Origin: Actinopolyspora mortivallis DSM 44261
Lineage (GTDB): Bacteria; Actinomycetota; Actinomycetes; Mycobacteriales; Pseudonocardiaceae
Assembly: GCF_000384035.1 (NCBI RefSeq)
Contig: NZ_KB913024.1
Coordinates: 1,255,655-1,319,654, forward strand
DNA length: 64,000 nucleotides
Reading direction: 5' to 3'
Shown: positions 1 to 64,000 of the stretch, piece by piece
How positions within the stretch are numbered: position 1 is the stretch's first letter
How the letters are laid out: each line of letters opens with the position of its first letter
Notes under the pieces: model-generated
Database searches by the model: none
The model's input: only the letters and a program-made list of their open reading frames with translations
What the model was told of the DNA's origin: nothing
Position numbers and translations under genes: made by a program

Positions 1-2
1 AG

Positions 3-188
3 GACGCCATCGTCGACGAGTTCGCCGAGAACGAGGACCTGCCCAACACGACCAACCCGGACGACTGGGCACGGATCTCCGGGAAGAAGGGCGAGCGGAT
101 CGTCTACATCCGCACCCTGGTCAGCGGTAAGAACCAGGAGTCGGGGCGGGCCATAGACACCGCCACCAACACCGGTCAGTACCTGTGA
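3..188 (+). CDS. arc: Proteasome-associated AAA+ ATPase, C-terminal end (partial)
   Basis: Only the last 61 residues are in the window; the gene begins upstream. The product (ARC in most actinobacteria, Mpa in mycobacteria) is the hexameric ATPase that recognises pupylated proteins, unfolds them and feeds them into the 20S proteasome. The visible tail ends in GQYL. This is the family's conserved C-terminus with a penultimate tyrosine, which docks into pockets of the proteasome alpha ring. The dop-pup-prcB-prcA-pafA genes downstream confirm the call. A strong hairpin follows the stop codon. Confidence 0.93.
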
Positions 189-224
189 CACCGTCCCCGC
201 CGGGGTCGTTCCCGGTGGGACGTC

Positions 225-251
225 GGGGCGCCGTCCGACGGACGGCGCCCC
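225..251 (+). terminator. Hairpin terminator after the proteasomal ATPase gene
   Basis: A perfect 11-bp inverted repeat (225-235 with 241-251, loop 236-240) starts 36 bases after the arc stop codon. There is no T-run, as is common for actinobacterial terminators. It separates arc from the aldo/keto reductase gene. Confidence 0.7.
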
Positions 252-302
252 GCGTGCGTCTCGCGCTGTCGTGGCAGGCCCCGGCGGGGTACGTTACGGC
301 CC

Positions 303-1256
303 ATGACGGGTGTGGCGAACGCTCCCACGGAACGTCTCGGTGTCGGGCTGGCCGCCCTGGGACGGCCCGCCTACATCAACGTGGGGCGGGCCGAGGTGCT
401 GCCGGGCCCGCGCACGGTGGAGGCCATGCGCGAGCGCACCAGGCAGGTGCTGGACGCCGCGTACGCGGCGGGGATCCGCCACGTGGACACCGCGCGTTCC
501 TACGGCAGCGCCGAGCTCTTCCTGGCCGAGTGGTTGCGGGAGCGAGGTCACGCCGACGTGGTGGTCTCCAGCAAGTGGGGCTACGCCTACGTCGCCGAGT
601 GGCGGATCGAAACCGAGGTTCACGAGGTCAAGGAGCACTCGCTGGAACGGTTCCGCCAGCAGTGGCCGGCCACCAGGGAGACGCTCGGCGAGCACCTGCG
701 CCTCTACCAGGTTCATTCCCTGACCAGGGACAGCCCCCTGTTCGAGGACACCGAGTTGCAACGGGAACTGGCCAGGGTCCGCGACAGCGGGATGCTGCTG
801 GGAATCTCCACCACCGGGGCGGGACAGGCCGACGCGATCGAGGCGGCCTGGGACCTGCGGGTCGGTGGCGAGCAGCTGTTCGGAGCGGTGCAGTCCACCT
901 GGAACTCCCTGGAGCCCTCCGCGGGCAAGGCACTGCGTTACGCCCACGAAGGCGGATGGAGGGTGCTGGTCAAGGAGACGCTGGCCAACGGCAGACTGGC
1001 GGTGCGACCTCCTGCTCCGGTCGCCTCCGTGGCGGGACGGCACGGTGTGGGGGCCGACGCGGTGGCGTTGGCACACGTGCTGGCCCAGCCGTGGGCGGAC
1101 ACGGTGTTGCTCGGGGCGGCCAGTGTGGGGCAGCTCCGTAGCAACCTGCTCGCGTGTTCGTTGACGCTGGAGGAACGTGACCTGGACGAGCTGGCGGCCG
1201 CGGCCGGCGACCCGGCGACCTACTGGGGAGAGCGTTCGGCGCTGCCCTGGCACTAG
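303..1256 (+). CDS. Aldo/keto reductase family protein
   Basis: A 317-residue single-domain (alpha/beta)8 oxidoreductase that would use NAD(P)H to reduce aldehydes or ketones; the substrate cannot be read from sequence. The catalytic tetrad appears in order: Asp in HVDTARSYG with its Tyr, Lys in SSKWG, and His in YQVHS. The ATG start lies 7 bases after a TACGTT hexamer (290-295) with no Shine-Dalgarno sequence, so the transcript is probably leaderless. The gene sits between arc and dop, but nothing ties it to pupylation. It converges with the Nudix gene and shares a strong terminator with it. Confidence 0.85.
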   Translation: MTGVANAPTERLGVGLAALGRPAYINVGRAEVLPGPRTVEAMRERTRQVLDAAYAAGIRHVDTARSYGSAELFLAEWLRERGHADVVVSSKWGYAYVAEWRIETEVHEVKEHSLERFRQQWPATRETLGEHLRLYQVHSLTRDSPLFEDTELQRELARVRDSGMLLGISTTGAGQADAIEAAWDLRVGGEQLFGAVQSTWNSLEPSAGKALRYAHEGGWRVLVKETLANGRLAVRPPAPVASVAGRHGVGADAVALAHVLAQPWADTVLLGAASVGQLRSNLLACSLTLEERDLDELAAAAGDPATYWGERSALPWH

Positions 1257-1297
1257 GCGGTCCCGGTGGAACGGGTCGCCGAGCCGGGAACGGATGC

Positions 1298-1341
1298 CCG
1301 GCCCGTCCACCGCCACGGTCCCACGGCGGTGGACGGGCCGG
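1298..1341. terminator. Bidirectional hairpin terminator between convergent genes
   Basis: A perfect 17-bp inverted repeat (1298-1314 with 1325-1341) with a 10-base loop lies in the 91-bp gap between the stop codons of the aldo/keto reductase (+) and Nudix (-) genes. Position and symmetry fit a terminator serving both strands. Confidence 0.82.
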
Positions 1342-1347
1342 TCGCGC

Positions 1348-1863
1348 TCACCCCAGGCCGTGGAAGGTCAACCACTCCTCGACGAACTGCCTGCCGTCCG
1401 GCACGAACGGCCAGTGCGGATCCCGCAGGCGCTCCCGTAACTCGGACAGGTGCATCCACCAGCCCTCGGCGATCTCCGTGGGCTGGTGCACCACCGGCCC
1501 GTCCCAGCAGGTTTCGTACACGAACGCGTGAAAGCGCACCGTCCCCCGTTCGTGGCGGGTGCGGAACAGGAACCGGGGGGTGGTGTGGACCCCGAGTTCC
1601 TCGGCCAGTTCCCGGGCCGCGGCGTGGTCCGGGGACTCACCGGCCGCGACGACACCACCGGCCCAGCAGTCGTACGCGCCCGGATAGACGTCCTTGTCCC
1701 ACGTTCTGCGGTGCACGTAGACCGAGCGCAGATCGGGGGAGCGAACCAGCACCGAGGAGGCCGCGTGCCACAGCCCCTCGGCGCGCATTCTGCCCCGAGG
1801 GGCCGAACCGGTCACTGCGCCTTCCCGGTCGTAGATCGCCACCGATTCGTCACCGTCGGTCAC
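1348..1863 (-). CDS. Nudix hydrolase family protein
   Basis: A 171-residue protein with a full Nudix box (GX5EX7REUXEEXGU) within the stretch from GGVVAAGE to REL-AEELG at about residues 81-104. Such enzymes hydrolyse a nucleoside diphosphate linked to another moiety. The N-terminal half resembles the isopentenyl-diphosphate isomerase-like Nudix subgroup common in actinobacteria. The GTG start at 1863 was chosen because relatives begin about ten residues before the VAIYD strand; an in-frame ATG at 1908 would add 15 residues. It is divergent from dop. Confidence 0.82.
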
Positions 1864-1959
1864 CCTTCGAGGATGGCAGTGCTCCGGTGGGGGGCTTGTT
1901 CCGGCCACGGCCTCGCGTTAGGGATTCGTTCGTCGTGTGGAATCCGTAGGCTGAGTACT

Positions 1960-3456
1960 ATGCGCCGGATCATGGGAACCGAGGTGGAGTACGGGATCAC
2001 CGTGCCGGGGGATGCCACGGCCAACCCGGTGTTGAGCTCCACGCACATCGTGCTGGCCTACGCCGCGGCGGCCGACGTCCCACGTGCGCGACGCGCACGC
2101 TGGGACTACGAGGTCGAGTCACCGCTGCGGGACGCCCGTGGCTTCGACATGGGGGCGTCCACGGCACAGAGCAACGGTTCGGAAGGAGACGATCTGGGTG
2201 CGGCCAACGTCATCCTGACCAACGGGGCCCGCCTCTACGTCGACCACGCCCACCCGGAGTACTCCTCACCGGAGGTGACCAACCCCCGGGACGCTGTGCT
2301 GTGGGACAAGGCCGGTGAACGGGTGATGGAGGAAGCGGCGCGACGCGCGGCCAGCGTGCCGGGAACCTCACCGATCCAGCTCTACAAGAACAACATCGAC
2401 GGCAAGGGCGCCAGCTACGGCACCCACGAGAACTACCTGTGCTCCCGGGACACCCCGTTCACGGCCGTGATCACCGGGCTGACCCCGTTCTTCGTCTCCA
2501 GGCAGATCGTCTGCGGCTCCGGGCGGGTGGGCCTCGGCCAGGTGGGGGAGAAACCGGGTTTCCAGCTCTCCCAGCGCGCCGACTACATCGAGGTCGAGGT
2601 GGGGCTGGAGACCACCCTCAAACGCGGCATCATCAACACCAGGGACGAGCCGCACGCCGACGCGGACAGGTACCGCAGGCTGCACGTGATCCTGGGTGAC
2701 GCCAACCTCGCCGAGACCGCCACCTACCTGAAGATGGGGACCACCGCCCTGGTCCTCGACATGATCGAGGCCGGGCACCGTTTCGACGATCTCAGGCTGG
2801 CCGACCCGGTCAAGGCCGTTCACCTGATCAGCTACGACCCGCAGCTCAGTCAGAAGGTCGAACTGGCCGACGGCAGGCGGTTCACCGGCCTGGACCTGCA
2901 GCGTGCCTACCACGAACGCGCCGCCGCCCACGTCGACTCCCGGGGTGGGCAGTCGGCCCGTGAGGTGGTGGAGACGTGGGGAGAGACGCTCGACCTGTTG
3001 GGGCAGGACCCGATGAACTGCGCCGACCGGCTCGACTGGCCCGCCAAGCTCCAGCTGCTGGAGAGCTACCGGGCCAGGGACAACCTCGGGTGGAGCTCCC
3101 CCCGGCTGCACATGATCGACCTGCAGTACGCCGACGTGCGTATGGACAAGGGGCTGTACAACCGGCTGGTCAACCGCGGCTCGATGCGGCGCCTGCTCAC
3201 CGAGGAGGAGGTGCGGCAGGCCGTGACGAACCCACCGGAGGACACCCGGGCCTACTTCCGGGGGAGGTGCCTGGAGCACTACCCCGACGAGGTGGCCGCG
3301 GCCTCCTGGGACTCGGTGATCTTCGATCTGGGACGGGACTCTCTGGTGCGCATCCCCACCCTGGAACCGCTGCGGGGAACCAAGGCCCATGTGGGCGAGT
3401 TACTGGAGTCCGCCGCCAGCGCCGAGGAACTGGTGGACTCGCTCACCGGACGGTAG
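1960..3456 (+). CDS. dop: Pup deamidase/depupylase Dop
   Basis: A 498-residue glutamine-synthetase-fold enzyme that deamidates the C-terminal Gln of Pup to Glu and also removes Pup from substrates. It opens [12 protein letters not shown], matching the conserved Dop N-terminus, and carries the paralogue-defining Dop loop insertion missing from PafA. The pup gene downstream encodes the Gln-ending form, so Dop activity is required. The ATG at 1960 follows a TAGGCT hexamer (1947-1952) by 7 bases with no Shine-Dalgarno, suggesting a leaderless mRNA. It is paralogous to pafA at 5911. Confidence 0.96.
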
Positions 3457-3652
3457 CGAGCCGGGCTTCCCCGGGCGGGGGAGATCGAAAAGTCATCTTT
3501 CGGACCTGGGCGTGTGGCCGGTTGACTAGGTAGTGTTCACACCAGGATGTTCCCGGTGTGCGGATCGGAGGCGGTGGCTTCCGGGCCGCACCGGTACGGC
3601 CCGGCGGACGCCGGGCCGGCGGACATCCTCGACAAGACCACCGGGAGGCGAG

Positions 3653-3850
3653 ATGTCCCAGGAAAAGGTTGAGCGGCACGGCGGCGGGGACAACGAGGAG
3701 AACGAGGAAACCGGCGCCGGAGCCGCCGGACAGGAACGCCGCGAGAAACTCGACGAGGACGTGGACACCATCCTGGACGAGATCGACGACGTTCTGGAGG
3801 AGAACGCCGAGGACTTCGTCCGCGCCTACGTGCAGAAGGGTGGACAATAG
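3653..3850 (+). CDS. pup: Prokaryotic ubiquitin-like protein Pup
   Basis: A 65-residue, highly acidic, intrinsically disordered modifier that PafA attaches to substrate lysines to mark them for the proteasome. The C-terminus is KGGQ, so Dop must convert it to GGE before ligation. The central part, rich in Glu, Asp and Leu, is the segment that forms a coiled coil with the proteasomal ATPase. The start is set by a strong GGGAGGCGAG ribosome site just upstream. A perfect 18-bp hairpin follows the stop codon. Confidence 0.97.
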   Translation: MSQEKVERHGGGDNEENEETGAGAAGQERREKLDEDVDTILDEIDDVLEENAEDFVRAYVQKGGQ

Positions 3851-3858
3851 GTCCTCAG

Positions 3859-3897
3859 ACACGTGTCGGTCGGCCCGCCGGGCCGACCGACACGTGT
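3859..3897 (+). terminator. Perfect 18-bp hairpin between pup and prcB
   Basis: An exact inverted repeat (3859-3876 with 3880-3897, 3-base loop) begins 8 bases after the pup stop codon and ends 63 bases before prcB. It has the form of an intrinsic terminator without a T-run. Inside an otherwise co-directional locus it may act as a partial terminator or as an RNA stabiliser for a short pup message. Confidence 0.75.
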
Positions 3898-3960
3898 ACG
3901 CACCGCCTGTGACGTGTGCGAACCGGAACATGTGACGCCAGCTATTTCGAGCAGGAGACG

Positions 3961-4818
3961 ATGTCGCCCATGGAATCCAGCTCGGCTCGGAACCATCCGG
4001 GTCAGGCCCTGCCCCCCGAGTACTTCACCCCCGGATCCTCGTCGTTCACGGAGTTCCTGCGAGCGGCCTCCCCGGAGCTGCTGCCGCAGATCAACGAGAA
4101 CACCGATGTTTCGGTGGAGGCGCCCCACGGCACGACCATCGTCGCGCTCACCTTCCGCGGCGGTGTGCTCCTCGCCGGAGACCGTCGTTCCACCATGGGC
4201 AACATCATCGCGCAACGGGATATGGACAAGCTCTACGTGACCGACGGCTACTCCGCTGTGGGAATCGCGGGGACCGCGGGGATCGCCCTCGAAATGGTGC
4301 GGCTGTACGCGATCGAGCTGGAACACTACGAGAAGATCGAGGGCGTTCCGCTGTCCCTGGACGGCAAGGCGAACAAGCTCGCGACCATGCTGCGGGGCAA
4401 TCTGCAGGGGGCGATGTCCGGACTGGCCGTCATGCCGTTGTTCGCCGGTTATGACACCTCGGCCGAGGATCCGGAGAAGGCCGGGCGGATCGTCACCTAC
4501 GACATCACCGGCGGGCGCTACGACGAGAGCGCCGGCTACCACGCGGTGGGCTCGGGGTCGCTGTTCGCCAAGTCCGCGTTGAAGAAGCGTCACGATCCGG
4601 AGGCCGACCTCGACGCCGCCGTGCGGAACGCGCTGGAGGCGCTCTACGACGCGGCCGACGACGACAGCGCCACGGGAGGCCCCGACGTGGCTCGTCGGAT
4701 CTATCCCACCGTGGTGACGATCACCGGCGCGGAGGGAGCCGTGCGCATGTCCGAGGACCGGACGGCGGCCGTCGCCGAGGAGGTCGTGGCCGGACGTCAG
4801 CAGAATCCCGGGGGCTGA
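3961..4818 (+). CDS. prcB: 20S proteasome beta subunit PrcB
   Basis: A 285-residue N-terminal-nucleophile hydrolase forming the catalytic beta rings of the proteasome. A propeptide of 57 residues precedes the TTIVAL strand, so autocleavage between Gly57 and Thr58 would expose the catalytic threonine. The conserved GDRR and the GSGS turn are present. The ATG at 3961 has an AGGAGA ribosome site. It pairs with prcA downstream. Confidence 0.97.
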
Positions 4819-4946
4819 GTCGCTCGGACTCCGGACGCGTGTGGCCTCACCGAGGGCGTCACACGTTCCCCACCGCAGCGTGTGCGGACCAAGCGCCATG
4901 TGCCGGACCGTCGGCACAGCACGATTCGAGCCAGGAGTGCACAGCC

Positions 4947-5732
4947 GTGTCGATGCCCTTCTACACCTCGCCAGAGCAGCTGATGCGCGAACGTTCCGAG
5001 CTCGCCCGCAAGGGGATAGCTCGGGGCCGCAGCGTGGTGGTGCTCAAGTACGCGGGCGGGGTGCTGTTCGTCGCCGAGAATCCCTCCACCACCCTGCACA
5101 AGATCTCCGAGATATACGACCGGATCGGTTTCGCGGCAGTGGGCCGCTACAGCGAGTTCGAGAACCTGCGCATGGCGGGTATCCGGATGGCCGACGTGCG
5201 GGGCTACTCCTACGACCGCCGTGACGTCACCGGACGCGCCCTGGCGAACACCTACGCGCAGACGCTCGGGGCGATCTTCACCGAACAGGTCAAACCCTTC
5301 GAGGTGGAGATCTGCGTGGCCGAGGTGGGCTCGACCCCGGAGGGGGACCAGCTCTACCGGCTGACCTACGACGGTTCCATCGTGGACGAGCCGCAGTACG
5401 TGGCCATGGGCGGGCAGGCCGAGACCGTGACCTCCGCGTTGAAGGAGTCCTTCACCGACGGGATGGAGCTGGGGCCGGCCGTGCGTGAGGCCGTGAGCGC
5501 GCTGGTCGCCGGAGGCGAGGGTTCCCGGGAACTGGGAGTCTCCCAGCTCGAGGTGGCGGTGCTGGAACGGTCCAGGCCGCACCGTACGTTCCGTCGCATC
5601 ACGGGGGCCGCCCTGCGGGAGCTGTTGCCGAGTACCAACGCGGACAGTTCCGCCTCCGCCTCCGACGACTCGGCCGGATCCGAAGGCGACGGGAGCTCCT
5701 CGGAGACGGAGAACGGCAGCACAGCGGGCTGA
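4947..5732 (+). CDS. prcA: 20S proteasome alpha subunit PrcA
   Basis: A 261-residue non-catalytic subunit forming the outer gated rings that dock ARC/Mpa. It begins [16 protein letters not shown], the family's N-terminal gating segment, and has a Ser/Asp/Glu-rich disordered tail (about residues 230-261) typical of actinobacterial PrcA. The GTG at 4947 is preferred over the ATG at 4953 because an AGGAG motif (4933-4937) is correctly spaced from it. It is separated from prcB by 128 bp. Confidence 0.96.
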
Positions 5733-5910
5733 CTCGGCCCCGGTGGCCCCGTCGGTGGAGGCGGGGTGCCGTCGGGAGGTCGTGTCGGGGACGGGACCCG
5801 GTCGTCGAGTCGTTCGCGAACACCCTGCGTGAGAGGTTTTCGGGAAATTCGTGACTTCCGTCCCCGAACGGCGGACCGCCGAGTTCGTCGAAGACGCCTA
5901 CCGTGGAGGC

Positions 5911-7269
5911 ATGCAACGGAGGATCTTCGGTATCGAGACCGAGTTCGGGGTGACCTGTACCTTCCACGGGCAGCGCAGGCTCTCCCCGGACGAGGTGGCC
6001 AGATACCTGTTCCGCAAGGTCGTGTCGTGGGGGCGTTCGTCGAACGTCTTCCTGCGTAACGGGGCCAGGCTCTATCTCGACGTGGGTTCGCACCCCGAGT
6101 ACGCGACGGCGGAGTGCGACGACCTGGTGCAGCTCGTCACCCACGACAAGGCCGGTGAGCGGATACTGGAGGATCTGTTGACCGATGCCGAGCGCAGACT
6201 CGCCGAGGAAGGCATCGGTGGTGACATCTTCCTGTTCAAGAACAACACCGACTCGGCGGGCAACTCCTACGGCTGCCACGAGAACTACCTCGTCGGCCGT
6301 TCGGGTGAGTTCTCGCGTATCGCCGACGTGCTGCTCCCCTTCCTGGTGACCCGTCAGCTGATCTGCGGGGCGGGCAAGGTGCTGCAGACCCCGCGCGGGG
6401 CGGTCTACTGCCTGTCGCAGCGTGCCGAACACATCTGGGAGGGCGTCTCCAGCGCCACGACGCGTTCCCGCCCGATCATCAACACCAGGGACGAGCCGCA
6501 CGCCGACGCCGAACGCTACCGCAGACTGCACGTCATCGTCGGGGACTCGAACATGTCCGAGGTCACCACCCTGCTGAAGGTGGGCACGGTGAACCTGGTG
6601 CTCGAGATGGTCGAGCAGGGCGTGCAGTTCCACGACTTCAGCCTGGACAACCCGATCCGGGCGATCCGGGAGATCAGCCACGACCTCACCGGGCGCAGAC
6701 CCGTCCGACTGGCCGGGGGGCGGGAGGCCTCGGCACTGGACATCCAGCGGGAGTACTACGGCCGCGCGGTGGACTACGTGGCCAAACGCGGCTCCGACCC
6801 CATGACCGACCGGATCATGGACCTGTGGGGGCGTGCGTTGGACGCGGTGGAGTACCAGGACTACTCGTTGATCGACCGCGAGGTGGACTGGGCGATCAAA
6901 CACCGGCTGTTGGAGCGCTACCGCAGCAAACACGGCCTGGAGCTGTCCAGCCCGCGGATCGCCCAGCTCGACCTCGCCTACCACGACCTGCGGCGCAGCC
7001 GCGGCCTGTTCGAGATGCTGCAACGCAAGGATCTCGTGGACCGCGCCACCAACGATGCCGACATCGAGGCGGCCAAGGACACGCCCCCGCAGAGCACCAG
7101 GGCCAAACTGCGGGGAGACTTCATCTCCGCGGCGCAGACGGCGGGCAGGGACTTCACGGTGGACTGGGTGCATCTCAAGCTCAACGACCAGGCTCAGCGC
7201 ACCGTGCTGTGCAAGGATCCCTTCCGGGCTGTGGACGAACGGGTGGAACGTCTGATCAACTCGTTGTGA
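5911..7269 (+). CDS. pafA: Pup--protein ligase PafA
   Basis: A 452-residue ligase that uses ATP to phosphorylate the C-terminal Glu of Pup and join it by an isopeptide bond to substrate lysine. It opens [14 protein letters not shown], the glutamine-synthetase-like strand with the Mg-binding Glu, and has the same length as mycobacterial PafA. It is paralogous to Dop; both carry the [10 protein letters not shown] motif. The ATG at 5911 has GGAGG just upstream, whereas the extended frame back to 5851 lacks support. Confidence 0.96.
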
Positions 7270-7334
7270 CCCGCGCCGTGTCCGGCTCCTTGCGGACGTG
7301 TCGTCGGCGCGGACGGTGCGAGCGGGAGGACGGC

Positions 7335-8810
7335 GTGGAGTACGCGGAGTACCGAGCCCAGGACGGTGTGGGACTGGCCGAACTGGTCCGACGGGGTGAG
7401 CTCGCGGCCTCCGAACCGCTGGAGGCCGCCCTCGCCCGCAGCGCACAGGTCAACGACCGTATCAACGCCGTGGTGCGCCGGACCGAGGAGTGGGCGCGCC
7501 GTACGGCGGCCGAACCCGGCTCCGGGGCGCTGGCCGGCGTGCCCTTCCTGCTGAAGGACCTTCAGCAGGAGCTGGCGGGACAGCCCTCCGGTGGCGGAAA
7601 CCGCGCCTTGGCGCGGGTCCCGGCGGCGGAGACCGCCGAGGTGGTGCGCCGCTGGCTGGAAGCCGGTCTGGTGGTGTTCGGCAGAACCAACACTCCCGAG
7701 TTCGGGGCCAAGCCGGTCACCGAACCCGAGACCTGCGGCCCGAGCCGCAACCCCTGGGATCCGGAGCGCACTCCGGGCGGTTCCTCCGGGGGCGCGGCCG
7801 CTGCGGTGGCGGCGGGGGTGGTCCCCCTGGCCGCGGCCAGCGACGGGGGCGGCTCGATCCGGATCCCCGCCGCGTGCTGCGGGGTGTTCGGACTCAAGCC
7901 CGGCAGGGGGCTGGTTCCGGCGGGGCCGATGCGCGCGGAGAACTTCCACGGTGCCGCCGTGGACGGAGTCGTCTCCCGCACGGTGCGCGACAGCGCGGTC
8001 GCGCTGGACAGCGTGGTGGGCGGTCACGGGACGAGCCCCTATGCGCCCGCCGTTCCCGAACGTTCCTTCGCCGTGGAGAGCACCCGGGAGCCGGGGAGGC
8101 TGCGCGTCGGGTTCACCGGCCAGTCCGCCCTGGGGCGGCCACATCCCGACGCCACGGCGGCACTGAGCGACGCGGCGAGGCTGCTGGAGTCGTTGGGCCA
8201 CCGTGTCGAGCCGGTCGAGTCCCCGGTCGACCTGGAGGCCCTGGCCGTGGACTTCCTGCGTGCCTGGTCGGTCAAACTGGCGGCCTCCGTGGACGAGACC
8301 AAGCGGCTCACCGGTGCCACCGACCGGGACTTCGAACAGGACAGCAGGCTGTTGGCGGCGGCAGGACGTGCCGTCGGAGCCGCCGAGTACAGCGCACTGC
8401 TGGACAGGTGGCACGACTACACCCGCAGGCTGGCCGAGTTCCACCGACACCACGACCTGCTGCTCACTCCCGCTCTCGCGGGGCCTCCGGTGCGGATCGG
8501 GCAGTTGGACACCCCCGCACCGCTGCGGCTCGCGGGCGAGCTGGCGCTGCGGCTGGGAGCGCGTGGTCTGCTGCGCTCTACGGGGGCGGTGGACCGGGTG
8601 GCACGGGAGAACCTGCGGCACGTGCCCTACACCCAGTTGGCCAACATCACCGGGCGACCGGCGATGTCCGTTCCGCTGTACTGGAACCGGCAGGGGCTTC
8701 CGCTGGGAGTGCAGTTCGTCGGACCGGTGGCCGGGGAGGGGATGTTGTTCCGCCTGGCCGCCCAGTTGGAACGGGCCCACCCGTGGGCCCGTCACGAACC
8801 GCCGTTGTGA
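7335..8810 (+). CDS. Amidase signature family amidohydrolase
   Basis: A 491-residue amidase-signature enzyme with the Ser-cisSer-Lys triad: Lys in PFLLKDL, cis-Ser in PGGSSGG, and nucleophile Ser in the following GGGSIR segment. The glycine-rich core is intact. It would hydrolyse a carboxylic amide; the natural substrate is unknown. The GTG at 7335 has GGGAGGA just upstream. The gene follows pafA by 65 bp and may be co-transcribed, but no link to pupylation is evident. Confidence 0.88.
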
Positions 8811-8873
8811 TCCCCGCCGGTTTCCGGACCAAGGAGACAACGGGGAGTCCGCCCCCGCGTGTCCGTCCCGCCC

Positions 8874-8893
8874 GTGCCCACTAGACTGGGCAC
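8874..8893 (+). promoter_or_regulatory. pafBC promoter with palindrome over the -10 box
   Basis: A TAGACT -10 hexamer (8882-8887) lies 7 bases before the pafB GTG, giving a probable leaderless transcript. A perfect inverted repeat GTGCCCA-N6-TGGGCAC (8874-8880 and 8887-8893) is centred on this hexamer, which is where a repressor or autoregulator would bind. No good -35 is visible. Confidence 0.5.
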
Positions 8894-8894
8894 A

Positions 8895-9896
8895 GTGGGC
8901 ATCCCGCGCGCCGAACGCCTGGTCAACCTGGTGTTGTGCCTGTTGTCGACCCGTCAGTACCTGACGGCCGAGCGTATCCGCCACATCGTTCCGGGGTATG
9001 CGGACACGGGCAGCGAGGAGGCCTTCTACCGCAAGTTCGAACGGGACAAGGCGGAGTTGCGCGATCTGGGGATCCCGCTGGAAACCGGGCGGAACTCCGC
9101 GTTCGACGGGGTGGACGGCTACCGGATAGCGCGCCGGGACTACGAGCTGGCCGACATCGAACTGGCTTCCGACGAGGCGGCGGCCGTCGCGGTGGCCTCC
9201 CGACTGTGGGAGTCCCCCGAGCTGGGAGCGGCGGCACGGGGTGCGCTGCGCAAACTGCGCGCCGCGGGAGTTCGTGTCGACGACGGCGCTCCCGCTCCGG
9301 TCGAGCCCAGGGTACGTGCCGCGGAACCCGCCCTCCCCGCGTTGTTGGCCGCGGTGCGCGCGGAACGCACGGTGCGGTTCGACTACCGCAAACCGGGGGA
9401 GACGGCCTCGTTCGTCCGGACGGTGGATCCGTGGGGGGTGGTCGCCTGGCGCGGCCGGTGGTACGTGGTCGGCCACGACCGGGACAGGCGGGCGGCGCGC
9501 TGTTTCCGGCTGTCCCGGATCCTCGGCTCCGTGAACACCGTCGAGCCCGGTGACGACGCTGCCTTCGTGCGGCCTCCCGCCGGGGTTGAGCTGTTGGAGC
9601 TGGTGACCGGTGCCGAACCGAACGCCGTGGAACCGACCTCCGTTCGTCTGTGGCTGGCCCGCGGACGCGCCCAGGGGGTGCGGCGGCACGCCGAGGTGCT
9701 CGGTGACCGGGAGTTGGCCGGAAAATCCGGTCAGGAGGTCGTGCTGGAACTGGAGCATCCGGAGACGGCGGCGGGGTGGTTGGCCGGGTACGGGCCCGAC
9801 CTCGTGGTGCTGGAACCGGAAACGCTGAGCAAGGCCGTGCACGAGGCCTATCTGGCGACGCTGGCGGCCTTCGGAGGGGAACATGACGGGCAGTAG
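8895..9896 (+). CDS. pafB: WYL-domain transcriptional regulator PafB
   Basis: A 333-residue regulator with an N-terminal winged helix-turn-helix (about residues 1-75) and a WYL domain (about 165-225) containing RGRWYVVGHDRD and a following FRLSR segment. In mycobacteria PafB acts with PafC as the activator of the LexA-independent DNA-damage response; the paf name reflects location, not a role in pupylation. The GTG start fits the leaderless promoter. The gene overlaps pafC by 14 bp, implying translational coupling and 1:1 production. Confidence 0.93.
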   Translation: MGIPRAERLVNLVLCLLSTRQYLTAERIRHIVPGYADTGSEEAFYRKFERDKAELRDLGIPLETGRNSAFDGVDGYRIARRDYELADIELASDEAAAVAVASRLWESPELGAAARGALRKLRAAGVRVDDGAPAPVEPRVRAAEPALPALLAAVRAERTVRFDYRKPGETASFVRTVDPWGVVAWRGRWYVVGHDRDRRAARCFRLSRILGSVNTVEPGDDAAFVRPPAGVELLELVTGAEPNAVEPTSVRLWLARGRAQGVRRHAEVLGDRELAGKSGQEVVLELEHPETAAGWLAGYGPDLVVLEPETLSKAVHEAYLATLAAFGGEHDGQ

Positions 9897-10860
9897 CACG
9901 GCCGAGCGGTTGCCGCGCCTGTTGGCGCTGGTTCCCTACCTGGTGAGTCGACCGGGGGTGGCGGTTGCGGAGGTCGCGGCCGATTTCGGGGTCACCGAAC
10001 AGCAGGTGCGTCGTGACCTGGAACTGCTCTGGATGTGCGGACTGCCCGGATACGGGCCGGGCGATCTGATCGACCTCTCGTTCAGCGGGGACACCGTGAC
10101 CGTCGTCTACGACGCGGGCATGCGCAAGCCCCTGCGGCTCACCGGTCAGGAGGCGACCTCCCTGCAGGTGGCGTTGCGGGCCCTGTCGGAGACCCCCGGG
10201 ATCGTCGACACCGACGCGGTGCGTCGGGCGCTCGCCAAGATCGAGAACGCCGCGGGGCAGGCACACCCCGCCGGAATGGTGGTCGGTCTCGACGAGAGGC
10301 CCGACCGGGTACCGGCCGAGGTGGAGGAGACGGTGCAGCGGGCGGTGCGCCAGCGTGCCGCGTTGCGTATCCGCTACTACACCGCCTCGCGGGACGCGAT
10401 CACCGAACGCACCGTGGACCCTCTGAGGTTGGTGCTGCTGGAGGGGCGGCGGTATCTGGAGGCGTGGTGTCGCCGGGCCGGGGGAATGCGGTTGTTCCGC
10501 ATGGACCGGGTTGACGAGGCCGAACCACTGGACGAACACGCGTGCCCACCGGCCGAGGCACGCACCACCGACCTCTCCGGGGGGCCGTTCCGCCCGTCAC
10601 CGGAGCAGCCACGCGTGGAGCTCGAACTGTCTCCCCGGGCCCGTTGGGTCGCCGAGTACTATCCCGTTGACGAACTGACCGAGCTGCCGAACGGCCACAC
10701 CAGAGTGGTGCTGCGTTATTCCGACCGGGCGTGGGTCGTTCGTCTCGTACTCGGTCTGGGGGGCCGGGGGCGGATCGTCTCCCCCGAGGAGCTGGCCGGG
10801 GAGGTGCGCAGCCGGGCGGAGGAGGCCCTGGAGCTCGCTCGTCACCTGCCGTCAACCTGA
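9883..10860 (+). CDS. pafC: WYL-domain transcriptional regulator PafC
   Basis: A 325-residue partner of PafB with the same layout: N-terminal helix-turn-helix with AVAEVAADFGVTEQQVRRD (about residues 25-43), then a WYL domain with RTVDPLRLVLLEGRRYLEAW and FRMDRVDE. The WYL core is degenerate here (RYLEAW), as is usual for PafC. The ATG lies inside the end of pafB and overlaps it by 14 bp. Together they form a heterodimeric activator of DNA-repair genes. Confidence 0.93.
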   Translation: MTGSSTAERLPRLLALVPYLVSRPGVAVAEVAADFGVTEQQVRRDLELLWMCGLPGYGPGDLIDLSFSGDTVTVVYDAGMRKPLRLTGQEATSLQVALRALSETPGIVDTDAVRRALAKIENAAGQAHPAGMVVGLDERPDRVPAEVEETVQRAVRQRAALRIRYYTASRDAITERTVDPLRLVLLEGRRYLEAWCRRAGGMRLFRMDRVDEAEPLDEHACPPAEARTTDLSGGPFRPSPEQPRVELELSPRARWVAEYYPVDELTELPNGHTRVVLRYSDRAWVVRLVLGLGGRGRIVSPEELAGEVRSRAEEALELARHLPST

Positions 10861-10872
10861 GGGAGTTACGGT

Positions 10873-11109
10873 ATGGACGTGCCGTATGTGCTGATGGTCG
10901 GACTGGTGATCCTGGCCCTGGTGCTGCTGGGAGTGTCGTCGCGGACAACGCTGCGTTCGGCGCGCGCCCTGCGTGCGGAGCGCTCCCGAGCCGTCGCCGA
11001 GGTCGCGGACAGGGCGGGGTTGTTGCGTGCCAGAGCCGCCGGCGTCGGAGTGGCGCTGCGGCGACGGTGGCCCCGTCGGACCTGTCGGGAACGGGCACGC
11101 ACGGCGTAG
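10873..11109 (+). CDS. Small single-span membrane protein, unknown function
   Basis: A 78-residue protein with one hydrophobic helix (about residues 4-21, LMVGLVILALVLLGV) followed by an Arg/Ala-rich basic cytoplasmic tail. A GAGGGA ribosome site precedes the ATG, and the gene fits exactly between pafC (12 bp upstream) and tatA (40 bp downstream), which supports it being real. The layout, one N-terminal helix then an amphipathic basic region, loosely recalls TatA-like topology, but no TatA motif is present. No function is assigned. Confidence 0.55.
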   Translation: MDVPYVLMVGLVILALVLLGVSSRTTLRSARALRAERSRAVAEVADRAGLLRARAAGVGVALRRRWPRRTCRERARTA

Positions 11110-11149
11110 TATTTCCGCGGTAGCAGGCTCTTCAGAGAGGTGTGCGAAC

Positions 11150-11455
11150 ATGGGTTTTCCCGGTGGGTGGGAACTTGTTCTGATCGTCGGTGTGCTGGTG
11201 CTCCTGTTCGGGGCCACCAAGCTGCCGCAGCTGGCCAGGTCGCTGGGCCAGTCCGCCCGGGTCTTCAAGGCCGAGACCCGTGGGATGAAGCAGGACGAGG
11301 AGGCCGCCTCGCAGTCCGGCAGGAGCGAGCAGGAGCAGCCACAGCAGCTCACCAGCGGTGAGCAGCACGGCAGCGGTTTCACCGCTCAGCGGGCGGACCA
11401 GGTCAACGGGGAACGTCCGGCCGAGAGCACGTACCGCAACGACTCCGCCAACTGA
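11150..11455 (+). CDS. tatA: Sec-independent translocase subunit TatA
   Basis: A 101-residue protein with one N-terminal membrane helix (WELVLIVGVLVLLFG), the hinge motif FGATKLPQLARSLG, an amphipathic helix and a disordered polar tail. TatA oligomerises to let folded, twin-arginine-tagged proteins cross the membrane. tatC follows by 15 bp. A Tat substrate, the GH32 enzyme at 22402, lies in the same window. Confidence 0.95.
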   Translation: MGFPGGWELVLIVGVLVLLFGATKLPQLARSLGQSARVFKAETRGMKQDEEAASQSGRSEQEQPQQLTSGEQHGSGFTAQRADQVNGERPAESTYRNDSAN

Positions 11456-11470
11456 GCCGGGGGCTGGACG

Positions 11471-12415
11471 GTGGAAGGCAGTTCGCGTCGCCGCCGTGGT
11501 CGTTTCGGTCGTGATCGGAGCACGTTCAGCCGCAGACACAATCCCGACGGGACCATGAGTCTCGTGGAGCACCTGTACGAGCTGCGCTATCGGCTCGGAG
11601 TGGCGCTGCTGGCCGTGGTGATCGGCGGCATATTCGGCTTCTGGTGGTTCTCCCACCGGCTGTTCGGTCTGCCCAGCCTCGGTGACCTCATGACCGGCCC
11701 CTACTGCTCGTTGCCGGACACCATGCGTCTGGAGCCGAACGGCGAGTGCCAGCTCATGCAGACCCGCCCGTTCGAGGTTTTCCTGCTCCAGCTCAAGGTG
11801 GGTTTCTCACTGGGTGCCGTGCTGCTGAGCCCGGTGTGGCTGTACCAGTTCTGGGCGTTCATCGCGCCGGGGCTGCACAAGGGCGAACGCACCTTCGCCC
11901 GGGTGTTCGTCGGCATCGGCAGCGTGTTGTTCGCGGTCGGGGCCGTGCTGGCCTACTTCGTGGTGCCGAAGGGGCTGGCCTTCATGACCGGCTTCGGAGG
12001 CGACGAGTTCTTCACGGCCCTCACCGGGGGCGAGTACATCAACTTCGTGCTGCTGATGCTGTTGTTCTTCGGTATCAGCTTCGAGCTTCCCCTGGTCATG
12101 GTGATGCTCAACAGGGCGGACGTGGTCAGCTACGCCAAGCTCCGCAGCTGGTGGCGGGGGAGCGTGTTCGCCCTGTTCATCTTCGCCGCCGTGGTCACTC
12201 CCCAGGATCCGATCTCCATGCTGGTGCTGGGGTTCTCGCTGTGCGTGCTGTACGGCATCGCCCTGCTGATATGCCGTGCCCAGGACCGCTCCAAGGAACG
12301 CAGGCGTGCCGCCGAGCAGACGGAGGACCCCGACCAGCCCTCCGAGGTGGATACCCGGCCCTCGGCGTTGCAGAGCACGGGCGGTTCCGCCGACGGAGGT
12401 GACGAGGCCACCTGA
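11471..12415 (+). CDS. tatC: Sec-independent translocase subunit TatC
   Basis: A 314-residue six-helix membrane protein that recognises the twin-arginine signal peptide and recruits TatA. Conserved markers are MSLVEHLYELRYRL at the N-terminal cytoplasmic segment, the periplasmic loop before RPFEVF, the FWAFIAPGLHKGER motif, and the helices ending VVTPQDPIS. The start is GTG 11471; a later ATG at MSLVEHL is possible. It forms an operon with tatA. Confidence 0.95.
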   Translation: MEGSSRRRRGRFGRDRSTFSRRHNPDGTMSLVEHLYELRYRLGVALLAVVIGGIFGFWWFSHRLFGLPSLGDLMTGPYCSLPDTMRLEPNGECQLMQTRPFEVFLLQLKVGFSLGAVLLSPVWLYQFWAFIAPGLHKGERTFARVFVGIGSVLFAVGAVLAYFVVPKGLAFMTGFGGDEFFTALTGGEYINFVLLMLLFFGISFELPLVMVMLNRADVVSYAKLRSWWRGSVFALFIFAAVVTPQDPISMLVLGFSLCVLYGIALLICRAQDRSKERRRAAEQTEDPDQPSEVDTRPSALQSTGGSADGGDEAT

Positions 12416-12519
12416 GTCCCGACGGTGGCGGGGGGCGCTCCGGGGCGTCCCCCGTTGCCCGTGCGGTGAACATCACCGCGGTTGGCACATCTCCGGGTGA
12501 GGTATGAAAGTCTGGAGGG

Positions 12520-15318
12520 GTGGCTGACAGCCGTACGGAAACCACGGAGACGGGCTCCGCCTCGACGACCCCGGCGGAGGCGCCCGCCGAGCACCGCGCC
12601 CGCAGGGCGCACCCACGTCTGACCGCGTTCACGAAGGACATGTCCTTCGAGCTGGATCCCTTCCAGCGGACGGCCTGCCAGGCGTTGGAGGACGGGCACG
12701 GTGTGCTGGTCTGCGCGCCCACCGGCGCGGGCAAGACCGTGGTCGGTGAGTTCGCCGTGAACCTGGCCCTGGCCGGCGGACGCAAGTGTTTCTACACCAC
12801 ACCGATCAAGGCGCTTTCCAACCAGAAGTACACCGACTTCTGCGCGCGTTACGGTTCCGGCAACGTCGGTCTGCTGACCGGTGACACCTCCATCAACGGC
12901 AACGCCCAGGTGGTCGTGATGACCACCGAGGTGCTGCGGAACATGCTCTACGCGGGGTCGAGCACCCTCGACGCCCTCGGTTACGTGGTGATGGACGAGG
13001 TGCACTACCTGGCGGACCGTTTCCGCGGCGCCGTCTGGGAGGAGGTGATTCTGCACCTTCCCCAGCACGTGCAGGTGGCGAGCCTGTCGGCGACGGTGAG
13101 CAACGCCGAGGAGTTCGGTGAGTGGCTGGTCGAGGTGCGGGGGGACACCACCGTGGTGGTGGACGAGCACCGCCCGGTGCCGCTCTGGCAGCACATGCTG
13201 GTGGGCAGCCGCATGTTCGACCTGTTCGGCGGCGAGGACCAGAACCGCGAACTCAGGATCAATCCGGGCCTGCTGCGCCACACCAGGGAACTCGGGCGCG
13301 CCGGGGAACCTCCGGGGAGGGTGCGGCGCGGCCCGAACGGTAGGCGCAAGGTCCAGCGTGGCGGCAACAGGTTCATGCAGCCCTCCCGGGTGGATGTGCT
13401 CGGTCACCTGGAGGAGGCGGAGCTGCTGCCCGCCATCGTGTTCATCTTCAGCCGTGCGGGGTGCGACGCGGCCGTCTCCCAGTGCGTCCGGGCGGGGCTG
13501 CGCCTGACCACCGAGGAGGAGACGACCGAGATCCGCGAGGTGATCGAGGAGTACACCAGCACGCTGCCGGAGAGCGATCTGGACGTGCTCGGCTTCTGGG
13601 AGTGGCGGGAGGCGCTGGAACGGGGTGTGGCCGCGCACCACGCGGGGCTGCTGCCCGCCTTCAAGGAGACCGTCGAGGAGCTGTTCGTCCGGGGACTGGT
13701 CAAGGCGGTGTTCGCCACCGAGACCCTCGCGCTCGGAATCAACATGCCCGCGCGCACGGTGGTGCTGGAGCGCCTGGTCAAGTTCAACGGAGAGTCACAC
13801 GTCGACCTGACTCCCGGCGAGTACACCCAGCTGACCGGCAGGGCCGGGCGGCGGGGCATCGACGTCGAGGGGCACGCCGTGGTGGTCTGGCAGCCCGGCA
13901 TGGACCCCAAGCAGGTCGCCGGCCTGGCCTCCACCCGTACCTATCCGCTGCGTTCCTCGTTCCGTCCCGGCTACAACATGGCGGTGAACCTGGTCGGTCG
14001 GGTCGGTGTGGAGGCCGCCAGGGAGCTGCTGGAGCAGTCCTTCGCCCAGTTCCAGGCGGACCGTTCCGTGGTGGGCCAGTCGAGACGTGTGGAGCGCAAC
14101 GTCGAGGCGCTCGACGGCTACGCCGAGGCGATGCGGTGTGACGAGGGGGACTTCGCCGAGTACTTCGATCTGCGGCGCCGTATCTCCGAACGGGAGAAGG
14201 AGCTGGCGCGGCAGAACAAGGCCGCCCGGCGGGCGGAGGCGGCGCGCTCCCTGGAGAAGCTCCGCAAGGGGGACGTGATCGTGATCCCCGCGGGGCGGCG
14301 TTCGGGACTGGCCGTGGTGATCGACCCCGGGGTGGACTCGATGACGGAGCCGCGTCCACTGGTGGTCACCGAGGACCGGTGGGCGGGTCGGGTCTCCGTG
14401 GCCGACTTCACCAGCCCCGTGGAGCCGCAGGAGCGGATCAAGCTTCCCAAGTACGTGGACGTCCGTTCCCCGAAGTCCCGGCGCCACCTCGCGAACACGC
14501 TCCGTGAGAGCGGTGTGCGGCGCGGTGGGAAGCGGCGGGGGAACAAGGGAGGTCCCGCCGGGGAGGACGAGGAGCTGGCGAGTCTGCGGCGGGCCATACG
14601 TTCGCATCCCTGCCACGGCTGTGCCGAACGGGAGACCCACGCCAGGTGGGCGGAACGTCACGAGCGGTTGCGCAGGGAGACCGAACAGCTCCGGAACAAG
14701 GTCGCGGCCACCACCAACTCCCTCGTCCGTTCCTTCGACAGGATCACCGCCCTGCTCGGTGAGCGGCACTATCTCGACCCCCACAACCCGGACGATCCGG
14801 TCACGGAGTTCGGCCGAAGGCTGTCCCGCCTCTACGGCGAGTCCGACCTGCTGGTCGCCGAGTGTCTGCGGGTGGGCAAGTGGCGTGCGTTGGAGCCGGC
14901 CCAGCTGGCCGCCGTGGTGTCCTCGCTGGTGTACGAGTCCAGGGGGGACGCTCCCATGGCCCCGGAGGTTCCGCCGGGGCCGGTGGCCGACGCCCTGTCG
15001 GCCACCTGGGAGCTGTGGGCCGAGTTGGAGGACGACGAGCGCAGGCACAAACTGGAACGCACCCGTGAGCCCGATCCGGGTTTCGCCTGGCCGGTCTACC
15101 GCTGGGCCAGGGGGGACTCGCTGGAGAAGGTGCTGACCGCTTCCGCCTCGGCGGGGCACGAGCTCTCGGCGGGGGACTTCGTGCGGTGGTCCCGTCAGGT
15201 GGTGGACCTGCTCGACCAGATCCGGGAGGTGGTCGGCCACGAGGATCCGGTCGGTGCCGCCGCCCATCGGGCGATCCAGGGGATCCGCCGGGGTGTGGTC
15301 GCGGCCGGATCGGTCTGA
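12520..15318 (+). CDS. helY: SKI2-like DExH helicase (HelY type)
   Basis: A 932-residue superfamily 2 helicase of the SKI2/MTR4-related group, presumed to unwind RNA or structured nucleic acid. Walker A is APTGAGKT, the DEVH box is VVMDEVHYL, motif III is SLSATV and motif VI is the QLTGRAGRRG stretch. The C-terminal DSHCT-like region is present (about residues 740-925). It follows tatC, the same order as in mycobacteria. The GTG start has GGAGG upstream. A TATGAA hexamer at 12503-12508 may be the -10 of its own promoter. Confidence 0.93.
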   Translation: MADSRTETTETGSASTTPAEAPAEHRARRAHPRLTAFTKDMSFELDPFQRTACQALEDGHGVLVCAPTGAGKTVVGEFAVNLALAGGRKCFYTTPIKALSNQKYTDFCARYGSGNVGLLTGDTSINGNAQVVVMTTEVLRNMLYAGSSTLDALGYVVMDEVHYLADRFRGAVWEEVILHLPQHVQVASLSATVSNAEEFGEWLVEVRGDTTVVVDEHRPVPLWQHMLVGSRMFDLFGGEDQNRELRINPGLLRHTRELGRAGEPPGRVRRGPNGRRKVQRGGNRFMQPSRVDVLGHLEEAELLPAIVFIFSRAGCDAAVSQCVRAGLRLTTEEETTEIREVIEEYTSTLPESDLDVLGFWEWREALERGVAAHHAGLLPAFKETVEELFVRGLVKAVFATETLALGINMPARTVVLERLVKFNGESHVDLTPGEYTQLTGRAGRRGIDVEGHAVVVWQPGMDPKQVAGLASTRTYPLRSSFRPGYNMAVNLVGRVGVEAARELLEQSFAQFQADRSVVGQSRRVERNVEALDGYAEAMRCDEGDFAEYFDLRRRISEREKELARQNKAARRAEAARSLEKLRKGDVIVIPAGRRSGLAVVIDPGVDSMTEPRPLVVTEDRWAGRVSVADFTSPVEPQERIKLPKYVDVRSPKSRRHLANTLRESGVRRGGKRRGNKGGPAGEDEELASLRRAIRSHPCHGCAERETHARWAERHERLRRETEQLRNKVAATTNSLVRSFDRITALLGERHYLDPHNPDDPVTEFGRRLSRLYGESDLLVAECLRVGKWRALEPAQLAAVVSSLVYESRGDAPMAPEVPPGPVADALSATWELWAELEDDERRHKLERTREPDPGFAWPVYRWARGDSLEKVLTASASAGHELSAGDFVRWSRQVVDLLDQIREVVGHEDPVGAAAHRAIQGIRRGVVAAGSV

Positions 15319-15467
15319 CTTCCGACAGGGCCTTCACTGCCCGGGATGGGACGGCACGAAACATGAAAATCCTTCGTGTGATGCCCGCCTGTCGGAATGT
15401 GCTCGGACTGTGGTTGGATCATGGCGATGTCGAGCGAGCCAACACGGGGTGTGTACCGGAGGGGTGG

Positions 15468-16013
15468 ATGAGCGTCCCGCAGGGTCCGCCCCCGAACGGG
15501 GGACGACAGGCCTTTCCACCGGGCGACTCCGGAGGATCGTGGGAGACGGGCCCGTACCGCAGCGGTGCGGGAGTCCGGCCGGAGCGGAACACGTGGGTGC
15601 CCGCCCCGGCCCCGACCGGGCCGCTCCCGGGCGAGGGCACACCGCCCCAGACCTCCTCACATCCCCCTGCCGCCCGTCGTTCCGGAGGCAGGGGGCGGAG
15701 GCTGTGGGCGTGGGCGCTCGGCCCGGCGGTGACGCTGGTGGGAGTCCTGGCGGTGCTGTTCCTGGGGTTCGTCAGCCCCGGTTGGTTCTACCGTGACGTG
15801 TTCGACGCGGACTCGGTGGGCACCGGTGTGCGCCAGGTCCTGCGCGACTCCTACGGGGTGGAGGGCGTCGAGTCGGTGTTCTGCCCCCCGAGTCAGCCGG
15901 TTCAACCCGGGCACAGCTTCACCTGCCGAGTGATGGTCGGGGACGAGAACCAGTACGTGCGTGTGGTCGTGCGGGACGAACGCGGTACCTACGCCGTGCA
16001 GCGCCCGGACTGA
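15468..16013 (+). CDS. DUF4333 membrane-anchored protein
   Basis: A 181-residue protein with a Pro/Gly-rich disordered cytoplasmic N-terminus (about residues 1-78), one membrane helix (about 80-103, ending in VLFLGFVSPG), and a C-terminal extracytoplasmic DUF4333 domain (about 110-181) with the paired cysteines in VFCPPSQ and FTCRV. The ATG at 15468 has a GGAGG site. DUF4333 proteins are common in actinobacterial envelopes; their role is unknown. Confidence 0.72.
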   Translation: MSVPQGPPPNGGRQAFPPGDSGGSWETGPYRSGAGVRPERNTWVPAPAPTGPLPGEGTPPQTSSHPPAARRSGGRGRRLWAWALGPAVTLVGVLAVLFLGFVSPGWFYRDVFDADSVGTGVRQVLRDSYGVEGVESVFCPPSQPVQPGHSFTCRVMVGDENQYVRVVVRDERGTYAVQRPD

Positions 16014-16070
16014 GTCCCGAGTGACGAAAACGGTTCGAGAATATCCGCGGGGAACGGGCATGCTGGTGGG

Positions 16071-17288
16071 GTGACCGAGCACGACGTCCGCTGTCTTCCC
16101 GAATCCGAGTTCCGCGCTTCGAACGACCTCTTCCGCGAAGCGGTACACGCCCCCGTGGCCACGGACGAGGCCTGGAGGATCATCTCCTCCCGCTACCAGA
16201 CGGGCAGGGTCTGGGGCGACTACCTCGACGGGGAGCTGGCCGGTACCGCCATGTCGTTCGCCAGCTCCCTGACGGTGCCCGGGGGAGCGGAGTTACCCGC
16301 CGCCGCCGTGACCGCCGTGGGGGTGCGGGCGGACAGGACGCGGCGCGGTGTGCTGACCGCGCTGATGCGTGCCCAGCTGGCGCAGGTGCGGGAGCGCGGA
16401 GAGGCTGCCGCGATGCTGCACGCCTCGGAAACGGGGATCTACGGCCGTTTCGGCTACGGAGTGGCCACCACGTCCAGAACGGTCGCCCTGGAGACGGCCC
16501 GTGCCAGGCCCCGGCGGGACGCTCCCGGAAGCGGTCGGGTCAGACTCCTCACCCCGGAGGAGGCCGGCAAGTTGCTCGCCGGGATCTACCGCACCGTCGA
16601 CTCCCCCGGAGCCGGGATGATCTCCCGCCCGGACTTCTGGTGGACGCTGCACCTGAACCGTGAGCACACCCACGGCCATCGGGTCCGGGTCGCGGTGCAC
16701 AGTGACGAGCACGGGACCGACGACGGTTTCGCGGTGTGGGTTCCCGGCGCGAACGACCACCGGTTCGGGGACGGACGCACCACTCTGCGGGTGTTGGACC
16801 TGCACGGCGTCGACACCGAGGCCACAGCGGCGCTGTGGTGGTTCCTGCTCGGGGTGGACCTGGCCGACGAGGTGGTGGCCATCGAGCGTCCGCTGGACGA
16901 GCCGCTGGAATGGTGGCTGGCCGACAGCCGTCAGTGCCGGATCCGTGACGTCTACGACGAACTGTGGGTGCGTCCGGTCGACGTGGCCGAGCTGTTGCGG
17001 CGGTGTCGCTACGATCCGGCCGAACCGGTGGTCCTCGGGGTCCGTGACCGGATGCTTCCGGAGAACACCGGCTGCTACCGGATCGCTCCGGACGGGGCCG
17101 AACGCAGCCAACTGCCCCCGCAGCTGGAGGTGGACGTCTCCCGGTTGGCCCCGTTGCTGTTCGGGGAGGTCCGTGCCTCCACGCTGGCCGAGGCGAACCT
17201 GATCGAGGTCTCCGACCCGGACGCGGTGTCCCGGGCGGACAGGTTGTTCGCGACGCGCCGTCGTTCCTGGTGCGGCACGCACTTCTGA
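16071..17288 (+). CDS. Eis-like GNAT N-acetyltransferase
   Basis: A 405-residue protein of the enhanced intracellular survival (Eis) family, which is built of two GNAT folds and a C-terminal sterol-carrier-like domain and acetylates amines, including aminoglycosides in mycobacteria. The acetyl-CoA loop is in VGVRADRTRRGVLTALM. The general-acid Tyr lies in ETGIYGRFGYG. The chain ends in Phe, whose carboxylate serves as the family's base. The GTG start is 57 bp after the DUF4333 gene. The substrate here is unknown. Confidence 0.88.
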   Translation: MTEHDVRCLPESEFRASNDLFREAVHAPVATDEAWRIISSRYQTGRVWGDYLDGELAGTAMSFASSLTVPGGAELPAAAVTAVGVRADRTRRGVLTALMRAQLAQVRERGEAAAMLHASETGIYGRFGYGVATTSRTVALETARARPRRDAPGSGRVRLLTPEEAGKLLAGIYRTVDSPGAGMISRPDFWWTLHLNREHTHGHRVRVAVHSDEHGTDDGFAVWVPGANDHRFGDGRTTLRVLDLHGVDTEATAALWWFLLGVDLADEVVAIERPLDEPLEWWLADSRQCRIRDVYDELWVRPVDVAELLRRCRYDPAEPVVLGVRDRMLPENTGCYRIAPDGAERSQLPPQLEVDVSRLAPLLFGEVRASTLAEANLIEVSDPDAVSRADRLFATRRRSWCGTHF

Positions 17289-17310
17289 GCGGAGGGCAGG
17301 GCCGTGCCGG

Positions 17311-18237
17311 TCACCCCAGTGCGGCCACGAGCCGGTCCACCGGGCTGCCCAGCCCCCAGCTTCGTCGCAGTTCGGCCACGGCGGAGGTGTCGACGGGGAT
17401 CTCCCCGCGTCCGTCGGAGGACAGGGTGTGCACCACCGGCGCGTCGGTGACGGTGCGCACCACGGTGGGGGCGGCGGCCAGGTACTCCTCCGCCTCCAGC
17501 AGCAGTCTTCTGGTGCGTGTGGTCAGCCCCTCGTCCCCGTGCCGCGCGGCTTCCAACAGGGAGTCCACGGATCCGAAGCGCGAGACGAGTTTCGCCGCCG
17601 TCTTCTCCCCGACACCGGGGACACCGGGCAGCCCGTCCGAGGGGTCGCCGCGCAGGACGGCCATGTCCGCATAGGCCGTTGCGGGGTTCTGCTCGGGAAG
17701 TCCGTAGCGTTCGGCCAGTTCCCGTGGTCCGTAGTCCTGGATCCGGTTCAACCCCCCTCCGATGTAGACCACCCGCACCGGTGTGGGTTCCCGCCGGACG
17801 AGCTGGAAGAGGTCCCGATCCCCGGTGATCACGTCGACGGGGTCGTTCCGTTCCGTGCTGGAGAGGGTGGCCATGACGTCGTCGGCCTCGTAGCCGGCTG
17901 CCTCCGCCGTGTCCACCCCCAGTGCCCCCAGCAGGTCGAGGATCACCGGGATCTGCGGGGAGAGCGTGTCCGGAACGTCCTCGGCCTCCGGGGACTGCTC
18001 GGCGAGCCGGTGGGTCTTGTACGAGGGCAGCGCCCGTACCCGGAACTCCGGTCGCCAGTCGTTGTCCAGGCAGACGATGACTCTGTCCGGGGAGCGTTCG
18101 GTGAGCAGTCTGGCGAGCATGTCGCAGAACCCGCGGACGGCGTTCACGGGAGTTCCGTCCGGGGCGGTGAGTGACTCGGGCAGCGCGTAGTACGAGCGAA
18201 ACCACAGTCCGGCGGCGTCGACGAGCATCAGGCGCAC
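17311..18237 (-). CDS. 5'-3' exonuclease (FEN/Pol I-like)
   Basis: A 308-residue flap-type nuclease resembling the separate 5'-3' exonuclease domain of DNA polymerase I. Metal-binding acidic motifs are seen in VDAAGLWFRS, CLDNDWRPEFR, GYEADDVMATL and ITGDRDLFQLV. The helix-three-turn-helix DNA-binding element is LPGVPGVGEKTAAKLV. The GTG at 18237 is the likely start; the ATG at 18228 is an alternative. It converges with the Eis-like gene and is divergent from the fructose operon. Confidence 0.86.
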   Translation of the reverse strand: MRLMLVDAAGLWFRSYYALPESLTAPDGTPVNAVRGFCDMLARLLTERSPDRVIVCLDNDWRPEFRVRALPSYKTHRLAEQSPEAEDVPDTLSPQIPVILDLLGALGVDTAEAAGYEADDVMATLSSTERNDPVDVITGDRDLFQLVRREPTPVRVVYIGGGLNRIQDYGPRELAERYGLPEQNPATAYADMAVLRGDPSDGLPGVPGVGEKTAAKLVSRFGSVDSLLEAARHGDEGLTTRTRRLLLEAEEYLAAAPTVVRTVTDAPVVHTLSSDGRGEIPVDTSAVAELRRSWGLGSPVDRLVAALG

Positions 18238-18350
18238 GGTGTTCAGCGTGGCATGTCCGGGGCCGTGGCTCTCGTCGAGGGGACCCCGAGACCAGGAGAA
18301 GCGGTGGCGGGACGGTGCGCGTGCCCGCCGTATCGGTTCGGTTTCGAATG

Positions 18351-18395
18351 TGGTCTTGACAACACCATATAAACGGGCAGAATCAGGCAACACCA
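18351..18395 (+). promoter_or_regulatory. Fructose operon promoter with inverted-repeat operator
   Basis: A consensus -35 TTGACA (18356-18361), a 16-bp spacer and a CAGAAT -10 (18378-18383) precede fruR. An inverted repeat TGGTCTTG-A-CAACACCA (18351-18367, one mismatch between arms) overlaps the -35 box. The half-site CAACACCA recurs at 18388-18395, 28 bp downstream. This is the arrangement expected of a DeoR-type repressor that blocks polymerase until fructose-1-phosphate binds it. Confidence 0.72.
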
Positions 18396-18419
18396 AACTT
18401 CAATCGGAGGAAAACGGGC

Positions 18420-19181
18420 ATGTATGGGGCGGAACGTCGGCAACTGCTGATGCACCGGGTGCGCCGGGACGGGCGAATCGACGTCGCCGTGGCCTCCGAG
18501 GAACTCGACGTCGCTCCGGAGACCATCCGGCGCGATCTCGGGGCGCTCGAACGTCAGGGACTCGTGCGCCGGGTCTACGGAGGAGCCATCCCGCTGGAAC
18601 GGTTGGACTTCGAACCGGGGGTGGCCCAGCGGGATGCCACGTGCGCGGCCGAGAAGGACCGCATCGCCCGGGCCGCGTTGGACCTGGTTCCGGAACGGGG
18701 GACTCTGCTGCTGGACGCGGGCACCACCACCGCCAGGCTGGCCGGTATGTTGCCCGCCGAAGGCGAGTACACGGTGGTGACGAACTCGCTGCCGGTGGCC
18801 CACCAACTGGCCCACCGCGGAAACTGCGATCTGCACCTGCTCGGGGGCAGGGTGCGGGGCACCACCCTGGCCACGGTCGAGTCCTGGGCCGGAGACGTGC
18901 TGGCCCGGCTGACCGTGGATCTCGGTTTCCTGGGGACCAACGGATTCTCGGCCGAACGGGGCTGCACCACCCCCGACAGCGCCGAAGGGGCGATCAAGGC
19001 GGCCATGGTCGGCGCCAGCAGGAAACGCGTGCTGTTGGCCGACCACACCAAGTACGGCCACGACTGCTTCAGCAGGTTCGCCACGGTCTCCGAACTGGAC
19101 GTGCTGATCACCGACAGTGGACTGGACTCCGAGGCCGTCGAGGAACTCCGCGCGGCGGGCACGGACGTGGTGTCGACATGA
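18420..19181 (+). CDS. fruR: DeoR-family regulator of the fructose operon
   Basis: A 253-residue repressor with an N-terminal DeoR helix-turn-helix (residues 1-57, including VAPETIRRDLGALERQGLVR) and a C-terminal phosphosugar-sensing domain starting near EKDRIARAA and containing DAGTTTARLA. It heads the fruR-fruK-EIIA-EIIBC-HPr-GH32 operon and probably binds the inverted repeat overlapping its own promoter. A CGGAGG ribosome site lies 10 bases before the ATG. It overlaps fruK by 4 bp. Confidence 0.9.
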   Translation: MYGAERRQLLMHRVRRDGRIDVAVASEELDVAPETIRRDLGALERQGLVRRVYGGAIPLERLDFEPGVAQRDATCAAEKDRIARAALDLVPERGTLLLDAGTTTARLAGMLPAEGEYTVVTNSLPVAHQLAHRGNCDLHLLGGRVRGTTLATVESWAGDVLARLTVDLGFLGTNGFSAERGCTTPDSAEGAIKAAMVGASRKRVLLADHTKYGHDCFSRFATVSELDVLITDSGLDSEAVEELRAAGTDVVST

Positions 19182-20113
19182 TCGTCACGGTCACACCGAA
19201 TCCGAGCCTGGACCGCAGCGTTCCCCTCGACCGGCTGGAACGCGGTGCGGTGCACCGCGCGGAGCGCGCCCTGCTCGAACCGGGAGGCAAGGGGGTCAAC
19301 GTGGCCCGGGCGCTCGCCGCCGCCGACCACGACGCGGTGGCGCTGCTCCCCGTGGGGGGATCCGAGGGCGACCGGCTCGCCGAACTGCTGGCCCCCGAGG
19401 CCGTGTCCGTGGTGGCGGTGCCCGTGGAGGCGGCCACCCGCACCAACCTGACCCTGCTGGAACCGGACGGCACCACCACCAAGGTCAACGAACCCGGAAG
19501 TGCGCTCAGCGCTGTCGAGCTGGAGGAGCTGCGCGACCGTCTGGAGGAGCTGGCCGCCCGGGCGGAGTGGGTGGTTGCCTGCGGCAGCCTGCCGGCCGGG
19601 TGCCCGGAGGGGACGTACGCGCCACTGGTGCGTACCGCGCGCAACGCCGGAGCCAGGGTGGCGGTGGACACCTCCGGAGTCCCCTTGCGGGAGGCCTGCC
19701 GGCAGCGGCCCGACCTGCTGGCGCCGAACCTGCCGGAACTGTCCGGGCTGGTCGGACGGGAACTGTCCGGTCCGGAGCAGACGGTGGCCGCCGCGCGCGA
19801 GGTGTGCGAGCTGGGAGTGGCCACCGTGCTGGTGACCCTCGGGGAGGCCGGGGCGGTGCTGGTGGACTCCCGCGGATGTTGGCACGCCACCAGCCCGGCA
19901 CGTCGGGTACGCAGCACCGTCGGCGCCGGGGACGCCACGTTGGCCGGGTTCCTGCTCGCCGGTGCGCGGGGACCGGAGGCACTGCGGCACGCCGTGGCCT
20001 ACGGCACGGCCGGAGTGGAACTGCCCGGAACACGTATGCCCACACCGAGGGACCTGCGGCCCGAAACGGTCCGAGTGACCGAAGTGGACGAATTCGCCGT
20101 CTCGCTGGAGTGA
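19178..20113 (+). CDS. fruK: 1-phosphofructokinase
   Basis: A 311-residue PfkB-family kinase converting fructose 1-phosphate to fructose 1,6-bisphosphate. It opens MIVTVTPNPSLDRSV, typical of FruK, has the first PfkB signature in LEPGGKGVNVARALAA, and the second in VGAGDATLAGFL with the catalytic Asp. Its place between the regulator and the fructose PTS genes supports fructose 1-phosphate rather than tagatose 6-phosphate as substrate. Confidence 0.93.
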   Translation: MIVTVTPNPSLDRSVPLDRLERGAVHRAERALLEPGGKGVNVARALAAADHDAVALLPVGGSEGDRLAELLAPEAVSVVAVPVEAATRTNLTLLEPDGTTTKVNEPGSALSAVELEELRDRLEELAARAEWVVACGSLPAGCPEGTYAPLVRTARNAGARVAVDTSGVPLREACRQRPDLLAPNLPELSGLVGRELSGPEQTVAAAREVCELGVATVLVTLGEAGAVLVDSRGCWHATSPARRVRSTVGAGDATLAGFLLAGARGPEALRHAVAYGTAGVELPGTRMPTPRDLRPETVRVTEVDEFAVSLE

Positions 20114-20117
20114 CACC

Positions 20118-20570
20118 GTGAACAACGAGCTCATCACCGCCGATCTCGTCGACCTCGACCTCCGTGTCCCCGACCGTCACGCGGCGGTACGAGGCCTGGC
20201 CGAACGACTGGTCACCGCCGGACGCGTCACGGACCTGGAGTGGTTCGTGGCCGACGTCGCCGAGCGGGAGAAGCAGATGGCCACGGGGATGCGCGGCGGC
20301 ATCGGGATCCCGCACTGCCGCTCCGCCGCCGTGACCGCACCCACCCTGGCCTTCGGGCGGTGCCCGGAGGGGGTGGACTTCGGAGCCGAGGACGGCCCGG
20401 CCCGACTGGTCTTTCTCATCGCCGCCCCCGAGGGCGGGGACTCCGAGCACATGTCGGTGCTGGCCGCGCTGGCCCGCAGGCTCGTGCGCGCGGAGTTCAC
20501 CCGGACCCTGCTGGAGGCCACCGAGCCGTCCGAGATCGCCGAGTACGTGCGCCGGGAGGTCAGTCCATGA
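20118..20570 (+). CDS. PTS fructose-specific enzyme IIA
   Basis: A 150-residue EIIA of the fructose/mannitol type. His66 in GGIGIPHCRS is the phospho-acceptor that receives phosphate from HPr and passes it to the EIIB cysteine. The GTG start lies 4 bp after fruK. It overlaps the EIIBC gene by 4 bp, so it is translationally coupled to its partner. In many actinobacteria EIIA is fused to EIIBC; here it is separate. Confidence 0.93.
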   Translation: MNNELITADLVDLDLRVPDRHAAVRGLAERLVTAGRVTDLEWFVADVAEREKQMATGMRGGIGIPHCRSAAVTAPTLAFGRCPEGVDFGAEDGPARLVFLIAAPEGGDSEHMSVLAALARRLVRAEFTRTLLEATEPSEIAEYVRREVSP

Positions 20571-22039
20571 GAGTCGTCGCGGTCACAGCCTGCCCCACGG
20601 GAATCGCGCACACCTACATGGCCGCCGAGGCCCTGGAACAGGCCGCCGTCGAACGAGGGGACGAGATCTCGGTGGAGACCCAGGGCTCCGCCGGCTCCGA
20701 ACCACTGTCGACGCGGGAGGTCCACGAGGCCGACGTGGTGGTCCTGGCCGCCGACGTGGGAGTGAACGGCCGGGAACGGTTCGCGGGCAAACCACTCGTG
20801 GAGGGCACGGTCAAACAGGCCGTGGAGAACGCGGCCGAGCTGCTGCGACGTGCCGCCGAAGCGGCCGAGGCCGACACGACGGTCGGCGCCGCACCACAGA
20901 CACGACACGAGGAGACGCCGGAACCGGACGCCGGACACACCGGAGCGGCCACCCGGCTGCGTCAGTGGTTGATGACGGGCGTGAGCTACATGATCCCGTT
21001 CGTCGCCGCCGGAGGACTGTTGATCGCGTTGAGCTTCGCGTTCGGCGGCTACCGGATCACCGAGGCTCCCGACGTCACCGAGCACTTCGATCCGGCCACC
21101 CTCACCAGCTGGGCCGCCCTGGTGAACCAGATCGGCACCACCGCCTTCGACTTCCTCGTTCCCGTCCTGGCGGGTTTCGTCGCCTACGCGATGGCCGACC
21201 GGCCCGCCTTGGCCCCCGGTTTCGTCGGTGGTGCGGCGGCCGTCTCCGTGGGTGCCGGTTTCCTCGGCGGTCTGGTGGCCGGACTGCTCGCGGGAGTCGT
21301 GGTGGGGGGACTGCGCCGGGTGCCGGTTCCCCGGGTGATGGCGGGGATCATGCCCGTGGTGGTGCTGCCCCTGGTGGGAACCCTGGTCGTCGGCGTACTG
21401 ATGTTCGTGGTGCTGGGCACCCCGCTCTCCGCGCTCATGACCGCGCTGACCGACTGGCTCAACGGACTCGGCGGGGCCAACGCGGTGCTGCTCGGCGCGC
21501 TGCTCGGCGGCATGATCGCCTCCGACCTGGGCGGTCCGGTCAACAAGGTGGCCTACACCTTCGCGGTCGGTGGTCTGACCACCGGAAGTGACACGGCACT
21601 ACAGATCATGGCCGCGGTCATGGGGGCGGGAATGGTGCCGCCCCTGGCGCTGGCCACGGCGGCGACGGTGCGCGCGGGACTGTTCACCGCCGCCGAACGG
21701 GACAGCGCCCGCCCGGCCTGGCTGCTCGGCGCCTCCTTCATCACCGAGGGGGCGATCCCCTTCGCCGCCACCGACCCGCTGCGGGTCATCCCGAGCATGA
21801 TCCTCGGATCGGCGGGGACGGGAGCACTGTCCATGTTGTTCGGAGCGACGCTGCGTGCCCCGCACGGAGGGCTGTTCGTGTTCCCGCTGGTGGGCAAGCC
21901 GGGACTGTACGCCTTGGCGGTCGCACTCGGAGTGCTGCTGGCCGCGCTGGCGGTGACGGCGGCCAAGTCCTTCGCCCGCGAGGGCGCGCGGGCCCTCGAC
22001 GGGGACGAGAACGCCGAGTCCACCACGGCGGCCGCGTGA
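20567..22039 (+). CDS. fruA: PTS fructose-specific enzyme IIBC
   Basis: A 490-residue permease with an N-terminal EIIB domain (residues 1-100; active Cys9 in TACPTGIAHTYMAAE), an Ala/Glu-rich linker, and a C-terminal EIIC domain of several membrane helices (about 130-480, starting MTGVSYMIPFVAAGG). It imports fructose and phosphorylates it to fructose 1-phosphate. The EIIC substrate motifs ASDLGGPVNK and ITEGAIPFAA are intact. Enzyme I (ptsI) is not in the window. Confidence 0.95.
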   Translation: MRVVAVTACPTGIAHTYMAAEALEQAAVERGDEISVETQGSAGSEPLSTREVHEADVVVLAADVGVNGRERFAGKPLVEGTVKQAVENAAELLRRAAEAAEADTTVGAAPQTRHEETPEPDAGHTGAATRLRQWLMTGVSYMIPFVAAGGLLIALSFAFGGYRITEAPDVTEHFDPATLTSWAALVNQIGTTAFDFLVPVLAGFVAYAMADRPALAPGFVGGAAAVSVGAGFLGGLVAGLLAGVVVGGLRRVPVPRVMAGIMPVVVLPLVGTLVVGVLMFVVLGTPLSALMTALTDWLNGLGGANAVLLGALLGGMIASDLGGPVNKVAYTFAVGGLTTGSDTALQIMAAVMGAGMVPPLALATAATVRAGLFTAAERDSARPAWLLGASFITEGAIPFAATDPLRVIPSMILGSAGTGALSMLFGATLRAPHGGLFVFPLVGKPGLYALAVALGVLLAALAVTAAKSFAREGARALDGDENAESTTAAA

Positions 22040-22074
22040 GAGCGGACCGCGAGAACCACGGAAGGAGCGCAACC

Positions 22075-22368
22075 ATGCCACAACGTCGGGTCACCATCGC
22101 CTCCCGTGTCGGGCTGCACGCCCGTCCGGCGGCCCTGTTCGCCAAGGCGGTGGCCGCCCATCCCGTGTCGGTGCGGATCAGCAAGGTCACCGACGGGGTC
22201 GCCGGGGAGCCGGTGGAGGCGGCCAGCGTTCTCGGGCTGATGGGACTGGGAGCCGAGCACGGCGACGAGGTCGAACTGCACACCCCCGACGTCGAGACCG
22301 GCGAGTCCGTGCTGGACGAACTGGTGGAACTGCTGGGACGGGACCTGGACGCCGAACCAGCCGGATGA
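22075..22368 (+). CDS. ptsH: PTS phosphocarrier protein HPr
   Basis: A 97-residue HPr with active His15 in SRVGLHARPAALF. Ser51, in EAASVLGLMGLG, aligns with the regulatory serine of Bacillus HPr, though HPr kinase is usually absent from actinobacteria. It carries phosphate from enzyme I to the EIIA encoded upstream. GGAAGGAG precedes the ATG. It belongs to the fructose operon. Confidence 0.95.
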   Translation: MPQRRVTIASRVGLHARPAALFAKAVAAHPVSVRISKVTDGVAGEPVEAASVLGLMGLGAEHGDEVELHTPDVETGESVLDELVELLGRDLDAEPAG

Positions 22369-22401
22369 GTCCGTCGTGACGAAGCCAACCCTGGAGGCAC
22401 C

Positions 22402-23946
22402 GTGGAACACGCGAACACCGAAGGCGTGTGGAAACGTCCCGCCGCGCGGCGGAGTTTCCTCACCGGGACGGCGGCGTTGCTCGGAACCGGGCTGGCGCCG
22501 ACGGGAGCCGCCGCGCGGCGGCGTCCCGAGAGCACCGGGCACTGGCGCCCACTGGTCCGGTTCACGCCCGAGAACAACTGGATGAACGATCCGAACGGTC
22601 TGGTCCACCACCGGGGCGAGTACCACCTCTTCTTCCAGCACAACCCCCACGGCATCGACCACGCCGACATGAGCTGGGGACACGCGGTCAGCACCGACCT
22701 GGTCCACTGGCAGCACCTGCCGGTGGCCCTGCACCCCGACGAGCTCGGAGAGATCTTCTCGGGCAGCGCCGTGGTGGACGAACACGACACCAGTGGCCTG
22801 TTCGGTGGCGGCTCCGGAATCGTGGCCTACTACACGAGCGCGGGGGCCACACAGACCCAGAGTCTGGCCCACAGCGCGGACAACGGTCGGACCTGGACGA
22901 AGTACCCGGGCAACCCGGTGGTCGACAACCCGGGCTTCGCCGACTTCCGCGATCCCAAGGTGATCCGTCACGAGCCCACGGGCACGTGGGTGCTGCTGCT
23001 CGCCGCGGGCGACCGCGTGTTGTTCTACTCCTCCACCGACCTGCTGACCTGGACACGGGTCGGTGACTTCGGCGCCGACCAGGGGGCGCACGGCGGTGTG
23101 TGGGAGTGCCCGGACCTGTTCGAACTGCCCGTGGACGGTGACGAGCGACGACGTCGATGGGTGTTGGTGGTCAGCATCAACCCGGGGGGTCCCGCCGGTG
23201 GTTCGGCGACCCAGTACTTCGTGGGGGACTTCGACGGGAGGGTCTTCGTCAACGACAACACCCCGGACCGGGTGCTGTGGGCGGACCACGGCGCGGACTT
23301 CTACGCCTGCCAGTCCTGGTACGGGACACCCGGACGCAGACTGTGGCTCGGCTGGATGAGCAACTGGAACTACGCGTCGAACACCCCCACCCGTCCGTGG
23401 CGCGGCACGATGACCGTTCCCCGGGAGGTGGGGCTCACCGGAACCGGATCCGGGCCGCGGCTGGTGCAGCGTCCCGCGCGGGAGGTGGAGTTCGCCCACG
23501 GCCGACGACGCCGCTGGAGAGGTGTGCTCGTGGGGAAAGCGAAGGCCCCCCGCTTCCGGGGCAGGGCGCTGGACATCAGCGCGGATTTCGAGGTCCTCGA
23601 CGGTCTGCCGGAGTTCGGGTTCGACGTCTTCCTCGGGCCACGGCACCGCACCCGCGTCGGCTACGACGCCCGCGCCCAGACCCTCTTCGTGGACCGCACC
23701 GACTCCGGAGAGGCCGGGATCTCCGAGGACTTCCCCGCGCGGCACGAGACCTCGCTGTCCGTGTCCGGGACAAGGGTGCGGCTGCGGATCCTGCTGGACC
23801 ACTGCGGAGTCGAGGTGTTCGGCGACGACGGTTCGGTGGTACTGACCGACCTGGTCTTTCCCTCCGAGGAGGACGACGGAGGCCGTGGCTTCTGTTCCGG
23901 CGGCAGGGTACTGGCCGAACTGGAGGTGCGTGAACTGAGGCCGTGA
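22402..23946 (+). CDS. Tat-exported GH32 fructan/sucrose hydrolase
   Basis: A 514-residue glycoside hydrolase family 32 enzyme (levanase, inulinase or sucrase type). The N-terminus has a twin-arginine signal (RRSFLTGTAALLGTG, residues 16-30), so it is probably exported folded by the TatAC system. Catalytic motifs are WMNDPNG (nucleophile Asp63), FRDP (transition-state Asp) and WECPD (acid/base Glu), followed by the C-terminal beta-sandwich. Being last in the fructose operon, it likely feeds free fructose to the PTS. Levan, inulin or sucrose cannot be told apart by eye. The GTG start has CTGGAGG upstream. Confidence 0.9.
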   Translation: MEHANTEGVWKRPAARRSFLTGTAALLGTGLAPTGAAARRRPESTGHWRPLVRFTPENNWMNDPNGLVHHRGEYHLFFQHNPHGIDHADMSWGHAVSTDLVHWQHLPVALHPDELGEIFSGSAVVDEHDTSGLFGGGSGIVAYYTSAGATQTQSLAHSADNGRTWTKYPGNPVVDNPGFADFRDPKVIRHEPTGTWVLLLAAGDRVLFYSSTDLLTWTRVGDFGADQGAHGGVWECPDLFELPVDGDERRRRWVLVVSINPGGPAGGSATQYFVGDFDGRVFVNDNTPDRVLWADHGADFYACQSWYGTPGRRLWLGWMSNWNYASNTPTRPWRGTMTVPREVGLTGTGSGPRLVQRPAREVEFAHGRRRRWRGVLVGKAKAPRFRGRALDISADFEVLDGLPEFGFDVFLGPRHRTRVGYDARAQTLFVDRTDSGEAGISEDFPARHETSLSVSGTRVRLRILLDHCGVEVFGDDGSVVLTDLVFPSEEDDGGRGFCSGGRVLAELEVRELRP

Positions 23947-24002
23947 ACCACCGGAGGCAGCTACCGGGCCGGAACCGTGAGGGGAAGGCCCGCCTTCGCT
24001 GA

Positions 24003-24028
24003 CACGGTTTCCACGGGCGAAAACCGTG
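24003..24028 (+). terminator. Terminator hairpin at the end of the fructose operon
   Basis: An 8-bp inverted repeat (24003-24010 with 24021-24028, 10-base loop) lies 57 bp after the GH32 stop codon and ends the operon. The rest of the 315-bp gap up to 24261 shows no gene; it ends in the promoter of the downstream peptidase. Confidence 0.6.
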
Positions 24029-24249
24029 CGGCCGGACGGAGTTGGGCAACCCGTCATCTCCGTGTTGTGGGTACGGAGGCCCGCCGAGCGGGACGATGAG
24101 CGGGCCGGGGCCGCCGAGCGCCTTTCTCCTCCCGTGGGGCGCTGCGGCCCCGCACCGCCGTGGGCGGCTCCGAGCCCGGAACGAAGGGGCGGGCACCCCG
24201 CACGTGCCGCGACCCGACCACCCCGACAGCCCGTTCCGCGCGGACTCTT

Positions 24250-24261
24250 TAGGGTTGAGCC
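24250..24261 (+). promoter_or_regulatory. Probable leaderless promoter (-10) of the M24 peptidase
   Basis: TAGGGT at 24250-24255 lies 6 bases before the ATG at 24262, with no Shine-Dalgarno between them. This fits a leaderless transcript beginning at or near the A of the start codon. No convincing -35 is visible. Confidence 0.45.
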
Positions 24262-25416
24262 ATGTCCACCGGTGCAACGAAGCAGGACCCAACCGTTCTC
24301 TCGGCGCGGCTACAGCGCGCCGCCGAGACCGCTGCCGGCGCGAACATCGACGCGCTGCTGATCTCGCCCGGATCCGACCTCGGATACCTCGTCGGGGTCG
24401 ACGGCGAGTCCTTCGAACGGCTCAGCTGCCTGGTACTTCCGGCCGCCGGAAGTGCGGCCTCCCCCGTGTTGGTGGTTCCCAAGCTCGAGGAGCTCGGCTA
24501 CGCGGAGGTGCCCGCCCAACAGTTGGGCGTGGAGATCGCGACCTGGGTGGACGGGCAGGATCCTCACGGTATGGTCGCCGATCTGCTGCGTCGTGGCGGC
24601 GCGGAACCCACACGGGTCGGCGTGGCCGACGCGATGCCCGCACTGCACACCCTGCCACTGCGCGCGGCCCTGCCCGACGCCGAGCAGGTACTGGCCGGAT
24701 CCGTGCTGCGGGAGCTGCGGATGCGCAAGGACGCCGCCGAGATCCGGGCGCTGCGTGAGGCGGGCGCGGCCATCGACCGGGTGCACGCCCGCATGGGCGA
24801 GTTCCTGCGGGTCGGCCGCACCGAGGCCGAGGTGGGTGCCGACATCAGCGAAGCCATCGTGCGGGAGGGGCACTCCGCGGCCGAGTTCGTGATCGTCGGT
24901 TCCGGTCCCAACGGGGCCAGTCCCCACCACGCGCTGTCCGACCGGGTCATCCGTGAGGGCGATGTGGTGGTCGTGGACATCGGTGGCCCCCTGCCCGGCG
25001 GCTACAACTCGGACTGCACCCGGACCTACTCCCTCGGCGAGCCCAGGGACTCCGACGTGCGCGAGACCTACGAGGTGCTGCGTTCCGCCCAGCGTGCCGC
25101 GGTCGAGACCGTCCGGCCGGGGGCCACGGCCGCCCAGGTGGACGCCGCGGCCAGGCAACCGATCACCGAAGCCGGGTTCGGGGAGTACTTCGTCCACCGC
25201 ACCGGTCACGGTATCGGGTTGGACGTGCACGAGGAGCCCTACATCATGGGGGGTAACGACATCGTGCTCGAACCGGGAATGGCGTTCAGCATCGAACCGG
25301 GCATCTACCAGCAGGGACACTGGGGAGCACGGATCGAGGATATCGTCGTGGTGACCGAGCAGGGTGTGGAGAGCCTGAACAACCAGCCGCACGAGTTGGT
25401 GGTGCTACCGACGTGA
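24262..25416 (+). CDS. M24 family metallopeptidase (Xaa-Pro dipeptidase-like)
   Basis: A 384-residue pita-bread-fold aminopeptidase. The five metal ligands are in place: Asp in VVVDIGGPLPGG, Asp in NSDCTRTY, His in RTGHGIGLDVHE, Glu in FSIEPGIY and Glu in RIEDIVVV. The N-terminal creatinase-like domain spans about residues 1-150. It would remove N-terminal residues preceding proline. It overlaps the Lrp-family gene by 4 bp. Confidence 0.9.
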   Translation: MSTGATKQDPTVLSARLQRAAETAAGANIDALLISPGSDLGYLVGVDGESFERLSCLVLPAAGSAASPVLVVPKLEELGYAEVPAQQLGVEIATWVDGQDPHGMVADLLRRGGAEPTRVGVADAMPALHTLPLRAALPDAEQVLAGSVLRELRMRKDAAEIRALREAGAAIDRVHARMGEFLRVGRTEAEVGADISEAIVREGHSAAEFVIVGSGPNGASPHHALSDRVIREGDVVVVDIGGPLPGGYNSDCTRTYSLGEPRDSDVRETYEVLRSAQRAAVETVRPGATAAQVDAAARQPITEAGFGEYFVHRTGHGIGLDVHEEPYIMGGNDIVLEPGMAFSIEPGIYQQGHWGARIEDIVVVTEQGVESLNNQPHELVVLPT

Positions 25417-25886
25417 CGGAGCGAAACGCCCCGCAGAGCCCCGAGCTGGAAGCCACCGACCGGGCGATACTGCGGGAGCTGCTGCGGGACGGCCGTTGCA
25501 GCTTCACCGAGCTGGGCGAGAAAGTGGGACTCAGCGTCTCCGCCGTGCACCAGCGCGTCCGCAGGCTGGAACAGCGGGGCGCGCTGCGCGGATACACGGC
25601 CAGGGTCGACGGCGAGCAGATCGGACTGCCGCTGACGGCGTTCATCTCGCTGACCCCGACCGACCCGGCGGCGCCGGACGACTACCCACAGCGGCTGGAA
25701 CACCTTCCGGAGATCGAGTCCTGCTACTCGGTGGCCGGCGACGAGTCCTACATCCTGCAGGTGCGTGTGGCCTCACCGGTGGCGCTGGAGGAGCTGCTGC
25801 GCAAGATCCGGGAGGCGGCGAAGGTCTCCACCCGGACCACGGTGGTGCTGTCCACGCCGTTCGAGAACCGGGCTCCCGAGCTCTAG
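25413..25886 (+). CDS. Lrp/AsnC family transcriptional regulator
   Basis: A 157-residue regulator with an N-terminal helix-turn-helix (FTELGEKVGLSVSAVHQRV, about residues 31-49) and a C-terminal RAM effector-binding domain. Such proteins sense amino acids. The 4-bp overlap with the M24 peptidase gene suggests that peptide breakdown and amino-acid sensing are expressed together. A strong hairpin terminator follows at 25940. Confidence 0.9.
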   Translation: MTERNAPQSPELEATDRAILRELLRDGRCSFTELGEKVGLSVSAVHQRVRRLEQRGALRGYTARVDGEQIGLPLTAFISLTPTDPAAPDDYPQRLEHLPEIESCYSVAGDESYILQVRVASPVALEELLRKIREAAKVSTRTTVVLSTPFENRAPEL

Positions 25887-25939
25887 GCCCCGGAGCGTCT
25901 TCGACCGGGTTCGGACACGGCCGTGACCGCGAACACCCA

Positions 25940-25972
25940 CCCGGTCGACTCCGGTCGCCGGAGTCGACCGGG
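25940..25972 (+). terminator. Hairpin terminator after the Lrp-family gene
   Basis: A perfect 15-bp inverted repeat (25940-25954 with 25958-25972) with a 3-base loop lies 54 bp after the stop codon and ahead of the methyltransferase promoter. Confidence 0.8.
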
Positions 25973-26022
25973 CGAGTGCCGTTCGCGATGAGGACCGGCC
26001 GGTGTTCGTCTACCGTGGTCGA

Positions 26023-26733
26023 GTGGCGCACAACACGCTCTACGAGCAGTTCGCCGAGGCCTACGCGCGGCACTCCGAGCACAGCCCGGCGAACGCCTAC
26101 TACGACCGTCCGGCGATCCTGGCGCTGGCCGGGGACGTGAGCGGCAGGAGGGTGCTCGACCTCGGGTGCGCGGCGGGCGTGCTCTCCGAACAGCTGGTGG
26201 CCCGGGGAGCGACGGTGACGGGGGTGGACCGCGAGCCGCGCATGGTCGAACTCGCCCGGGCCCGTCTGGGGGGCCGTGCCAGGTTCGAGGTGGCCGAGTT
26301 GTCCGAACCGTTGGACATGGTGCCCACCGCCGGTGTGGACCTGGTGGTGGCCTCGTTGGTGCTGCACTACCTGCCGGACTGGCACGGTCTGCTCACCGAG
26401 CTCGGCCGCTGCCTGGTCCCGGGCGGGGAACTGGTCTTCTCCGTACACCATCCGGCCGCGGACTGGCAGGGCCAGGGCAGGCCGGACTACCTGAGCACCG
26501 AGCTCGTCTCGGAAACCTGGCCGGTGGGCGGACAGGACGTCGAGGTCTCCTTCTACCGCAGACCCCTCTCCGCGGTGTTCGAGCAGCTCCACCGGGCCGG
26601 GTTCGTCGTGGACACCGTGGACGAGCCGCGACCGCTGCCCGAGCTGTCCCGGTTGTCCCCGGACGCCTACGCCGAGTTGAGCACCAAACCGGTCTTCCTG
26701 TTCGTCAAGGCCTTCGCGGTGGCCCGTCCGTAG
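26023..26733 (+). CDS. Class I SAM-dependent methyltransferase
   Basis: A 236-residue methyltransferase with motif I VLDLGCAAGVLSEQL (about residues 43-57), an acidic residue ending the next strand in TGVDRE, and motif post-I through DLVVASLVLHYL. The substrate is unknown. The GTG at 26023 lies 6 bases after TACCGT (26011-26016), a likely leaderless promoter; a GTG at 26002 would place this hexamer inside the gene. It converges with the SGNH hydrolase gene, leaving only 3 bp between the stop codons. Confidence 0.82.
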   Translation: MAHNTLYEQFAEAYARHSEHSPANAYYDRPAILALAGDVSGRRVLDLGCAAGVLSEQLVARGATVTGVDREPRMVELARARLGGRARFEVAELSEPLDMVPTAGVDLVVASLVLHYLPDWHGLLTELGRCLVPGGELVFSVHHPAADWQGQGRPDYLSTELVSETWPVGGQDVEVSFYRRPLSAVFEQLHRAGFVVDTVDEPRPLPELSRLSPDAYAELSTKPVFLFVKAFAVARP

Positions 26734-26736
26734 CGC

Positions 26737-27819
26737 TCACCCCTGTCCGGAGACGCGTGCGGAACCCGCCAGCCGTAGCCCGCCCCGTCCGTCCGGGACG
26801 CAGGCCGCGCTTCGCCGGGACCCCGTGAGGAACTCGCTCAGGCAGTCGGCGATGCGCGCGTAGCCCCGCGCGTTCGGATGGAAGGACTCCTGCATCGCGT
26901 GGGGAGCGCGCTCCTCGTGCTCCAGGGAGTTCCAGTCCACCGACAGCCTGCGGAACCACTCGGTCTCGGCGGTGGCGGCGGAGTCGGCCGTGCACGCCTC
27001 GTGCCCGTTGCCGGCCCGCGAGAGGTCCAAAAACCGTGCCCCCTGGGCACGGGCGACCTTCCGCAGGGCGTCGGAGAGCTGGGGTACCGCGGTGCGGTGG
27101 ACCCAACGGACGTCCTCGGTGCGCAACGGACATCCGGACAGGTTCTGCAGGTCGGGGCGGATGCCGGGGGCGACGGGGGAGGCGTAGGACTGCAACACCA
27201 GGGAGTAGTCCCCCCTGCCGTAGCCGGCCCGGCGCATCACGGAGCGGACGTCGGACAACGCCTCCGAGACCTTGGGCCGCATGTTCTCCACCCGCTCCGG
27301 CCACCGCTCGCGCAGCCGCCGCGAGCAGCCGCCCTCCGCACGTTCCACCCAGGCGCGCACGCAGGCGTCGAGCACGCCGACGAAGTCGGGATCGTCGTTG
27401 GCCCCCACGGCCACCACCACGTCGGTGATCCGGTAGCGCTCGGTCAGCTCGGCCAGCCGGGCAGCCTGGGACCCCTCCACCGGATTCCCTCGGGGAGTCA
27501 GCCCCACCTGGCCGGCCCCCGCACCCGAGCAGGCCAGATTGATCCTGGTCACGTCCTCGGGCAGCCGCAGTTGGTGGACCACGGCCTCGGGGGAGCGGTG
27601 GCACCAGTTGCCGTCGCGCCCGTTCGTGCCCGGAAGGTAGTCACCCGCTCCTTCGCCGGAGAGGGTGCTGTCCCCCATGGTGACCACGGCCCGGGGCAGC
27701 TGTGGTTCGGGTCTGGGAGGGGGAGTGGGTACGGGCCGGTCGCTGACCAGCAGAACCAGCGCGAACACACTGACAGCCAGCAGCAGGGCCGTGAGTTTCG
27801 CCGGGCGTGTCCACATCAC
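26737..27819 (-). CDS. Secreted or membrane-anchored SGNH/GDSL hydrolase
   Basis: A 360-residue esterase/lipase-like protein with an N-terminal hydrophobic helix (about residues 9-25, a signal anchor) followed by a Pro-rich linker. SGNH blocks are visible: block I VTMGDSTLSGEG with the nucleophile Ser, block III VAVGANDDPDF with the Asn, and block V SFHPNARGY with the Asp/His equivalent. Several Cys pairs suggest an extracytoplasmic location. The substrate is unknown. Confidence 0.83.
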   Translation of the reverse strand: MMWTRPAKLTALLLAVSVFALVLLVSDRPVPTPPPRPEPQLPRAVVTMGDSTLSGEGAGDYLPGTNGRDGNWCHRSPEAVVHQLRLPEDVTRINLACSGAGAGQVGLTPRGNPVEGSQAARLAELTERYRITDVVVAVGANDDPDFVGVLDACVRAWVERAEGGCSRRLRERWPERVENMRPKVSEALSDVRSVMRRAGYGRGDYSLVLQSYASPVAPGIRPDLQNLSGCPLRTEDVRWVHRTAVPQLSDALRKVARAQGARFLDLSRAGNGHEACTADSAATAETEWFRRLSVDWNSLEHEERAPHAMQESFHPNARGYARIADCLSEFLTGSRRSAACVPDGRGGLRLAGSARVSGQG

Positions 27820-27911
27820 TCGGGAAGTCTATGGTGCCGCAGGGGGAGAACGGCACGGTGTTCGGCGGGAAGATCGGTACGGGCGGTTCCGGTGTCCGTA
27901 CTCCCACGATT

Positions 27912-27945
27912 CTCCCGAGCGGGAGTATTTTCGTGCTCCCGAGCG
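27912..27945 (+). repeat. Direct repeat and small hairpin upstream of fxsA
   Basis: The 10-mer CTCCCGAGCG occurs at 27912-27921 and again at 27936-27945. The first copy also forms a 6-bp hairpin (27912-27917 with 27920-27925), followed by TATTTT. In a gap between divergent genes this could be an operator pair or a leader element; neither is proven. Confidence 0.4.
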
Positions 27946-27986
27946 TTGTCCGGGAAACAGCCCGTAAGCGGAGGTGCCAGCGCGAC

Positions 27987-28592
27987 GTGCCCCTATTCGT
28001 TCTGCTGCTCGTCGGTGTCGCCGTCGAGGTCGGCGTGCTCGTCCTCGTGGGCCAGGCCATCGGGGCCCTGCCCACCCTCGGTCTGCTGCTCGCGGGCGCG
28101 CTGCTCGGTTCGTGGCTGCTGCGCAGGGAGGGACGCAGAACCCTGCGCGAGTTCAGCGAGGCCGCTCGACTGCGTCGTCCCCCGGAACGGGAGATCTCCG
28201 ACGGGATGTTCGTCGGGGCGGCGGCGTTGCTGATCCTGCTGCCCGGCCTGGTCAGTGACCTGCTCGGTCTGCTGCTGCTGTTCCCGCCCACGAGGGCCCT
28301 GCTGCGCGGGCCGCTGCGACGCGGTGCGCAACGCAGACAGCAGCGCATGGAACAGCACATGCGGGAACGGATGAGCGCTTTCGGAGCCGCCGGATTCGAT
28401 CCCGGTGCGTTCGTCCACACGGAGTCCACGCGGACACGTGACCGGCGGGGACGCGAGGACGTGATCGACGGTGAGGTGGTCTCGGTCACCGAGGATGACG
28501 AACACCACTCCGAATCCTCGGGGCCCGAGCTGCCCGGTCAGACGCAGGAGCCGCCGTATTCCGAGGGCAACGGAGAGCGGGACCGCCGCTGA
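27987..28592 (+). CDS. fxsA: FxsA family membrane protein
   Basis: A 201-residue protein with the FxsA domain (residues 1-125): VPLFVLLLVGVAVEVGVLV at the start, a second hydrophobic stretch around LGLLLAGALLGSWLLR, and a third in AALLILLPGLVSDLLG. The C-terminal third is polar and charged. The Escherichia coli homologue modulates phage exclusion by F; its role in actinobacteria is unknown. The GTG at 27987 was chosen because FxsA proteins start right at the first helix. Confidence 0.85.
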   Translation: MPLFVLLLVGVAVEVGVLVLVGQAIGALPTLGLLLAGALLGSWLLRREGRRTLREFSEAARLRRPPEREISDGMFVGAAALLILLPGLVSDLLGLLLLFPPTRALLRGPLRRGAQRRQQRMEQHMRERMSAFGAAGFDPGAFVHTESTRTRDRRGREDVIDGEVVSVTEDDEHHSESSGPELPGQTQEPPYSEGNGERDRR

Positions 28593-28773
28593 GCGGGTCG
28601 GCTGTGTCATGCCTCCGACAGGGGCGGGTTAAGCTACTCACGACGATCGCGACCGACGACGGCGGGCCGCGTCGGAAGTTCCCGGCGCGTGGTGACGACG
28701 TGCCGGACGACGGTCGGACGGTTTGCGCAGTTTGCACACGCGATGGTGAATGACAGGGGTCAGGGTCCGATAC

Positions 28774-30387
28774 ATGTCCGACACCATGCTCTTGCTCGGC
28801 GGGCACATCTATTCGCCGGGTAACCCGGATGCCACCGCGATGGCCGTCACCGACGGCACGATCGCCTGGGTCGGAACAGACCCGGTCGGTCGCGCGTTGC
28901 ATCCGGAAGCCGAGATCGTCGATCTGCGTGGCGCGTTCGTCGCTCCCGCGTTCGTCGACTCCCACGTACACGCGACCTCGAGCGGGTTGCTGCTCAACGG
29001 ACTCGACCTCACCGGGTGTGCCTCCCTGACGGAGTTCCTGCACGCGCTGCGGGACTACGTCGCGGAGAACCCGGGACGACTGGTCTGGGGACACGGCTGG
29101 GACGAGAGCTGGTGGCCCGAGCAGCGTCCGCCCACACGCGCCGAGATCGACGAGGCCGCGCGGGGAGCGCCGGTGTACCTGTCCCGGGTCGACGTGCACT
29201 CGGCGTTGGTCTCCACCGCCCTGGTGGAACGCGCCCCCCTCGCCCGAGGGGCCGAGGGGTGGGACGAGGAGGGGCCGTTGACCCGGGTCGCCCACCATCA
29301 CGCGCGCAGCGCCGCCCGCGAGTCACTGAGCCCAGCCCAGCGCCGGGAGGCCCAGGCGGCCTTCCTCCGGCACGCGGCGGCACAGGGGATAGCCAGCGTG
29401 CACGAGTGTGCCGGCCCCGACATCTCCGGCGCGGACGATCTGGCCGACCTGCTCGGGCTCTCCGCGCAGGGAGGGGTTCCCGAGGTGGTCGGCTACTGGG
29501 GTGAGCTCGGGGCTCTGGACACCGCCCGGGAACTGGGGGTTCGTGGCCTCGGTGGGGACCTGTTCGTGGACGGGGCCCTGGGGTCGCGGACCGCCGCGCT
29601 GCGGGAGCCCTACTCCGACGCGCCGGGAACCTCCGGGGTGCTCTATCTGGACGCCGACGCCATCGCCGAACATCTCGTCGACTGCACCAGGAACGGGATC
29701 CAGGCCGGTTTCCACGTGATCGGCGACGCCGGTGTGGCCGAGGTGGGAGAGGGGTTCCGTCGAGCCGCCGAGGTACTCGGAACCCCCGCCCTGGCCGGTG
29801 GCGGTCACCGACTGGAACACCTCGAAATGATCGACGGGGAACTCGCCGCCGAACTGGCCGGATACGGAGTGACGGCCTCGGTGCAGCCGTGTTTCGACGC
29901 CGCCTGGGGCGGGACCTCACGCATGTACGCCAGCCGGCTCGGCCCGGAACGCGGCGCCCGGTTGAACCCCTTCTCCGAACTCGCCTCCCAGGGGGTGGTG
30001 CTCGCCTTCGGCTCGGACGCTCCTGTCACCAGGGTGGGCCCGTGGGAGGCGATCCGGGCGGCGGTGCACCACCGTACGGAAGGGTTCGGCATCTCCCCGC
30101 GGGCCGCGTTCAACGCGCACACCCGGGGCGGTTGGCGCGCCGCCGGGGTGGTCGACGGGCTGACCGGAACCCTGGTCCCGGGGGCTCCGGCCACGTACGC
30201 GGTGTGGAGCGTGGACGAGCTCGTGCCGGCCGGTCAGGACTCGCGGGTGCGTCGGTGGTCTACCGACCCTCGTTCCGGGGTGCCCGCCCTGCCGGACGTC
30301 TCACCGGAGGCCCGGTTACCACGCTGTCTGCGTACCGTGCTGCGCGGGGAGACGATCCACCGTCGGGACCGGGGGGACGAGGACTGA
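28774..30387 (+). CDS. Amidohydrolase family protein (YtcJ-like)
   Basis: A 537-residue amidohydrolase-superfamily enzyme of the amidohydrolase-3/YtcJ type. Metal motifs are DSHVHATSSG, HVIGDAG, HRLEHLEM and FGSDAPV, in family order. The N-terminal beta-sandwich strand is MLLLGGHIYSPG. The substrate is unpredictable. The ATG at 28774 was chosen over 28750 because homology begins at SDTMLLLGG. About 160 bp upstream hold no gene. Confidence 0.85.
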   Translation: MSDTMLLLGGHIYSPGNPDATAMAVTDGTIAWVGTDPVGRALHPEAEIVDLRGAFVAPAFVDSHVHATSSGLLLNGLDLTGCASLTEFLHALRDYVAENPGRLVWGHGWDESWWPEQRPPTRAEIDEAARGAPVYLSRVDVHSALVSTALVERAPLARGAEGWDEEGPLTRVAHHHARSAARESLSPAQRREAQAAFLRHAAAQGIASVHECAGPDISGADDLADLLGLSAQGGVPEVVGYWGELGALDTARELGVRGLGGDLFVDGALGSRTAALREPYSDAPGTSGVLYLDADAIAEHLVDCTRNGIQAGFHVIGDAGVAEVGEGFRRAAEVLGTPALAGGGHRLEHLEMIDGELAAELAGYGVTASVQPCFDAAWGGTSRMYASRLGPERGARLNPFSELASQGVVLAFGSDAPVTRVGPWEAIRAAVHHRTEGFGISPRAAFNAHTRGGWRAAGVVDGLTGTLVPGAPATYAVWSVDELVPAGQDSRVRRWSTDPRSGVPALPDVSPEARLPRCLRTVLRGETIHRRDRGDED

Positions 30388-30516
30388 GGCGGCCGGACGG
30401 TGCCGCACCCGCCGGGAGGTTTTCCGGGCACGACCCTCGCGAGGGGGCGGAGTAGATTCGCGGCGTGCGTCATCGTCTACGGTGGCCGACCGTTCCTCCG
30501 TCGCGAAGGTTGATCG

Positions 30517-32148
30517 TTGGTTACCCCCAAGGTGAACTCGGAGAACCGCCGCAACAGCGGCGGTGGTCTCGTTTCCGACCCGTCCGGTGGGCACCGCATC
30601 CTCCGGGTGCTCCCGCGCGTCGCCGCCGCCGTGCTGGCCGGCGGAGCGCTCTACTGGTGCACCCCGCCCCGCCAGCTGTGGTGGCTGGCACCGCTGGCGC
30701 TGGCCGTGTTCACCGGTGTGCTCCACCGGCGGGGGCTCCGCGCGGCCTTCGGGTACGGAGTGGTTTTCGGACTGGCCTACATGCTGCCGCTGCTGAGCTG
30801 GCTGCTGGACTTCCTGGGCGAGCAGTTCGGTCCGTGGCCCTGGTTGGGGGTGGGGCTGGTCGAGGCCCTGTTCTTCGGTCTGGCCGGGGTCGGCATGGCG
30901 TGGGTGCGTCGGCTGCCCGCGGCTCCGCTGTGGCAGGCCCTTGTGTTCCTGACGGCCGAGTTGCTGCGTTCCGCGGTGCCCTTCGGCGGCTTCCCCTGGG
31001 GAAGGTTGGCCTTCACCCAGGCCGAGGGGGCACTGCTGCCGCTGGCCTCCCTGGGCGGGGCGAGTCTGGTCGGTTTCGGCGTGGCGTTGAGTGGGACGGG
31101 ACTGGCCGGGCTCGTGGCGTTGTTGCCACGACCACGACGCGAAGGGCACTCCTCCGAGCTCAGCACGGCGCGGCGCTCGGCGCGACGGTTGGTTCCGGCG
31201 GTGCTCGCGCTGGTGCCGGTGACGCTCGGCGCGGCGCTGACCCCCACTCTGGGCACGGGGCCAGAGACGGGGACCGCGCGTGTGGCCGTCGTACAGGGCA
31301 ACGCCCCCGACGTGGGGCTGGACCTGCTGCACCGGGACCGGCAGCTGTACGTCAACCACGTCCGGGCCGCCCGGGAACTCGCCGCGGACGTGGAGGCGGG
31401 CCGGGTGCCCCGCCCCGATGTCGTGGTGTTGCCGGAACAGGTCGGTTCGTGGGGACCCGAGCGACAGGACCCCGCGTTGCGTCGCGTGTCCGAACGACTC
31501 GGTGTGCCCGTGGTCGTCGGTGGACTCGCCCGCGGCCCGGACGGGGAGCTCAGCAACCGTGTCATCACCTGGCGTCCCGAGGGGGCGGGCGCGGAGTACG
31601 TCAAACAGCACCTCGTCCCCTTCGCGGAGAAGATCCCGTTGCGTTCGGTGGCCGGGGCGGTGAGCCCGTTCGTGCGCCGTTTCGACCGGGACATGGTCCC
31701 CGCCGACGAGCCGGGTGTCCTTCCGAGTGGGCCGGTGCGGCTCGGAGTGGGGATCTGCTACGACGTGGCCTACGACGACGTGTTCCGCGAGGCGGCCGGA
31801 GCCGGTGCCGAGCTGTTCGCCCTGCCCACCAACAACGCCTGGTACGGCCCCTCGGAGATGAGCTACCAACAACTGGCGATGGCACGGTTGCGGGCCGTGG
31901 AACACGGGCGTTCGATGCTGGTCGCGGCCACCAGCGGGGTCAGTGCCATCGTCCGCCCGGACGGGAGCGTGGCCCACCGGACGGACCTGTTCACCGCGGA
32001 GACGCTCGTCGACGAGGTTCCGCTGCGCTCCTCGACCACTCCGGCCACCCGGTTCGGCGCGTACGTCACCTGGGGTGTGGTCGTACTCGGGCTGTTCGCG
32101 GTGGCCTGGAGCGCGTGGCGGACTCGCCGTCCCGGACGCGGGGGATGA
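30517..32148 (+). CDS. lnt: Apolipoprotein N-acyltransferase
   Basis: A 543-residue integral membrane enzyme that adds the third acyl chain to the N-terminal Cys of lipoproteins. About six N-terminal helices span residues 28-240. The C-terminal nitrilase domain has the Glu-Lys-Cys triad in VVLPEQVGS, YVKQHLVPFAEKIP and GVGICYDVAY. The TTG start at 30517 follows a GAAGG site. The polyprenol-phosphate mannosyltransferase gene follows at 32233; mycobacteria fuse the two activities in Ppm1. Confidence 0.93.
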   Translation: MVTPKVNSENRRNSGGGLVSDPSGGHRILRVLPRVAAAVLAGGALYWCTPPRQLWWLAPLALAVFTGVLHRRGLRAAFGYGVVFGLAYMLPLLSWLLDFLGEQFGPWPWLGVGLVEALFFGLAGVGMAWVRRLPAAPLWQALVFLTAELLRSAVPFGGFPWGRLAFTQAEGALLPLASLGGASLVGFGVALSGTGLAGLVALLPRPRREGHSSELSTARRSARRLVPAVLALVPVTLGAALTPTLGTGPETGTARVAVVQGNAPDVGLDLLHRDRQLYVNHVRAARELAADVEAGRVPRPDVVVLPEQVGSWGPERQDPALRRVSERLGVPVVVGGLARGPDGELSNRVITWRPEGAGAEYVKQHLVPFAEKIPLRSVAGAVSPFVRRFDRDMVPADEPGVLPSGPVRLGVGICYDVAYDDVFREAAGAGAELFALPTNNAWYGPSEMSYQQLAMARLRAVEHGRSMLVAATSGVSAIVRPDGSVAHRTDLFTAETLVDEVPLRSSTTPATRFGAYVTWGVVVLGLFAVAWSAWRTRRPGRGG

Positions 32149-32232
32149 GTGGTGTGGTGACGGCCGTGTGTGGTGGGAGACCACGGCGGGCGCGGAGGTG
32201 TCGGACGGCGGTGAGCAGGCGAGGAGACAGGA

Positions 32233-33024
32233 ATGAGTGAGCCGCGGAACTCGGGGGTTTCCGGGGACCACCCGCACACGCTGGTGGTGATCCCCACGTT
32301 CAACGAGCGGGACAACCTGCGGCCGATAGTGCGCCGCCTCAGCGACGCCCTTCCCCGGGTGCACGTGTTGGTCGTCGACGACAACAGCCCGGACGGTACG
32401 GGGGAGCTCGCCGACCGGCTCGCCGAGGACGCACGGGTCCACGTGCTGCACCGCACCGGCAAGGCCGGTCTGGGGGCCGCCTACGTGGCCGGATTCGACT
32501 GGGCCCTGCGGAGGGGGTATCAGGCGATCGTGGAGATGGACGCGGACGGTTCACACTCTCCGGAGCAGCTCCCCGCCTTGCTGGAGACGTTGTTCCGCCG
32601 TGACGTGGGGGCTGTTCTCGGCTCACGTTATGTTCCCGGCGGCAGGGTGGTGAACTGGCCGTGGTACCGCTCGCTGCTGTCCCGTGGCGGCAACGTCTAC
32701 TCCAAGTGGGCCCTCGGGGTGGCGGTCAACGACCTCACCGGGGGTTTCCGGGCCTACCGCAGCGAGGTGCTGCGTGAGGTGGACCTGCACACGGTGGCCT
32801 CCCAGGGATACTGCTTCCAGGTGGACCTGGCCGTGCGGGTGCTGGACACGGGCAGGTCCGTGGTGGAGGTCCCGATCACGTTCGTGGAACGGGAGAACGG
32901 CCAGTCCAAGATGAACGGGGCCATCGTCCGGGAGGCTCTGCTGCGGGTGACCGGATGGGGGGCGCGCCGGTGGGGCAACAGGCTCCGCGCCGTCCTGCGG
33001 AGTTCCGGCGTGCTCCGGCGTTGA
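32233..33024 (+). CDS. ppm1: Polyprenol-monophosphomannose synthase
   Basis: A 263-residue GT2 glycosyltransferase making polyprenol-P-mannose from GDP-mannose, the lipid donor for lipoarabinomannan and protein O-mannosylation. Motifs: [24 protein letters not shown], the DXD in [10 protein letters not shown], and the GGFRAYR element. No membrane helices, so it probably associates with Lnt at the membrane. A hairpin terminator follows its stop codon. Confidence 0.93.
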
Positions 33025-33044
33025 GGTGTGGTCGGTTCCTCGCC

Positions 33045-33074
33045 GGCGCCCGGTTCGCCGGGCAACCGGGCGCC
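33045..33074. terminator. Bidirectional terminator between ppm1 and rbpA
   Basis: A perfect 11-bp inverted repeat (33045-33055 with 33064-33074, 8-base loop) fills the 69-bp gap between the convergent ppm1 (+) and rbpA (-) stop codons. Confidence 0.8.
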
Positions 33075-33093
33075 CGAGTCCGCGTGCGCTGGG

Positions 33094-33450
33094 TCAGTTC
33101 GCGCTGTCTCCGGACCGGCTGCGACGGGAGCGCAGCTCCTCCAACCGTTCGTTGAGCAGTTCTTCGAGCTCGGGGATGCTGCGGCGTTCCAGCAACATGT
33201 CCCAGTGGGTGCGCGGCGGTTTGGCCTTCTTCTGTTCCGGCTGGCTGCCGTCGACGATCTTCGACTCGGTGCCGTGCAGGCGGCATTCCCAGGTCGTGGG
33301 GACCTCGGCGTCGTCAGAGAAGGGCACCTCGAACTCGTGGTCCTTGGAGCAGGCGTAGCGCACCGTCCGGCGCGGTGCGAGGTCGTGGTTACGGTCCGTC
33401 TCGTAGCTGACTGCTCCGAGCCGGCTGCCACGCAGAACGCGATCGGCCAT
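33094..33450 (-). CDS. rbpA: RNA polymerase-binding protein RbpA
   Basis: A 118-residue actinobacterial transcription factor that binds RNA polymerase and group 1/2 sigma factors and stabilises open complexes. It opens MADRVLRGSRLGAVSYETD, the conserved N-tail, followed by the core domain with Cys in YACSKDHEF and WECRLHG, and ends in the sigma-interacting helix WDMLLERRSIPELEELL. The ATG at 33450 has an AAAGGAA site. A sigma-R-type promoter lies at 33505-33530. Confidence 0.96.
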   Translation of the reverse strand: MADRVLRGSRLGAVSYETDRNHDLAPRRTVRYACSKDHEFEVPFSDDAEVPTTWECRLHGTESKIVDGSQPEQKKAKPPRTHWDMLLERRSIPELEELLNERLEELRSRRSRSGDSAN

Positions 33451-33504
33451 GACGGTTCCTTTCGCTTCGGCCCGGGGGTTCCGGGGGCTTTGCTCACCGA
33501 GTGC

Positions 33505-33530
33505 AACGACAGGGGGGTGTCGTCTGTTCC
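33505..33530 (-). promoter_or_regulatory. Sigma-R-type promoter of rbpA
   Basis: On the minus strand GGAAC (33530-33526), an 18-bp spacer and GTT (33507-33505) match the GGAAT-N18/19-GTT consensus of the thiol-oxidative-stress sigma factor SigR/SigH. It would give a 5' leader of about 50 bases. In Streptomyces coelicolor rbpA is a known SigR target, so context agrees. Confidence 0.68.
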
Positions 33531-33932
33531 CGGTTTGGGGGTTTTGGTTGCCGTCGGTGACGGCATTCACTCGTCAACAGCGTTGACTACCCGTGGGATG
33601 CATCAGCGGAACGTTCATGACGCGTTATCCCTCTTGTGACCCACAGGTGCGTCCGAACGGGTGATAGTGCCAGAGCACCCGGCGTCATGACCAAGTGCGG
33701 ACGCGGTCACGAACGAGATTGGGAGCGATATCACGTCCTCCGTTCTGGTGACGGACAAAGTTGTATTCACTCTTCGTGTTTGTGGTGGTTCCTGTTCCGG
33801 TGGTGACGGAAGGTACTGGAATATGCCGCACCATGGGCCACGGGGGAACCCTCCCTCACCGTTGTGGAGCAACCCCCTGGTCCTACGGGGGCGGGACGAC
33901 GGCCCGCGAGCACGGTCCGGGCCCGGGCACGT
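33531..33932. other. Gap between the MFS gene and the rbpA promoter, no gene seen
   Basis: About 400 bp lie between the MFS stop codon and the rbpA promoter, both genes being on the minus strand. Short open frames here are Arg/Pro-rich and lack ribosome sites. I see no RNA gene or repeat; further rbpA promoters could lie here. Confidence 0.4.
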
Positions 33933-35342
33933 TCACAGTTTCGCCGGGGGCTCGTTGCCCGCCTCGCGAATGGCACGTTCCAGGGGAATCGGCCAGAACA
34001 GCACCAGGCCGACGACGAAGAACCCGATCAACGAGAGGATCGCCAACCGGAACGAGCCGGTGGCCTGCCCCACCGCCGCGAACACGAGCGGACCCGCCCA
34101 CGAGGTCGACCGTTCGCCGATCTGGTACAGGGAGAAGTACTCGGCCTCCCTGCCCCGGGGAATCATCTGGCTGAACAGCGACCGGGACAACGCGTTGGTG
34201 CCGCCCAGCACCAGCCCGATCCCGGCCGCCACCGCGTAGAACTGAGCCGGCTCCCCCTCCCGGGTGTGGAAAGCCGCCGTCAGCACCGCGATCCAGACCA
34301 ACAGACTGGTCACGACGGTTCTCCCGGCCCCGATGCGGGCGGCCACCCAACCGTGCAGCAGTCCGCCGAGGAAGGCGATGAACTGCACCACCAGGATCGT
34401 GCCGATGAGCACGTCCTGGCTCAGCCCCAACTCCACGTTGCCGTACTGGGCGGAAACCTTGAACACGGTGCTGATCCCGTCGGTGAACACCATGTAGGCA
34501 CCCAGAAAGGCCAGCGTCAGCGGCAGCCGCCGCGCCTGACGCAGGGTCGTCGCCAACTGGCGGAAACCGCCCCGCAACGTCGACGTTCCCACGGGGGAAC
34601 CGCCCCCGGCGGGGGAGGCGTGCCCGCGCAACAACACCAACGGGAACACCGTGAACACCGCCCACCACACACCCGATGAGGCGAAGACCAGCCGCACCGC
34701 CGTCTCCCGCTCGATGCCCAGCACCCCGTGTCCGGTGTAGAGCACCAGATGCAACGCCAGCGCGGTCCCACCCCCCAGGTAGCCGAAGGCCCAACCGCGC
34801 GCGGAGAGCCCGTCGCGCTCGTCGGCGGTGGCGATCTCCGGAAGCAGCGAGTAGTAGACCACCACGGCCGCGCCGAAGCAGACGTTGGCCACCACGAACA
34901 GCGCGGCCCCCAGCTGCCACTCCTTCCCCCCGGTCAACGCCAACAGCGTGGTCGCGGCGGCCCCGCCGAAGGCGAACAGGCCGAGCATTCCGCGTTTGTC
35001 ACCGGTGCGGTCGGCCACCGCACCGGCCAGCGGAAGCACCAGCAGCTGGAGCACCGCCGCCACCGACAGCAGATAGCCCCACAGGGACCCCGCCGGGAAG
35101 TGCCAACCGAGGAAGGCCACGTCACACCGGCGCAGCGCGTCCCCATCCGGGCACGCCGCGCTCCCGTTGCGGGCCACATCGGACTCGGCGGCCCTGGTGG
35201 CCACCTCGGTGAGGTACAGCGAGAGGAAGACGGTGGTGATCGAGGTGGGGAACACCGAGTTGGCCCAGTCGTACCAACACCAGCCCCGTTGTGCGTCGCG
35301 GCGGACGTTTCCCGGCGCTGTCTCCGCGCGGTCGGCGTGCAT
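33933..35342 (-). CDS. MFS transporter, UMF1/Atg22-like
   Basis: A 469-residue membrane protein with about 12 helices. The N-terminal signature GWCWYDWANSVFPTSITTVF is diagnostic of the UMF1 (Atg22-like) branch of the major facilitator superfamily, and the charged MFS loop appears around GAVADRTGDKRG. The substrate is unknown. The ATG at 35342 has a GAGGA site; an upstream extension to 35417 looks non-coding. Confidence 0.88.
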   Translation of the reverse strand: MHADRAETAPGNVRRDAQRGWCWYDWANSVFPTSITTVFLSLYLTEVATRAAESDVARNGSAACPDGDALRRCDVAFLGWHFPAGSLWGYLLSVAAVLQLLVLPLAGAVADRTGDKRGMLGLFAFGGAAATTLLALTGGKEWQLGAALFVVANVCFGAAVVVYYSLLPEIATADERDGLSARGWAFGYLGGGTALALHLVLYTGHGVLGIERETAVRLVFASSGVWWAVFTVFPLVLLRGHASPAGGGSPVGTSTLRGGFRQLATTLRQARRLPLTLAFLGAYMVFTDGISTVFKVSAQYGNVELGLSQDVLIGTILVVQFIAFLGGLLHGWVAARIGAGRTVVTSLLVWIAVLTAAFHTREGEPAQFYAVAAGIGLVLGGTNALSRSLFSQMIPRGREAEYFSLYQIGERSTSWAGPLVFAAVGQATGSFRLAILSLIGFFVVGLVLFWPIPLERAIREAGNEPPAKL

Positions 35343-35430
35343 GCGTGTCCCGTCCTCGTGTGACCTGCCGTGGCGACTACCCCGAGTACCTTTCTCGGTC
35401 ACCACTGGACGGGACAATGCGTAGTTCCAC

Positions 35431-36306
35431 TCAGACCTTCGACTTCTCCGCCGTGGAGGCGGGAACGCCGGGGAAGTCCTCCCGCGTCTCGGGCCACTGC
35501 CCCCGGGAACGCAGCAGTTCGCGCAGTACGTCCGGCCGGTCGGTCAACACCCCGTCCACCCCCAGATCCAACAGCCGCGCCATCTCCTCGGCCTCGTCCA
35601 CCGTCCACACGTGCACTTCGGTCCCCCACCGGCGGGCCAGCTCCACCAGGCGCGGTGTCACCACCCGCAACCCGCCCCATCCGCGGGGAACCTGGGCGGC
35701 CGCCCCCCGTGTCAGGACCGAGCCCACAGATCTCGCCACGGGGCCGACCACCGGGCGGGAACCGACCCACAGCCACGCCACCGAGCCCGGGCCCATGGAG
35801 GTCAGCAGTCGGGCCTCGCCGTTGCGGCGCAACATCCGCAGGCGTCTGTCGTCGAAGCCGGCCAGGCAGACCCGGTGCCAGGCGTCGTGCCTGCGGATGG
35901 TGCGCAGTGTCGGCACCACCGCGGAGTCGGCCTTGACGTCTATGTTGAGCAGTGCCCCGGGCAGTTCCTCGAGGAGCTCGTCCAGGGAACAGACCCGTTC
36001 CCGCCCCGCGATCCGGGCCGTGCGCACCCGGGACCAGGGTTGTCGCCGGATCCTTCCCCGTCCGTCCGTGGTGCGGCCCAGATCGGGGTCGTGATGCACC
36101 ACCACGTGGTCGTCACTGGTGGCGTGCACGTCGGTTTCCAGGTATCGGTATCCCTCCGCGAAGGCGCGGCGGAAGGCGCTCAACGAGTTCTCCATACCCC
36201 GCAGGTCACCGATGTGCCAGCCGCGGTGGGCGAAGGCACGGGGATACGGGCCGCGCAGGAAGGGGTGGTCGAGGGCGGAGGATAGCGTTGTGAACATCGT
36301 CCCCAT
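35431..36306 (-). CDS. Glycerophosphodiester phosphodiesterase
   Basis: A 291-residue TIM-barrel enzyme hydrolysing glycerophosphodiesters to glycerol 3-phosphate and an alcohol. Catalytic residues are seen in FAHRGWHI, MENSLSAF, LETDVHATSDD and VVHHDPDLGRTTDG, and the barrel closes with WTVDEAEEM and DGVLTDRPD. No signal peptide. The ATG at 36306 is used; the ATG at 36297 is an alternative. It lies 88 bp upstream of the MFS gene on the same strand. Confidence 0.9.
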   Translation of the reverse strand: MGTMFTTLSSALDHPFLRGPYPRAFAHRGWHIGDLRGMENSLSAFRRAFAEGYRYLETDVHATSDDHVVVHHDPDLGRTTDGRGRIRRQPWSRVRTARIAGRERVCSLDELLEELPGALLNIDVKADSAVVPTLRTIRRHDAWHRVCLAGFDDRRLRMLRRNGEARLLTSMGPGSVAWLWVGSRPVVGPVARSVGSVLTRGAAAQVPRGWGGLRVVTPRLVELARRWGTEVHVWTVDEAEEMARLLDLGVDGVLTDRPDVLRELLRSRGQWPETREDFPGVPASTAEKSKV

Positions 36307-36475
36307 CTCTCGTGTGTTCGTCTGACCAGCCGCTCGGGAGGGCGAGGACGGCCCGGGCCGTCGAGGGCACGGGCGCGTCCGCCGTGCGGGATGCTACGAG
36401 AATCCGAAGGAGGCGGGGATTTTTTCGGCGTGGCGCCTCAGCAAATGAGCCTGTTTCGGACTAGCGTGGTCGTCC

Positions 36476-36838
36476 GTGGAGACGACATCGGACACCGAGT
36501 CACTCGGCACGCGAAGTGGTCCACCCCGGCACTGCTCGTGGTGTGGCCGCCGGATACCCGGTGCGGGCAACGTCGGTCGCCCCCGGATGTACTGCGCCCA
36601 GTCCTGCAGGCAGCGAGCCTACGAACGCCGTGCCGCGGTGCAGCGTGGCGGACTTCCCGAGGATGCCGTGGTGCTCTCCGCCGGGGAACTGGACAGTCTG
36701 CAGGACCGGCTGTTCCAACTGAGGTGCGCCGCCGAGGACGTGGCGACGGCGGCCGGAGAGGGAGCCCGACCACAGGAGGTGCACGCTTTGGCCCAGCGAC
36801 TGTTGGACAGCGCACGGGATCTGGAACGTATCCGGTGA
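36476..36838 (+). CDS. Small Cys-rich (zinc-binding) actinobacterial protein
   Basis: A 120-residue protein with a likely zinc-binding N-terminal module, CSWCGRRI then MYCAQSCRQRAYERRA (about residues 20-53), and a helical C-terminal half rich in Ala, Glu and Leu. The Cys-Arg-rich motif is common in small actinobacterial proteins and suggests nucleic-acid binding, without proof. The GTG start lies 8 bases after TAGCGT (36462-36467), so it is probably leaderless. Confidence 0.72.
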   Translation: METTSDTESLGTRSGPPRHCSWCGRRIPGAGNVGRPRMYCAQSCRQRAYERRAAVQRGGLPEDAVVLSAGELDSLQDRLFQLRCAAEDVATAAGEGARPQEVHALAQRLLDSARDLERIR

Positions 36839-36984
36839 ACGCGCGGCGACGTTCGTCCGAACGGAGCATTGCCGTGCCCGTCGGACGCGGTCAGGATGAG
36901 ACGCCGAACTTTGCCCCAACGGAGTGATCGACATCGTGCGAGGGTGTCGACGGTCGCTCCAGGTCCGGCCAGAAAGTTACGAAG

Positions 36985-37650
36985 TTGCCTCCTCACTCGA
37001 CGGTCTGTGGTCTGCGCCGTGCCGAACTGCGCTCTGCCGACCCCGCGGAAACCGCGCTGTTCTACCGAAGGTTGCTGGACTGGACGGTGTTGCGGTCCGA
37101 GCACGGCTTCGAATGCTGGGTCGGCGAGCGCAGGTGCGCGACGGTACGTGCCGACGGTTCCCCGGGGGAAACCCCGCGATGGCGTCCCGTGTTCGCGGGA
37201 GCCTCCGAGACCGCCGAACTCACCGGACCCGAGGACACCCCGGCCAGCATGGTCACCGGGCGGGCCCAGCACGGGCCGTGGGCACCCCGTCCCCGGCGGG
37301 GGGAGCCGTGCTGGATCGAACTACACACGAGCGAGGAACGCTCGGCCGACGAGTTCTGGAGCGGTTCGCTGTTCTGGTCGGTGCGGCAGGGGCCGCCGGG
37401 CGCCCTCTACACGGTGCGGGACTCGGCGATAGCGGGCCGGACCGCCCAGCGTGGTTCCGTCGCGGGAACCGGGTGGTTGTGTTACTTCACCGTCGACGAG
37501 CTCGACCGCGCCGCCGAACGGGTCCCCGAAATCGGAGGCTCGGTGCTGGAGCAGGGTCACCACGACACGCTGGGCAGGACACTGGTGGTCGCCGACGTCG
37601 ACGGCGCGGTCTCCGCCCTGGTCGAAGGGGCCGGAGGTTGGGGAGGATGA
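36985..37650 (+). CDS. Two-domain VOC (glyoxalase-like) protein
   Basis: A 221-residue protein with two vicinal-oxygen-chelate half domains: an N-terminal one from LRRAELRSADPAETALFYRR and a C-terminal one from PCWIELHTSEERSADEF to the VVADVDGAVSALVE strand. Metal ligands are poorly conserved, so it may be a non-catalytic or binding member. The TTG start at 36985 lacks a strong ribosome site. The stop codon is 3 bp from the convergent recombinase gene. Confidence 0.75.
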   Translation: MPPHSTVCGLRRAELRSADPAETALFYRRLLDWTVLRSEHGFECWVGERRCATVRADGSPGETPRWRPVFAGASETAELTGPEDTPASMVTGRAQHGPWAPRPRRGEPCWIELHTSEERSADEFWSGSLFWSVRQGPPGALYTVRDSAIAGRTAQRGSVAGTGWLCYFTVDELDRAAERVPEIGGSVLEQGHHDTLGRTLVVADVDGAVSALVEGAGGWGG

Positions 37651-37653
37651 GAC

Positions 37654-38661
37654 TCACTCGTCCTGTCGGCGGGAGGTGAGTTCGCCCAACACCCGGTTGG
37701 TGCGGTTGGCCCGCACGGACAGCCGCTGTTCTCGGGCCGTGACGTCGATGTAGGACTGGCTGGAACTGATCGAGGCGTGCCCGAGCAGTTTCGCGATCTC
37801 GGCGGCGTTGGCGCCGTCCTCGGCCAGTCTGGTGGCGAAGGTGTGCCGCAGCGCGTGCACCATCGCCCCGCGCCGCACCCGGTCGGAAACCCCGGCGGCC
37901 TTCAGGGACTGCTGTACCAGGTACTGCAGACCACCGCGGCGCAGCGCCTCACCGCGGTGGTTGACGAACAGCGGCTCGGCTCCGGGCAGGCGTCGCCCGA
38001 AACGTCGTCTGCGACTGTCCAGATAGTCCTCCAGAATCCCCTCGAGGGACTCGTCGATCGGCACGGACCTGTTGACCCCGCCCTTGCCGCGTACGTGCAG
38101 CCTGCGTTCCCCGCGCCGCCCGGCCAGGCAGGACACGGTCAGATCGAGCAGTTCGGCCGAGCGCAGCCCGGTGCACAGCAGGGTCGCCAGCACCGCCAGG
38201 TCCCGTTCCGGCCACGGGTCGCGGGCCTTGCGCGCCCCCTGGGCCACCGAGCGCAGCAGCCTTTCCGGGGTCTGCTCACCCTCCAGCGGTTTCGGCGTGG
38301 TCTCCGTGGTGCGTGGCTTGGGCACCACCGGCATCGGGTTTCCCGAACTGGCTCCCTCCACCACGAGGAAACGGAAGAACCCGTTCCAGCTCGACCACGC
38401 CCGCGTCACCGAGGAGGCCGAGCGGGTGGCGGCGTAACGGGCGAAGGCCGACCGCAGCGAGTGGGAGGTGACCTCGGAAAGCGACAGTTCGTCTCTCCGG
38501 CGGCCGGTGACCTCGGCCAGTTCCGTGGCCACCGACTCCAGGTCCCGCCGGTAGGCGCGCAGCGAGTTCTCGGCCATCTTCCGGGCCTGGAGGTGTTCCA
38601 GATAGCTCGCGCTCCACCGGGCCAGGGTGTGATCGGCGTCGGAAGCGGATTCCGTGTGCAT
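37654..38661 (-). CDS. Tyrosine recombinase (XerC/XerD-like)
   Basis: A 335-residue site-specific recombinase with an N-terminal SAM-like core-binding domain (about residues 5-110) and an intact catalytic domain: Arg I in CTGLRSAELLDL, Lys in RGKGGVNR, HxxR in VHALRHTFATRL, His in LGHASISSSQ and the nucleophile Tyr in SYIDV. The ATG at 38661 has a GGAGG site. It may be a chromosomal Xer protein or a free integrase; it lies upstream of the tRNA-Leu, outside the inferred island. Confidence 0.88.
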   Translation of the reverse strand: MHTESASDADHTLARWSASYLEHLQARKMAENSLRAYRRDLESVATELAEVTGRRRDELSLSEVTSHSLRSAFARYAATRSASSVTRAWSSWNGFFRFLVVEGASSGNPMPVVPKPRTTETTPKPLEGEQTPERLLRSVAQGARKARDPWPERDLAVLATLLCTGLRSAELLDLTVSCLAGRRGERRLHVRGKGGVNRSVPIDESLEGILEDYLDSRRRRFGRRLPGAEPLFVNHRGEALRRGGLQYLVQQSLKAAGVSDRVRRGAMVHALRHTFATRLAEDGANAAEIAKLLGHASISSSQSYIDVTAREQRLSVRANRTNRVLGELTSRRQDE

Positions 38662-38756
38662 CCGAGAGCACCTCCGCAGCGGTCGTGTCCGTGTTGGTCG
38701 GCGGGCGGGGCCCGCGGCACGGCGCGTGGCTGTGCCGCGGGAGGGGCCTTCCGGGG

Positions 38757-40118
38757 TCAGGCGGTACGCAGGAAGTGGTCCAGCACCCTGGTGCCGAAGC
38801 GCAGACCGTCCACAGGAACGCGCTCGTCCACCCCGTGGAACAGGGCGGAGAAGTCCAGGTCGGGGGGAAGCCGCAGCGGGGCGAAGCCGAAGCAGTTCAT
38901 GCCCAGCCTGCTGAAGGACTTGGCGTCGGTGCCGCCGGACATCATGTACGGCAGGGTGTGGGCGGCCGGGTCCTCGGTGAGCAGGGAACGGCTCATGGAC
39001 TCCACCAACTGGCCCTCGAAGCGGGTTTCCACCGGGGGAAGCCCGACCCACTCGCGTTCCACCTCGGGGCCGAGGATCTCGGCGAGCTCCCGGTCGAAGG
39101 CCTCCTCCCGGCCGGGCAGGATGCGACAGTCCACCGAGGCCTCGGCGACGGAGGGGATGACGTTGGCCTTGTAACCCGCGTTGAACATCGTCGGGTTGGC
39201 GATGTCGCGCACGGTGGCGCCGATGATGCGGGAGAGGTTACCGAGCTTGGCGAGGGCCCCGTCGAGGTCGTCTTCCGGGAACTCCCAGCCGGTCAGTTCG
39301 GTCACCCCGTCGAGGAACTCCCGCACGCTGTCGTTGAGCACGATCGGGAAGCGGTGGTTGCCGAGGCGGGCCACCGCCTCGGCCAGCTTGGTGACCGCGT
39401 TGTCCTCGTGCACCATCGAACCGTGTCCCGCGCGGGCGCGGACCCGGAGTTTGAGCCACCGGATGCCCTTCTCCGCCGTCTGGATCAGATAGGCGCGGAC
39501 CCCGTCCTCGAAGGTGACCGAGTACCCTCCGACCTCGCTGACGGCCTCGGTGCAGCCCTCGAACAGTTCGGGGCGGTGGTCGGCCAGCCACTGGGCACCC
39601 TGCAGCCCCCCGGCTTCCTCGTCGGCGAGGAAGGCGAACACCAGGTCGCGTTGGGGGGTGATGCCGTCGCGTTTGAGACGGCGGGCGCTGGCCAGGGTCA
39701 TGGCGACCATGTCCTTCATGTCCACCGCCCCGCGTCCCCACAGGTAGCCGTCCCGCACCGTGCCGGAGAAGGGGTGGACCGACCACTCGGTGGGCTCGGC
39801 CGGGACCACGTCCAGGTGACCGTGCACCAGCAGCCCGCCGCGCTGCCGGTCGGCCCCGGGCAGACGGGCGATCACGTTGCCCCGCCCCGGGGTGTCGCCG
39901 GACTCCACGTAGGTGGTCTCGAAACCCACCTCGCCCAGTTTCTCGGCGACGTACTCGGCCGCGGGGCGTTCCGGGCTGAGCGTGTCCGGATCGCCGGTGT
40001 TGGTGGTGTCGAAACGGATCAGTTCGGAGGCGAGGTCGACGACCTCGTCCTCGGCGCGTCGCAGGCCCGGGTCGCTGTTGGCCGAGCCGCCGTTTTCGGG
40101 ATCAACATGTGCGCTCAC
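38757..40118 (-). CDS. M20/M28 family metallopeptidase
   Basis: A 453-residue dinuclear zinc amidohydrolase of the M20 (DapE/ArgE/carboxypeptidase) group. Metal and catalytic motifs: VHGHLDVVPAE, GRGAVDMKDMVAM and ADEEAGG. A dimerisation insert (about 190-310) includes RARAGHGSMVHEDN. The physiological substrate is unknown. The GTG start at 40118 has an AAAGG site. It is the last core gene before the tRNA-Leu. Confidence 0.9.
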   Translation of the reverse strand: MSAHVDPENGGSANSDPGLRRAEDEVVDLASELIRFDTTNTGDPDTLSPERPAAEYVAEKLGEVGFETTYVESGDTPGRGNVIARLPGADRQRGGLLVHGHLDVVPAEPTEWSVHPFSGTVRDGYLWGRGAVDMKDMVAMTLASARRLKRDGITPQRDLVFAFLADEEAGGLQGAQWLADHRPELFEGCTEAVSEVGGYSVTFEDGVRAYLIQTAEKGIRWLKLRVRARAGHGSMVHEDNAVTKLAEAVARLGNHRFPIVLNDSVREFLDGVTELTGWEFPEDDLDGALAKLGNLSRIIGATVRDIANPTMFNAGYKANVIPSVAEASVDCRILPGREEAFDRELAEILGPEVEREWVGLPPVETRFEGQLVESMSRSLLTEDPAAHTLPYMMSGGTDAKSFSRLGMNCFGFAPLRLPPDLDFSALFHGVDERVPVDGLRFGTRVLDHFLRTA

Positions 40119-40239
40119 CTGGCCTTTCTACCATCCATGGTCGGGACGAGGGGGGCGGTTAACGGGTGGGGGAACCGATCGGTTATCGTGGTGTCACAAC
40201 GCAGCGAGGGGCCGAAAGGGAATTCCGGTCAGGCTGCAC

Positions 40240-40326
40240 GTCGGAGTGGCGGAAACGGTAGACGCGCTAGCTTGAGGTGCTAGTGACCTATTAATGGTCG
40301 TGGGGGTTCAAGTCCCCCCTCCGACA
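40240..40326 (+). tRNA. tRNA-Leu (anticodon GAG)
   Basis: An 87-base tRNA. The 7-bp acceptor stem pairs exactly (40240-40246 with 40319-40325) and is followed by the discriminator A. The anticodon arm has a 5-bp stem (40267-40271 with 40279-40283) and loop TTGAGGT, giving GAG at 40274-40276, and the long variable arm typical of leucine tRNAs is present. The 3' CCA is not encoded. Its 3' end is a likely attachment site for the island that follows. Confidence 0.95.
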
Positions 40327-40535
40327 CACTGTCAGGGGAGATTTCCCCGATACGCGGGGGGCGAAGATTTGTTGTGGCGGCACCGTGGGTGCCGCTTTTT
40401 TCGTGTGTTGACGCGTTGGCTGTGTGTGGGCCGTGCTGTGACCGCCGGGGTGGTGGTCGGCGTGGCAGGGAGTGCTCCTGGTGCACCCGCCGGTGGTGGC
40501 CGAGCGGCACGCGGCCGTGTCGGGGCTGAGCCCCG

Positions 40536-41286
40536 ATGAGTGATCCCGGGGAGCAGTCCGGCAGTGTTGGTCCCGGTCCGTCGGAGCTGGAGGCGGCTCG
40601 GTTGGTGTTGGCGCGGATGGGGGTGGCGCCGGAGGATCTGGTCGGGTCCGCGGCGGGTTCCTGTGTGGTGCCGAGGTTCGTCGAGTATGTGCCGGGGGTC
40701 GGCTGAGCAGCCGGTGGCGGAGGTGAACCGGGTGGCCGCCTCGACGGGTAATGATCCGGCGTTGGATGCGTTGTTGGTGCGGTTGCACACCGAGACGGCC
40801 TGCCGCCGGGGCGGGGCCCTGGCGTTGAGGGTGGCTGATCTGGATGTGGATCAGTGTCTGGTGTTGTTGCGGGAGAAGAATGATGCGGATGCGGTGGCAG
40901 CCGGTCTCGCCGACACTCATGCGGCATTTGCGCGAGCACGCCGACCAGCGGAGCGCGCATGTGGCTGGTGACGGGAGGGTGCTGCGCTACCGCGGTGGTA
41001 ACCCGTTGACGCATCGCCGGTATGACCACGTGTGGCATCGGCTGGGGCAGCATGTGTCGTGGGTGGCCATCCAGCAGGTCAGCACGCACTGGCTGCGGCA
41101 CACCACGCTGACGTGGGTGGAGCGCCACTTCTCGGCTACGCGGTGGCCCGGGCCTATGCCGGCCACACCGACCACGCCGGCCAGGACGGGGCCACGGCCA
41201 CCTGCGTTCCCGCCGGACTCCCCGAAATCGCCACGGCGTTGACCGCCCTGACCGGAGAAGACCACCCACTGGCCGCACAGGGTTAG
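40536..41286 (+). pseudogene. Decayed tyrosine integrase next to tRNA-Leu
   Basis: Fragments of one phage-type integrase lie in successive reading frames. An N-terminal piece starts with ATG 40536 and stops at 40704-40706; the box I region (HTETACRRGGALAL) continues in a second frame; the box II region (STHWLRHTTLTWVER) lies in a third; and AYAGHTDH returns to the second frame. The position where relatives have the nucleophile Tyr reads Cys (codon 41203-41205). Frameshifts plus loss of the catalytic residue mean it is dead. It starts 210 bp after the tRNA, as expected for an integrated element. Confidence 0.83.
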
Positions 41287-41409
41287 AACCCGGAGCTGTC
41301 CTCCGGTCCTTCCCGGACAGTTGGTGCCGCTGTCTTTCTCTCGAGGCCTGCCCGCCATCACGGATGGTAGGTAGGCCCTCCTGTCCGCCGGGGGGCGGGC
41401 TTGGAGTGT

Positions 41410-41706
41410 GTGTCGAGCGCTTCGGGTGATGTCGCGTTGACCGTGGGGGAGTTGCGGGTGGTGGCGCGTTACGCGGTCGACGGTGCGCGCGACGTTCTCG
41501 CGGTCTTCGAGGAGGTCTGTCCCGGGGATGGGCGGCCGCGTGCTGCTGTGGAGGCCGCGCGGGCTTTCGCCGGTGGTGCTGTGCGGTCGACCTGGCAGCG
41601 CGTTGCCGCGCTGGAGGCGCACCGCGCGGCGGGAGCCGCCGCTGAGGAGACGTCTGCAATGCCGGTCGTGCGGCGGGAGATGCGGTCTCGGCGGCCTGGG
41701 GCGTGA
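41410..41706 (+). pseudogene. Imm5-like putative immunity protein, truncated
   Basis: The first 70 residues (DVALTVGELRVVARYAVDG, then CPGDGRPRAAVEAARAFAGG and QRVAALEAHRAA) resemble the start of the Imm5-like putative immunity proteins common in actinobacteria. The match then leaves the frame; a segment like the family's next helix (GRAAGDAVSAAW) appears in another frame near 41665-41700, and the IS5 remnant follows immediately. It is therefore frameshifted and cut short. The GTG at 41410 has GGAG upstream. Confidence 0.55.
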
Positions 41707-41714
41707 CTGATGGA

Positions 41715-42585
41715 TCAGGTGCGGAGCCCGATGAGGATGCTGGGACTAGGGCCAGGCTGACGTGGAAGTATCGGGCTTTCTTGTGGAAGCGGGTGGCGAT
41801 ACCGCGCCATTGCTTCAGGCGGTTGATGCTGCGTTCGACGACGTTGCGCTGCCGATAGGCAGTGGGATCGAAGGCGGGTGGGCGTCCGCTGCGGGAGCCT
41901 CGCCTGTGGCGGTGTCTGGCCTGGCCGGCCGGTTCCGGGATTGTGACGGCGATGCCGCGACGCCGCAGGTGAGCCCGGATCGCTCGTGATGATTAGGCCT
42001 TGTCGGCGATGACCCGCACCGGTCTCCTGCGGGGATGCCCACCCCTGGCGCAGGGAACTCGGACGGCCGCCAACGACGACAGACACTGCGGGGCATCACC
42101 ACCTTACCCCGGCGTGATCAACATGCTCAGCGGACGGCCACGCTCGAGCACGGTCAGAGGAATCGTGGTGCGTGCTCAGGCCTCCTCGAAACCGACCGAG
42201 TCCTGCGGGCCCCTTGTGTCCCGGCTGCGTGCTTGATGAGCCCGCATCACGGGGGAATCCACACTCAGCGTCCAGTCCACCTCACTGGCGGCATCGGCAG
42301 CCCCGCTGCAGCTCGGTCAGAACGCGCTCCCACGTGCCCTCCTCGGCCCACCGGTAGAAACGAGACTGCGCTCCTCTGCCACGAGCCGAACCGCTCCGGC
42401 ACGTCCCGCCACGGGCAGCTGGTGCGGTCTTTGAAGATCATGCCCTCAACCACCTGCCGATGCTCCCGCCACCGGCCACCCCACTGCGGCGTGACCTGCG
42501 GCAACATCGGCTCCGACCGCGCCCACTCCCGATCGGACAACTCACCATACGACACACCTGACCAACGACTCAGCACACTAGTGGC
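41715..42585 (-). mobile_element. Dead IS5-family insertion sequence remnant
   Basis: Minus-strand fragments of one IS5-type transposase. The N-terminal part (LSDREWARSEPMLPQ, then CPWRDVPERFGSWQ) lies at about 42400-42550, and after a frameshift FYRWAEEGTWERVL follows. The C-terminal part (IADKA, an in-frame stop, then SSRAIR, RNVVERSINRLKQWRG and IATRFHKKARYFHV) lies at about 41720-42015. Frameshifts and a stop codon make it non-functional. I could not identify terminal inverted repeats or a target duplication. Confidence 0.78.
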
Positions 42586-42935
42586 CTTCCCTCCGATAAA
42601 CTGTTTGCGATCCCAGCGATCCGCATGGGACCGGTCTCGTTTCAGAGCTCACCGGCTTCCGGTTAGCGAGGCATCGGCCATACGGACCGGCTTGGACCAC
42701 GACAGCAAGCTCCCACCCGAGAGTGGGAGGCACGATGGTGGTTCGGGCCGCGACAGCGCCGGTCTCCAACAAGGACTTACGGCCCTGGATCGTCGCAGAC
42801 GTCTGCCACTTGCCCGGGCCACACCACCTCCGTATCCTGCCCCGCACGCTCTGAGTGAAGGCATCACAGGCCCGGTATCGCCGAGTCGTCGACGGGATAC
42901 GAGCTGGCGAACGACCACCCGAGTACGGCAGCGGT
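42586..42935. other. Gap with no recognisable gene
   Basis: About 350 bp between the IS5 remnant and the small membrane protein. Open frames exist on both strands but show no known motif, ribosome site or steady codon pattern. It may be further decayed mobile-element DNA. Confidence 0.4.
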
Positions 42936-43289
42936 CTATGGGGAGACCTCACCGGGTCCGAGGCACCCTAGGAATCCATGATCGGCCGGTCGTTCAGTTG
43001 TCATGAGGCACCCTACGGTGCCGACGGTCGTCGAGGCCAGCATCGAGCACAAGTCCAGCGCGATCGTGGCGAGGCGTGGCGAGTACCGCTCTGCTTCCAC
43101 GAACGCCACCCAGCACAGCAGGCTCGTGACGAGCGCGAGCGAGATCCACGGTGGCAGTCTCCGCCGCAGCACGGCGAAGAAGAGGGGCCAGGCCAGCAAC
43201 ACGGTGCTGAGCAGCTCGGCGCTCCACCAGGTCCTCGAGTAGTGGTCCATGAAACGCGACGTGCGGGCAGGACGTGCGTCCGTGGTCAT
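42936..43289 (-). CDS. Small hydrophobic membrane protein, unknown function
   Basis: A 117-residue protein with two or three predicted membrane segments: ELLSTVLLAWPLFFAVL, WISLALVTSLLCWVAFV and LATIALDLCSMLASTTVG. The ATG at 43289 has an AGGAGC ribosome site at good distance, which sets the start well inside a longer open frame. It lies between mobile-element debris and the antibiotic cluster. I recognise no family. Confidence 0.5.
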   Translation of the reverse strand: MTTDARPARTSRFMDHYSRTWWSAELLSTVLLAWPLFFAVLRRRLPPWISLALVTSLLCWVAFVEAERYSPRLATIALDLCSMLASTTVGTVGCLMTTERPADHGFLGCLGPGEVSP

Positions 43290-43798
43290 GCGCTGCTCCT
43301 GGGATCGACGTCGTCCTCGGCACTTCGACGTCACGGCGACTGCCCGGCCCACCACCTCGGCGTCCGGTGTCGTTGTCCGAGCGCCTGTGGAGGCCGCCGT
43401 AACCGGAGCGCGGTCAGCACCCCGACGCTGCACGCAGCGGTCCCGGTCGGAGAAAGCGGTCAGGACGCGAACGAAGAACCTAGTGGTTCCGGGAAGCTGA
43501 CGGCGTGGCCGAAAGCCCCACCTTGAATCTTTCAGAACTCGACGTGCTCCGCACACTACTCAACTGTCCAGACCACAGCCCATCCGATTCCACATTGGCC
43601 AGCGTCAACAACACACCGGACCGATGGCCAACATACCGGCACTCGTACTGGCCGTCTTCCTCGATGTGCCGTGGGGCGGTGCTGGAACCGCTGTTTCCGG
43701 TCGGGCAGACGTTCTGTCCTGGAGCACAGTGGAGGAGCTCGTCTTGGCCCCGTCGACGAGATCGCCCCGCTGGCCCGTTGGGCTCACGTAAACCGCCC
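43290..43798. other. Gap with no recognisable gene, left flank of the cluster
   Basis: About 510 bp between the small membrane protein and the ABC permease stop codon. Open frames of 110-120 codons exist on both strands (43505-43864 plus; 43480-43815 minus), but neither shows a domain. I do not call a gene. Confidence 0.4.
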
Positions 43799-44578
43799 CT
43801 ACCGGTACCTTTCATTCTGATCGCGACGGAAGCTCCACACCACTCCTGCCGTGAAGATCAGTAGCCAGGCGACCAGGTTCACGACGCTCCACCACGGAAC
43901 CTGGCTGCCGACGAACGCTGCGGCGACCAGTTCTCTGGGGCCGCGTGTCGGCATCAGCATCGAGATGGAGTCGAACACGGGTCCCAGCGTCGCGGGCATC
44001 ACGAACAGTCCACCCAGGAATGCAAGCAGGAAGCTGGCCAGGGATATCACCCCGAGAGCGGTCCGCAAACTGAGCGTGTATCCGAACAATGCGCCCAGCA
44101 GGCAGAACGGGATCGTCGTACACAGCAGCGCCAACATTCCCCGGGCGATGGCGCCCGCAGACAGTTGGGCGTCGGTGAACAGTCCTCCGAGAACCAGAAT
44201 CGGGATCGTACCGGCGATCGCGACGACCGTCGTGGCGAAGATCTGTCCGACCGTTCGCGGAAGCGGGCCGGCCGGAAGTGTCCGCAAGAAGACGAACCAC
44301 GCCTCGTGACGCATTTCCGCGACGGTGAAACCGATCTGGAAGACGCATGTCGTGAAGAACGCGAATACGCATAGCTGGGCGACCGCGACGGTCGCGTGCC
44401 GGGGATCCGGAGCTCCGGTCATCTGCGGGAGAACGAAGGCTGCGAACAGAAGTGAGGGGAAGACCAGCGAGGAGATCATGGCGCCGGGGGACCTGACCAG
44501 CTGAGTCATCTCGAACTTGGTGTAGGTTTTGACGAGACGCAGGTCCCGTGTGGCCTCTTCATGAGAAACACTATGCAT
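43799..44578 (-). CDS. ABC-2 type exporter permease
   Basis: A 259-residue integral membrane protein with about six helices (for example MISSLVFPSLLFAAFVLPQM, CVFAFFTTCVFQIGFTV, VVAIAGTIPILVLGGLF, and a C-terminal helix near WSVVNLVAWLLIFTAG), the layout of ABC-2 permeases that export drugs or lipids. Its start overlaps the ATPase gene by 8 bp, so the two form one transporter. In an antibiotic cluster it is the likely product exporter. This assignment is inferred from context. Confidence 0.85.
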   Translation of the reverse strand: MHSVSHEEATRDLRLVKTYTKFEMTQLVRSPGAMISSLVFPSLLFAAFVLPQMTGAPDPRHATVAVAQLCVFAFFTTCVFQIGFTVAEMRHEAWFVFLRTLPAGPLPRTVGQIFATTVVAIAGTIPILVLGGLFTDAQLSAGAIARGMLALLCTTIPFCLLGALFGYTLSLRTALGVISLASFLLAFLGGLFVMPATLGPVFDSISMLMPTRGPRELVAAAFVGSQVPWWSVVNLVAWLLIFTAGVVWSFRRDQNERYR

Positions 44579-45482
44579 CCTGTACCTCCGCTTCGTGTTC
44601 GGATCCCTTCGTGATGGCTATAAAAGCGTCTTCCAGCGAGGCTCGGTCGACGCGCAGCTCGGAGAACGGGATCTCACTGCGGACGATTTCCCGGATGAGT
44701 TCGTCCGAATCGTTCGTGCGTAGTGAGACTTCGTTGTCCTTGCCGACCTTGGGGGCACCGATGAGGGAGGGAAGCGAACGCAACGATATTATGTCCTTTG
44801 TGGTCAGAGTGACCGACTTGGTGGCAAACGTTCCTATGAGATTGAGAGTGGCATCGTCCGCAATCACGCGACCCTTGTCGATGACGACCACTCGTTCCGC
44901 GAGCGCCTCGATCTCTTCGAGGTAGTGGCTCGTGATGATGATGGTGGTACCCGTAGCGTGACGTGTCAGGATCGAGTCCCACATGAGCCGCCGTGATTCC
45001 AGATCGAGTCCTGTAGTCGGTTCGTCGAGCAGAACGAGCTCGGAGTTGCCTACGAAGGCCAGGGCGACCGCCAGGCGGCGTCGCTGTCCTCCTGAGAGGG
45101 CACTGCACCTCCTGGACAGGAATCCGGATAGATCGAACGCCTCGATCAATTCGTCCCGGTCGACGGAATCCCTGAAATGAGCCGAGACCAGGTCGATCGT
45201 CTCGGACACGGACAGCGCCTCGGGAAGGGAGCTCTCCTGCGGTGTTACGCCCAACCGCTCGCGGACGGATCGGTACCGGGGGTTTCCACCCAGGACGTTC
45301 AACGTGCCCGATGTGGGGCGGCGCACGCCCATGAGGAGGCTCAGCAATGTCGATTTTCCGGCACCGTTCGGTCCCAGGAGACCGACGATGGAACCGCGTT
45401 CGACGGTGATCGACAAGTCATCGAGGGCCGTGATGTCGCCGTACCTCTTACCGAGGTGCGAACCACTGATCAGTGGAGTCAC
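44571..45482 (-). CDS. ABC exporter ATP-binding protein
   Basis: A 303-residue ATPase of the DrrA/CcmA type. Walker A GPNGAGKSTL, signature LSGGQRRRLAVAL, Walker B LVLLDEPTTGLD, and switch His in IITSHYLEE are all intact. The C-terminal extension (about 215-303) is typical of antibiotic exporters. The GTG start is at 45482. It overlaps the permease gene and lies 180 bp downstream of the ABC-F gene on the same strand. Confidence 0.92.
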   Translation of the reverse strand: MTPLISGSHLGKRYGDITALDDLSITVERGSIVGLLGPNGAGKSTLLSLLMGVRRPTSGTLNVLGGNPRYRSVRERLGVTPQESSLPEALSVSETIDLVSAHFRDSVDRDELIEAFDLSGFLSRRCSALSGGQRRRLAVALAFVGNSELVLLDEPTTGLDLESRRLMWDSILTRHATGTTIIITSHYLEEIEALAERVVVIDKGRVIADDATLNLIGTFATKSVTLTTKDIISLRSLPSLIGAPKVGKDNEVSLRTNDSDELIREIVRSEIPFSELRVDRASLEDAFIAITKGSEHEAEVQDA

Positions 45483-45662
45483 TCAGCTCTCGCTTTCTTC
45501 AGCTCTAGAAGTGTCCGGACATGCTCGAACGTCGCCGTCCCAGCGATGCCACCGACCGATCCTCGACGCTGGCGCGAAGATGGTCCAGCGATTTTTGCCG
45601 CGACTGGGAGGACGACGTGCAGATCCTTTCCGATCGGTGGGTACGTGCTCCGAAGTACCAGT

Positions 45663-47348
45663 TCATCCCGGAGCTTGATGAGAACCGGTGGCCGCTTCGT
45701 CCCAGATCGGCTCGGGTGCCTCGCGGACCCGGCCGTCGGAGTGGAACACCAGGAATCGATCGAACGAGCGCGCGAACCAGCGGTCGTGGGTCACGGCGAT
45801 GACGGTGCCCTCGAACTGCTCCAGACCGGTCTGGAGCGCTTCGGCAGAGAGAAGGTCGAGGTTGTCCGTGGGTTCGTCGAGCAACAGCAGATTGACGCCC
45901 TCGAACTCCAGCAGCAGGATCTGGAAACGTGCCTGTTGCCCGCCGGAAAGTGTGTCGAACGGACGTTGGGCAGCGTGCACGATGTCGTAACGTGCGAGTG
46001 CACGGCTGGCGTCCTCGCGTGGCATCCCGGAACGACGCTGACCGCCACTGGTGAGCAGTTCCAGCAGCGAGCGCCCGTGGAACTCAGGGTGCTCGTGAGT
46101 CTGCGCGAATATTCCCGGCACCACCCGAGCACCCAAACGCGCGCTGCCTGTGTGTGAGACCGGAGTGAGGGCCTCCTGCTCGAAGAATTCCTGCTGGCCC
46201 TCGCTGCCGCCGCGGGCCAGCAGTCGCAGGAAGTGCGACTTGCCGGTACCGTTGCCACCGAGGACAGCGATCCGCTCGCCGTAGCGAAATTCCGCGTCGA
46301 ACGGTTGGGTCAATTCGTCGAATGCGAGATCTTCGCAGATCACCGCACGCTTACCGGTGCGGCTGCCACGTATTCGCATCTGGACCCGTTGGGTGCGTGG
46401 CACCTCCTCGGGAGGGCCTGCCTCCTCGAAGTGCCGCAGGCGGGTGCGCGCAGCCTGGTAGCGGGCGGACATGTCGTCGTTGTACGAAGCTTTCTGCTTG
46501 AGCTCGTTGACCAACCGCACTAGCTTGGCGCGGTCTTCGTCCCATCGCCGTCGTAGCTCACTGAGTCTGGAAAGACGGTTCTCGCGCGCTTCGTCATAGG
46601 TGGCGAACCCGCCGCCGTGCACCCATACACGGTTTCCCGCTGCGCCTAGCTCGACGGTGATGATGCGACTTGCGGTGCGGTGCAATAGTTCACGGTCGTG
46701 CGTTATGAACAGGACGGTCTTCGAAGTCGTTTGGATCTGCTCTTCCAACCACTCCTTTCCCGGAACGTCCAGATAGTTGTCTGGCTCGTCGAGCAGCAGA
46801 ACTTCGTCCGGCCCGCGCAGGAGGTACTCCAGAGCCAACCGTTTTTGTTGTCCCCCCGAAAGATGTCGCAGCTTGCGGAACCGAAGTCGGTGGTAGGGCA
46901 AGCCGATCGCGGACGTGCAGCACTGGTCCCATTGCGCCTCGGCCTCGTACCCGCCGGCGTCGATGTATTCGACGGTCGCTTCGGCGTAAGTCATCTGGGT
47001 AGCGTCGTCGTCGTACTCGATCAATTGGTTCTCGACCTGATCCAGGTGCTTCGCAGCCGAACGCAGTCGTGGTCCAGACAATGATACCAGCAGATCTTGC
47101 ACAGTCGAGTCATCACGCGCATGACCGATAAATTGGGGCATCACACCGAGTCCGCCAGAGTGGGTCACGGTGCCTTCGCTCGGCTCCATGTCGCCGGCGA
47201 GCAGCCGGAGCAACGTTGTCTTCCCAGCACCGTTCGCCCCGATCAAGGCGGCTTTGACTCCCTCACCCACGCGCAGTGATACGTCGTTGAGCAGCACTCT
47301 TCCGTCCGGTAGCACGTAGTGCACTTTGTGTAGCTGGATGTGTCCCAC
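45663..47348 (-). CDS. ABC-F ribosomal protection ATPase (antibiotic resistance type)
   Basis: A 561-residue soluble protein with two ABC domains and no membrane helices. Walker A motifs are GANGAGKTT and GGNGTGKSH, signatures LSGGQQKR and LSGGQQAR, Walker B LLLDEPDN and LLLDEPTDN. The inter-domain linker (about residues 245-320, rich in Arg, Glu and Lys) is the arm that reaches the ribosomal peptidyl-transferase centre in ABC-F resistance factors. A cluster whose inferred product, amicetin, binds that centre makes self-resistance the probable role. It could instead be a translation-rescue ABC-F. The leader upstream is long and structured. Confidence 0.88.
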   Translation of the reverse strand: MGHIQLHKVHYVLPDGRVLLNDVSLRVGEGVKAALIGANGAGKTTLLRLLAGDMEPSEGTVTHSGGLGVMPQFIGHARDDSTVQDLLVSLSGPRLRSAAKHLDQVENQLIEYDDDATQMTYAEATVEYIDAGGYEAEAQWDQCCTSAIGLPYHRLRFRKLRHLSGGQQKRLALEYLLRGPDEVLLLDEPDNYLDVPGKEWLEEQIQTTSKTVLFITHDRELLHRTASRIITVELGAAGNRVWVHGGGFATYDEARENRLSRLSELRRRWDEDRAKLVRLVNELKQKASYNDDMSARYQAARTRLRHFEEAGPPEEVPRTQRVQMRIRGSRTGKRAVICEDLAFDELTQPFDAEFRYGERIAVLGGNGTGKSHFLRLLARGGSEGQQEFFEQEALTPVSHTGSARLGARVVPGIFAQTHEHPEFHGRSLLELLTSGGQRRSGMPREDASRALARYDIVHAAQRPFDTLSGGQQARFQILLLEFEGVNLLLLDEPTDNLDLLSAEALQTGLEQFEGTVIAVTHDRWFARSFDRFLVFHSDGRVREAPEPIWDEAATGSHQAPG

Positions 47349-47671
47349 AGCAGTTTACTCCCCAGAAGAAGGCGGAAGGCCGAGCTCAGTGAGTTTCTCT
47401 CGGTGCCGACAAGGACGATGATATGAGCCCGGAGAGGGGCGCGTAGCGCCGTCAGCCGACGGATCTGTTGATCGACCCGTGGGCGTGCAGGCCCAGCTGT
47501 CGGCTGGTATGTCGAGCCGTTCTCCCCCGGGAAAGGATTCGGAAGGCAGTGTCCTCCGGTCGCGATGTACTTGCGTCTGCACCGCACATGATGAGACAGA
47601 ACGCGACGTCGACGATACGGATCCTTGACGAAACCGAGAGGCCGGTGATCATTGATGATGATGTTATCATA
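47349..47671 (-). promoter_or_regulatory. Long structured leader of the ABC-F gene, candidate attenuator
   Basis: A TATGAT -10 match on the minus strand (47671-47666) would give a leader of about 310 bases before the ABC-F start. The leader holds an 8-bp stem (47453-47460 with 47499-47506), a 5-bp stem-loop (47438-47450) and a 4-bp stem (47481-47484 with 47491-47494) within the outer loop; some are mutually exclusive. Resistance ABC-F genes are often controlled by ribosome-mediated attenuation, so this is a reasonable reading. The -35 is weak. Confidence 0.4.
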
Positions 47672-47750
47672 TTTGTGGTATTTGTGCCCCCGACGGGGCA
47701 GCGGAACGTATCCCTCGAGGAGGTCAGCAGATGCCCCCTTACTTTTCCGG

Positions 47751-47769
47751 CTCGCCCCTGCGGGGCGAG
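47751..47769 (-). terminator. Hairpin after the aminodeoxychorismate lyase gene
   Basis: A perfect 8-bp inverted repeat (47751-47758 with 47762-47769, 3-base loop) begins 20 bases after the lyase stop codon on the minus strand. It has no T-run. It would separate the PABA genes from the ABC-F transcription unit. Confidence 0.55.
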
Positions 47770-47789
47770 GGGCGTGCGAATCGTCGTAT

Positions 47790-48590
47790 TCATCGAGCGT
47801 CACTCGGTGAACTCGGCTTGCGCACGGGGTGCGCGGCTTTGTCGAGCTGGTAGTTCCATTCGTCCGCGGAGGCTGACGGCCCGACTATCGTCTTCCCGTT
47901 CCAGAACCGCCACTTGGTGACCGGGGACACGCCGTGCAGCGTGTTTGCCGTCCACACCGCAAGGGTACCGACTTCGTCCAGAGACAACCGGTCTCGCCGG
48001 ATTCGTACTCCGTGCTCGACGGCGACGTTCAGCACGGCCGACACTGTGACGGACTCCAGTGCGGGAAGGACCGGGGTCGGCACGCACAACGCGTCGTCCC
48101 GCCACCACAACACGGCGGAGTGGGCACTTTCCACCACGTAACCCTCTGACGTGCAGAGCACGGCGTCGTCGGCACCCGCCTGCTGTGCTTCCTCCCTCAA
48201 CCCGGTGAGCGCCGGCAGGTCAGGCCCCTTGACGGTCGGCACACTGCGAGGATCCGGAACGCTGGGAACCCAGAGCTCGGTGGTCTCACGCCGCTTCGGT
48301 GCCAACCGAAACTGGACGGCCAAGCCGGTGTCCCATGCCTCGATGCGGGGGAACCATGACCCGGAGGCTGGCGACCGCTCCCGTACCGCAGCCAGGAAGC
48401 AGGTCAACTCGTCGGCCGCGAGCTGTGGAAATCTGTACGAGCAGGCACGTCGGAATCGTCGTTCGTGGTCCTCGAGACCAACCACACCACCGTCGGACAA
48501 CAACCAGGAGTCGACCACGACAGGTTCTGCTTCCGGCCTGCTGCCGTCGACGAGTTCCTGCCCAGTCCACAACATGCTCCGCGCGTTCAA
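47790..48590 (-). CDS. pabC: 4-amino-4-deoxychorismate lyase (PabC-like, class IV PLP)
   Basis: A 266-residue fold-type IV PLP protein. The PLP Lys lies in PTVKGPDLPALTGL, the conserved Glu in CTSEGYVVES, and the C-terminal phosphate-binding region in TANTLHGVSPV. It would eliminate pyruvate from aminodeoxychorismate to give p-aminobenzoate. A branched-chain aminotransferase is the main alternative, but the 4-bp overlap with the aminodeoxychorismate synthase gene makes a lyase far more likely. PABA here probably feeds the antibiotic. Confidence 0.87.
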   Translation of the reverse strand: MNARSMLWTGQELVDGSRPEAEPVVVDSWLLSDGGVVGLEDHERRFRRACSYRFPQLAADELTCFLAAVRERSPASGSWFPRIEAWDTGLAVQFRLAPKRRETTELWVPSVPDPRSVPTVKGPDLPALTGLREEAQQAGADDAVLCTSEGYVVESAHSAVLWWRDDALCVPTPVLPALESVTVSAVLNVAVEHGVRIRRDRLSLDEVGTLAVWTANTLHGVSPVTKWRFWNGKTIVGPSASADEWNYQLDKAAHPVRKPSSPSDAR

Positions 48591-50704
48591 AGGGGTCCCT
48601 CAACGGCCGCTGCCTCCTCGGAGTCTCGTTCCATGCGCTCCTCTCCGACCAGGCGCAGCAATGGAGTCGCCTTGACGCCGGTCTCCTCGTACTCGGCAAC
48701 GGGATCGGACAGCGCGACGATCGCACCTCCCACACCGAACTCCACACCGGATGGCTGTGCGACGACGGTCCTGATTACGATACTGAGGTCGGTGGCTCCG
48801 TTCAGCGAGAAGTAGCCGAGCGCTCCGGAGTACACACCACGCGGTCCGTCTTCCAAGCGGTCGATGATCTGCATGGTGCGGATCTTCGGAGCTCCGGTCA
48901 TCGACCCACCGGGGAATGCCGCCCGTGCGCAGTCCACAGCAGACTTGTTCGGCCTCAGCTGGGCCTGCACGGTGCTGACGAGTTGATGCACCGTCGCGTA
49001 GCTCTCTACGTTGAACAACTTCGGCACCCGTACCGTGCACACTTCGGCACAGGTACTGAGATCGTTGCGCACCAAGTCGACGATCATCAGGTTCTCGGCG
49101 TGATCCTTGATGTTCTCCATCAGGTCACGACGTAACCGCTCATCCTCCTCGACCTCATCGGATCGCGGCCTGGTGCCCTTGATCGGTTTTGACTCGATCT
49201 GCCCGGATGCTGTGACCCGCAGAAACCGCTCCGGAGAACAACTCAGCACGGACAGAGACCCAAGACGAAGCAGTGCGGCGAACGGCGCCGGATTCGCGTT
49301 GCGCAGCTTACGGTATCCCTGCCAGACATCGAGTTCACCGGACGCGCTGATCATATTGGTCAGACATACCTCGTAGGTCTCGCCTGAGTGGATCTCGTTC
49401 TGGCATTCCTCGATCCGCTCCAGATAGGCTTGCCTGTCGTGGCGCAGTTCCGGCGGGCCGAGCGCGGTGATCGCGCCGCTGTATTCTGGGGAGGGGGACT
49501 CCGCAGTGAGCTGGTAAAGCCGTGCTGCTGTGTGTTGGAGCCAGCGGAGCATCTCGTCGTCGTGTTTGGTGCCCGACAGCGCGAGTAGGTGGATCTGCCT
49601 CTCCTGGTGGTCGAACGCGATCGCTCGGTCGGCGAAGATGAACGCCGCGTCCGGATACGAGGAGTCGTACACGCGCTCACCACCGCACTCGGCCTTGAGC
49701 TCGTACCCGAGGTATCCGACCCATCCGAGTGCGAAGTCGAAGGGAAGGTTTCGAGTGACGACTCGATGTGCGCGGATGTCCGCGTCGAGCCAGTCGAAGA
49801 AGGAGTCGTGTACGGTCTCCACACCGTGGTCGTCCACGACCGTGATGGTTCCGGTAGAAACATCCGCCTCGACCGTCCGGGCAAGCGGACCGCTTGCGTC
49901 TCCCATGAAGGAGAACCGCCCGCGTTCGGCATCGTACTGGCTACTGTCCAGCCAGAATGCGTGCTCTGAGTCGCGGTATAGCTTGTCGTAGACTTGTTCC
50001 GGAGCCAGGTCCAGGTCGAACACCCGATGGTGCAGCCCCAGCTGTGGTTTCGGCTGAGTCGCGAGGTCATTGGTTTCGCTCGCCCGATCCGGGCCAGCAT
50101 CAGACGGGTGCGGTCGGTGTTTCTGATTCCACCGTTCGGCCAGCCGCACGAAATTCGCGAGGAGCTTGTGACCGTGTTCGGAACGGATCGATTCCGGATG
50201 GAACTGCACACCCCACTGGGGCAGGCTGCGGTGCCGCACGGCCATCACGACGCCGTCCGGAGTCCAACCTATCGGCTCGATGCCCGTGGGAAGCCGGTCG
50301 GTGACGAGGGAATGGTAGCGCACCACATCGAACGGTGACGGGATGTCATCGAACAGTTCCCTTCCGTCATGGACCACCTCGGACACGCGCCCGTGGTACG
50401 CCTCCGGTGCGAAAATGACGTCGCCACCGTGAAAGTAGCAGATACCCTGGTGTCCGAGGCAGACACCTAGCACCGGCAGCTGCGCCGCACGGATGATCTC
50501 CGTACACCAGCCGAAGTCGACCGGGCGGTCCGGCCGACCCGGTCCGGGCGAGAGGATCACGCAGTCGAACCGGGACAACTCCGCCAGCGACCACTCGGGA
50601 GTGTCATTGAGGATCACCGTTGGTTCGCAACCGGTCACCTCGGCGACGTAATGTACAAGATTATAGGTAAAGGAGTCGTAGTTGTCAACTATGAGAGTAC
50701 GCAC
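48587..50704 (-). CDS. pabAB: Fused aminodeoxychorismate synthase (PabA-PabB)
   Basis: A 705-residue fusion. Residues 1-190 are a class I glutamine amidotransferase (Cys in GVCLGHQGICY, His-Glu in VQFHPES). Residues 230-690 are the chorismate-binding synthase domain, with Lys in SKPIKGTRPRS (the PIKGT Lys marks aminodeoxychorismate rather than anthranilate synthases) and PGGSMTGAPKIRTMQIID. It makes 4-amino-4-deoxychorismate, which the coupled PabC-like protein turns into PABA. Such fusions are typical of secondary-metabolite PABA supply (candicidin, amicetin). Confidence 0.93.
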   Translation of the reverse strand: MRTLIVDNYDSFTYNLVHYVAEVTGCEPTVILNDTPEWSLAELSRFDCVILSPGPGRPDRPVDFGWCTEIIRAAQLPVLGVCLGHQGICYFHGGDVIFAPEAYHGRVSEVVHDGRELFDDIPSPFDVVRYHSLVTDRLPTGIEPIGWTPDGVVMAVRHRSLPQWGVQFHPESIRSEHGHKLLANFVRLAERWNQKHRPHPSDAGPDRASETNDLATQPKPQLGLHHRVFDLDLAPEQVYDKLYRDSEHAFWLDSSQYDAERGRFSFMGDASGPLARTVEADVSTGTITVVDDHGVETVHDSFFDWLDADIRAHRVVTRNLPFDFALGWVGYLGYELKAECGGERVYDSSYPDAAFIFADRAIAFDHQERQIHLLALSGTKHDDEMLRWLQHTAARLYQLTAESPSPEYSGAITALGPPELRHDRQAYLERIEECQNEIHSGETYEVCLTNMISASGELDVWQGYRKLRNANPAPFAALLRLGSLSVLSCSPERFLRVTASGQIESKPIKGTRPRSDEVEEDERLRRDLMENIKDHAENLMIVDLVRNDLSTCAEVCTVRVPKLFNVESYATVHQLVSTVQAQLRPNKSAVDCARAAFPGGSMTGAPKIRTMQIIDRLEDGPRGVYSGALGYFSLNGATDLSIVIRTVVAQPSGVEFGVGGAIVALSDPVAEYEETGVKATPLLRLVGEERMERDSEEAAAVEGPL

Positions 50705-50857
50705 AGAACACCTCGGATGACAGATTGCTTAACACGGCCCGGAAAAAGTGGAAACGCGATGTGCGTCCGCACCACTCGCGTCCCTGTTCGACGGTGATGT
50801 CGGGAAGACAGCCGGCCGGGGGAAGCTCGTTGAACGGCCGGTTATTTTTCTGTTCGT

Positions 50858-51397
50858 TCACCGGCGGGCGTGAGCGTGGCGATGTCTCAGTCGGCGGATA
50901 TGCTCCGAGTGTTTCCCGGGTGATTGCGCGCTGCCCGGTTCTTGCGTGAAGCGCGACATTACTGTTGCGCTGAATGGTCCCGCTGGAGCGGGTTCAAGTG
51001 CAACACCGCGAACGGTGCCGGCCCGTGCCACTGCATTACCCCCAGTGTGCGGTAGCGTCGAATTAACCAATAGCTGTCCCCAGTTCGGAAAGACAAATTT
51101 GAGGCGAGTGTAGCACACGACGAGCACTTTCCGTTGTTCCTGACTGCAGAATGCTCCTACTCGTAAGTTGGGAGCATAGATGCTTTCAGGTGACTCGTTG
51201 GTGAATTTCTTCACGTCGCGCTCAGCCGCTTTGATGCTCGAGAAGAAGTTTGTCTGGTGTTTTACCTCCGGATCCGGACCTTGTTCTTCGGGGAGCATAT
51301 CGGAGTCCGGCTTGGACAGCAACACCATCTTTGTTGTGCGTCGAGTGACATAAATCATGTAGTCTGCATTTTCGTTTTTAGGGTCATGAAAAACCAA
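50858..51397 (-). CDS. Hypothetical protein, uncertain
   Basis: A 179-codon open frame whose first 115 residues have a balanced, low-GC codon pattern and plausible protein composition (alternating Lys/Glu and hydrophobic residues, for example MIYVTRRTTKMVLLSK and AAERDVKKFTNESPESIY). The last 60 residues look like Arg/His-rich noncoding translation, so a real gene might be shorter or frameshifted. I recognise no domain. It lies in the 1.6-kb gap between the two divergent arms of the cluster, where a regulator might be expected. Confidence 0.33.
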   Translation of the reverse strand: MVFHDPKNENADYMIYVTRRTTKMVLLSKPDSDMLPEEQGPDPEVKHQTNFFSSIKAAERDVKKFTNESPESIYAPNLRVGAFCSQEQRKVLVVCYTRLKFVFPNWGQLLVNSTLPHTGGNAVARAGTVRGVALEPAPAGPFSATVMSRFTQEPGSAQSPGKHSEHIRRLRHRHAHARR

Positions 51398-51718
51398 GTG
51401 ACCATCGTGTTGGAAGAGCGCCCCTGCTTGCTCAGTCTGGTGTCATGTTTTCGCCGCTCAAAGCGGGTTCTCGTGTCCGGCTGGGGTGCGGGTTTAGCAA
51501 GATCCTGATTTGCCGGACACGTCGTGACGACTGCATGTTCTCTCCTTTTGGGGCAGCGGTGCCTGCCCCAAAAATATTAATCTCTCCTCCAAACGTGTGA
51601 ACCCTTCCTCTGAACGTACGATCTGATCCTCCCGTCCGCCCGCTGTATAATTCTCCGCTGCGGACTTTCCCCGTCAGTGTTCTGAAATGAACCCGCAGGT
51701 CGGGGAAGCGGGGGGTGT

Positions 51719-51859
51719 ATGCCATTGACCTACGACGAGAACCGTGCAATGATCGACAACATCGAGGATGAGCATGGAACCTCGACACCGGGGGTGAGCA
51801 ATCTTATTGAACCGATGGGCGATGTGTCGCGGATGCCGACTCTCTGGAGGGGTGCATGA
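51719..51859 (+). CDS. Small ORF, 46 residues, unknown
   Basis: An acidic 46-residue peptide beginning MPLTYDENRAMIDNIEDEHG and ending MPTLWRGA. GGGGGG and GAAG purine runs precede the ATG. Its stop codon overlaps the start of the next small ORF by 4 bp (ATGA), a coupling pattern typical of real actinobacterial operons. It is upstream of and co-directional with rmlA. No family is recognised; a leader peptide or a remnant is possible. Confidence 0.35.
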   Translation: MPLTYDENRAMIDNIEDEHGTSTPGVSNLIEPMGDVSRMPTLWRGA

Positions 51860-51939
51860 TGCTGAACTCCGTCGTGGAGCCGCATAATTCTTTGGGATTA
51901 CTGCTGCCGGAGGAAGTCTTTATGGCCAGAGTGGCTTGA
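51856..51939 (+). CDS. Small ORF, 27 residues, unknown
   Basis: A 27-residue peptide (MMLNSVVEPHNSLGLLLPEE, then seven residues ending in ARVA) with a very strong Shine-Dalgarno CTGGAGGGG at 51844-51852. It overlaps the ORF before it (ATGA) and the open frame after it (TTGA) by 4 bp each. A leader peptide for the rmlA transcript is conceivable. No homology is recognised. Confidence 0.32.
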   Translation: MMLNSVVEPHNSLGLLLPEEVFMARVA

Positions 51940-52336
51940 AGGAACTGCAACTGGCCATGCGGTACACACGATCAGAACTGAATCGTGTTCTTTCGTTGAT
52001 GATTCACTGGCCGCAGCAGGAGGTATTCATGCTGTGGGCTGCATTTCTGGAGGGAATTACGCTGTTCATTAAACGAGAGTTGTCCGGTGCAGCGCGGTCG
52101 CTGCACGAATCTAACGGGAAACGGTGTAAACACTCGCAGTCCACTGGCGAACGTGCTGTCAAAGTCATCGTGTTCGAGCGCGAGCGAGTGGTAGAGCCCC
52201 CCGGTTCCGATATCGACGTAGACATCGATGGTGCCGTTGTCACCGTGATTCCGTGTCGCGAGCAGTGGTGGCGATCGCCTCCGGTGGGTGGCTCCGTGGT
52301 TGATGAGGTCCGCGCGGGCCGGAGTGGGGGTGCGTG

Positions 52337-52340
<4 letters not shown>
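51936..52340 (+). CDS. Hypothetical protein ahead of rmlA, uncertain
   Basis: A 134-residue frame starting at TTG, overlapping the previous small ORF by 4 bp and ending inside the first codons of rmlA. The N-terminal half looks helical (MRYTRSELNRVLSLMIHW, FMLWAAFLEGITLFIKREL); the second half has a strand-like DIDVDIDGAVVTVI segment. Codon use is mixed and no domain is recognised. It may be a small coupled gene or fortuitous. Confidence 0.3.
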
Positions 52341-53287
<947 letters not shown>

Positions 53288-53383
53288 CAGTCACGCCGAA
53301 AGCGCAGTCCAATTCGTAGCTTGTGCACAGCGCGGTGGCCAGCACGCCACCGCACCACAGTACTGAAGAAGAGCCGGAAAACC

Positions 53384-54937
53384 ATGAACGATAATACGGC
53401 TATTCTCTCGGAAAAGCTCGCGCACCGAGGCGGATGGTTAGACAGTTCGGCGCTCATCGACGAACGAACGGGTGAACGCTACCGACACCAGGATGTTCAC
53501 TCAATCGCGCGGTACCTCGCGGACAAGTTCGCCGAATCGGGAGTAGGAACCGGTGATCACATCGGTTTCGCGGTGGGGGACCGATTGGAATGGCATCCTG
53601 CTTTCCTCGCTCTCCATCTGATCGGGGCCGTCCCGTTGGTCCTGAATCCTGATCTAACTTGGCGAGCGCAATCGCGGCAGTTGACGGTACTCTCGGCGAG
53701 TTTCCTGCTCGCTCATCAGAGCGGTGAGCTGTGTCTACGCAGCATGCCGACGATGAAGCTATTGCGATCGTGGAAGAGAAGCACGCTGACCGAGGTCGGC
53801 AAGTCCTCCGGGGAGCACTTGAACGACTTCCGCATGCCCGATGTCTCCGTATTCGGACCTTCCCGTTACTACCTGTACAGCTCCGGATCGACAGGGTCTC
53901 CCAAAGCTGTTGAGCACACCAGCGATGACCTGCCGATCTTTCACGATGCGGTCGGTGGCAGCAGCTGTCTCGACATCCAAGCGGACGACACCATAGTCTC
54001 GCTCTCTCAGTACTACTTCACGTATGGGTTCAGCAACCAGTTCGTTTATCCGCTCTTCAGCGGAGCCTCCGTCGTGCTCAATTCTGAACGAAGAAGCGCG
54101 GACGAGTTCGCGCAGTGCCTGGATAGGTACGATGCCTCGCTCGCCTTCTCGGTTCCGTCAGCTCTGTCGATGCTTGCTGACCACATCGACGAGAACGCTA
54201 TCGAAGCACCACCGTCGCTCCGAGCGATAGTTTCCGCAGGGGAACCACTTCCGGTTTCTCTAGCGCGGCGGTTCGAAAATCTGTGGGGGATTCCCGTTCT
54301 TGGCCAGATTGGTTCCACGGAGGTCGGCAACGCGTTCTGCGCGAATGGTAAAGAGCTTCGTTCCGAGGGGAGCGCGGGATTCGTCCGCCCCGGGTACCGC
54401 GTGGAATTGCGGCCGGTGGAAGATGCGAGTATCAGGATGGTGGGAGGACGGCACGAGGACCACGAGATCGGCGCGGTATGGGTATCGGGACCGACCATCC
54501 CGGCGGCCGCCGCGACCGTTGACGGCAGACGAGAGCTCCTTGCCGGTGGCTGGTTGGAAACCCGAGACTACGGGTACTGGGACGAGCACGGCGCACTCGT
54601 GGTACTTGGTCGCATCGATGACTTCGTCCATGTAGGGGGGATCTCGATATCCGCGATCGAGATCGAGTCGGCGATTCGCGAGTTTGACCACGTGTGGGAC
54701 TGCGCCGTGCGATCTTCCTGGGTAGAGGGCGTCTCCACGCTCGTCGCCCTGATCGTGTCGGATGTCGCTGGTGTCGAACCGGACGACCACTTCGACACGA
54801 TGAGATACGAGCTGCGCGAACGGCTGGAACCCTTTCAGATCCCTAAGCGATGGATTCCTGTGGAAGCGGTTCCACGAACCGCGAGTGGTAAAATAATTCG
54901 CCACCGTTGCGATGCCATTATTGATGAGAAATTCTAA
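53384..54937 (+). CDS. Benzoate-CoA ligase-like enzyme (probable PABA activation)
   Basis: A 517-residue AMP-forming ligase. Motifs: P-loop YSSGSTGSPKAVEH, aromatic-acid-pocket region SQYYFTYGFSNQF (very like benzoate-CoA ligases), DYGYWDEHG, GRIDDFVHVGG, and the C-terminal catalytic Lys in TASGKIIRHR. With PABA genes in the same cluster, p-aminobenzoate (or a hydroxylated form) is the likely substrate. In the published amicetin cluster a benzoate-CoA ligase (AmiL) is required for joining PABA to cytosine. The ATG at 53384 was chosen because upstream sequence in frame is noncoding. Confidence 0.86.
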   Translation: MNDNTAILSEKLAHRGGWLDSSALIDERTGERYRHQDVHSIARYLADKFAESGVGTGDHIGFAVGDRLEWHPAFLALHLIGAVPLVLNPDLTWRAQSRQLTVLSASFLLAHQSGELCLRSMPTMKLLRSWKRSTLTEVGKSSGEHLNDFRMPDVSVFGPSRYYLYSSGSTGSPKAVEHTSDDLPIFHDAVGGSSCLDIQADDTIVSLSQYYFTYGFSNQFVYPLFSGASVVLNSERRSADEFAQCLDRYDASLAFSVPSALSMLADHIDENAIEAPPSLRAIVSAGEPLPVSLARRFENLWGIPVLGQIGSTEVGNAFCANGKELRSEGSAGFVRPGYRVELRPVEDASIRMVGGRHEDHEIGAVWVSGPTIPAAAATVDGRRELLAGGWLETRDYGYWDEHGALVVLGRIDDFVHVGGISISAIEIESAIREFDHVWDCAVRSSWVEGVSTLVALIVSDVAGVEPDDHFDTMRYELRERLEPFQIPKRWIPVEAVPRTASGKIIRHRCDAIIDEKF

Positions 54938-55257
54938 TGATTTCGTCATTTCGTCGCAAGGGGGAGCAATTTTGGTCAAAAAGGAGTGATTGACTATTTT
55001 TCCCTTGTATTCAGAGGGGCATGATCCCGTCGAATCGGGGAAAATTCGAATCGTTTCGGTGGAAATGGGGACGGCGCGAGATTGAGTTTGTAAGGATGGA
55101 GTTAGGCATGAGTGCATGCGTGGAACGTTGCCGGACCGATACTGGCTCCCTCTCGGGAGCCACCATGGTACCGCAGTATCTCCGGTTTGGTCTCGGAAGG
55201 ATACCGGGACGTCCTGCGCTGAGCACTGGGCGGCGAGAGAAGTTTGGGTGTTGAGGA
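54938..55257 (+). other. Gap with a hairpin between ligase and transacylase genes
   Basis: A 320-bp gap inside the biosynthetic arm. It holds an 8-bp perfect hairpin with a 4-base loop (55143-55150 with 55155-55162) that could attenuate transcription or mark a second transcription unit. A 77-codon open frame here (55021-55254) is Arg-rich and unconvincing. Confidence 0.45.
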
Positions 55258-56157
55258 ATGGCTACAGGTATTGTCTTCGGTCCCGCTGACGCGACTGCTG
55301 ACTTCCTGCGATACGCGCCGATGGTGGAGAGCTCAGAGACAGCTCAGTCCGTCTACCGCGAGGTGGCCGCAGCATCCGGGGTCGAGGTCGACCAGCTCCT
55401 GGCGCGGCCGGCGCCCCATGTCGGTGCTGTTGTGCTACGTTCGTTGAGACAGATGGCTGCCATGTTGAGCATCGCCAAGATCCTCGAAGCCGATTTCGGT
55501 CGTGCGCAGGTCTACGGTGGCATCTCCCTGGGTGAACTCGCCGCGCTGCACATGGCGGGTGCTGCCTCGGTCGAGATGGTTGTGGACCTGCTCCGGGTCC
55601 GCCACCTGCCCGATACCTCGCTGGACGAGGCCATCTGCTTCACGTTTGTACCGACGCTCGACGACTGGAGGTACTACGACGATGTGGACAGCATGTCCGT
55701 ATCGGTCGACTACGGTCCTGTCTTCGATGGTACTGGAAGGATGATCATGCTCTCCGGGCTGCGCTCCACCCTGGAATCGATGCGGACCGCAGGGCCTGCG
55801 GAACTACAAGTAGTTGATCGGGACATGGCGGATCAGGCATATCACTCACCTTTTCGGGAGCCTGGACGACGGCGACTCAGTTCGTTCCTGGTTGAAAACC
55901 CTCTTAGCGACCCCATGGCCCCGGTGCTCACTGCGGTTCCCGGTCTTCAAAAGGCATCCACCGGTGGTAAAGCGACCGAAGCTCTCCTGAAAAGTGAAAC
56001 CCACCCTCTCTCGGTTCCCGTTTTGGTAGAGGGAGTGGAGAAATTCGGACTGGATAAGGTGCACGCCGTCAGCTCCTTCCTGGGGGAACTGCGGATTCGA
56101 TTCGGGGCCCCGACGGACTACTACGGCGATCGCTGGTTGGCATACAGGTTCGGCTGA
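55258..56157 (+). CDS. Malonyl-CoA:ACP transacylase-like acyltransferase
   Basis: A 299-residue FabD-fold protein with nucleophile Ser90 in YGGISLGELAAL (GXSXG), an Arg in LLRVRHLP, and catalytic His in AYHSPFREPG. The sequence is far from true FabD, and no polyketide synthase is present. In amicetin biosynthesis a transacylase of this class (AmiR) is needed to attach the terminal methylserine. With the carrier didomain next door, it probably moves an aminoacyl group from carrier protein to the PABA amine. GAGGA lies directly against the ATG. Confidence 0.8.
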   Translation: MATGIVFGPADATADFLRYAPMVESSETAQSVYREVAAASGVEVDQLLARPAPHVGAVVLRSLRQMAAMLSIAKILEADFGRAQVYGGISLGELAALHMAGAASVEMVVDLLRVRHLPDTSLDEAICFTFVPTLDDWRYYDDVDSMSVSVDYGPVFDGTGRMIMLSGLRSTLESMRTAGPAELQVVDRDMADQAYHSPFREPGRRRLSSFLVENPLSDPMAPVLTAVPGLQKASTGGKATEALLKSETHPLSVPVLVEGVEKFGLDKVHAVSSFLGELRIRFGAPTDYYGDRWLAYRFG

Positions 56158-56170
56158 ACGGAACACATCC

Positions 56171-58003
56171 GTGGCTTCGCGGTTCAATACTTTCAAGGCG
56201 GTTTCGAAGTTGCAGCGACAGCAGAGTCATGAGTCGAGCGATCAGCCCACCCCCGATCTGCTCGATCGCATTATCCGGAATGCCGATCAATTTCCGGACC
56301 GCGTGGTGATCGAGAGTGACGGCAGCCACATCAGCTACCGGCAGCTGATGCAGATCGCCGAACGATTCAGAGTGGAACTCGCCGCCTCCGGTGTGCGCGC
56401 CGGCGACGGCGTCGGTGTGCACCAGAGACGAACACCCGAACTGATCGCCAGTCTGCTCGCTGTCCTCGCGTTGGGAGCGCACTTCATTCCGCTGGATCCT
56501 AAGCAACCGCGGGCGCGACTCCGACGCTTCATGACCCTGAGTCGTCCCAGGTTGGTCATGTGCGATCCGAATCATCAAGACCTGGGCCGTGAGCTGGGCG
56601 AACCAATGCTCGTCAGCCACGCCTCCCCCGAGGCAGGGGCCGCGACGTTGCGCGCTGAACGCCCCCGTGCGGACGCGCTCGGCTACGTGCTGTTCACCAG
56701 CGGATCCACGGGCGCACCGAAGGGGGTGGAAGTTTTCAGAAGATCCATGTCGACGTTGTTTGACAGCATGACCGATCGGCTGGGGCTCGGTTCCGACGAC
56801 ATCGTTCTCGCGCACAGCACAGTGGGCTTCGACATGTCGATCCCCGAGCTGTTCTTACCTTTGACGCTCGGCGCACGGATGGTCCTGGCTACCTCCGAGC
56901 AGTCCGGGAGTCCGCAGAAACTGCTTCCGCTGCTCCGTGACGTCACATTCATGCAGGCGACACCGACGATTTGGAAGATCCTGCTAGCCCTCGGGATGGA
57001 CCGCACCGACGGACTGACCGCCGTAACCGGCGGTGAATCCATCGACATGGCTGCTGTACGAGAGCTCCTGGAGGCGGTGGAGACGTTGTGGAACTTCTAT
57101 GGTCCCACCGAGGCGACCGTCTGGGTTTCGTGTCAGCAGCTCAGCCCGAACACGTCCTACGCGCCGTTGGGAGACCCGTTCGCGGACACCCGACTTTCGA
57201 TCACGAACGATTCTGCGGACGATGTAGGTGAACTGGTCATCTCGGGCAGCTTGGTCGCCCGGGGCTACTGCGGTGAGGACAGTACCGAGGTCGGCGCGTT
57301 CGGCACCGATGACCGGGGCGTTCGTTCCTACGCGACGGGGGACCTCGTCAGAAGACATGGTGACGGAAGCCTTGAATGGGAGTCGCGAAAAGATGAACTC
57401 ACGAAGGTTCGCGGTAACCGCGTTTCTTTGTCCGAGATCTCCGCTGCTTTGGAGGATCTCCCGGAGGTGCGCAATGCCTTGGTGGTCCAGCGAACACTCG
57501 CTAAAGACGATGAACCGGCGCTCGTTGCTTACGTCGTGTCTGCGCTGGAGGTCCAGTTGGACTTCTCGGAGATCAAAAGAATGCTGGGTACGGCCCTGCC
57601 TTCCTACATGCTTCCCGACCGCTACTGCCAGCTCGACGAAATTCCGCTCCTTCCCAGCGGGAAGCTAGACCGTTCCGCCCTGCCAACGCCCGCGCCGGAG
57701 GAGCCCGGTGACCGGGAAACAGGAGGTGGGGGAGCTGCTTCGGGGAGTGGGAACGGCGAATTCGACCAACATCTTCTGAATACGGTGCTCTACGTGTTCC
57801 GGAAAGTTCTCCGAGTAGACGATCTTTCGCTGGATGGCGACTTTTTTGATCTGGGTGGAACGTCGGCGCTGGCTGCAGTTGTGGCGGGGCTGCTCGGTCG
57901 AACTATCGGAAGAACAGTGGAAATCAGGGAAGTTCATGATTTCAGGACAGCCCGGCAGATGACTCTACACCTGATGGAAGAGCGATCTGATGTGCGGGAG
58001 TAG
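56171..58003 (+). CDS. NRPS adenylation-carrier protein didomain
   Basis: A 610-residue stand-alone loading module. Adenylation domain (about residues 25-515): A3 LFTSGSTGAPKGVEV, A4 GFDMSIPELFLPL, A5 WNFYGPTEATVW, A7 YATGDLVRRH, A10 PLLPSGKLDRS. Carrier domain (about 535-605) with the phosphopantetheine Ser in DLGGTSALAA. No condensation or thioesterase domain, so acyl transfer must be done in trans, fitting the transacylase gene 13 bp upstream. My hand-aligned pocket reads D-M-P-Q-V-G-F-V-W, matching no common code; alpha-methylserine is the context-based guess. The GTG start has a weak ribosome site. Confidence 0.88.
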   Translation: MASRFNTFKAVSKLQRQQSHESSDQPTPDLLDRIIRNADQFPDRVVIESDGSHISYRQLMQIAERFRVELAASGVRAGDGVGVHQRRTPELIASLLAVLALGAHFIPLDPKQPRARLRRFMTLSRPRLVMCDPNHQDLGRELGEPMLVSHASPEAGAATLRAERPRADALGYVLFTSGSTGAPKGVEVFRRSMSTLFDSMTDRLGLGSDDIVLAHSTVGFDMSIPELFLPLTLGARMVLATSEQSGSPQKLLPLLRDVTFMQATPTIWKILLALGMDRTDGLTAVTGGESIDMAAVRELLEAVETLWNFYGPTEATVWVSCQQLSPNTSYAPLGDPFADTRLSITNDSADDVGELVISGSLVARGYCGEDSTEVGAFGTDDRGVRSYATGDLVRRHGDGSLEWESRKDELTKVRGNRVSLSEISAALEDLPEVRNALVVQRTLAKDDEPALVAYVVSALEVQLDFSEIKRMLGTALPSYMLPDRYCQLDEIPLLPSGKLDRSALPTPAPEEPGDRETGGGGAASGSGNGEFDQHLLNTVLYVFRKVLRVDDLSLDGDFFDLGGTSALAAVVAGLLGRTIGRTVEIREVHDFRTARQMTLHLMEERSDVRE

Positions 58004-58205
58004 CATCTTTTGGGTGCTGTTCTGCGGGCTAAGGCGAGTTTTTCGTCGGACTTCCTGAACGAGGGGAGAGCTCGCCACAGCAGCTTTGATCGTTGGTGGA
58101 GCGTTGGACGAGCGTCCCGGTCGGGTCGAACGGTTCGGTCAAGACCTCGTACTGGCGAATAATGACGAACATGTAGTCGGTAGGCACTGCGGAGGCAAGG
58201 CCGAA

Positions 58206-59324
58206 ATGCAACACGATTCGAAAATCAACAATGTTCAGATGTACCGACCTCGGGTAGCACCATCCGCGTTGGATCGGCTGCGGCATGTACTTGATTCGGG
58301 GTGGATCGGCCTCGGGCCAGTGACGGAGGAGTTCGAGAACGAGCTGCAAAGGCCTGAGCTGATCGGAAAGAACCCGGTTCTCGTGAATTCGGGAACGGCG
58401 GCGTTGCACCTGGCTTTGGTGGCGGGTGGGGTGCGGAAGGGATCGGCGGTAATCGTCTCCGCCAACACCTTCGTATCGACTGCGGCCGTCGTGCTCTTCC
58501 ACCAATGTCGCGTCATCATCGCCGATGTCGAGCGTGTTACTGGAAATATCGATCCTGATTCAGTGCGGAGTATTATCGAGAGCACCCCCGACGTCAGCGC
58601 CGTGATCGTCGTCCACTACTCTGGGATTCCCTGCGACGTGGCCGCTCTGTCCGAGATCGTCGGAAAGTACGGGGCCGTCGTAATCGAAGACTGCGCGCAC
58701 GCCGTCGGTTCGATCTGGAACGGGCATCCGCTGAGCGCGTCTCCTAACATTCAAGCGTACTCGTTCCATGCAACCAAGGCGCTCGCCGTCGGTGAAGGGG
58801 GGTGCGTCACTTTCCCGGACGCCGAGTCCGCCGATCGCGCGCGACGTCTTCGAAGGCTCGGTATCGACATGTCGACGAGATCGTGGGGAAACCCGTACGA
58901 TATTCCTGAACTCGGATTCAAATACAACATGGGAGATGTCGCGGCCGCGATCGGTATGGCTCAGCTCGAGAACTTGCCGAGCGAGCTCGACAAGCGCCAG
59001 TCCATTATGTGGCGATATCGTGAGCGATTGGCGGATTCACCTGTCGAGCTTGTCCGCGAACGTGACTCCACCGATCGGTCCGGAGGATTCGCGGTTCCGG
59101 CTCTGGTTCCGGAGCGCGATCGTGTTCGGAAAGAGATGGACTCTTACGGGATCGGAACGGAGATTTATTTCAAGCCGTTGAATTCGTTCTCGATCGATTG
59201 CACGGGGACAGCTCCCGTCGCTGACCGTTTTGCCAGTGATGTTATTTGTCTGCCGATTCATCCTTCGATCGACTTCGACTCCGTGGACTATGTCTGCGAT
59301 CGGCTTCTGGAAGCCGTGGCATGA
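58206..59324 (+). CDS. DegT/DnrJ/EryC1 sugar aminotransferase
   Basis: A 372-residue PLP enzyme that would add an amino group to a keto-deoxysugar nucleotide. The PLP Lys is in AYSFHATKALAVGEGG, so it is a true aminotransferase and not a His-type dehydrase; VNSGTAALHLALVAGG and EDCAHAVGS are the other family blocks. A 4-aminotransferase making the precursor of amosamine is the best fit for an amicetin-type product. The ATG at 58206 has GGAGG 10 bases upstream; an open frame extends back to 58086 without support. Confidence 0.88.
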   Translation: MQHDSKINNVQMYRPRVAPSALDRLRHVLDSGWIGLGPVTEEFENELQRPELIGKNPVLVNSGTAALHLALVAGGVRKGSAVIVSANTFVSTAAVVLFHQCRVIIADVERVTGNIDPDSVRSIIESTPDVSAVIVVHYSGIPCDVAALSEIVGKYGAVVIEDCAHAVGSIWNGHPLSASPNIQAYSFHATKALAVGEGGCVTFPDAESADRARRLRRLGIDMSTRSWGNPYDIPELGFKYNMGDVAAAIGMAQLENLPSELDKRQSIMWRYRERLADSPVELVRERDSTDRSGGFAVPALVPERDRVRKEMDSYGIGTEIYFKPLNSFSIDCTGTAPVADRFASDVICLPIHPSIDFDSVDYVCDRLLEAVA

Positions 59325-59673
59325 AAGTAGGAGCGATCGTTCCCGCATTATGGGAGTGGATTTGCGCGGGGTGGAAATCGGCATCAAGTAACGTCACGCG
59401 AAGAGGATTTTTCGTAGAGTGGATTGCTCTGCTGCTCGGCTGCCAACGTGTGAGGCGGGGCTGGAGTTCAGCACGTCCAGGTCTGTGTGGATGAGCGATC
59501 TAGCCAGAAGAATTCCTGGTAGAACCTGAAAGAATTGGGGTCAGTATGTGGGAAGGTATCAGCCGGACGTATCTCGTCGAGAACGTGTCAATGGCCGGGC
59601 GCAGGAATAAGAAAATGATTTTCGATTTTCCCGAACGGATGCGTGGGTATTTTACAACAGGCTGGGAGCTGGC
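59325..59673 (+). other. Gap upstream of the 2,3-dehydratase with doubtful small ORFs
   Basis: About 350 bp. A 57-codon frame (59321-59494) overlaps the aminotransferase stop codon by 4 bp but becomes Arg/Trp-rich with no motif. A 45-codon frame (59546-59683) is listed separately. The region is AT-richer than its neighbours and could carry a promoter for the dehydratase. Confidence 0.4.
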
Positions 59674-59683
59674 ATGCGTGTGA
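59546..59683 (+). CDS. Small ORF overlapping the dehydratase start, doubtful
   Basis: A 45-residue frame (MWEGISRTYLVENVSMAGRR at the start, a basic and aromatic C-terminal half) running 10 bases into the 2,3-dehydratase gene in another frame. A run of G at 59536-59540 might serve as ribosome site. Composition is plausible for a small basic protein, but nothing is recognised. Confidence 0.25.
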   Translation: MWEGISRTYLVENVSMAGRRNKKMIFDFPERMRGYFTTGWELACV

Positions 59684-61017
59684 TCGATACGGTGGCGGAG
59701 TTACGGTCGGAGTGCCAACGGCGTCGCAACAAGCTAGAGGCGCGCGTTCTGCCGATACCGCTATCGGACCTGCGTTATTGGTCGATGACTGAAGAAGGCT
59801 CCCTGTCCCATCACACAGGACGTTTCTTTCGCGTCATAGGTGCGCGAGTCGAGGACCCCTCGGGGTCGGGAAGGATGCTCGAACAACCGATAGTCGATCA
59901 GCCGGAGGTAGGAGTTCTGTGCCTGTTCGTGACGGTCATCGAGGGCTCATATCACGGTCTGGTCACGTTCAAGTTTGAGCCGGGCACTCCGGACGGTATT
60001 GAGGTGGCCCCGAGCGTTCAGGCGACTCGGAGCAACTACGAGGCAGCGCACGGCGGTGCGCACGTGTCTGCGGTTGGTCTCGCGTTATCGGAGACCTGCA
60101 CGACACTCGCCGACACCGTGCAACGTGAGCAGGAGGCGTGGTTCCTCGGGAAGGTCAATCGCAACCGCATCGTCCTGCTCGACGCCGACGATGCCGACAG
60201 CGTTAATTCGTCGATTCCGGACAGCTATTGGGTGCCGATCCCCGCATTGCTCGCGGGGACGCTCCAAAGCCGACTGATCAATATGGATTTGCGTTCGGTG
60301 CTGTCGATGTGGCCATTGGATGCCCTCCCCGGAATCGGGGGCGACTCCGAACCTGCTGGGCGTACGCCGACCGTACCAACCCCAGACCCAGGGCCGGATG
60401 AGCACGTCGAGCGAGACGAGACGCTGGGCACCAGTCCCGAGCTGGTACCGCTGGACAGCTTGCTGAACTGGGAGCTGTCCGACAGCCTCGAACACCGGTA
60501 CCGTCGGTTTTTCGCGATTGTGGGATGCCGGGTCGAGGGACAGAACCGCGAGAAGGAATCGTGGGACCAGCCGCTTCTCGCTCCCATGGGCATGGGGCAG
60601 TGCTCTCTTCTCCTGCGCACTGGCGAAAAGGGCCTCGAAATGCTGGTGGCCGAACGAGTTCGTATTGGTTCGGTCCAGGGGCCGACGCTCGAACCTACGC
60701 ACCAGCGAGGCGACGTAGCGGATTACACGACAGCAGCCCGTCGCGTATCGATGGTGGCGGAAGCGGCTGATCTCGTGGATTGTGGCAGCGTCTACTCCGT
60801 CGTGCACGCGGAGGAGGGGGGGAGATTCAGAGGTGCCATAGTCTCTTACCAGATAGGTTTCCTCGTTGACGAGGGAGTTCACGAACGAGCCGGTCGGTGG
60901 GTTCCTCTGGAAGAAATAGAATCCCTAAACCGGAACGGGAACTACCTCAGCGTCGAACTTCGCACAAGTCTTGTGATGCTGAAAGGTATCGTCTCGGCGG
61001 AAAGTATCGAGGCATGA
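59674..61017 (+). CDS. NDP-hexose 2,3-dehydratase
   Basis: A 447-residue protein with two tandem Nudix-like repeats, the layout of TylX3/EvaA enzymes that remove the C-2 hydroxyl from NDP-4-keto-6-deoxyglucose. Repeat one (about 25-210) has GRFFRVIGARV, FKFEPGTPDGIEVAPSVQAT and a terminal YWVPIPALL. Repeat two (about 265-440) has YRRFFAIVGCRVEG, SWDQPLLAPM, and GRWVPLEEIESL. The unstable diketo product must be taken by a ketoreductase, whose gene overlaps by 4 bp. Together they begin 2-deoxysugar formation (amicetose type). Confidence 0.9.
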   Translation: MRVIDTVAELRSECQRRRNKLEARVLPIPLSDLRYWSMTEEGSLSHHTGRFFRVIGARVEDPSGSGRMLEQPIVDQPEVGVLCLFVTVIEGSYHGLVTFKFEPGTPDGIEVAPSVQATRSNYEAAHGGAHVSAVGLALSETCTTLADTVQREQEAWFLGKVNRNRIVLLDADDADSVNSSIPDSYWVPIPALLAGTLQSRLINMDLRSVLSMWPLDALPGIGGDSEPAGRTPTVPTPDPGPDEHVERDETLGTSPELVPLDSLLNWELSDSLEHRYRRFFAIVGCRVEGQNREKESWDQPLLAPMGMGQCSLLLRTGEKGLEMLVAERVRIGSVQGPTLEPTHQRGDVADYTTAARRVSMVAEAADLVDCGSVYSVVHAEEGGRFRGAIVSYQIGFLVDEGVHERAGRWVPLEEIESLNRNGNYLSVELRTSLVMLKGIVSAESIEA

Positions 61018-61994
61018 TCGCAGCAATCGGTAACTCCGAGTATCTGGGGCGTCGGATCGCGCCTATCCTTCAGGAATTGAACGGTTCTGCCGGACCGGTC
61101 CTCGTGGGCACGGACCACCCGGTCGACCTTCGCTTCGATGCGGGAGCGGATCAGCTCGCGACCGTCGACCGCGTGGCAGTGCTCACCGCTACGGATGTCG
61201 ACGCCGTCTATGTTTCCAGCGCGACCGGACGCCACTTCGATGATTGCCGGGCAGTGCTGGCCGCAGACAAAGACGTTTTCGTGGAAAAGCCGATCTGTCT
61301 CCGCTCGAGTGAGGTCGTCGAATTGGATCGGATGGCCCGAGAGCGTAATCGAACGGTTTTCGAGTGCCTTTCGTACCCGTACCATCCGGTCTGGAGTGAA
61401 TTCGTCGGTCGCGTGAGGACAACGGACTGGGCAGCGAATACGACAGTATCAGCTGCGTTCCGCATCCCCGGCCGAAACTCGACGGACTTCCGCATGGCGC
61501 CGGAGCACGGCGGAGCTGCCGCTGACTTGGGGACCTACTGCATCGACGCATTAGTGCGGCTCGGTGCTTCCGCGGACGGGATCCGAGTCGGCAAGATGCT
61601 CATGGGAGCTCCGACGAATGACTGCGGTTTCGCGATAGCGGGTTCGGACACGGGAAAACGTAATTCGAATTATGGGGGACTGTGGGCGATCGAAGACGAG
61701 TACGCGAACAGTGTTGTCGTTGCGGACGGCTATCGAAGAATCGAGCTGCATCGAGCTTTCACGCCTCCGCCGGAAACCGTCGGTCGTGTGGTCGAGCGCA
61801 CGCGGGACGATCCTGAACCGTCTGTGGTGGTCACAACCGAGCCGGCTACGTCGAGCAGAGCGTGTCTGGCTGCGGGCAGCCGCTACAGACGAGACGAAAT
61901 GGTATCCGGGGTGGTGGACAGAGAGGCCATCATTCGACGGGTTGCGGCCCTGGAGGAAATAGCTGCCGCGCACGACAAGGCTCCGCCGATGTGA
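61014..61994 (+). CDS. NDP-hexose 3-ketoreductase (Gfo/Idh/MocA family)
   Basis: A 326-residue NAD(P)H-dependent oxidoreductase. The Rossmann start MIAAIGNSEYLGRRIAPIL resembles sugar 3-ketoreductases (CADIAxRR type), the EKP motif is VFVEKPICL, and the sugar-binding GGAAADLGTYCIDAL segment carries the catalytic Tyr. It would reduce the 3-keto group made by the 2,3-dehydratase. The ATG overlaps the dehydratase stop codon (ATGA), setting the start; an open frame back to 60897 is within the dehydratase gene. Confidence 0.87.
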   Translation: MIAAIGNSEYLGRRIAPILQELNGSAGPVLVGTDHPVDLRFDAGADQLATVDRVAVLTATDVDAVYVSSATGRHFDDCRAVLAADKDVFVEKPICLRSSEVVELDRMARERNRTVFECLSYPYHPVWSEFVGRVRTTDWAANTTVSAAFRIPGRNSTDFRMAPEHGGAAADLGTYCIDALVRLGASADGIRVGKMLMGAPTNDCGFAIAGSDTGKRNSNYGGLWAIEDEYANSVVVADGYRRIELHRAFTPPPETVGRVVERTRDDPEPSVVVTTEPATSSRACLAAGSRYRRDEMVSGVVDREAIIRRVAALEEIAAAHDKAPPM

Positions 61995-62144
61995 TCGGCG
62001 GGACCACCTGCCCCCCGGGGGCACGTGTACACGATCAGGCGGGCGATGTGGCTCGCCCGCTCGCGTCGAGGAAGGAACCGCAGCATATCGCGGCAGCAAG
62101 CGAGACAGTCTTGGACGACTGGCAGGAAGTTTGGAGAGATTCAA

Positions 62145-63563
62145 TTGAGTACTCAGTTCAGTGACCACAACAAGAAACTTTCGGACCTCGAGGAATCGGC
62201 AGTTCTGTCGATCCGGGACGCCACATCCGAGGATCGAGAGGCAGTCCGGGCCCTTCTGCACGGTACGCTCCGGCGCAACTACGACGGTGACCACATTGCC
62301 CAGGCGGACCGCATCCTGGATGCGCACCTGGCGGGTGGAAAGGACGCCGTTGGACACTTTTCGCTGACACAGCGGGTTTTCGTAGCTATGTTGGGTGATG
62401 ACCTCATTGGCGTGATGAACATCGCAGAGAAGCGACAAGGAACGATGAAGATCAGTCCGCTCATCATCAATCCGGATTACAGGGGTGCCAACGGTGCTGG
62501 CAGTTCCCTGCTCGACAAGGCCTTGGAAGTCGCCCAGGCGCGTGGTGTGCGCCAGTTGTACGGCACCGTGGCAGAGTCCAGCTCCTGGATAGAGACCTTT
62601 TACCTGAACCGTGGTTGGACATGCGGTTCGCAGGCGGACAGCCAGTACCGCCCGGGTGTTATCGAGCACGCGATTTACATCAACGTTGATGACGACATCA
62701 GCGCGTATGAGGAGAAACTGGAGTTCGAGGAGTACTCACCGGAGAAGTACGAGGAACTTAACGACTTCCTGCTGGAGCACATGCCGGCGTTCGCGGACGG
62801 GATCGACACCGAGTTCGTCCAAGCGCTGGTGGCCGGTCAGGAGCGCAAGCGGGAGCGCGTGGTTGAGCAGAAGTACAAGGAGGTCTACCTCGGGTACGAG
62901 GGCGGTGTGTTGAGCTCTGTCGTCGCGTTCGGCCCGAAGAAGGGTGGCTCGGTCAAGCTCATGCCGCTCTGCGCCGTCTCACGGGGAGCGATGCAGGAGA
63001 CTCTCAGGTTCGCGCAGGAGTGGGCGACCGGACGCACTTATAAGCTTTACACGCACCAGCCAGTCGACGCGGCTACGGTAACGGCGTTCGAGGACGAGAT
63101 GTGGACGCTGGAGGGGTTGCTCCCAGGGGCGTATGGGGAGGGAAAGGTCGCCGCACAGTGGGGTTGGCTTTCCAACGAGACGACGCACCTCGGGCGCAAG
63201 ACGGATCGCCTCAAGGCTTACAGCGAGAGGTTGTTGGCGTTCACCCAGGCGCGCGGGTGGGATGAACTCGAGGATGCTCGGAGTCTGTCGATGGCGATCG
63301 GTGGCGAGGCGGGAGAACTCCTGGCCGAGCTCCAGTGGCTGAGCAGTGATGAAGTTCTGGATCGGTTGGAGAACGATTCCGGGTTCAAGAAGTCGGTCTC
63401 GTTCGAGGTGGCGGATATTCTAAACTACCTGATCCGTTTTTCACGGCACTGCGGATTCGACTTGATCGAAGCCGCCGACAAGAAGCTCGCGGTCAACATA
63501 GACCGATTTCCGGTGGACAAGGTCTACGGTTTAAAGGGGAAGACTTACAAGGCGAGTGAATAA
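62145..63563 (+). CDS. GNAT acyltransferase fused to a MazG-like pyrophosphohydrolase
   Basis: A 472-residue fusion. The N-terminal GNAT domain (about 20-160) has the CoA loop IINPDYRGANGAGSSLLDKA; a second, GNAT-like region spans about 180-340. The C-terminal domain (about 375-472) is all-helical MazG/dCTPase-like, with ExxE in GGEAGELLAELQW and ExxD in EVADILNYLIRF. The GNAT part is the candidate amide synthetase, as an N-acetyltransferase (AmiF) joins PABA to cytosine in amicetin. The MazG part might turn CTP or dCTP into monophosphate. The TTG at 62145 has GGAGAG 7 bases upstream; a far ATG at 62025 lacks support. Confidence 0.82.
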   Translation: MSTQFSDHNKKLSDLEESAVLSIRDATSEDREAVRALLHGTLRRNYDGDHIAQADRILDAHLAGGKDAVGHFSLTQRVFVAMLGDDLIGVMNIAEKRQGTMKISPLIINPDYRGANGAGSSLLDKALEVAQARGVRQLYGTVAESSSWIETFYLNRGWTCGSQADSQYRPGVIEHAIYINVDDDISAYEEKLEFEEYSPEKYEELNDFLLEHMPAFADGIDTEFVQALVAGQERKRERVVEQKYKEVYLGYEGGVLSSVVAFGPKKGGSVKLMPLCAVSRGAMQETLRFAQEWATGRTYKLYTHQPVDAATVTAFEDEMWTLEGLLPGAYGEGKVAAQWGWLSNETTHLGRKTDRLKAYSERLLAFTQARGWDELEDARSLSMAIGGEAGELLAELQWLSSDEVLDRLENDSGFKKSVSFEVADILNYLIRFSRHCGFDLIEAADKKLAVNIDRFPVDKVYGLKGKTYKASE

Positions 63564-63705
63564 GCTGTCCTCCTCTGATATGTGTTTCTGAACCTGTTTC
63601 CGACGATGTCCCGAAGGCGGATACCGCTGTGGCAATCTCGGTACCCCCGAGGCGAGCAGTACCTTTGTGGACATATGCCGGGACTCGTTCAAGAAGATGT
63701 TGTTC

Positions 63706-63732
63706 CGGTGACCGTGATGAGCGTGGTCACCG
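63706..63732 (+). promoter_or_regulatory. Hairpin upstream of the glycosyltransferase gene
   Basis: An 8-bp inverted repeat (63706-63713 with 63725-63732, 11-base loop) ends 34 bp before the glycosyltransferase start. It could be a weak terminator after the GNAT-MazG gene or a leader structure. Confidence 0.35.
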
Positions 63733-63765
63733 AATACGGCCGCTCCTATTGAGGTGTCAACACGA

Positions 63766-64000
63766 GTGAATATCCTGTTCGTGTGCAGTGTCTACTATCC
63801 GATCACCGGCGGGGCACAGGACCCGATCGACCAGTTGGGGAACGTGCTCGCCTCCCGGGGGCACCGTGTCGACGTTCTGACACGACACGCTCCTGATACG
63901 ACTCCCAAACTGGAGCAGCGCAACGGAATCTGGATTCATCGCATAGGTAACGCGGTGCTCCCATCGGACTTCCGGAGGACGCCTGCGGAGCTTCGATTGC
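63766..64000 (+). CDS. GT4 family glycosyltransferase, N-terminal part (partial)
   Basis: Seventy-eight residues before the window ends. The start MNILFVCSVYYPITGGAQ, with GNVLASRGHRVDVLTR, is the N-terminal Rossmann half of GT-B fold family 4 enzymes. In this cluster it could form the disaccharide link or the sugar-cytosine bond. GTG 63766 is preferred because GAGGTG (63751-63756) is well spaced from it; GTG 63754 is in frame and would add four residues. Confidence 0.8.
   Translation, partial: MNILFVCSVYYPITGGAQDPIDQLGNVLASRGHRVDVLTRHAPDTTPKLEQRNGIWIHRIGNAVLPSDFRRTPAELRL

Follow-up and report, generated by a model that had tools for sequence, protein, structure and literature searches.

The closest described system to the locus analyzed here is the amicetin (ami) gene cluster of Streptomyces vinaceusdrappus, for which the ami-type cluster of Streptomyces sedi JCM 16909 served as a stand-in. 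The S. sedi cluster comprises 21 genes in an order that is consistent with the ami letters A to U, with the lyase, GNAT, ligase, TetR and transacylase genes at places 1, 6, 12, 16 and 18, the places of amiA, F, L, P and R. The letters amiA and amiP are those assigned in an excerpt of PMC7040171, amiF, amiL and amiR follow a preliminary description of this DNA, and the ami gene functions used below are general knowledge or come from one of these two sources. In terms of activity, the PABA arm of amicetin is thought to be the source of bacterial selectivity over blasticidin S (excerpt of PMC12856912), the methylserine cap is held by one study to be important for antimycobacterial activity (excerpt of PMC4278220), and a review notes activity for mavintramycin A, which lacks the PABA group (excerpt of PMC12339860).

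The window, a 64,000-nucleotide stretch of the Actinopolyspora mortivallis DSM 44261 genome, was searched together with extension sequence (approximately 100 kb in all, with positions past 64,000 given in window numbering). The putative cluster runs beyond the window to 71.36 kb, and its 20 genes, listed below, are open reading frames with internal stops in none of the 20. Gene presence, absence and similarity were computed, and every reaction is assigned by analogy with ami. On this basis, the gene set appears nearly complete for an amicetin-type ribosome-blocking nucleoside antibiotic, and the locus very likely encodes an amicetin-type disaccharide nucleoside pathway as such. The ligase, ABC-F, CGA-synthase and MazG-like profile matches are below curated cut-offs.

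43799-44578, minus strand: ABC-2 permease (Pfam ABC2_membrane, E 1.9e-7)
44571-45482, minus strand: ATPase of the ABC-2 pair (ABC_tran, E 4.2e-32)
45663-47348, minus strand: AmiO-like ABC-F protein (ribosomal-protection-like ABC-F, E 8.6e-74, below cut-off)
47790-48590, minus strand: PabC-like, aminodeoxychorismate-lyase-like enzyme (PABA lyase; Aminotran_4, E 1.1e-23)
48587-50704, minus strand: fused PabA-PabB, AmiM-like PABA synthase (Pfam chorismate-binding, E 2.8e-87, and GATase, E 2e-47; TIGR00553 over cut-off; 45% identity to S. sedi)
52334-53287, plus strand: rmlA, glucose-1-phosphate thymidylyltransferase (TIGR01207 over cut-off)
53321-54937, plus strand: AmiL-like, PABA-CoA-ligase-like (benzoate-CoA-ligase-like) enzyme (TIGR02262, E 1.3e-59, below curated cut-off; start uncertain, 53321 or near 53381)
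55258-56157, plus strand: AmiR-like transacylase
56171-58003, plus strand: adenylation-carrier didomain (A-PCP) in the place of AmiT (Pfam)
58086-59324, plus strand: AmiB-like DegT 4-aminotransferase for amosamine (DegT, E 8e-84)
59674-61017, plus strand: AmiC-like NDP-hexose 2,3-dehydratase (PF03559, E 8.4e-74; 60% identity to S. sedi)
61008-61994, plus strand: AmiD-like Gfo/Idh 3-ketoreductase (PF01408, E 1.3e-11; 57% identity to S. sedi; start uncertain, longest frame begins at 60897)
62145-63563, plus strand: AmiF-like GNAT amide synthase, joined at its C-terminal end to a MazG/dCTP-pyrophosphatase-like domain
63754-65244, plus strand: AmiG-like GT4 glycosyltransferase (Glycos_transf_1, E 4.5e-34)
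65258-66010, past the window: methyltransferase
66007-66552, past the window: CMP-hydrolase-like enzyme
66552-67751, past the window: cytosine glycosyltransferase, cytosylglucuronate (CGA)-synthase-like
67766-68731, past the window: 4-ketoreductase
68940-69905, past the window: rmlB
70083-71363, past the window: class II DAHP synthase

Each gene type named in the preliminary description (PABA, ligase, transacylase, A-PCP, GNAT, sugar and exporter genes) was recovered as an open reading frame, and its ami-type assignment agrees with the identity of the ligase, transacylase and GNAT proteins to those of one Streptomyces cluster, that of S. sedi (55%, 54% and 70%). The cytosine-handling genes expected downstream lie just beyond 64 kb, as the CMP-hydrolase-like and CGA-synthase-like genes. 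The setting outside Streptomyces was borne out as well, as S. sedi and its congeners share only the class with the host genome. Absent from the earlier gene list were the ABC-F gene, the MazG-like C-terminal domain, and seven genes wholly or mostly beyond 64 kb, which include the GT4 glycosyltransferase gene that begins in the window.

BLAST comparison with S. sedi identified close counterparts at the locus for 13 of the 21 genes (45-71% identity), nine of which (B, C, D, F, G, H, I, J and K) are in the S. sedi order. Another four genes of the same function (PABA lyase, rmlA, rmlB and A-PCP) are distant or undetected by BLAST, and four S. sedi genes, for the RfbH-type 3-dehydrase, TetR, the MFS exporter and the AmiS-type SHMT, have no counterpart at the locus. 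The MFS exporter of S. sedi had no match in the approximately 100 kb, and the ABC-2 pair, whose ATPase has the DrrA subfamily as its closest NCBIfam match (below cut-off), is probably the exporter in its stead. The ABC-F protein, 62% identical to its S. sedi counterpart, probably serves in ribosome self-protection.

Dedicated PABA synthesis is represented by PabAB and the lyase; BLAST did not pair the latter with the AmiA-like lyase of S. sedi at E 1e-5 or at E 1e-3. For the cytosine-PABA amide, an AmiF-type GNAT and an AmiL-type ligase are present as judged by identity, with the GNAT protein aligned to its S. sedi counterpart over 471 residues. Its MazG-like domain match is below the Pfam cut-off, and four of the five solved relatives listed for this domain are dCTP pyrophosphatase 1/RS21-C6. 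The best-scoring solved relatives of the CMP-hydrolase-like enzyme are Blasticidin M, the closest (E 1.7e-12), a CMP N-glycosidase (E 3.5e-9) and CMP/hydroxymethyl-CMP hydrolase (E 1.5e-8). The cytosine glycosyltransferase matched TIGR04467 with E 1.6e-69 and 234.9 bits, where the cut-off is 300, and thus falls short of an equivalog-level CGA synthase of the blasticidin/mildiomycin type. These two enzymes would provide the cytosine supply and the cytosine-sugar bond. The amosamine genes and an AmiG-type GT4 gene are also present, with identities to S. sedi of 71% for the aminotransferase, which keeps its PLP lysine (TK motif), 55% for the methyltransferase and 67% for the GT4 enzyme, while rmlA shares only 34% identity with its AmiE-like counterpart in S. 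sedi.

No RfbH-type 3-dehydrase (RfbH/AmiN-like, for amicetose) was found at E 1e-5 in the approximately 100 kb or in the whole host genome, which is 99.97% complete in one contig; the search covered this type only, and a 3-dehydrase of another family would escape it. The two genome hits to S. sedi RfbH are 30-33% identical over 193 and 130 residues, and one of them is the cluster's aminotransferase. An AmiS-type SHMT was likewise not found in the approximately 100 kb or the whole genome, where the sole SHMT match is GlyA, adjoining gcvT. This SHMT is 79-81% identical to one copy each in three of four Streptomyces genomes and 47-48% identical to the four cluster-borne copies; S. sedi has no 79-81% copy and only 47-49% copies. 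GlyA or an unrelated enzyme could be an alpha-methylserine source.

The A-PCP is 30-33% identical to four Streptomyces AmiT-like proteins, which are 61-70% identical among themselves. Its carrier serine is kept, in GGTS, and its A-domain pocket reads DMPQVGFVWK versus DMYN(M/L)GL(I/V)HK in the four Streptomyces. The suggestion of glycine as the loaded amino acid derives from the adenylation code for glycine, which this pocket matches exactly at only 5 of 10 places. The combination of an AmiS-type SHMT and an AmiT-type A-PCP expected for alpha-methylserine was therefore not found at the locus. The transacylase keeps the GGISLG and YHSP motifs, with a weak NCBIfam match to MdcH (E 2.3e-4) and no match in Pfam.

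Without the two genes for the methylserine cap and the trideoxy inner sugar, the product of the locus is probably an undescribed or oxamicetin-like relative of amicetin. The preliminary description had proposed amicetin, bamicetin or a new relative; the last is favored, and the first two are disfavored because no AmiS-type SHMT and no RfbH-type 3-dehydrase were found genome-wide. There is about an even chance that the product is a new amicetin-type antibiotic with two changes, the 3-OH retained on a 2,6-dideoxy inner sugar and alpha-methylserine replaced in the cap, and that it comes from a lineage of the pathway that diverges outside the four Streptomyces sampled. The cap is perhaps glycyl, and the predicted product would then perhaps be C27H38N6O9, with [M+H]+ at 591.277, against calculated values of 619.309 for amicetin and 605.293 for bamicetin.

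In the proposed pathway, the MazG-like domain of the AmiF-like protein would help to supply CMP, from which the CMP-hydrolase-like enzyme would free cytosine. RmlA and RmlB would form TDP-4-keto-6-deoxyglucose, part of which would be converted by the 2,3-dehydratase, the Gfo/Idh reductase and the 4-ketoreductase to a 2,6-dideoxyhexose with the 3-OH left in place, given that the searches turned up no 3-dehydrase, and the CGA-synthase-like enzyme would link this sugar to cytosine. The other part would be converted by the DegT aminotransferase and the methyltransferase to amosamine, to be attached by the GT4 enzyme. PABA would be made by DAHP synthase, PabAB and the lyase, activated by the ligase, and coupled by the GNAT to N4 of cytosine. 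In place of alpha-methylserine, the A-PCP would load another amino acid, possibly glycine, which the transacylase would transfer to the PABA amine; the ABC-2 pair would export the product and the ABC-F protein would protect the ribosome.

Three alternatives keep to this type of pathway and differ in the exact product proposed. The conservation of the transacylase (54-59% identity to four Streptomyces counterparts) and the place of GlyA in the SHMT family of AmiS are consistent with oxamicetin or 3-hydroxy-amicetin proper, in which the 3-OH is kept and an alpha-methylserine cap from housekeeping GlyA is loaded by the divergent A-PCP. S. inusitatus is without RfbH yet has an SHMT and an AmiT-like protein, so RfbH loss occurs alongside methylserine genes elsewhere. 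Such a product is nevertheless unlikely, given that a cluster-borne SHMT is present in all four Streptomyces relatives and none was found in the host, and that six of the ten A-domain pocket positions are unlike those of the relatives (five versus S. inusitatus). Thirteen close ami counterparts would fit amicetin or bamicetin themselves, but with the RfbH-type 3-dehydrase and the AmiS-type SHMT not found in an almost complete genome, these are very improbable. A pathway that ends at a plicacetin-type compound, with the A-PCP and transacylase as relics or acting elsewhere, would agree with an A-PCP that is not an AmiT orthologue. In Streptomyces sp. SHP22-7, papR2 expression raised plicacetin and not amicetin (excerpt of PMC7040171), and uncapped compounds are therefore normal products. 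However, the A-PCP and transacylase genes are adjacent and open, and the carrier serine and Ser/His motifs are kept, which makes this ending quite improbable.

As a fourth alternative, the locus could make another kind of cytosine nucleoside, resembling blasticidin or cytosaminomycin, by means of sugar genes borrowed from elsewhere. The blasticidin and mildiomycin pathways likewise include a CGA synthase and a CMP hydrolase. Tiglic acid is found on PABA in cytosaminomycin D (excerpt of PMC4278220), which would also be in line with such a product. In contrast, the AmiF-, AmiG- and AmiL-like genes and the PABA genes are grouped together at the locus, and the CGA-synthase-like protein is 59-64% identical to the four ami-type copies versus only 30-38% to copies in the other 14 Streptomyces genomes with matches, so that a different nucleoside is very improbable. 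The preferred product remains the amicetin relative with a retained 3-OH and a changed cap.

The cluster looks like part of an acquired biosynthetic island. Low GC (60%, with flanks of 70% and 65%), flanking repeats, integrase traces, a tRNA edge and absence in relatives were all observed, and the features at the left edge are as follows.

40240-40327, plus strand: tRNA-Leu(gag), left island edge (ARAGORN)
40457-40801, plus strand: left member of a pair of 345-bp direct repeats (95.4% identity to 72014-72358, blastn)
40844-41242, plus strand: tyrosine-recombinase (integrase) remnant beside tRNA-Leu (Phage_integrase, E 3.1e-4, below cut-off)

An open relative of the recombinase remnant is located at approximately 89.5-90.2 kb (Phage_integrase, E 5.4e-14). 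The tRNA-Leu was considered as an attachment site, but within 100 kb its 3' end did not recur, including at the far side of the island. An initial reading of the genes at 74-86 kb as a RiPP cluster that includes a LanB-like protein proved partly wrong, with the gene at 83.5-86.1 kb being Cas3.

A class-wide AmiF search gave matches in 75 of 394 genomes, and these were set aside as AmiF relatives: apart from the host, all cover the MazG-like end only (query from residue 321). The GNAT half was therefore searched alone, and 297 other genomes sampled from the order gave no match to it. Four Streptomyces emerged from a named-genome scan based on the AmiF alignment, and a scan with the cytosine glycosyltransferase alone gave no match; the AmiF scan used two peptide patterns, which miss diverged copies, and the host genome is possibly outside its results. 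Among the literature matches listed, no title or abstract opening placed an amicetin cluster outside Streptomyces. Two candidate reports were rejected: the excerpt of PMC10599150 (Amycolatopsis-related) matched only through the title of a cited reference, and the PMC4058248 excerpt concerns a dehydratase primer set used in screening for the amicetin cluster.

A natural pathway with a swapped cap and a retained sugar hydroxyl would supply existing enzymes for making new analogues and would allow the genes that determine the cap and the inner sugar to be tested directly, and the locus supports a pathway branch outside Streptomyces. The core shared with the ami clusters of S. sedi, S. sindenensis, S. 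inusitatus and S. camponoticapitis is B, C, D, F-M, O and R, which covers the sugar path, two glycosyltransferases, the CMP-hydrolase-like enzyme, PABA synthase, ligase, GNAT, transacylase and ABC-F. Unlike these clusters, the locus has a DAHP synthase and an ABC-2 exporter, its PABA, ABC-F and export genes are on the other strand, and its host is not Streptomyces. Its gaps are partly not special to it: the S. inusitatus JCM 4988 cluster is also without RfbH, although it keeps the SHMT, the AmiT-like protein, TetR and MFS, and the AmiA-like lyase had no match in the S. inusitatus stretches examined. The cluster on plasmid p1 of Rhodococcus sp. 2G shares the GNAT (30%), aminotransferase (61%), 2,3-dehydratase (55%), ABC-F (52%) and GT4 (44%) proteins and also carries methyltransferase, CMP-hydrolase-like and CGA-synthase-like genes. 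In contrast to the locus, it has RfbH, and at E 1e-5 its 41-kb stretch gave no match to the PABA synthase, lyase, ligase, transacylase, A-PCP or 4-ketoreductase of the locus. None of the four oxamicetin papers listed concerns, by title, the genes for this compound. Oxamicetin, which is produced by Arthrobacter oxamicetus, has the inner-sugar 3-OH that is predicted for the product of the locus and, unlike that predicted product, bears alpha-methylserine.

The cluster very probably encodes an amicetin-type pathway, as the preliminary description had proposed from sequence for 43799..64000: it holds 13 close ami counterparts, and the cytosine-handling genes anticipated downstream of the window are present past 64 kb. 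Of the products suggested there, amicetin and bamicetin are now very improbable, as no RfbH-type enzyme was found in the whole genome and the only SHMT found is GlyA-like. From comparison with related clusters, a product that combines a changed cap with a 3-hydroxylated inner sugar has about an even chance. Calculated [M+H]+ values are 591.277 for such a product with a glycyl cap, 534.256 for its 3-OH plicacetin core, 635.304 for 3-OH amicetin, 619.309 for amicetin and 575.282 for glycyl-plicacetin.

The window, positions 1255655-1319654 of the host genome (4.23 Mb, one contig, 99.97% complete), was lengthened by the 36 kb of DNA to its right (L003 and L004, in continued numbering), so that 100 kb were examined. 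The cluster has 20 open genes from 43799 to 71363. All of the gene types listed initially were confirmed by Pfam or NCBIfam with the exception of the transacylase, which has no Pfam match and a weak NCBIfam match, and which was identified by its 54-59% identity to four Streptomyces counterparts. The features discussed below are as follows.

Features of the cluster
50705-52333: gap of 1.6 kb, GC 56%, between the divergent pabAB and rmlA
62145-63563: GNAT-MazG/dCTP-pyrophosphatase-like fusion
66007-66552: CMP-hydrolase-like gene
66552-67751: cytosylglucuronate-synthase-like gene
70083-71363 (L003 10084-11364): class II DAHP synthase, NCBIfam 395.1 bits, below the cut-off of 614.7

The DAHP synthase at the cluster end probably boosts chorismate for PABA. 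Two short frames in the gap gave no Pfam match, and the gap is perhaps a regulatory region.

The cytosine glycosyltransferase was used as a query on 392 sampled Streptomyces genomes, 15 of which matched, 14 at 30-38% and one, Streptomyces sedi JCM 16909 (NZ_VDGT01000001.1), at 63%. The S. sedi cluster has 21 genes; the amicetin cluster reportedly also has 21 in total. PMC11677201 gives BGC0000953 as the MIBiG accession of amicetin. In PMC7040171, amiA is a lyase and the first gene, and amiP is TetR. With amiF, amiL and amiR lettered as in the preliminary description, S. sedi places 1, 16, 6, 12 and 18 coincide exactly with amiA, amiP, amiF, amiL and amiR; the remaining letters are our reading of the S. 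sedi order. Close counterparts were found for 13/21 places, while A, E, T and U share the predicted function with sequences that are distant or without detectable similarity.

S. sedi genes in order (places 1-21 as A-U) and identity of the window counterpart
A, lyase: no BLAST match between the two copies
B, aminotransferase: 71%
C, 2,3-dehydratase: 60%
D, Gfo/Idh: 57%
E, rmlA: 34%, distant
F, GNAT: 70%
G, GT4: 67%
H, methyltransferase: 55%
I, CMP-hydrolase-like: 67%
J, cytosine GT: 63%
K, 4-ketoreductase: 51%
L, ligase: 55%
M, PabAB: 45%
N, RfbH: none within 100 kb (sole match the cluster aminotransferase, 24%)
O, ABC-F: 62%
P, TetR: none within 100 kb
Q, MFS: none within 100 kb
R, transacylase: 54%
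S, SHMT: none within 100 kb
T, A-PCP: 32%, distant
U, rmlB: 42%, distant

At L003 13098-13787 lies a Sco1979-type regulator that lacks the N-terminal portion (the profile is matched from position 91), and an HTH-DUF5753 regulator gene adjoins the S. sedi cluster.

Against solved structures (E 0.001), the CMP-hydrolase-like product matched six distinct sequences (E 1.7e-12 to 1.4e-7). Each of them carries the name Blasticidin M, CMP N-glycosidase or CMP/hydroxymethyl-CMP hydrolase; these are BlsM and MilB-type enzymes. The next product matched the cytosylglucuronate-synthase model at E 1.6e-69 and 234.9 bits, short of the curated cut-off of 300, as would be expected if the enzyme takes a deoxysugar in place of glucuronate, which it may. 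The C-terminal part of AmiF-like proteins is a MazG-like domain, and the fusion matches its S. sedi counterpart along the full length. Four of the five solved relatives of this domain are dCTP pyrophosphatase 1/RS21-C6; the domain would convert CTP or dCTP to the monophosphate, feeding the CMP hydrolase.

The A-PCP is 30-33% identical to four Streptomyces AmiT-like proteins, themselves 61-70% alike, and lacks their N-terminal extension. Ten pocket positions were set by sequence motifs, with letters taken from alignment columns.

A-domain pocket letters
Window: DMPQVGFVWK
S. sedi: DMYNMGLIHK
S. sindenensis: DMYNLGLIHK
S. inusitatus: DMYNMGLVHK
S. camponoticapitis: DMYNLGLIHK

The window pocket differs at 5/10 positions from S. 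inusitatus and at 6/10 from the other three. The nearest common code, that of glycine (DILQLGLIWK), is identical at 5/10, which weakly suggests glycine; the pocket argues more strongly for a substrate unlike that of the Streptomyces proteins.

The S. sedi and Rhodococcus RfbH proteins score above the RfbH cut-off and, read by eye, have HHIT where aminotransferases have the PLP lysine. At E 1e-5, the whole host genome gave two regions (30-33% over 193 and 130 residues), namely the cluster aminotransferase and a second DegT-like protein with lysine at the PLP place. By the E1/SpnQ chemistry of the RfbH family, a pathway that skips 3-deoxygenation would give an inner sugar that is 2,6-dideoxy, not 2,3,6-trideoxy. 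The one SHMT copy found in the host adjoins a gene that encodes the two domains of the glycine-cleavage T-protein. It is 79-81% identical to one copy each in S. sindenensis, S. inusitatus and S. camponoticapitis, and 47-48% to the four cluster-borne Streptomyces copies. Further copies at 47-49% occur in S. sindenensis and S. inusitatus, and none above 49% was found in S. sedi. From the neighbour gene and these identities, we take the host SHMT to be GlyA.

A search of 298 sampled genomes of the order for the GNAT half of AmiF recovered it from one, the host itself, and from none of six listed congeners; a scan of named genomes for AmiF gave 4 loci, all Streptomyces. In a tree built from seven concatenated proteins, where the Rhodococcus cluster forms a distant, very long branch, the window is split from four Streptomyces (support 0.999), S. 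sedi branching nearest that split. Because of this split and the identities of 51-74% to Streptomyces versus 66-88% within Streptomyces, the cluster is read as a branch of its own and not as a recent copy. The island has a GC of 60.1% (69.9% in window 1-40000; 65.4% at 76.0-100.0 kb), integrase traces adjoin tRNA-Leu at its left edge, and a 345 bp direct repeat (95.4% identical) lies at 40457-40801 and 72014-72358. To its right (L003 14173-18792, L004 3547-6141; about 74.2-86.1 kb) are a PCMT-type methyltransferase and a LanC-like gene, followed by a CRISPR-Cas locus with genes for Cas1 and Cas3.

Beyond the 21 S. sedi genes, the host cluster has an ABC-2 exporter and the class II DAHP synthase. 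Layouts other than that of S. sedi occur: the S. camponoticapitis cluster has its transacylase, SHMT, A-PCP and rmlB at the opposite end. S. inusitatus JCM 4988 (stretches L050 and L057) has an ami-type cluster without RfbH, and within these stretches no AmiA-like lyase was matched; elsewhere in its genome no RfbH-type match was found (best E 3.3e-24, 35% over 217 residues), and it is a candidate oxamicetin-like producer. Plasmid p1 of Rhodococcus sp. 2G (NZ_CP018064.1; L041 15212-31493) carries AmiF-, AmiG- and AmiJ-like genes, RfbH and ABC-F, with a tyrosine recombinase and two transposases nearby; no PABA synthase, ligase or A-PCP was matched in this cluster, which may make a PABA-free cytosine disaccharide.
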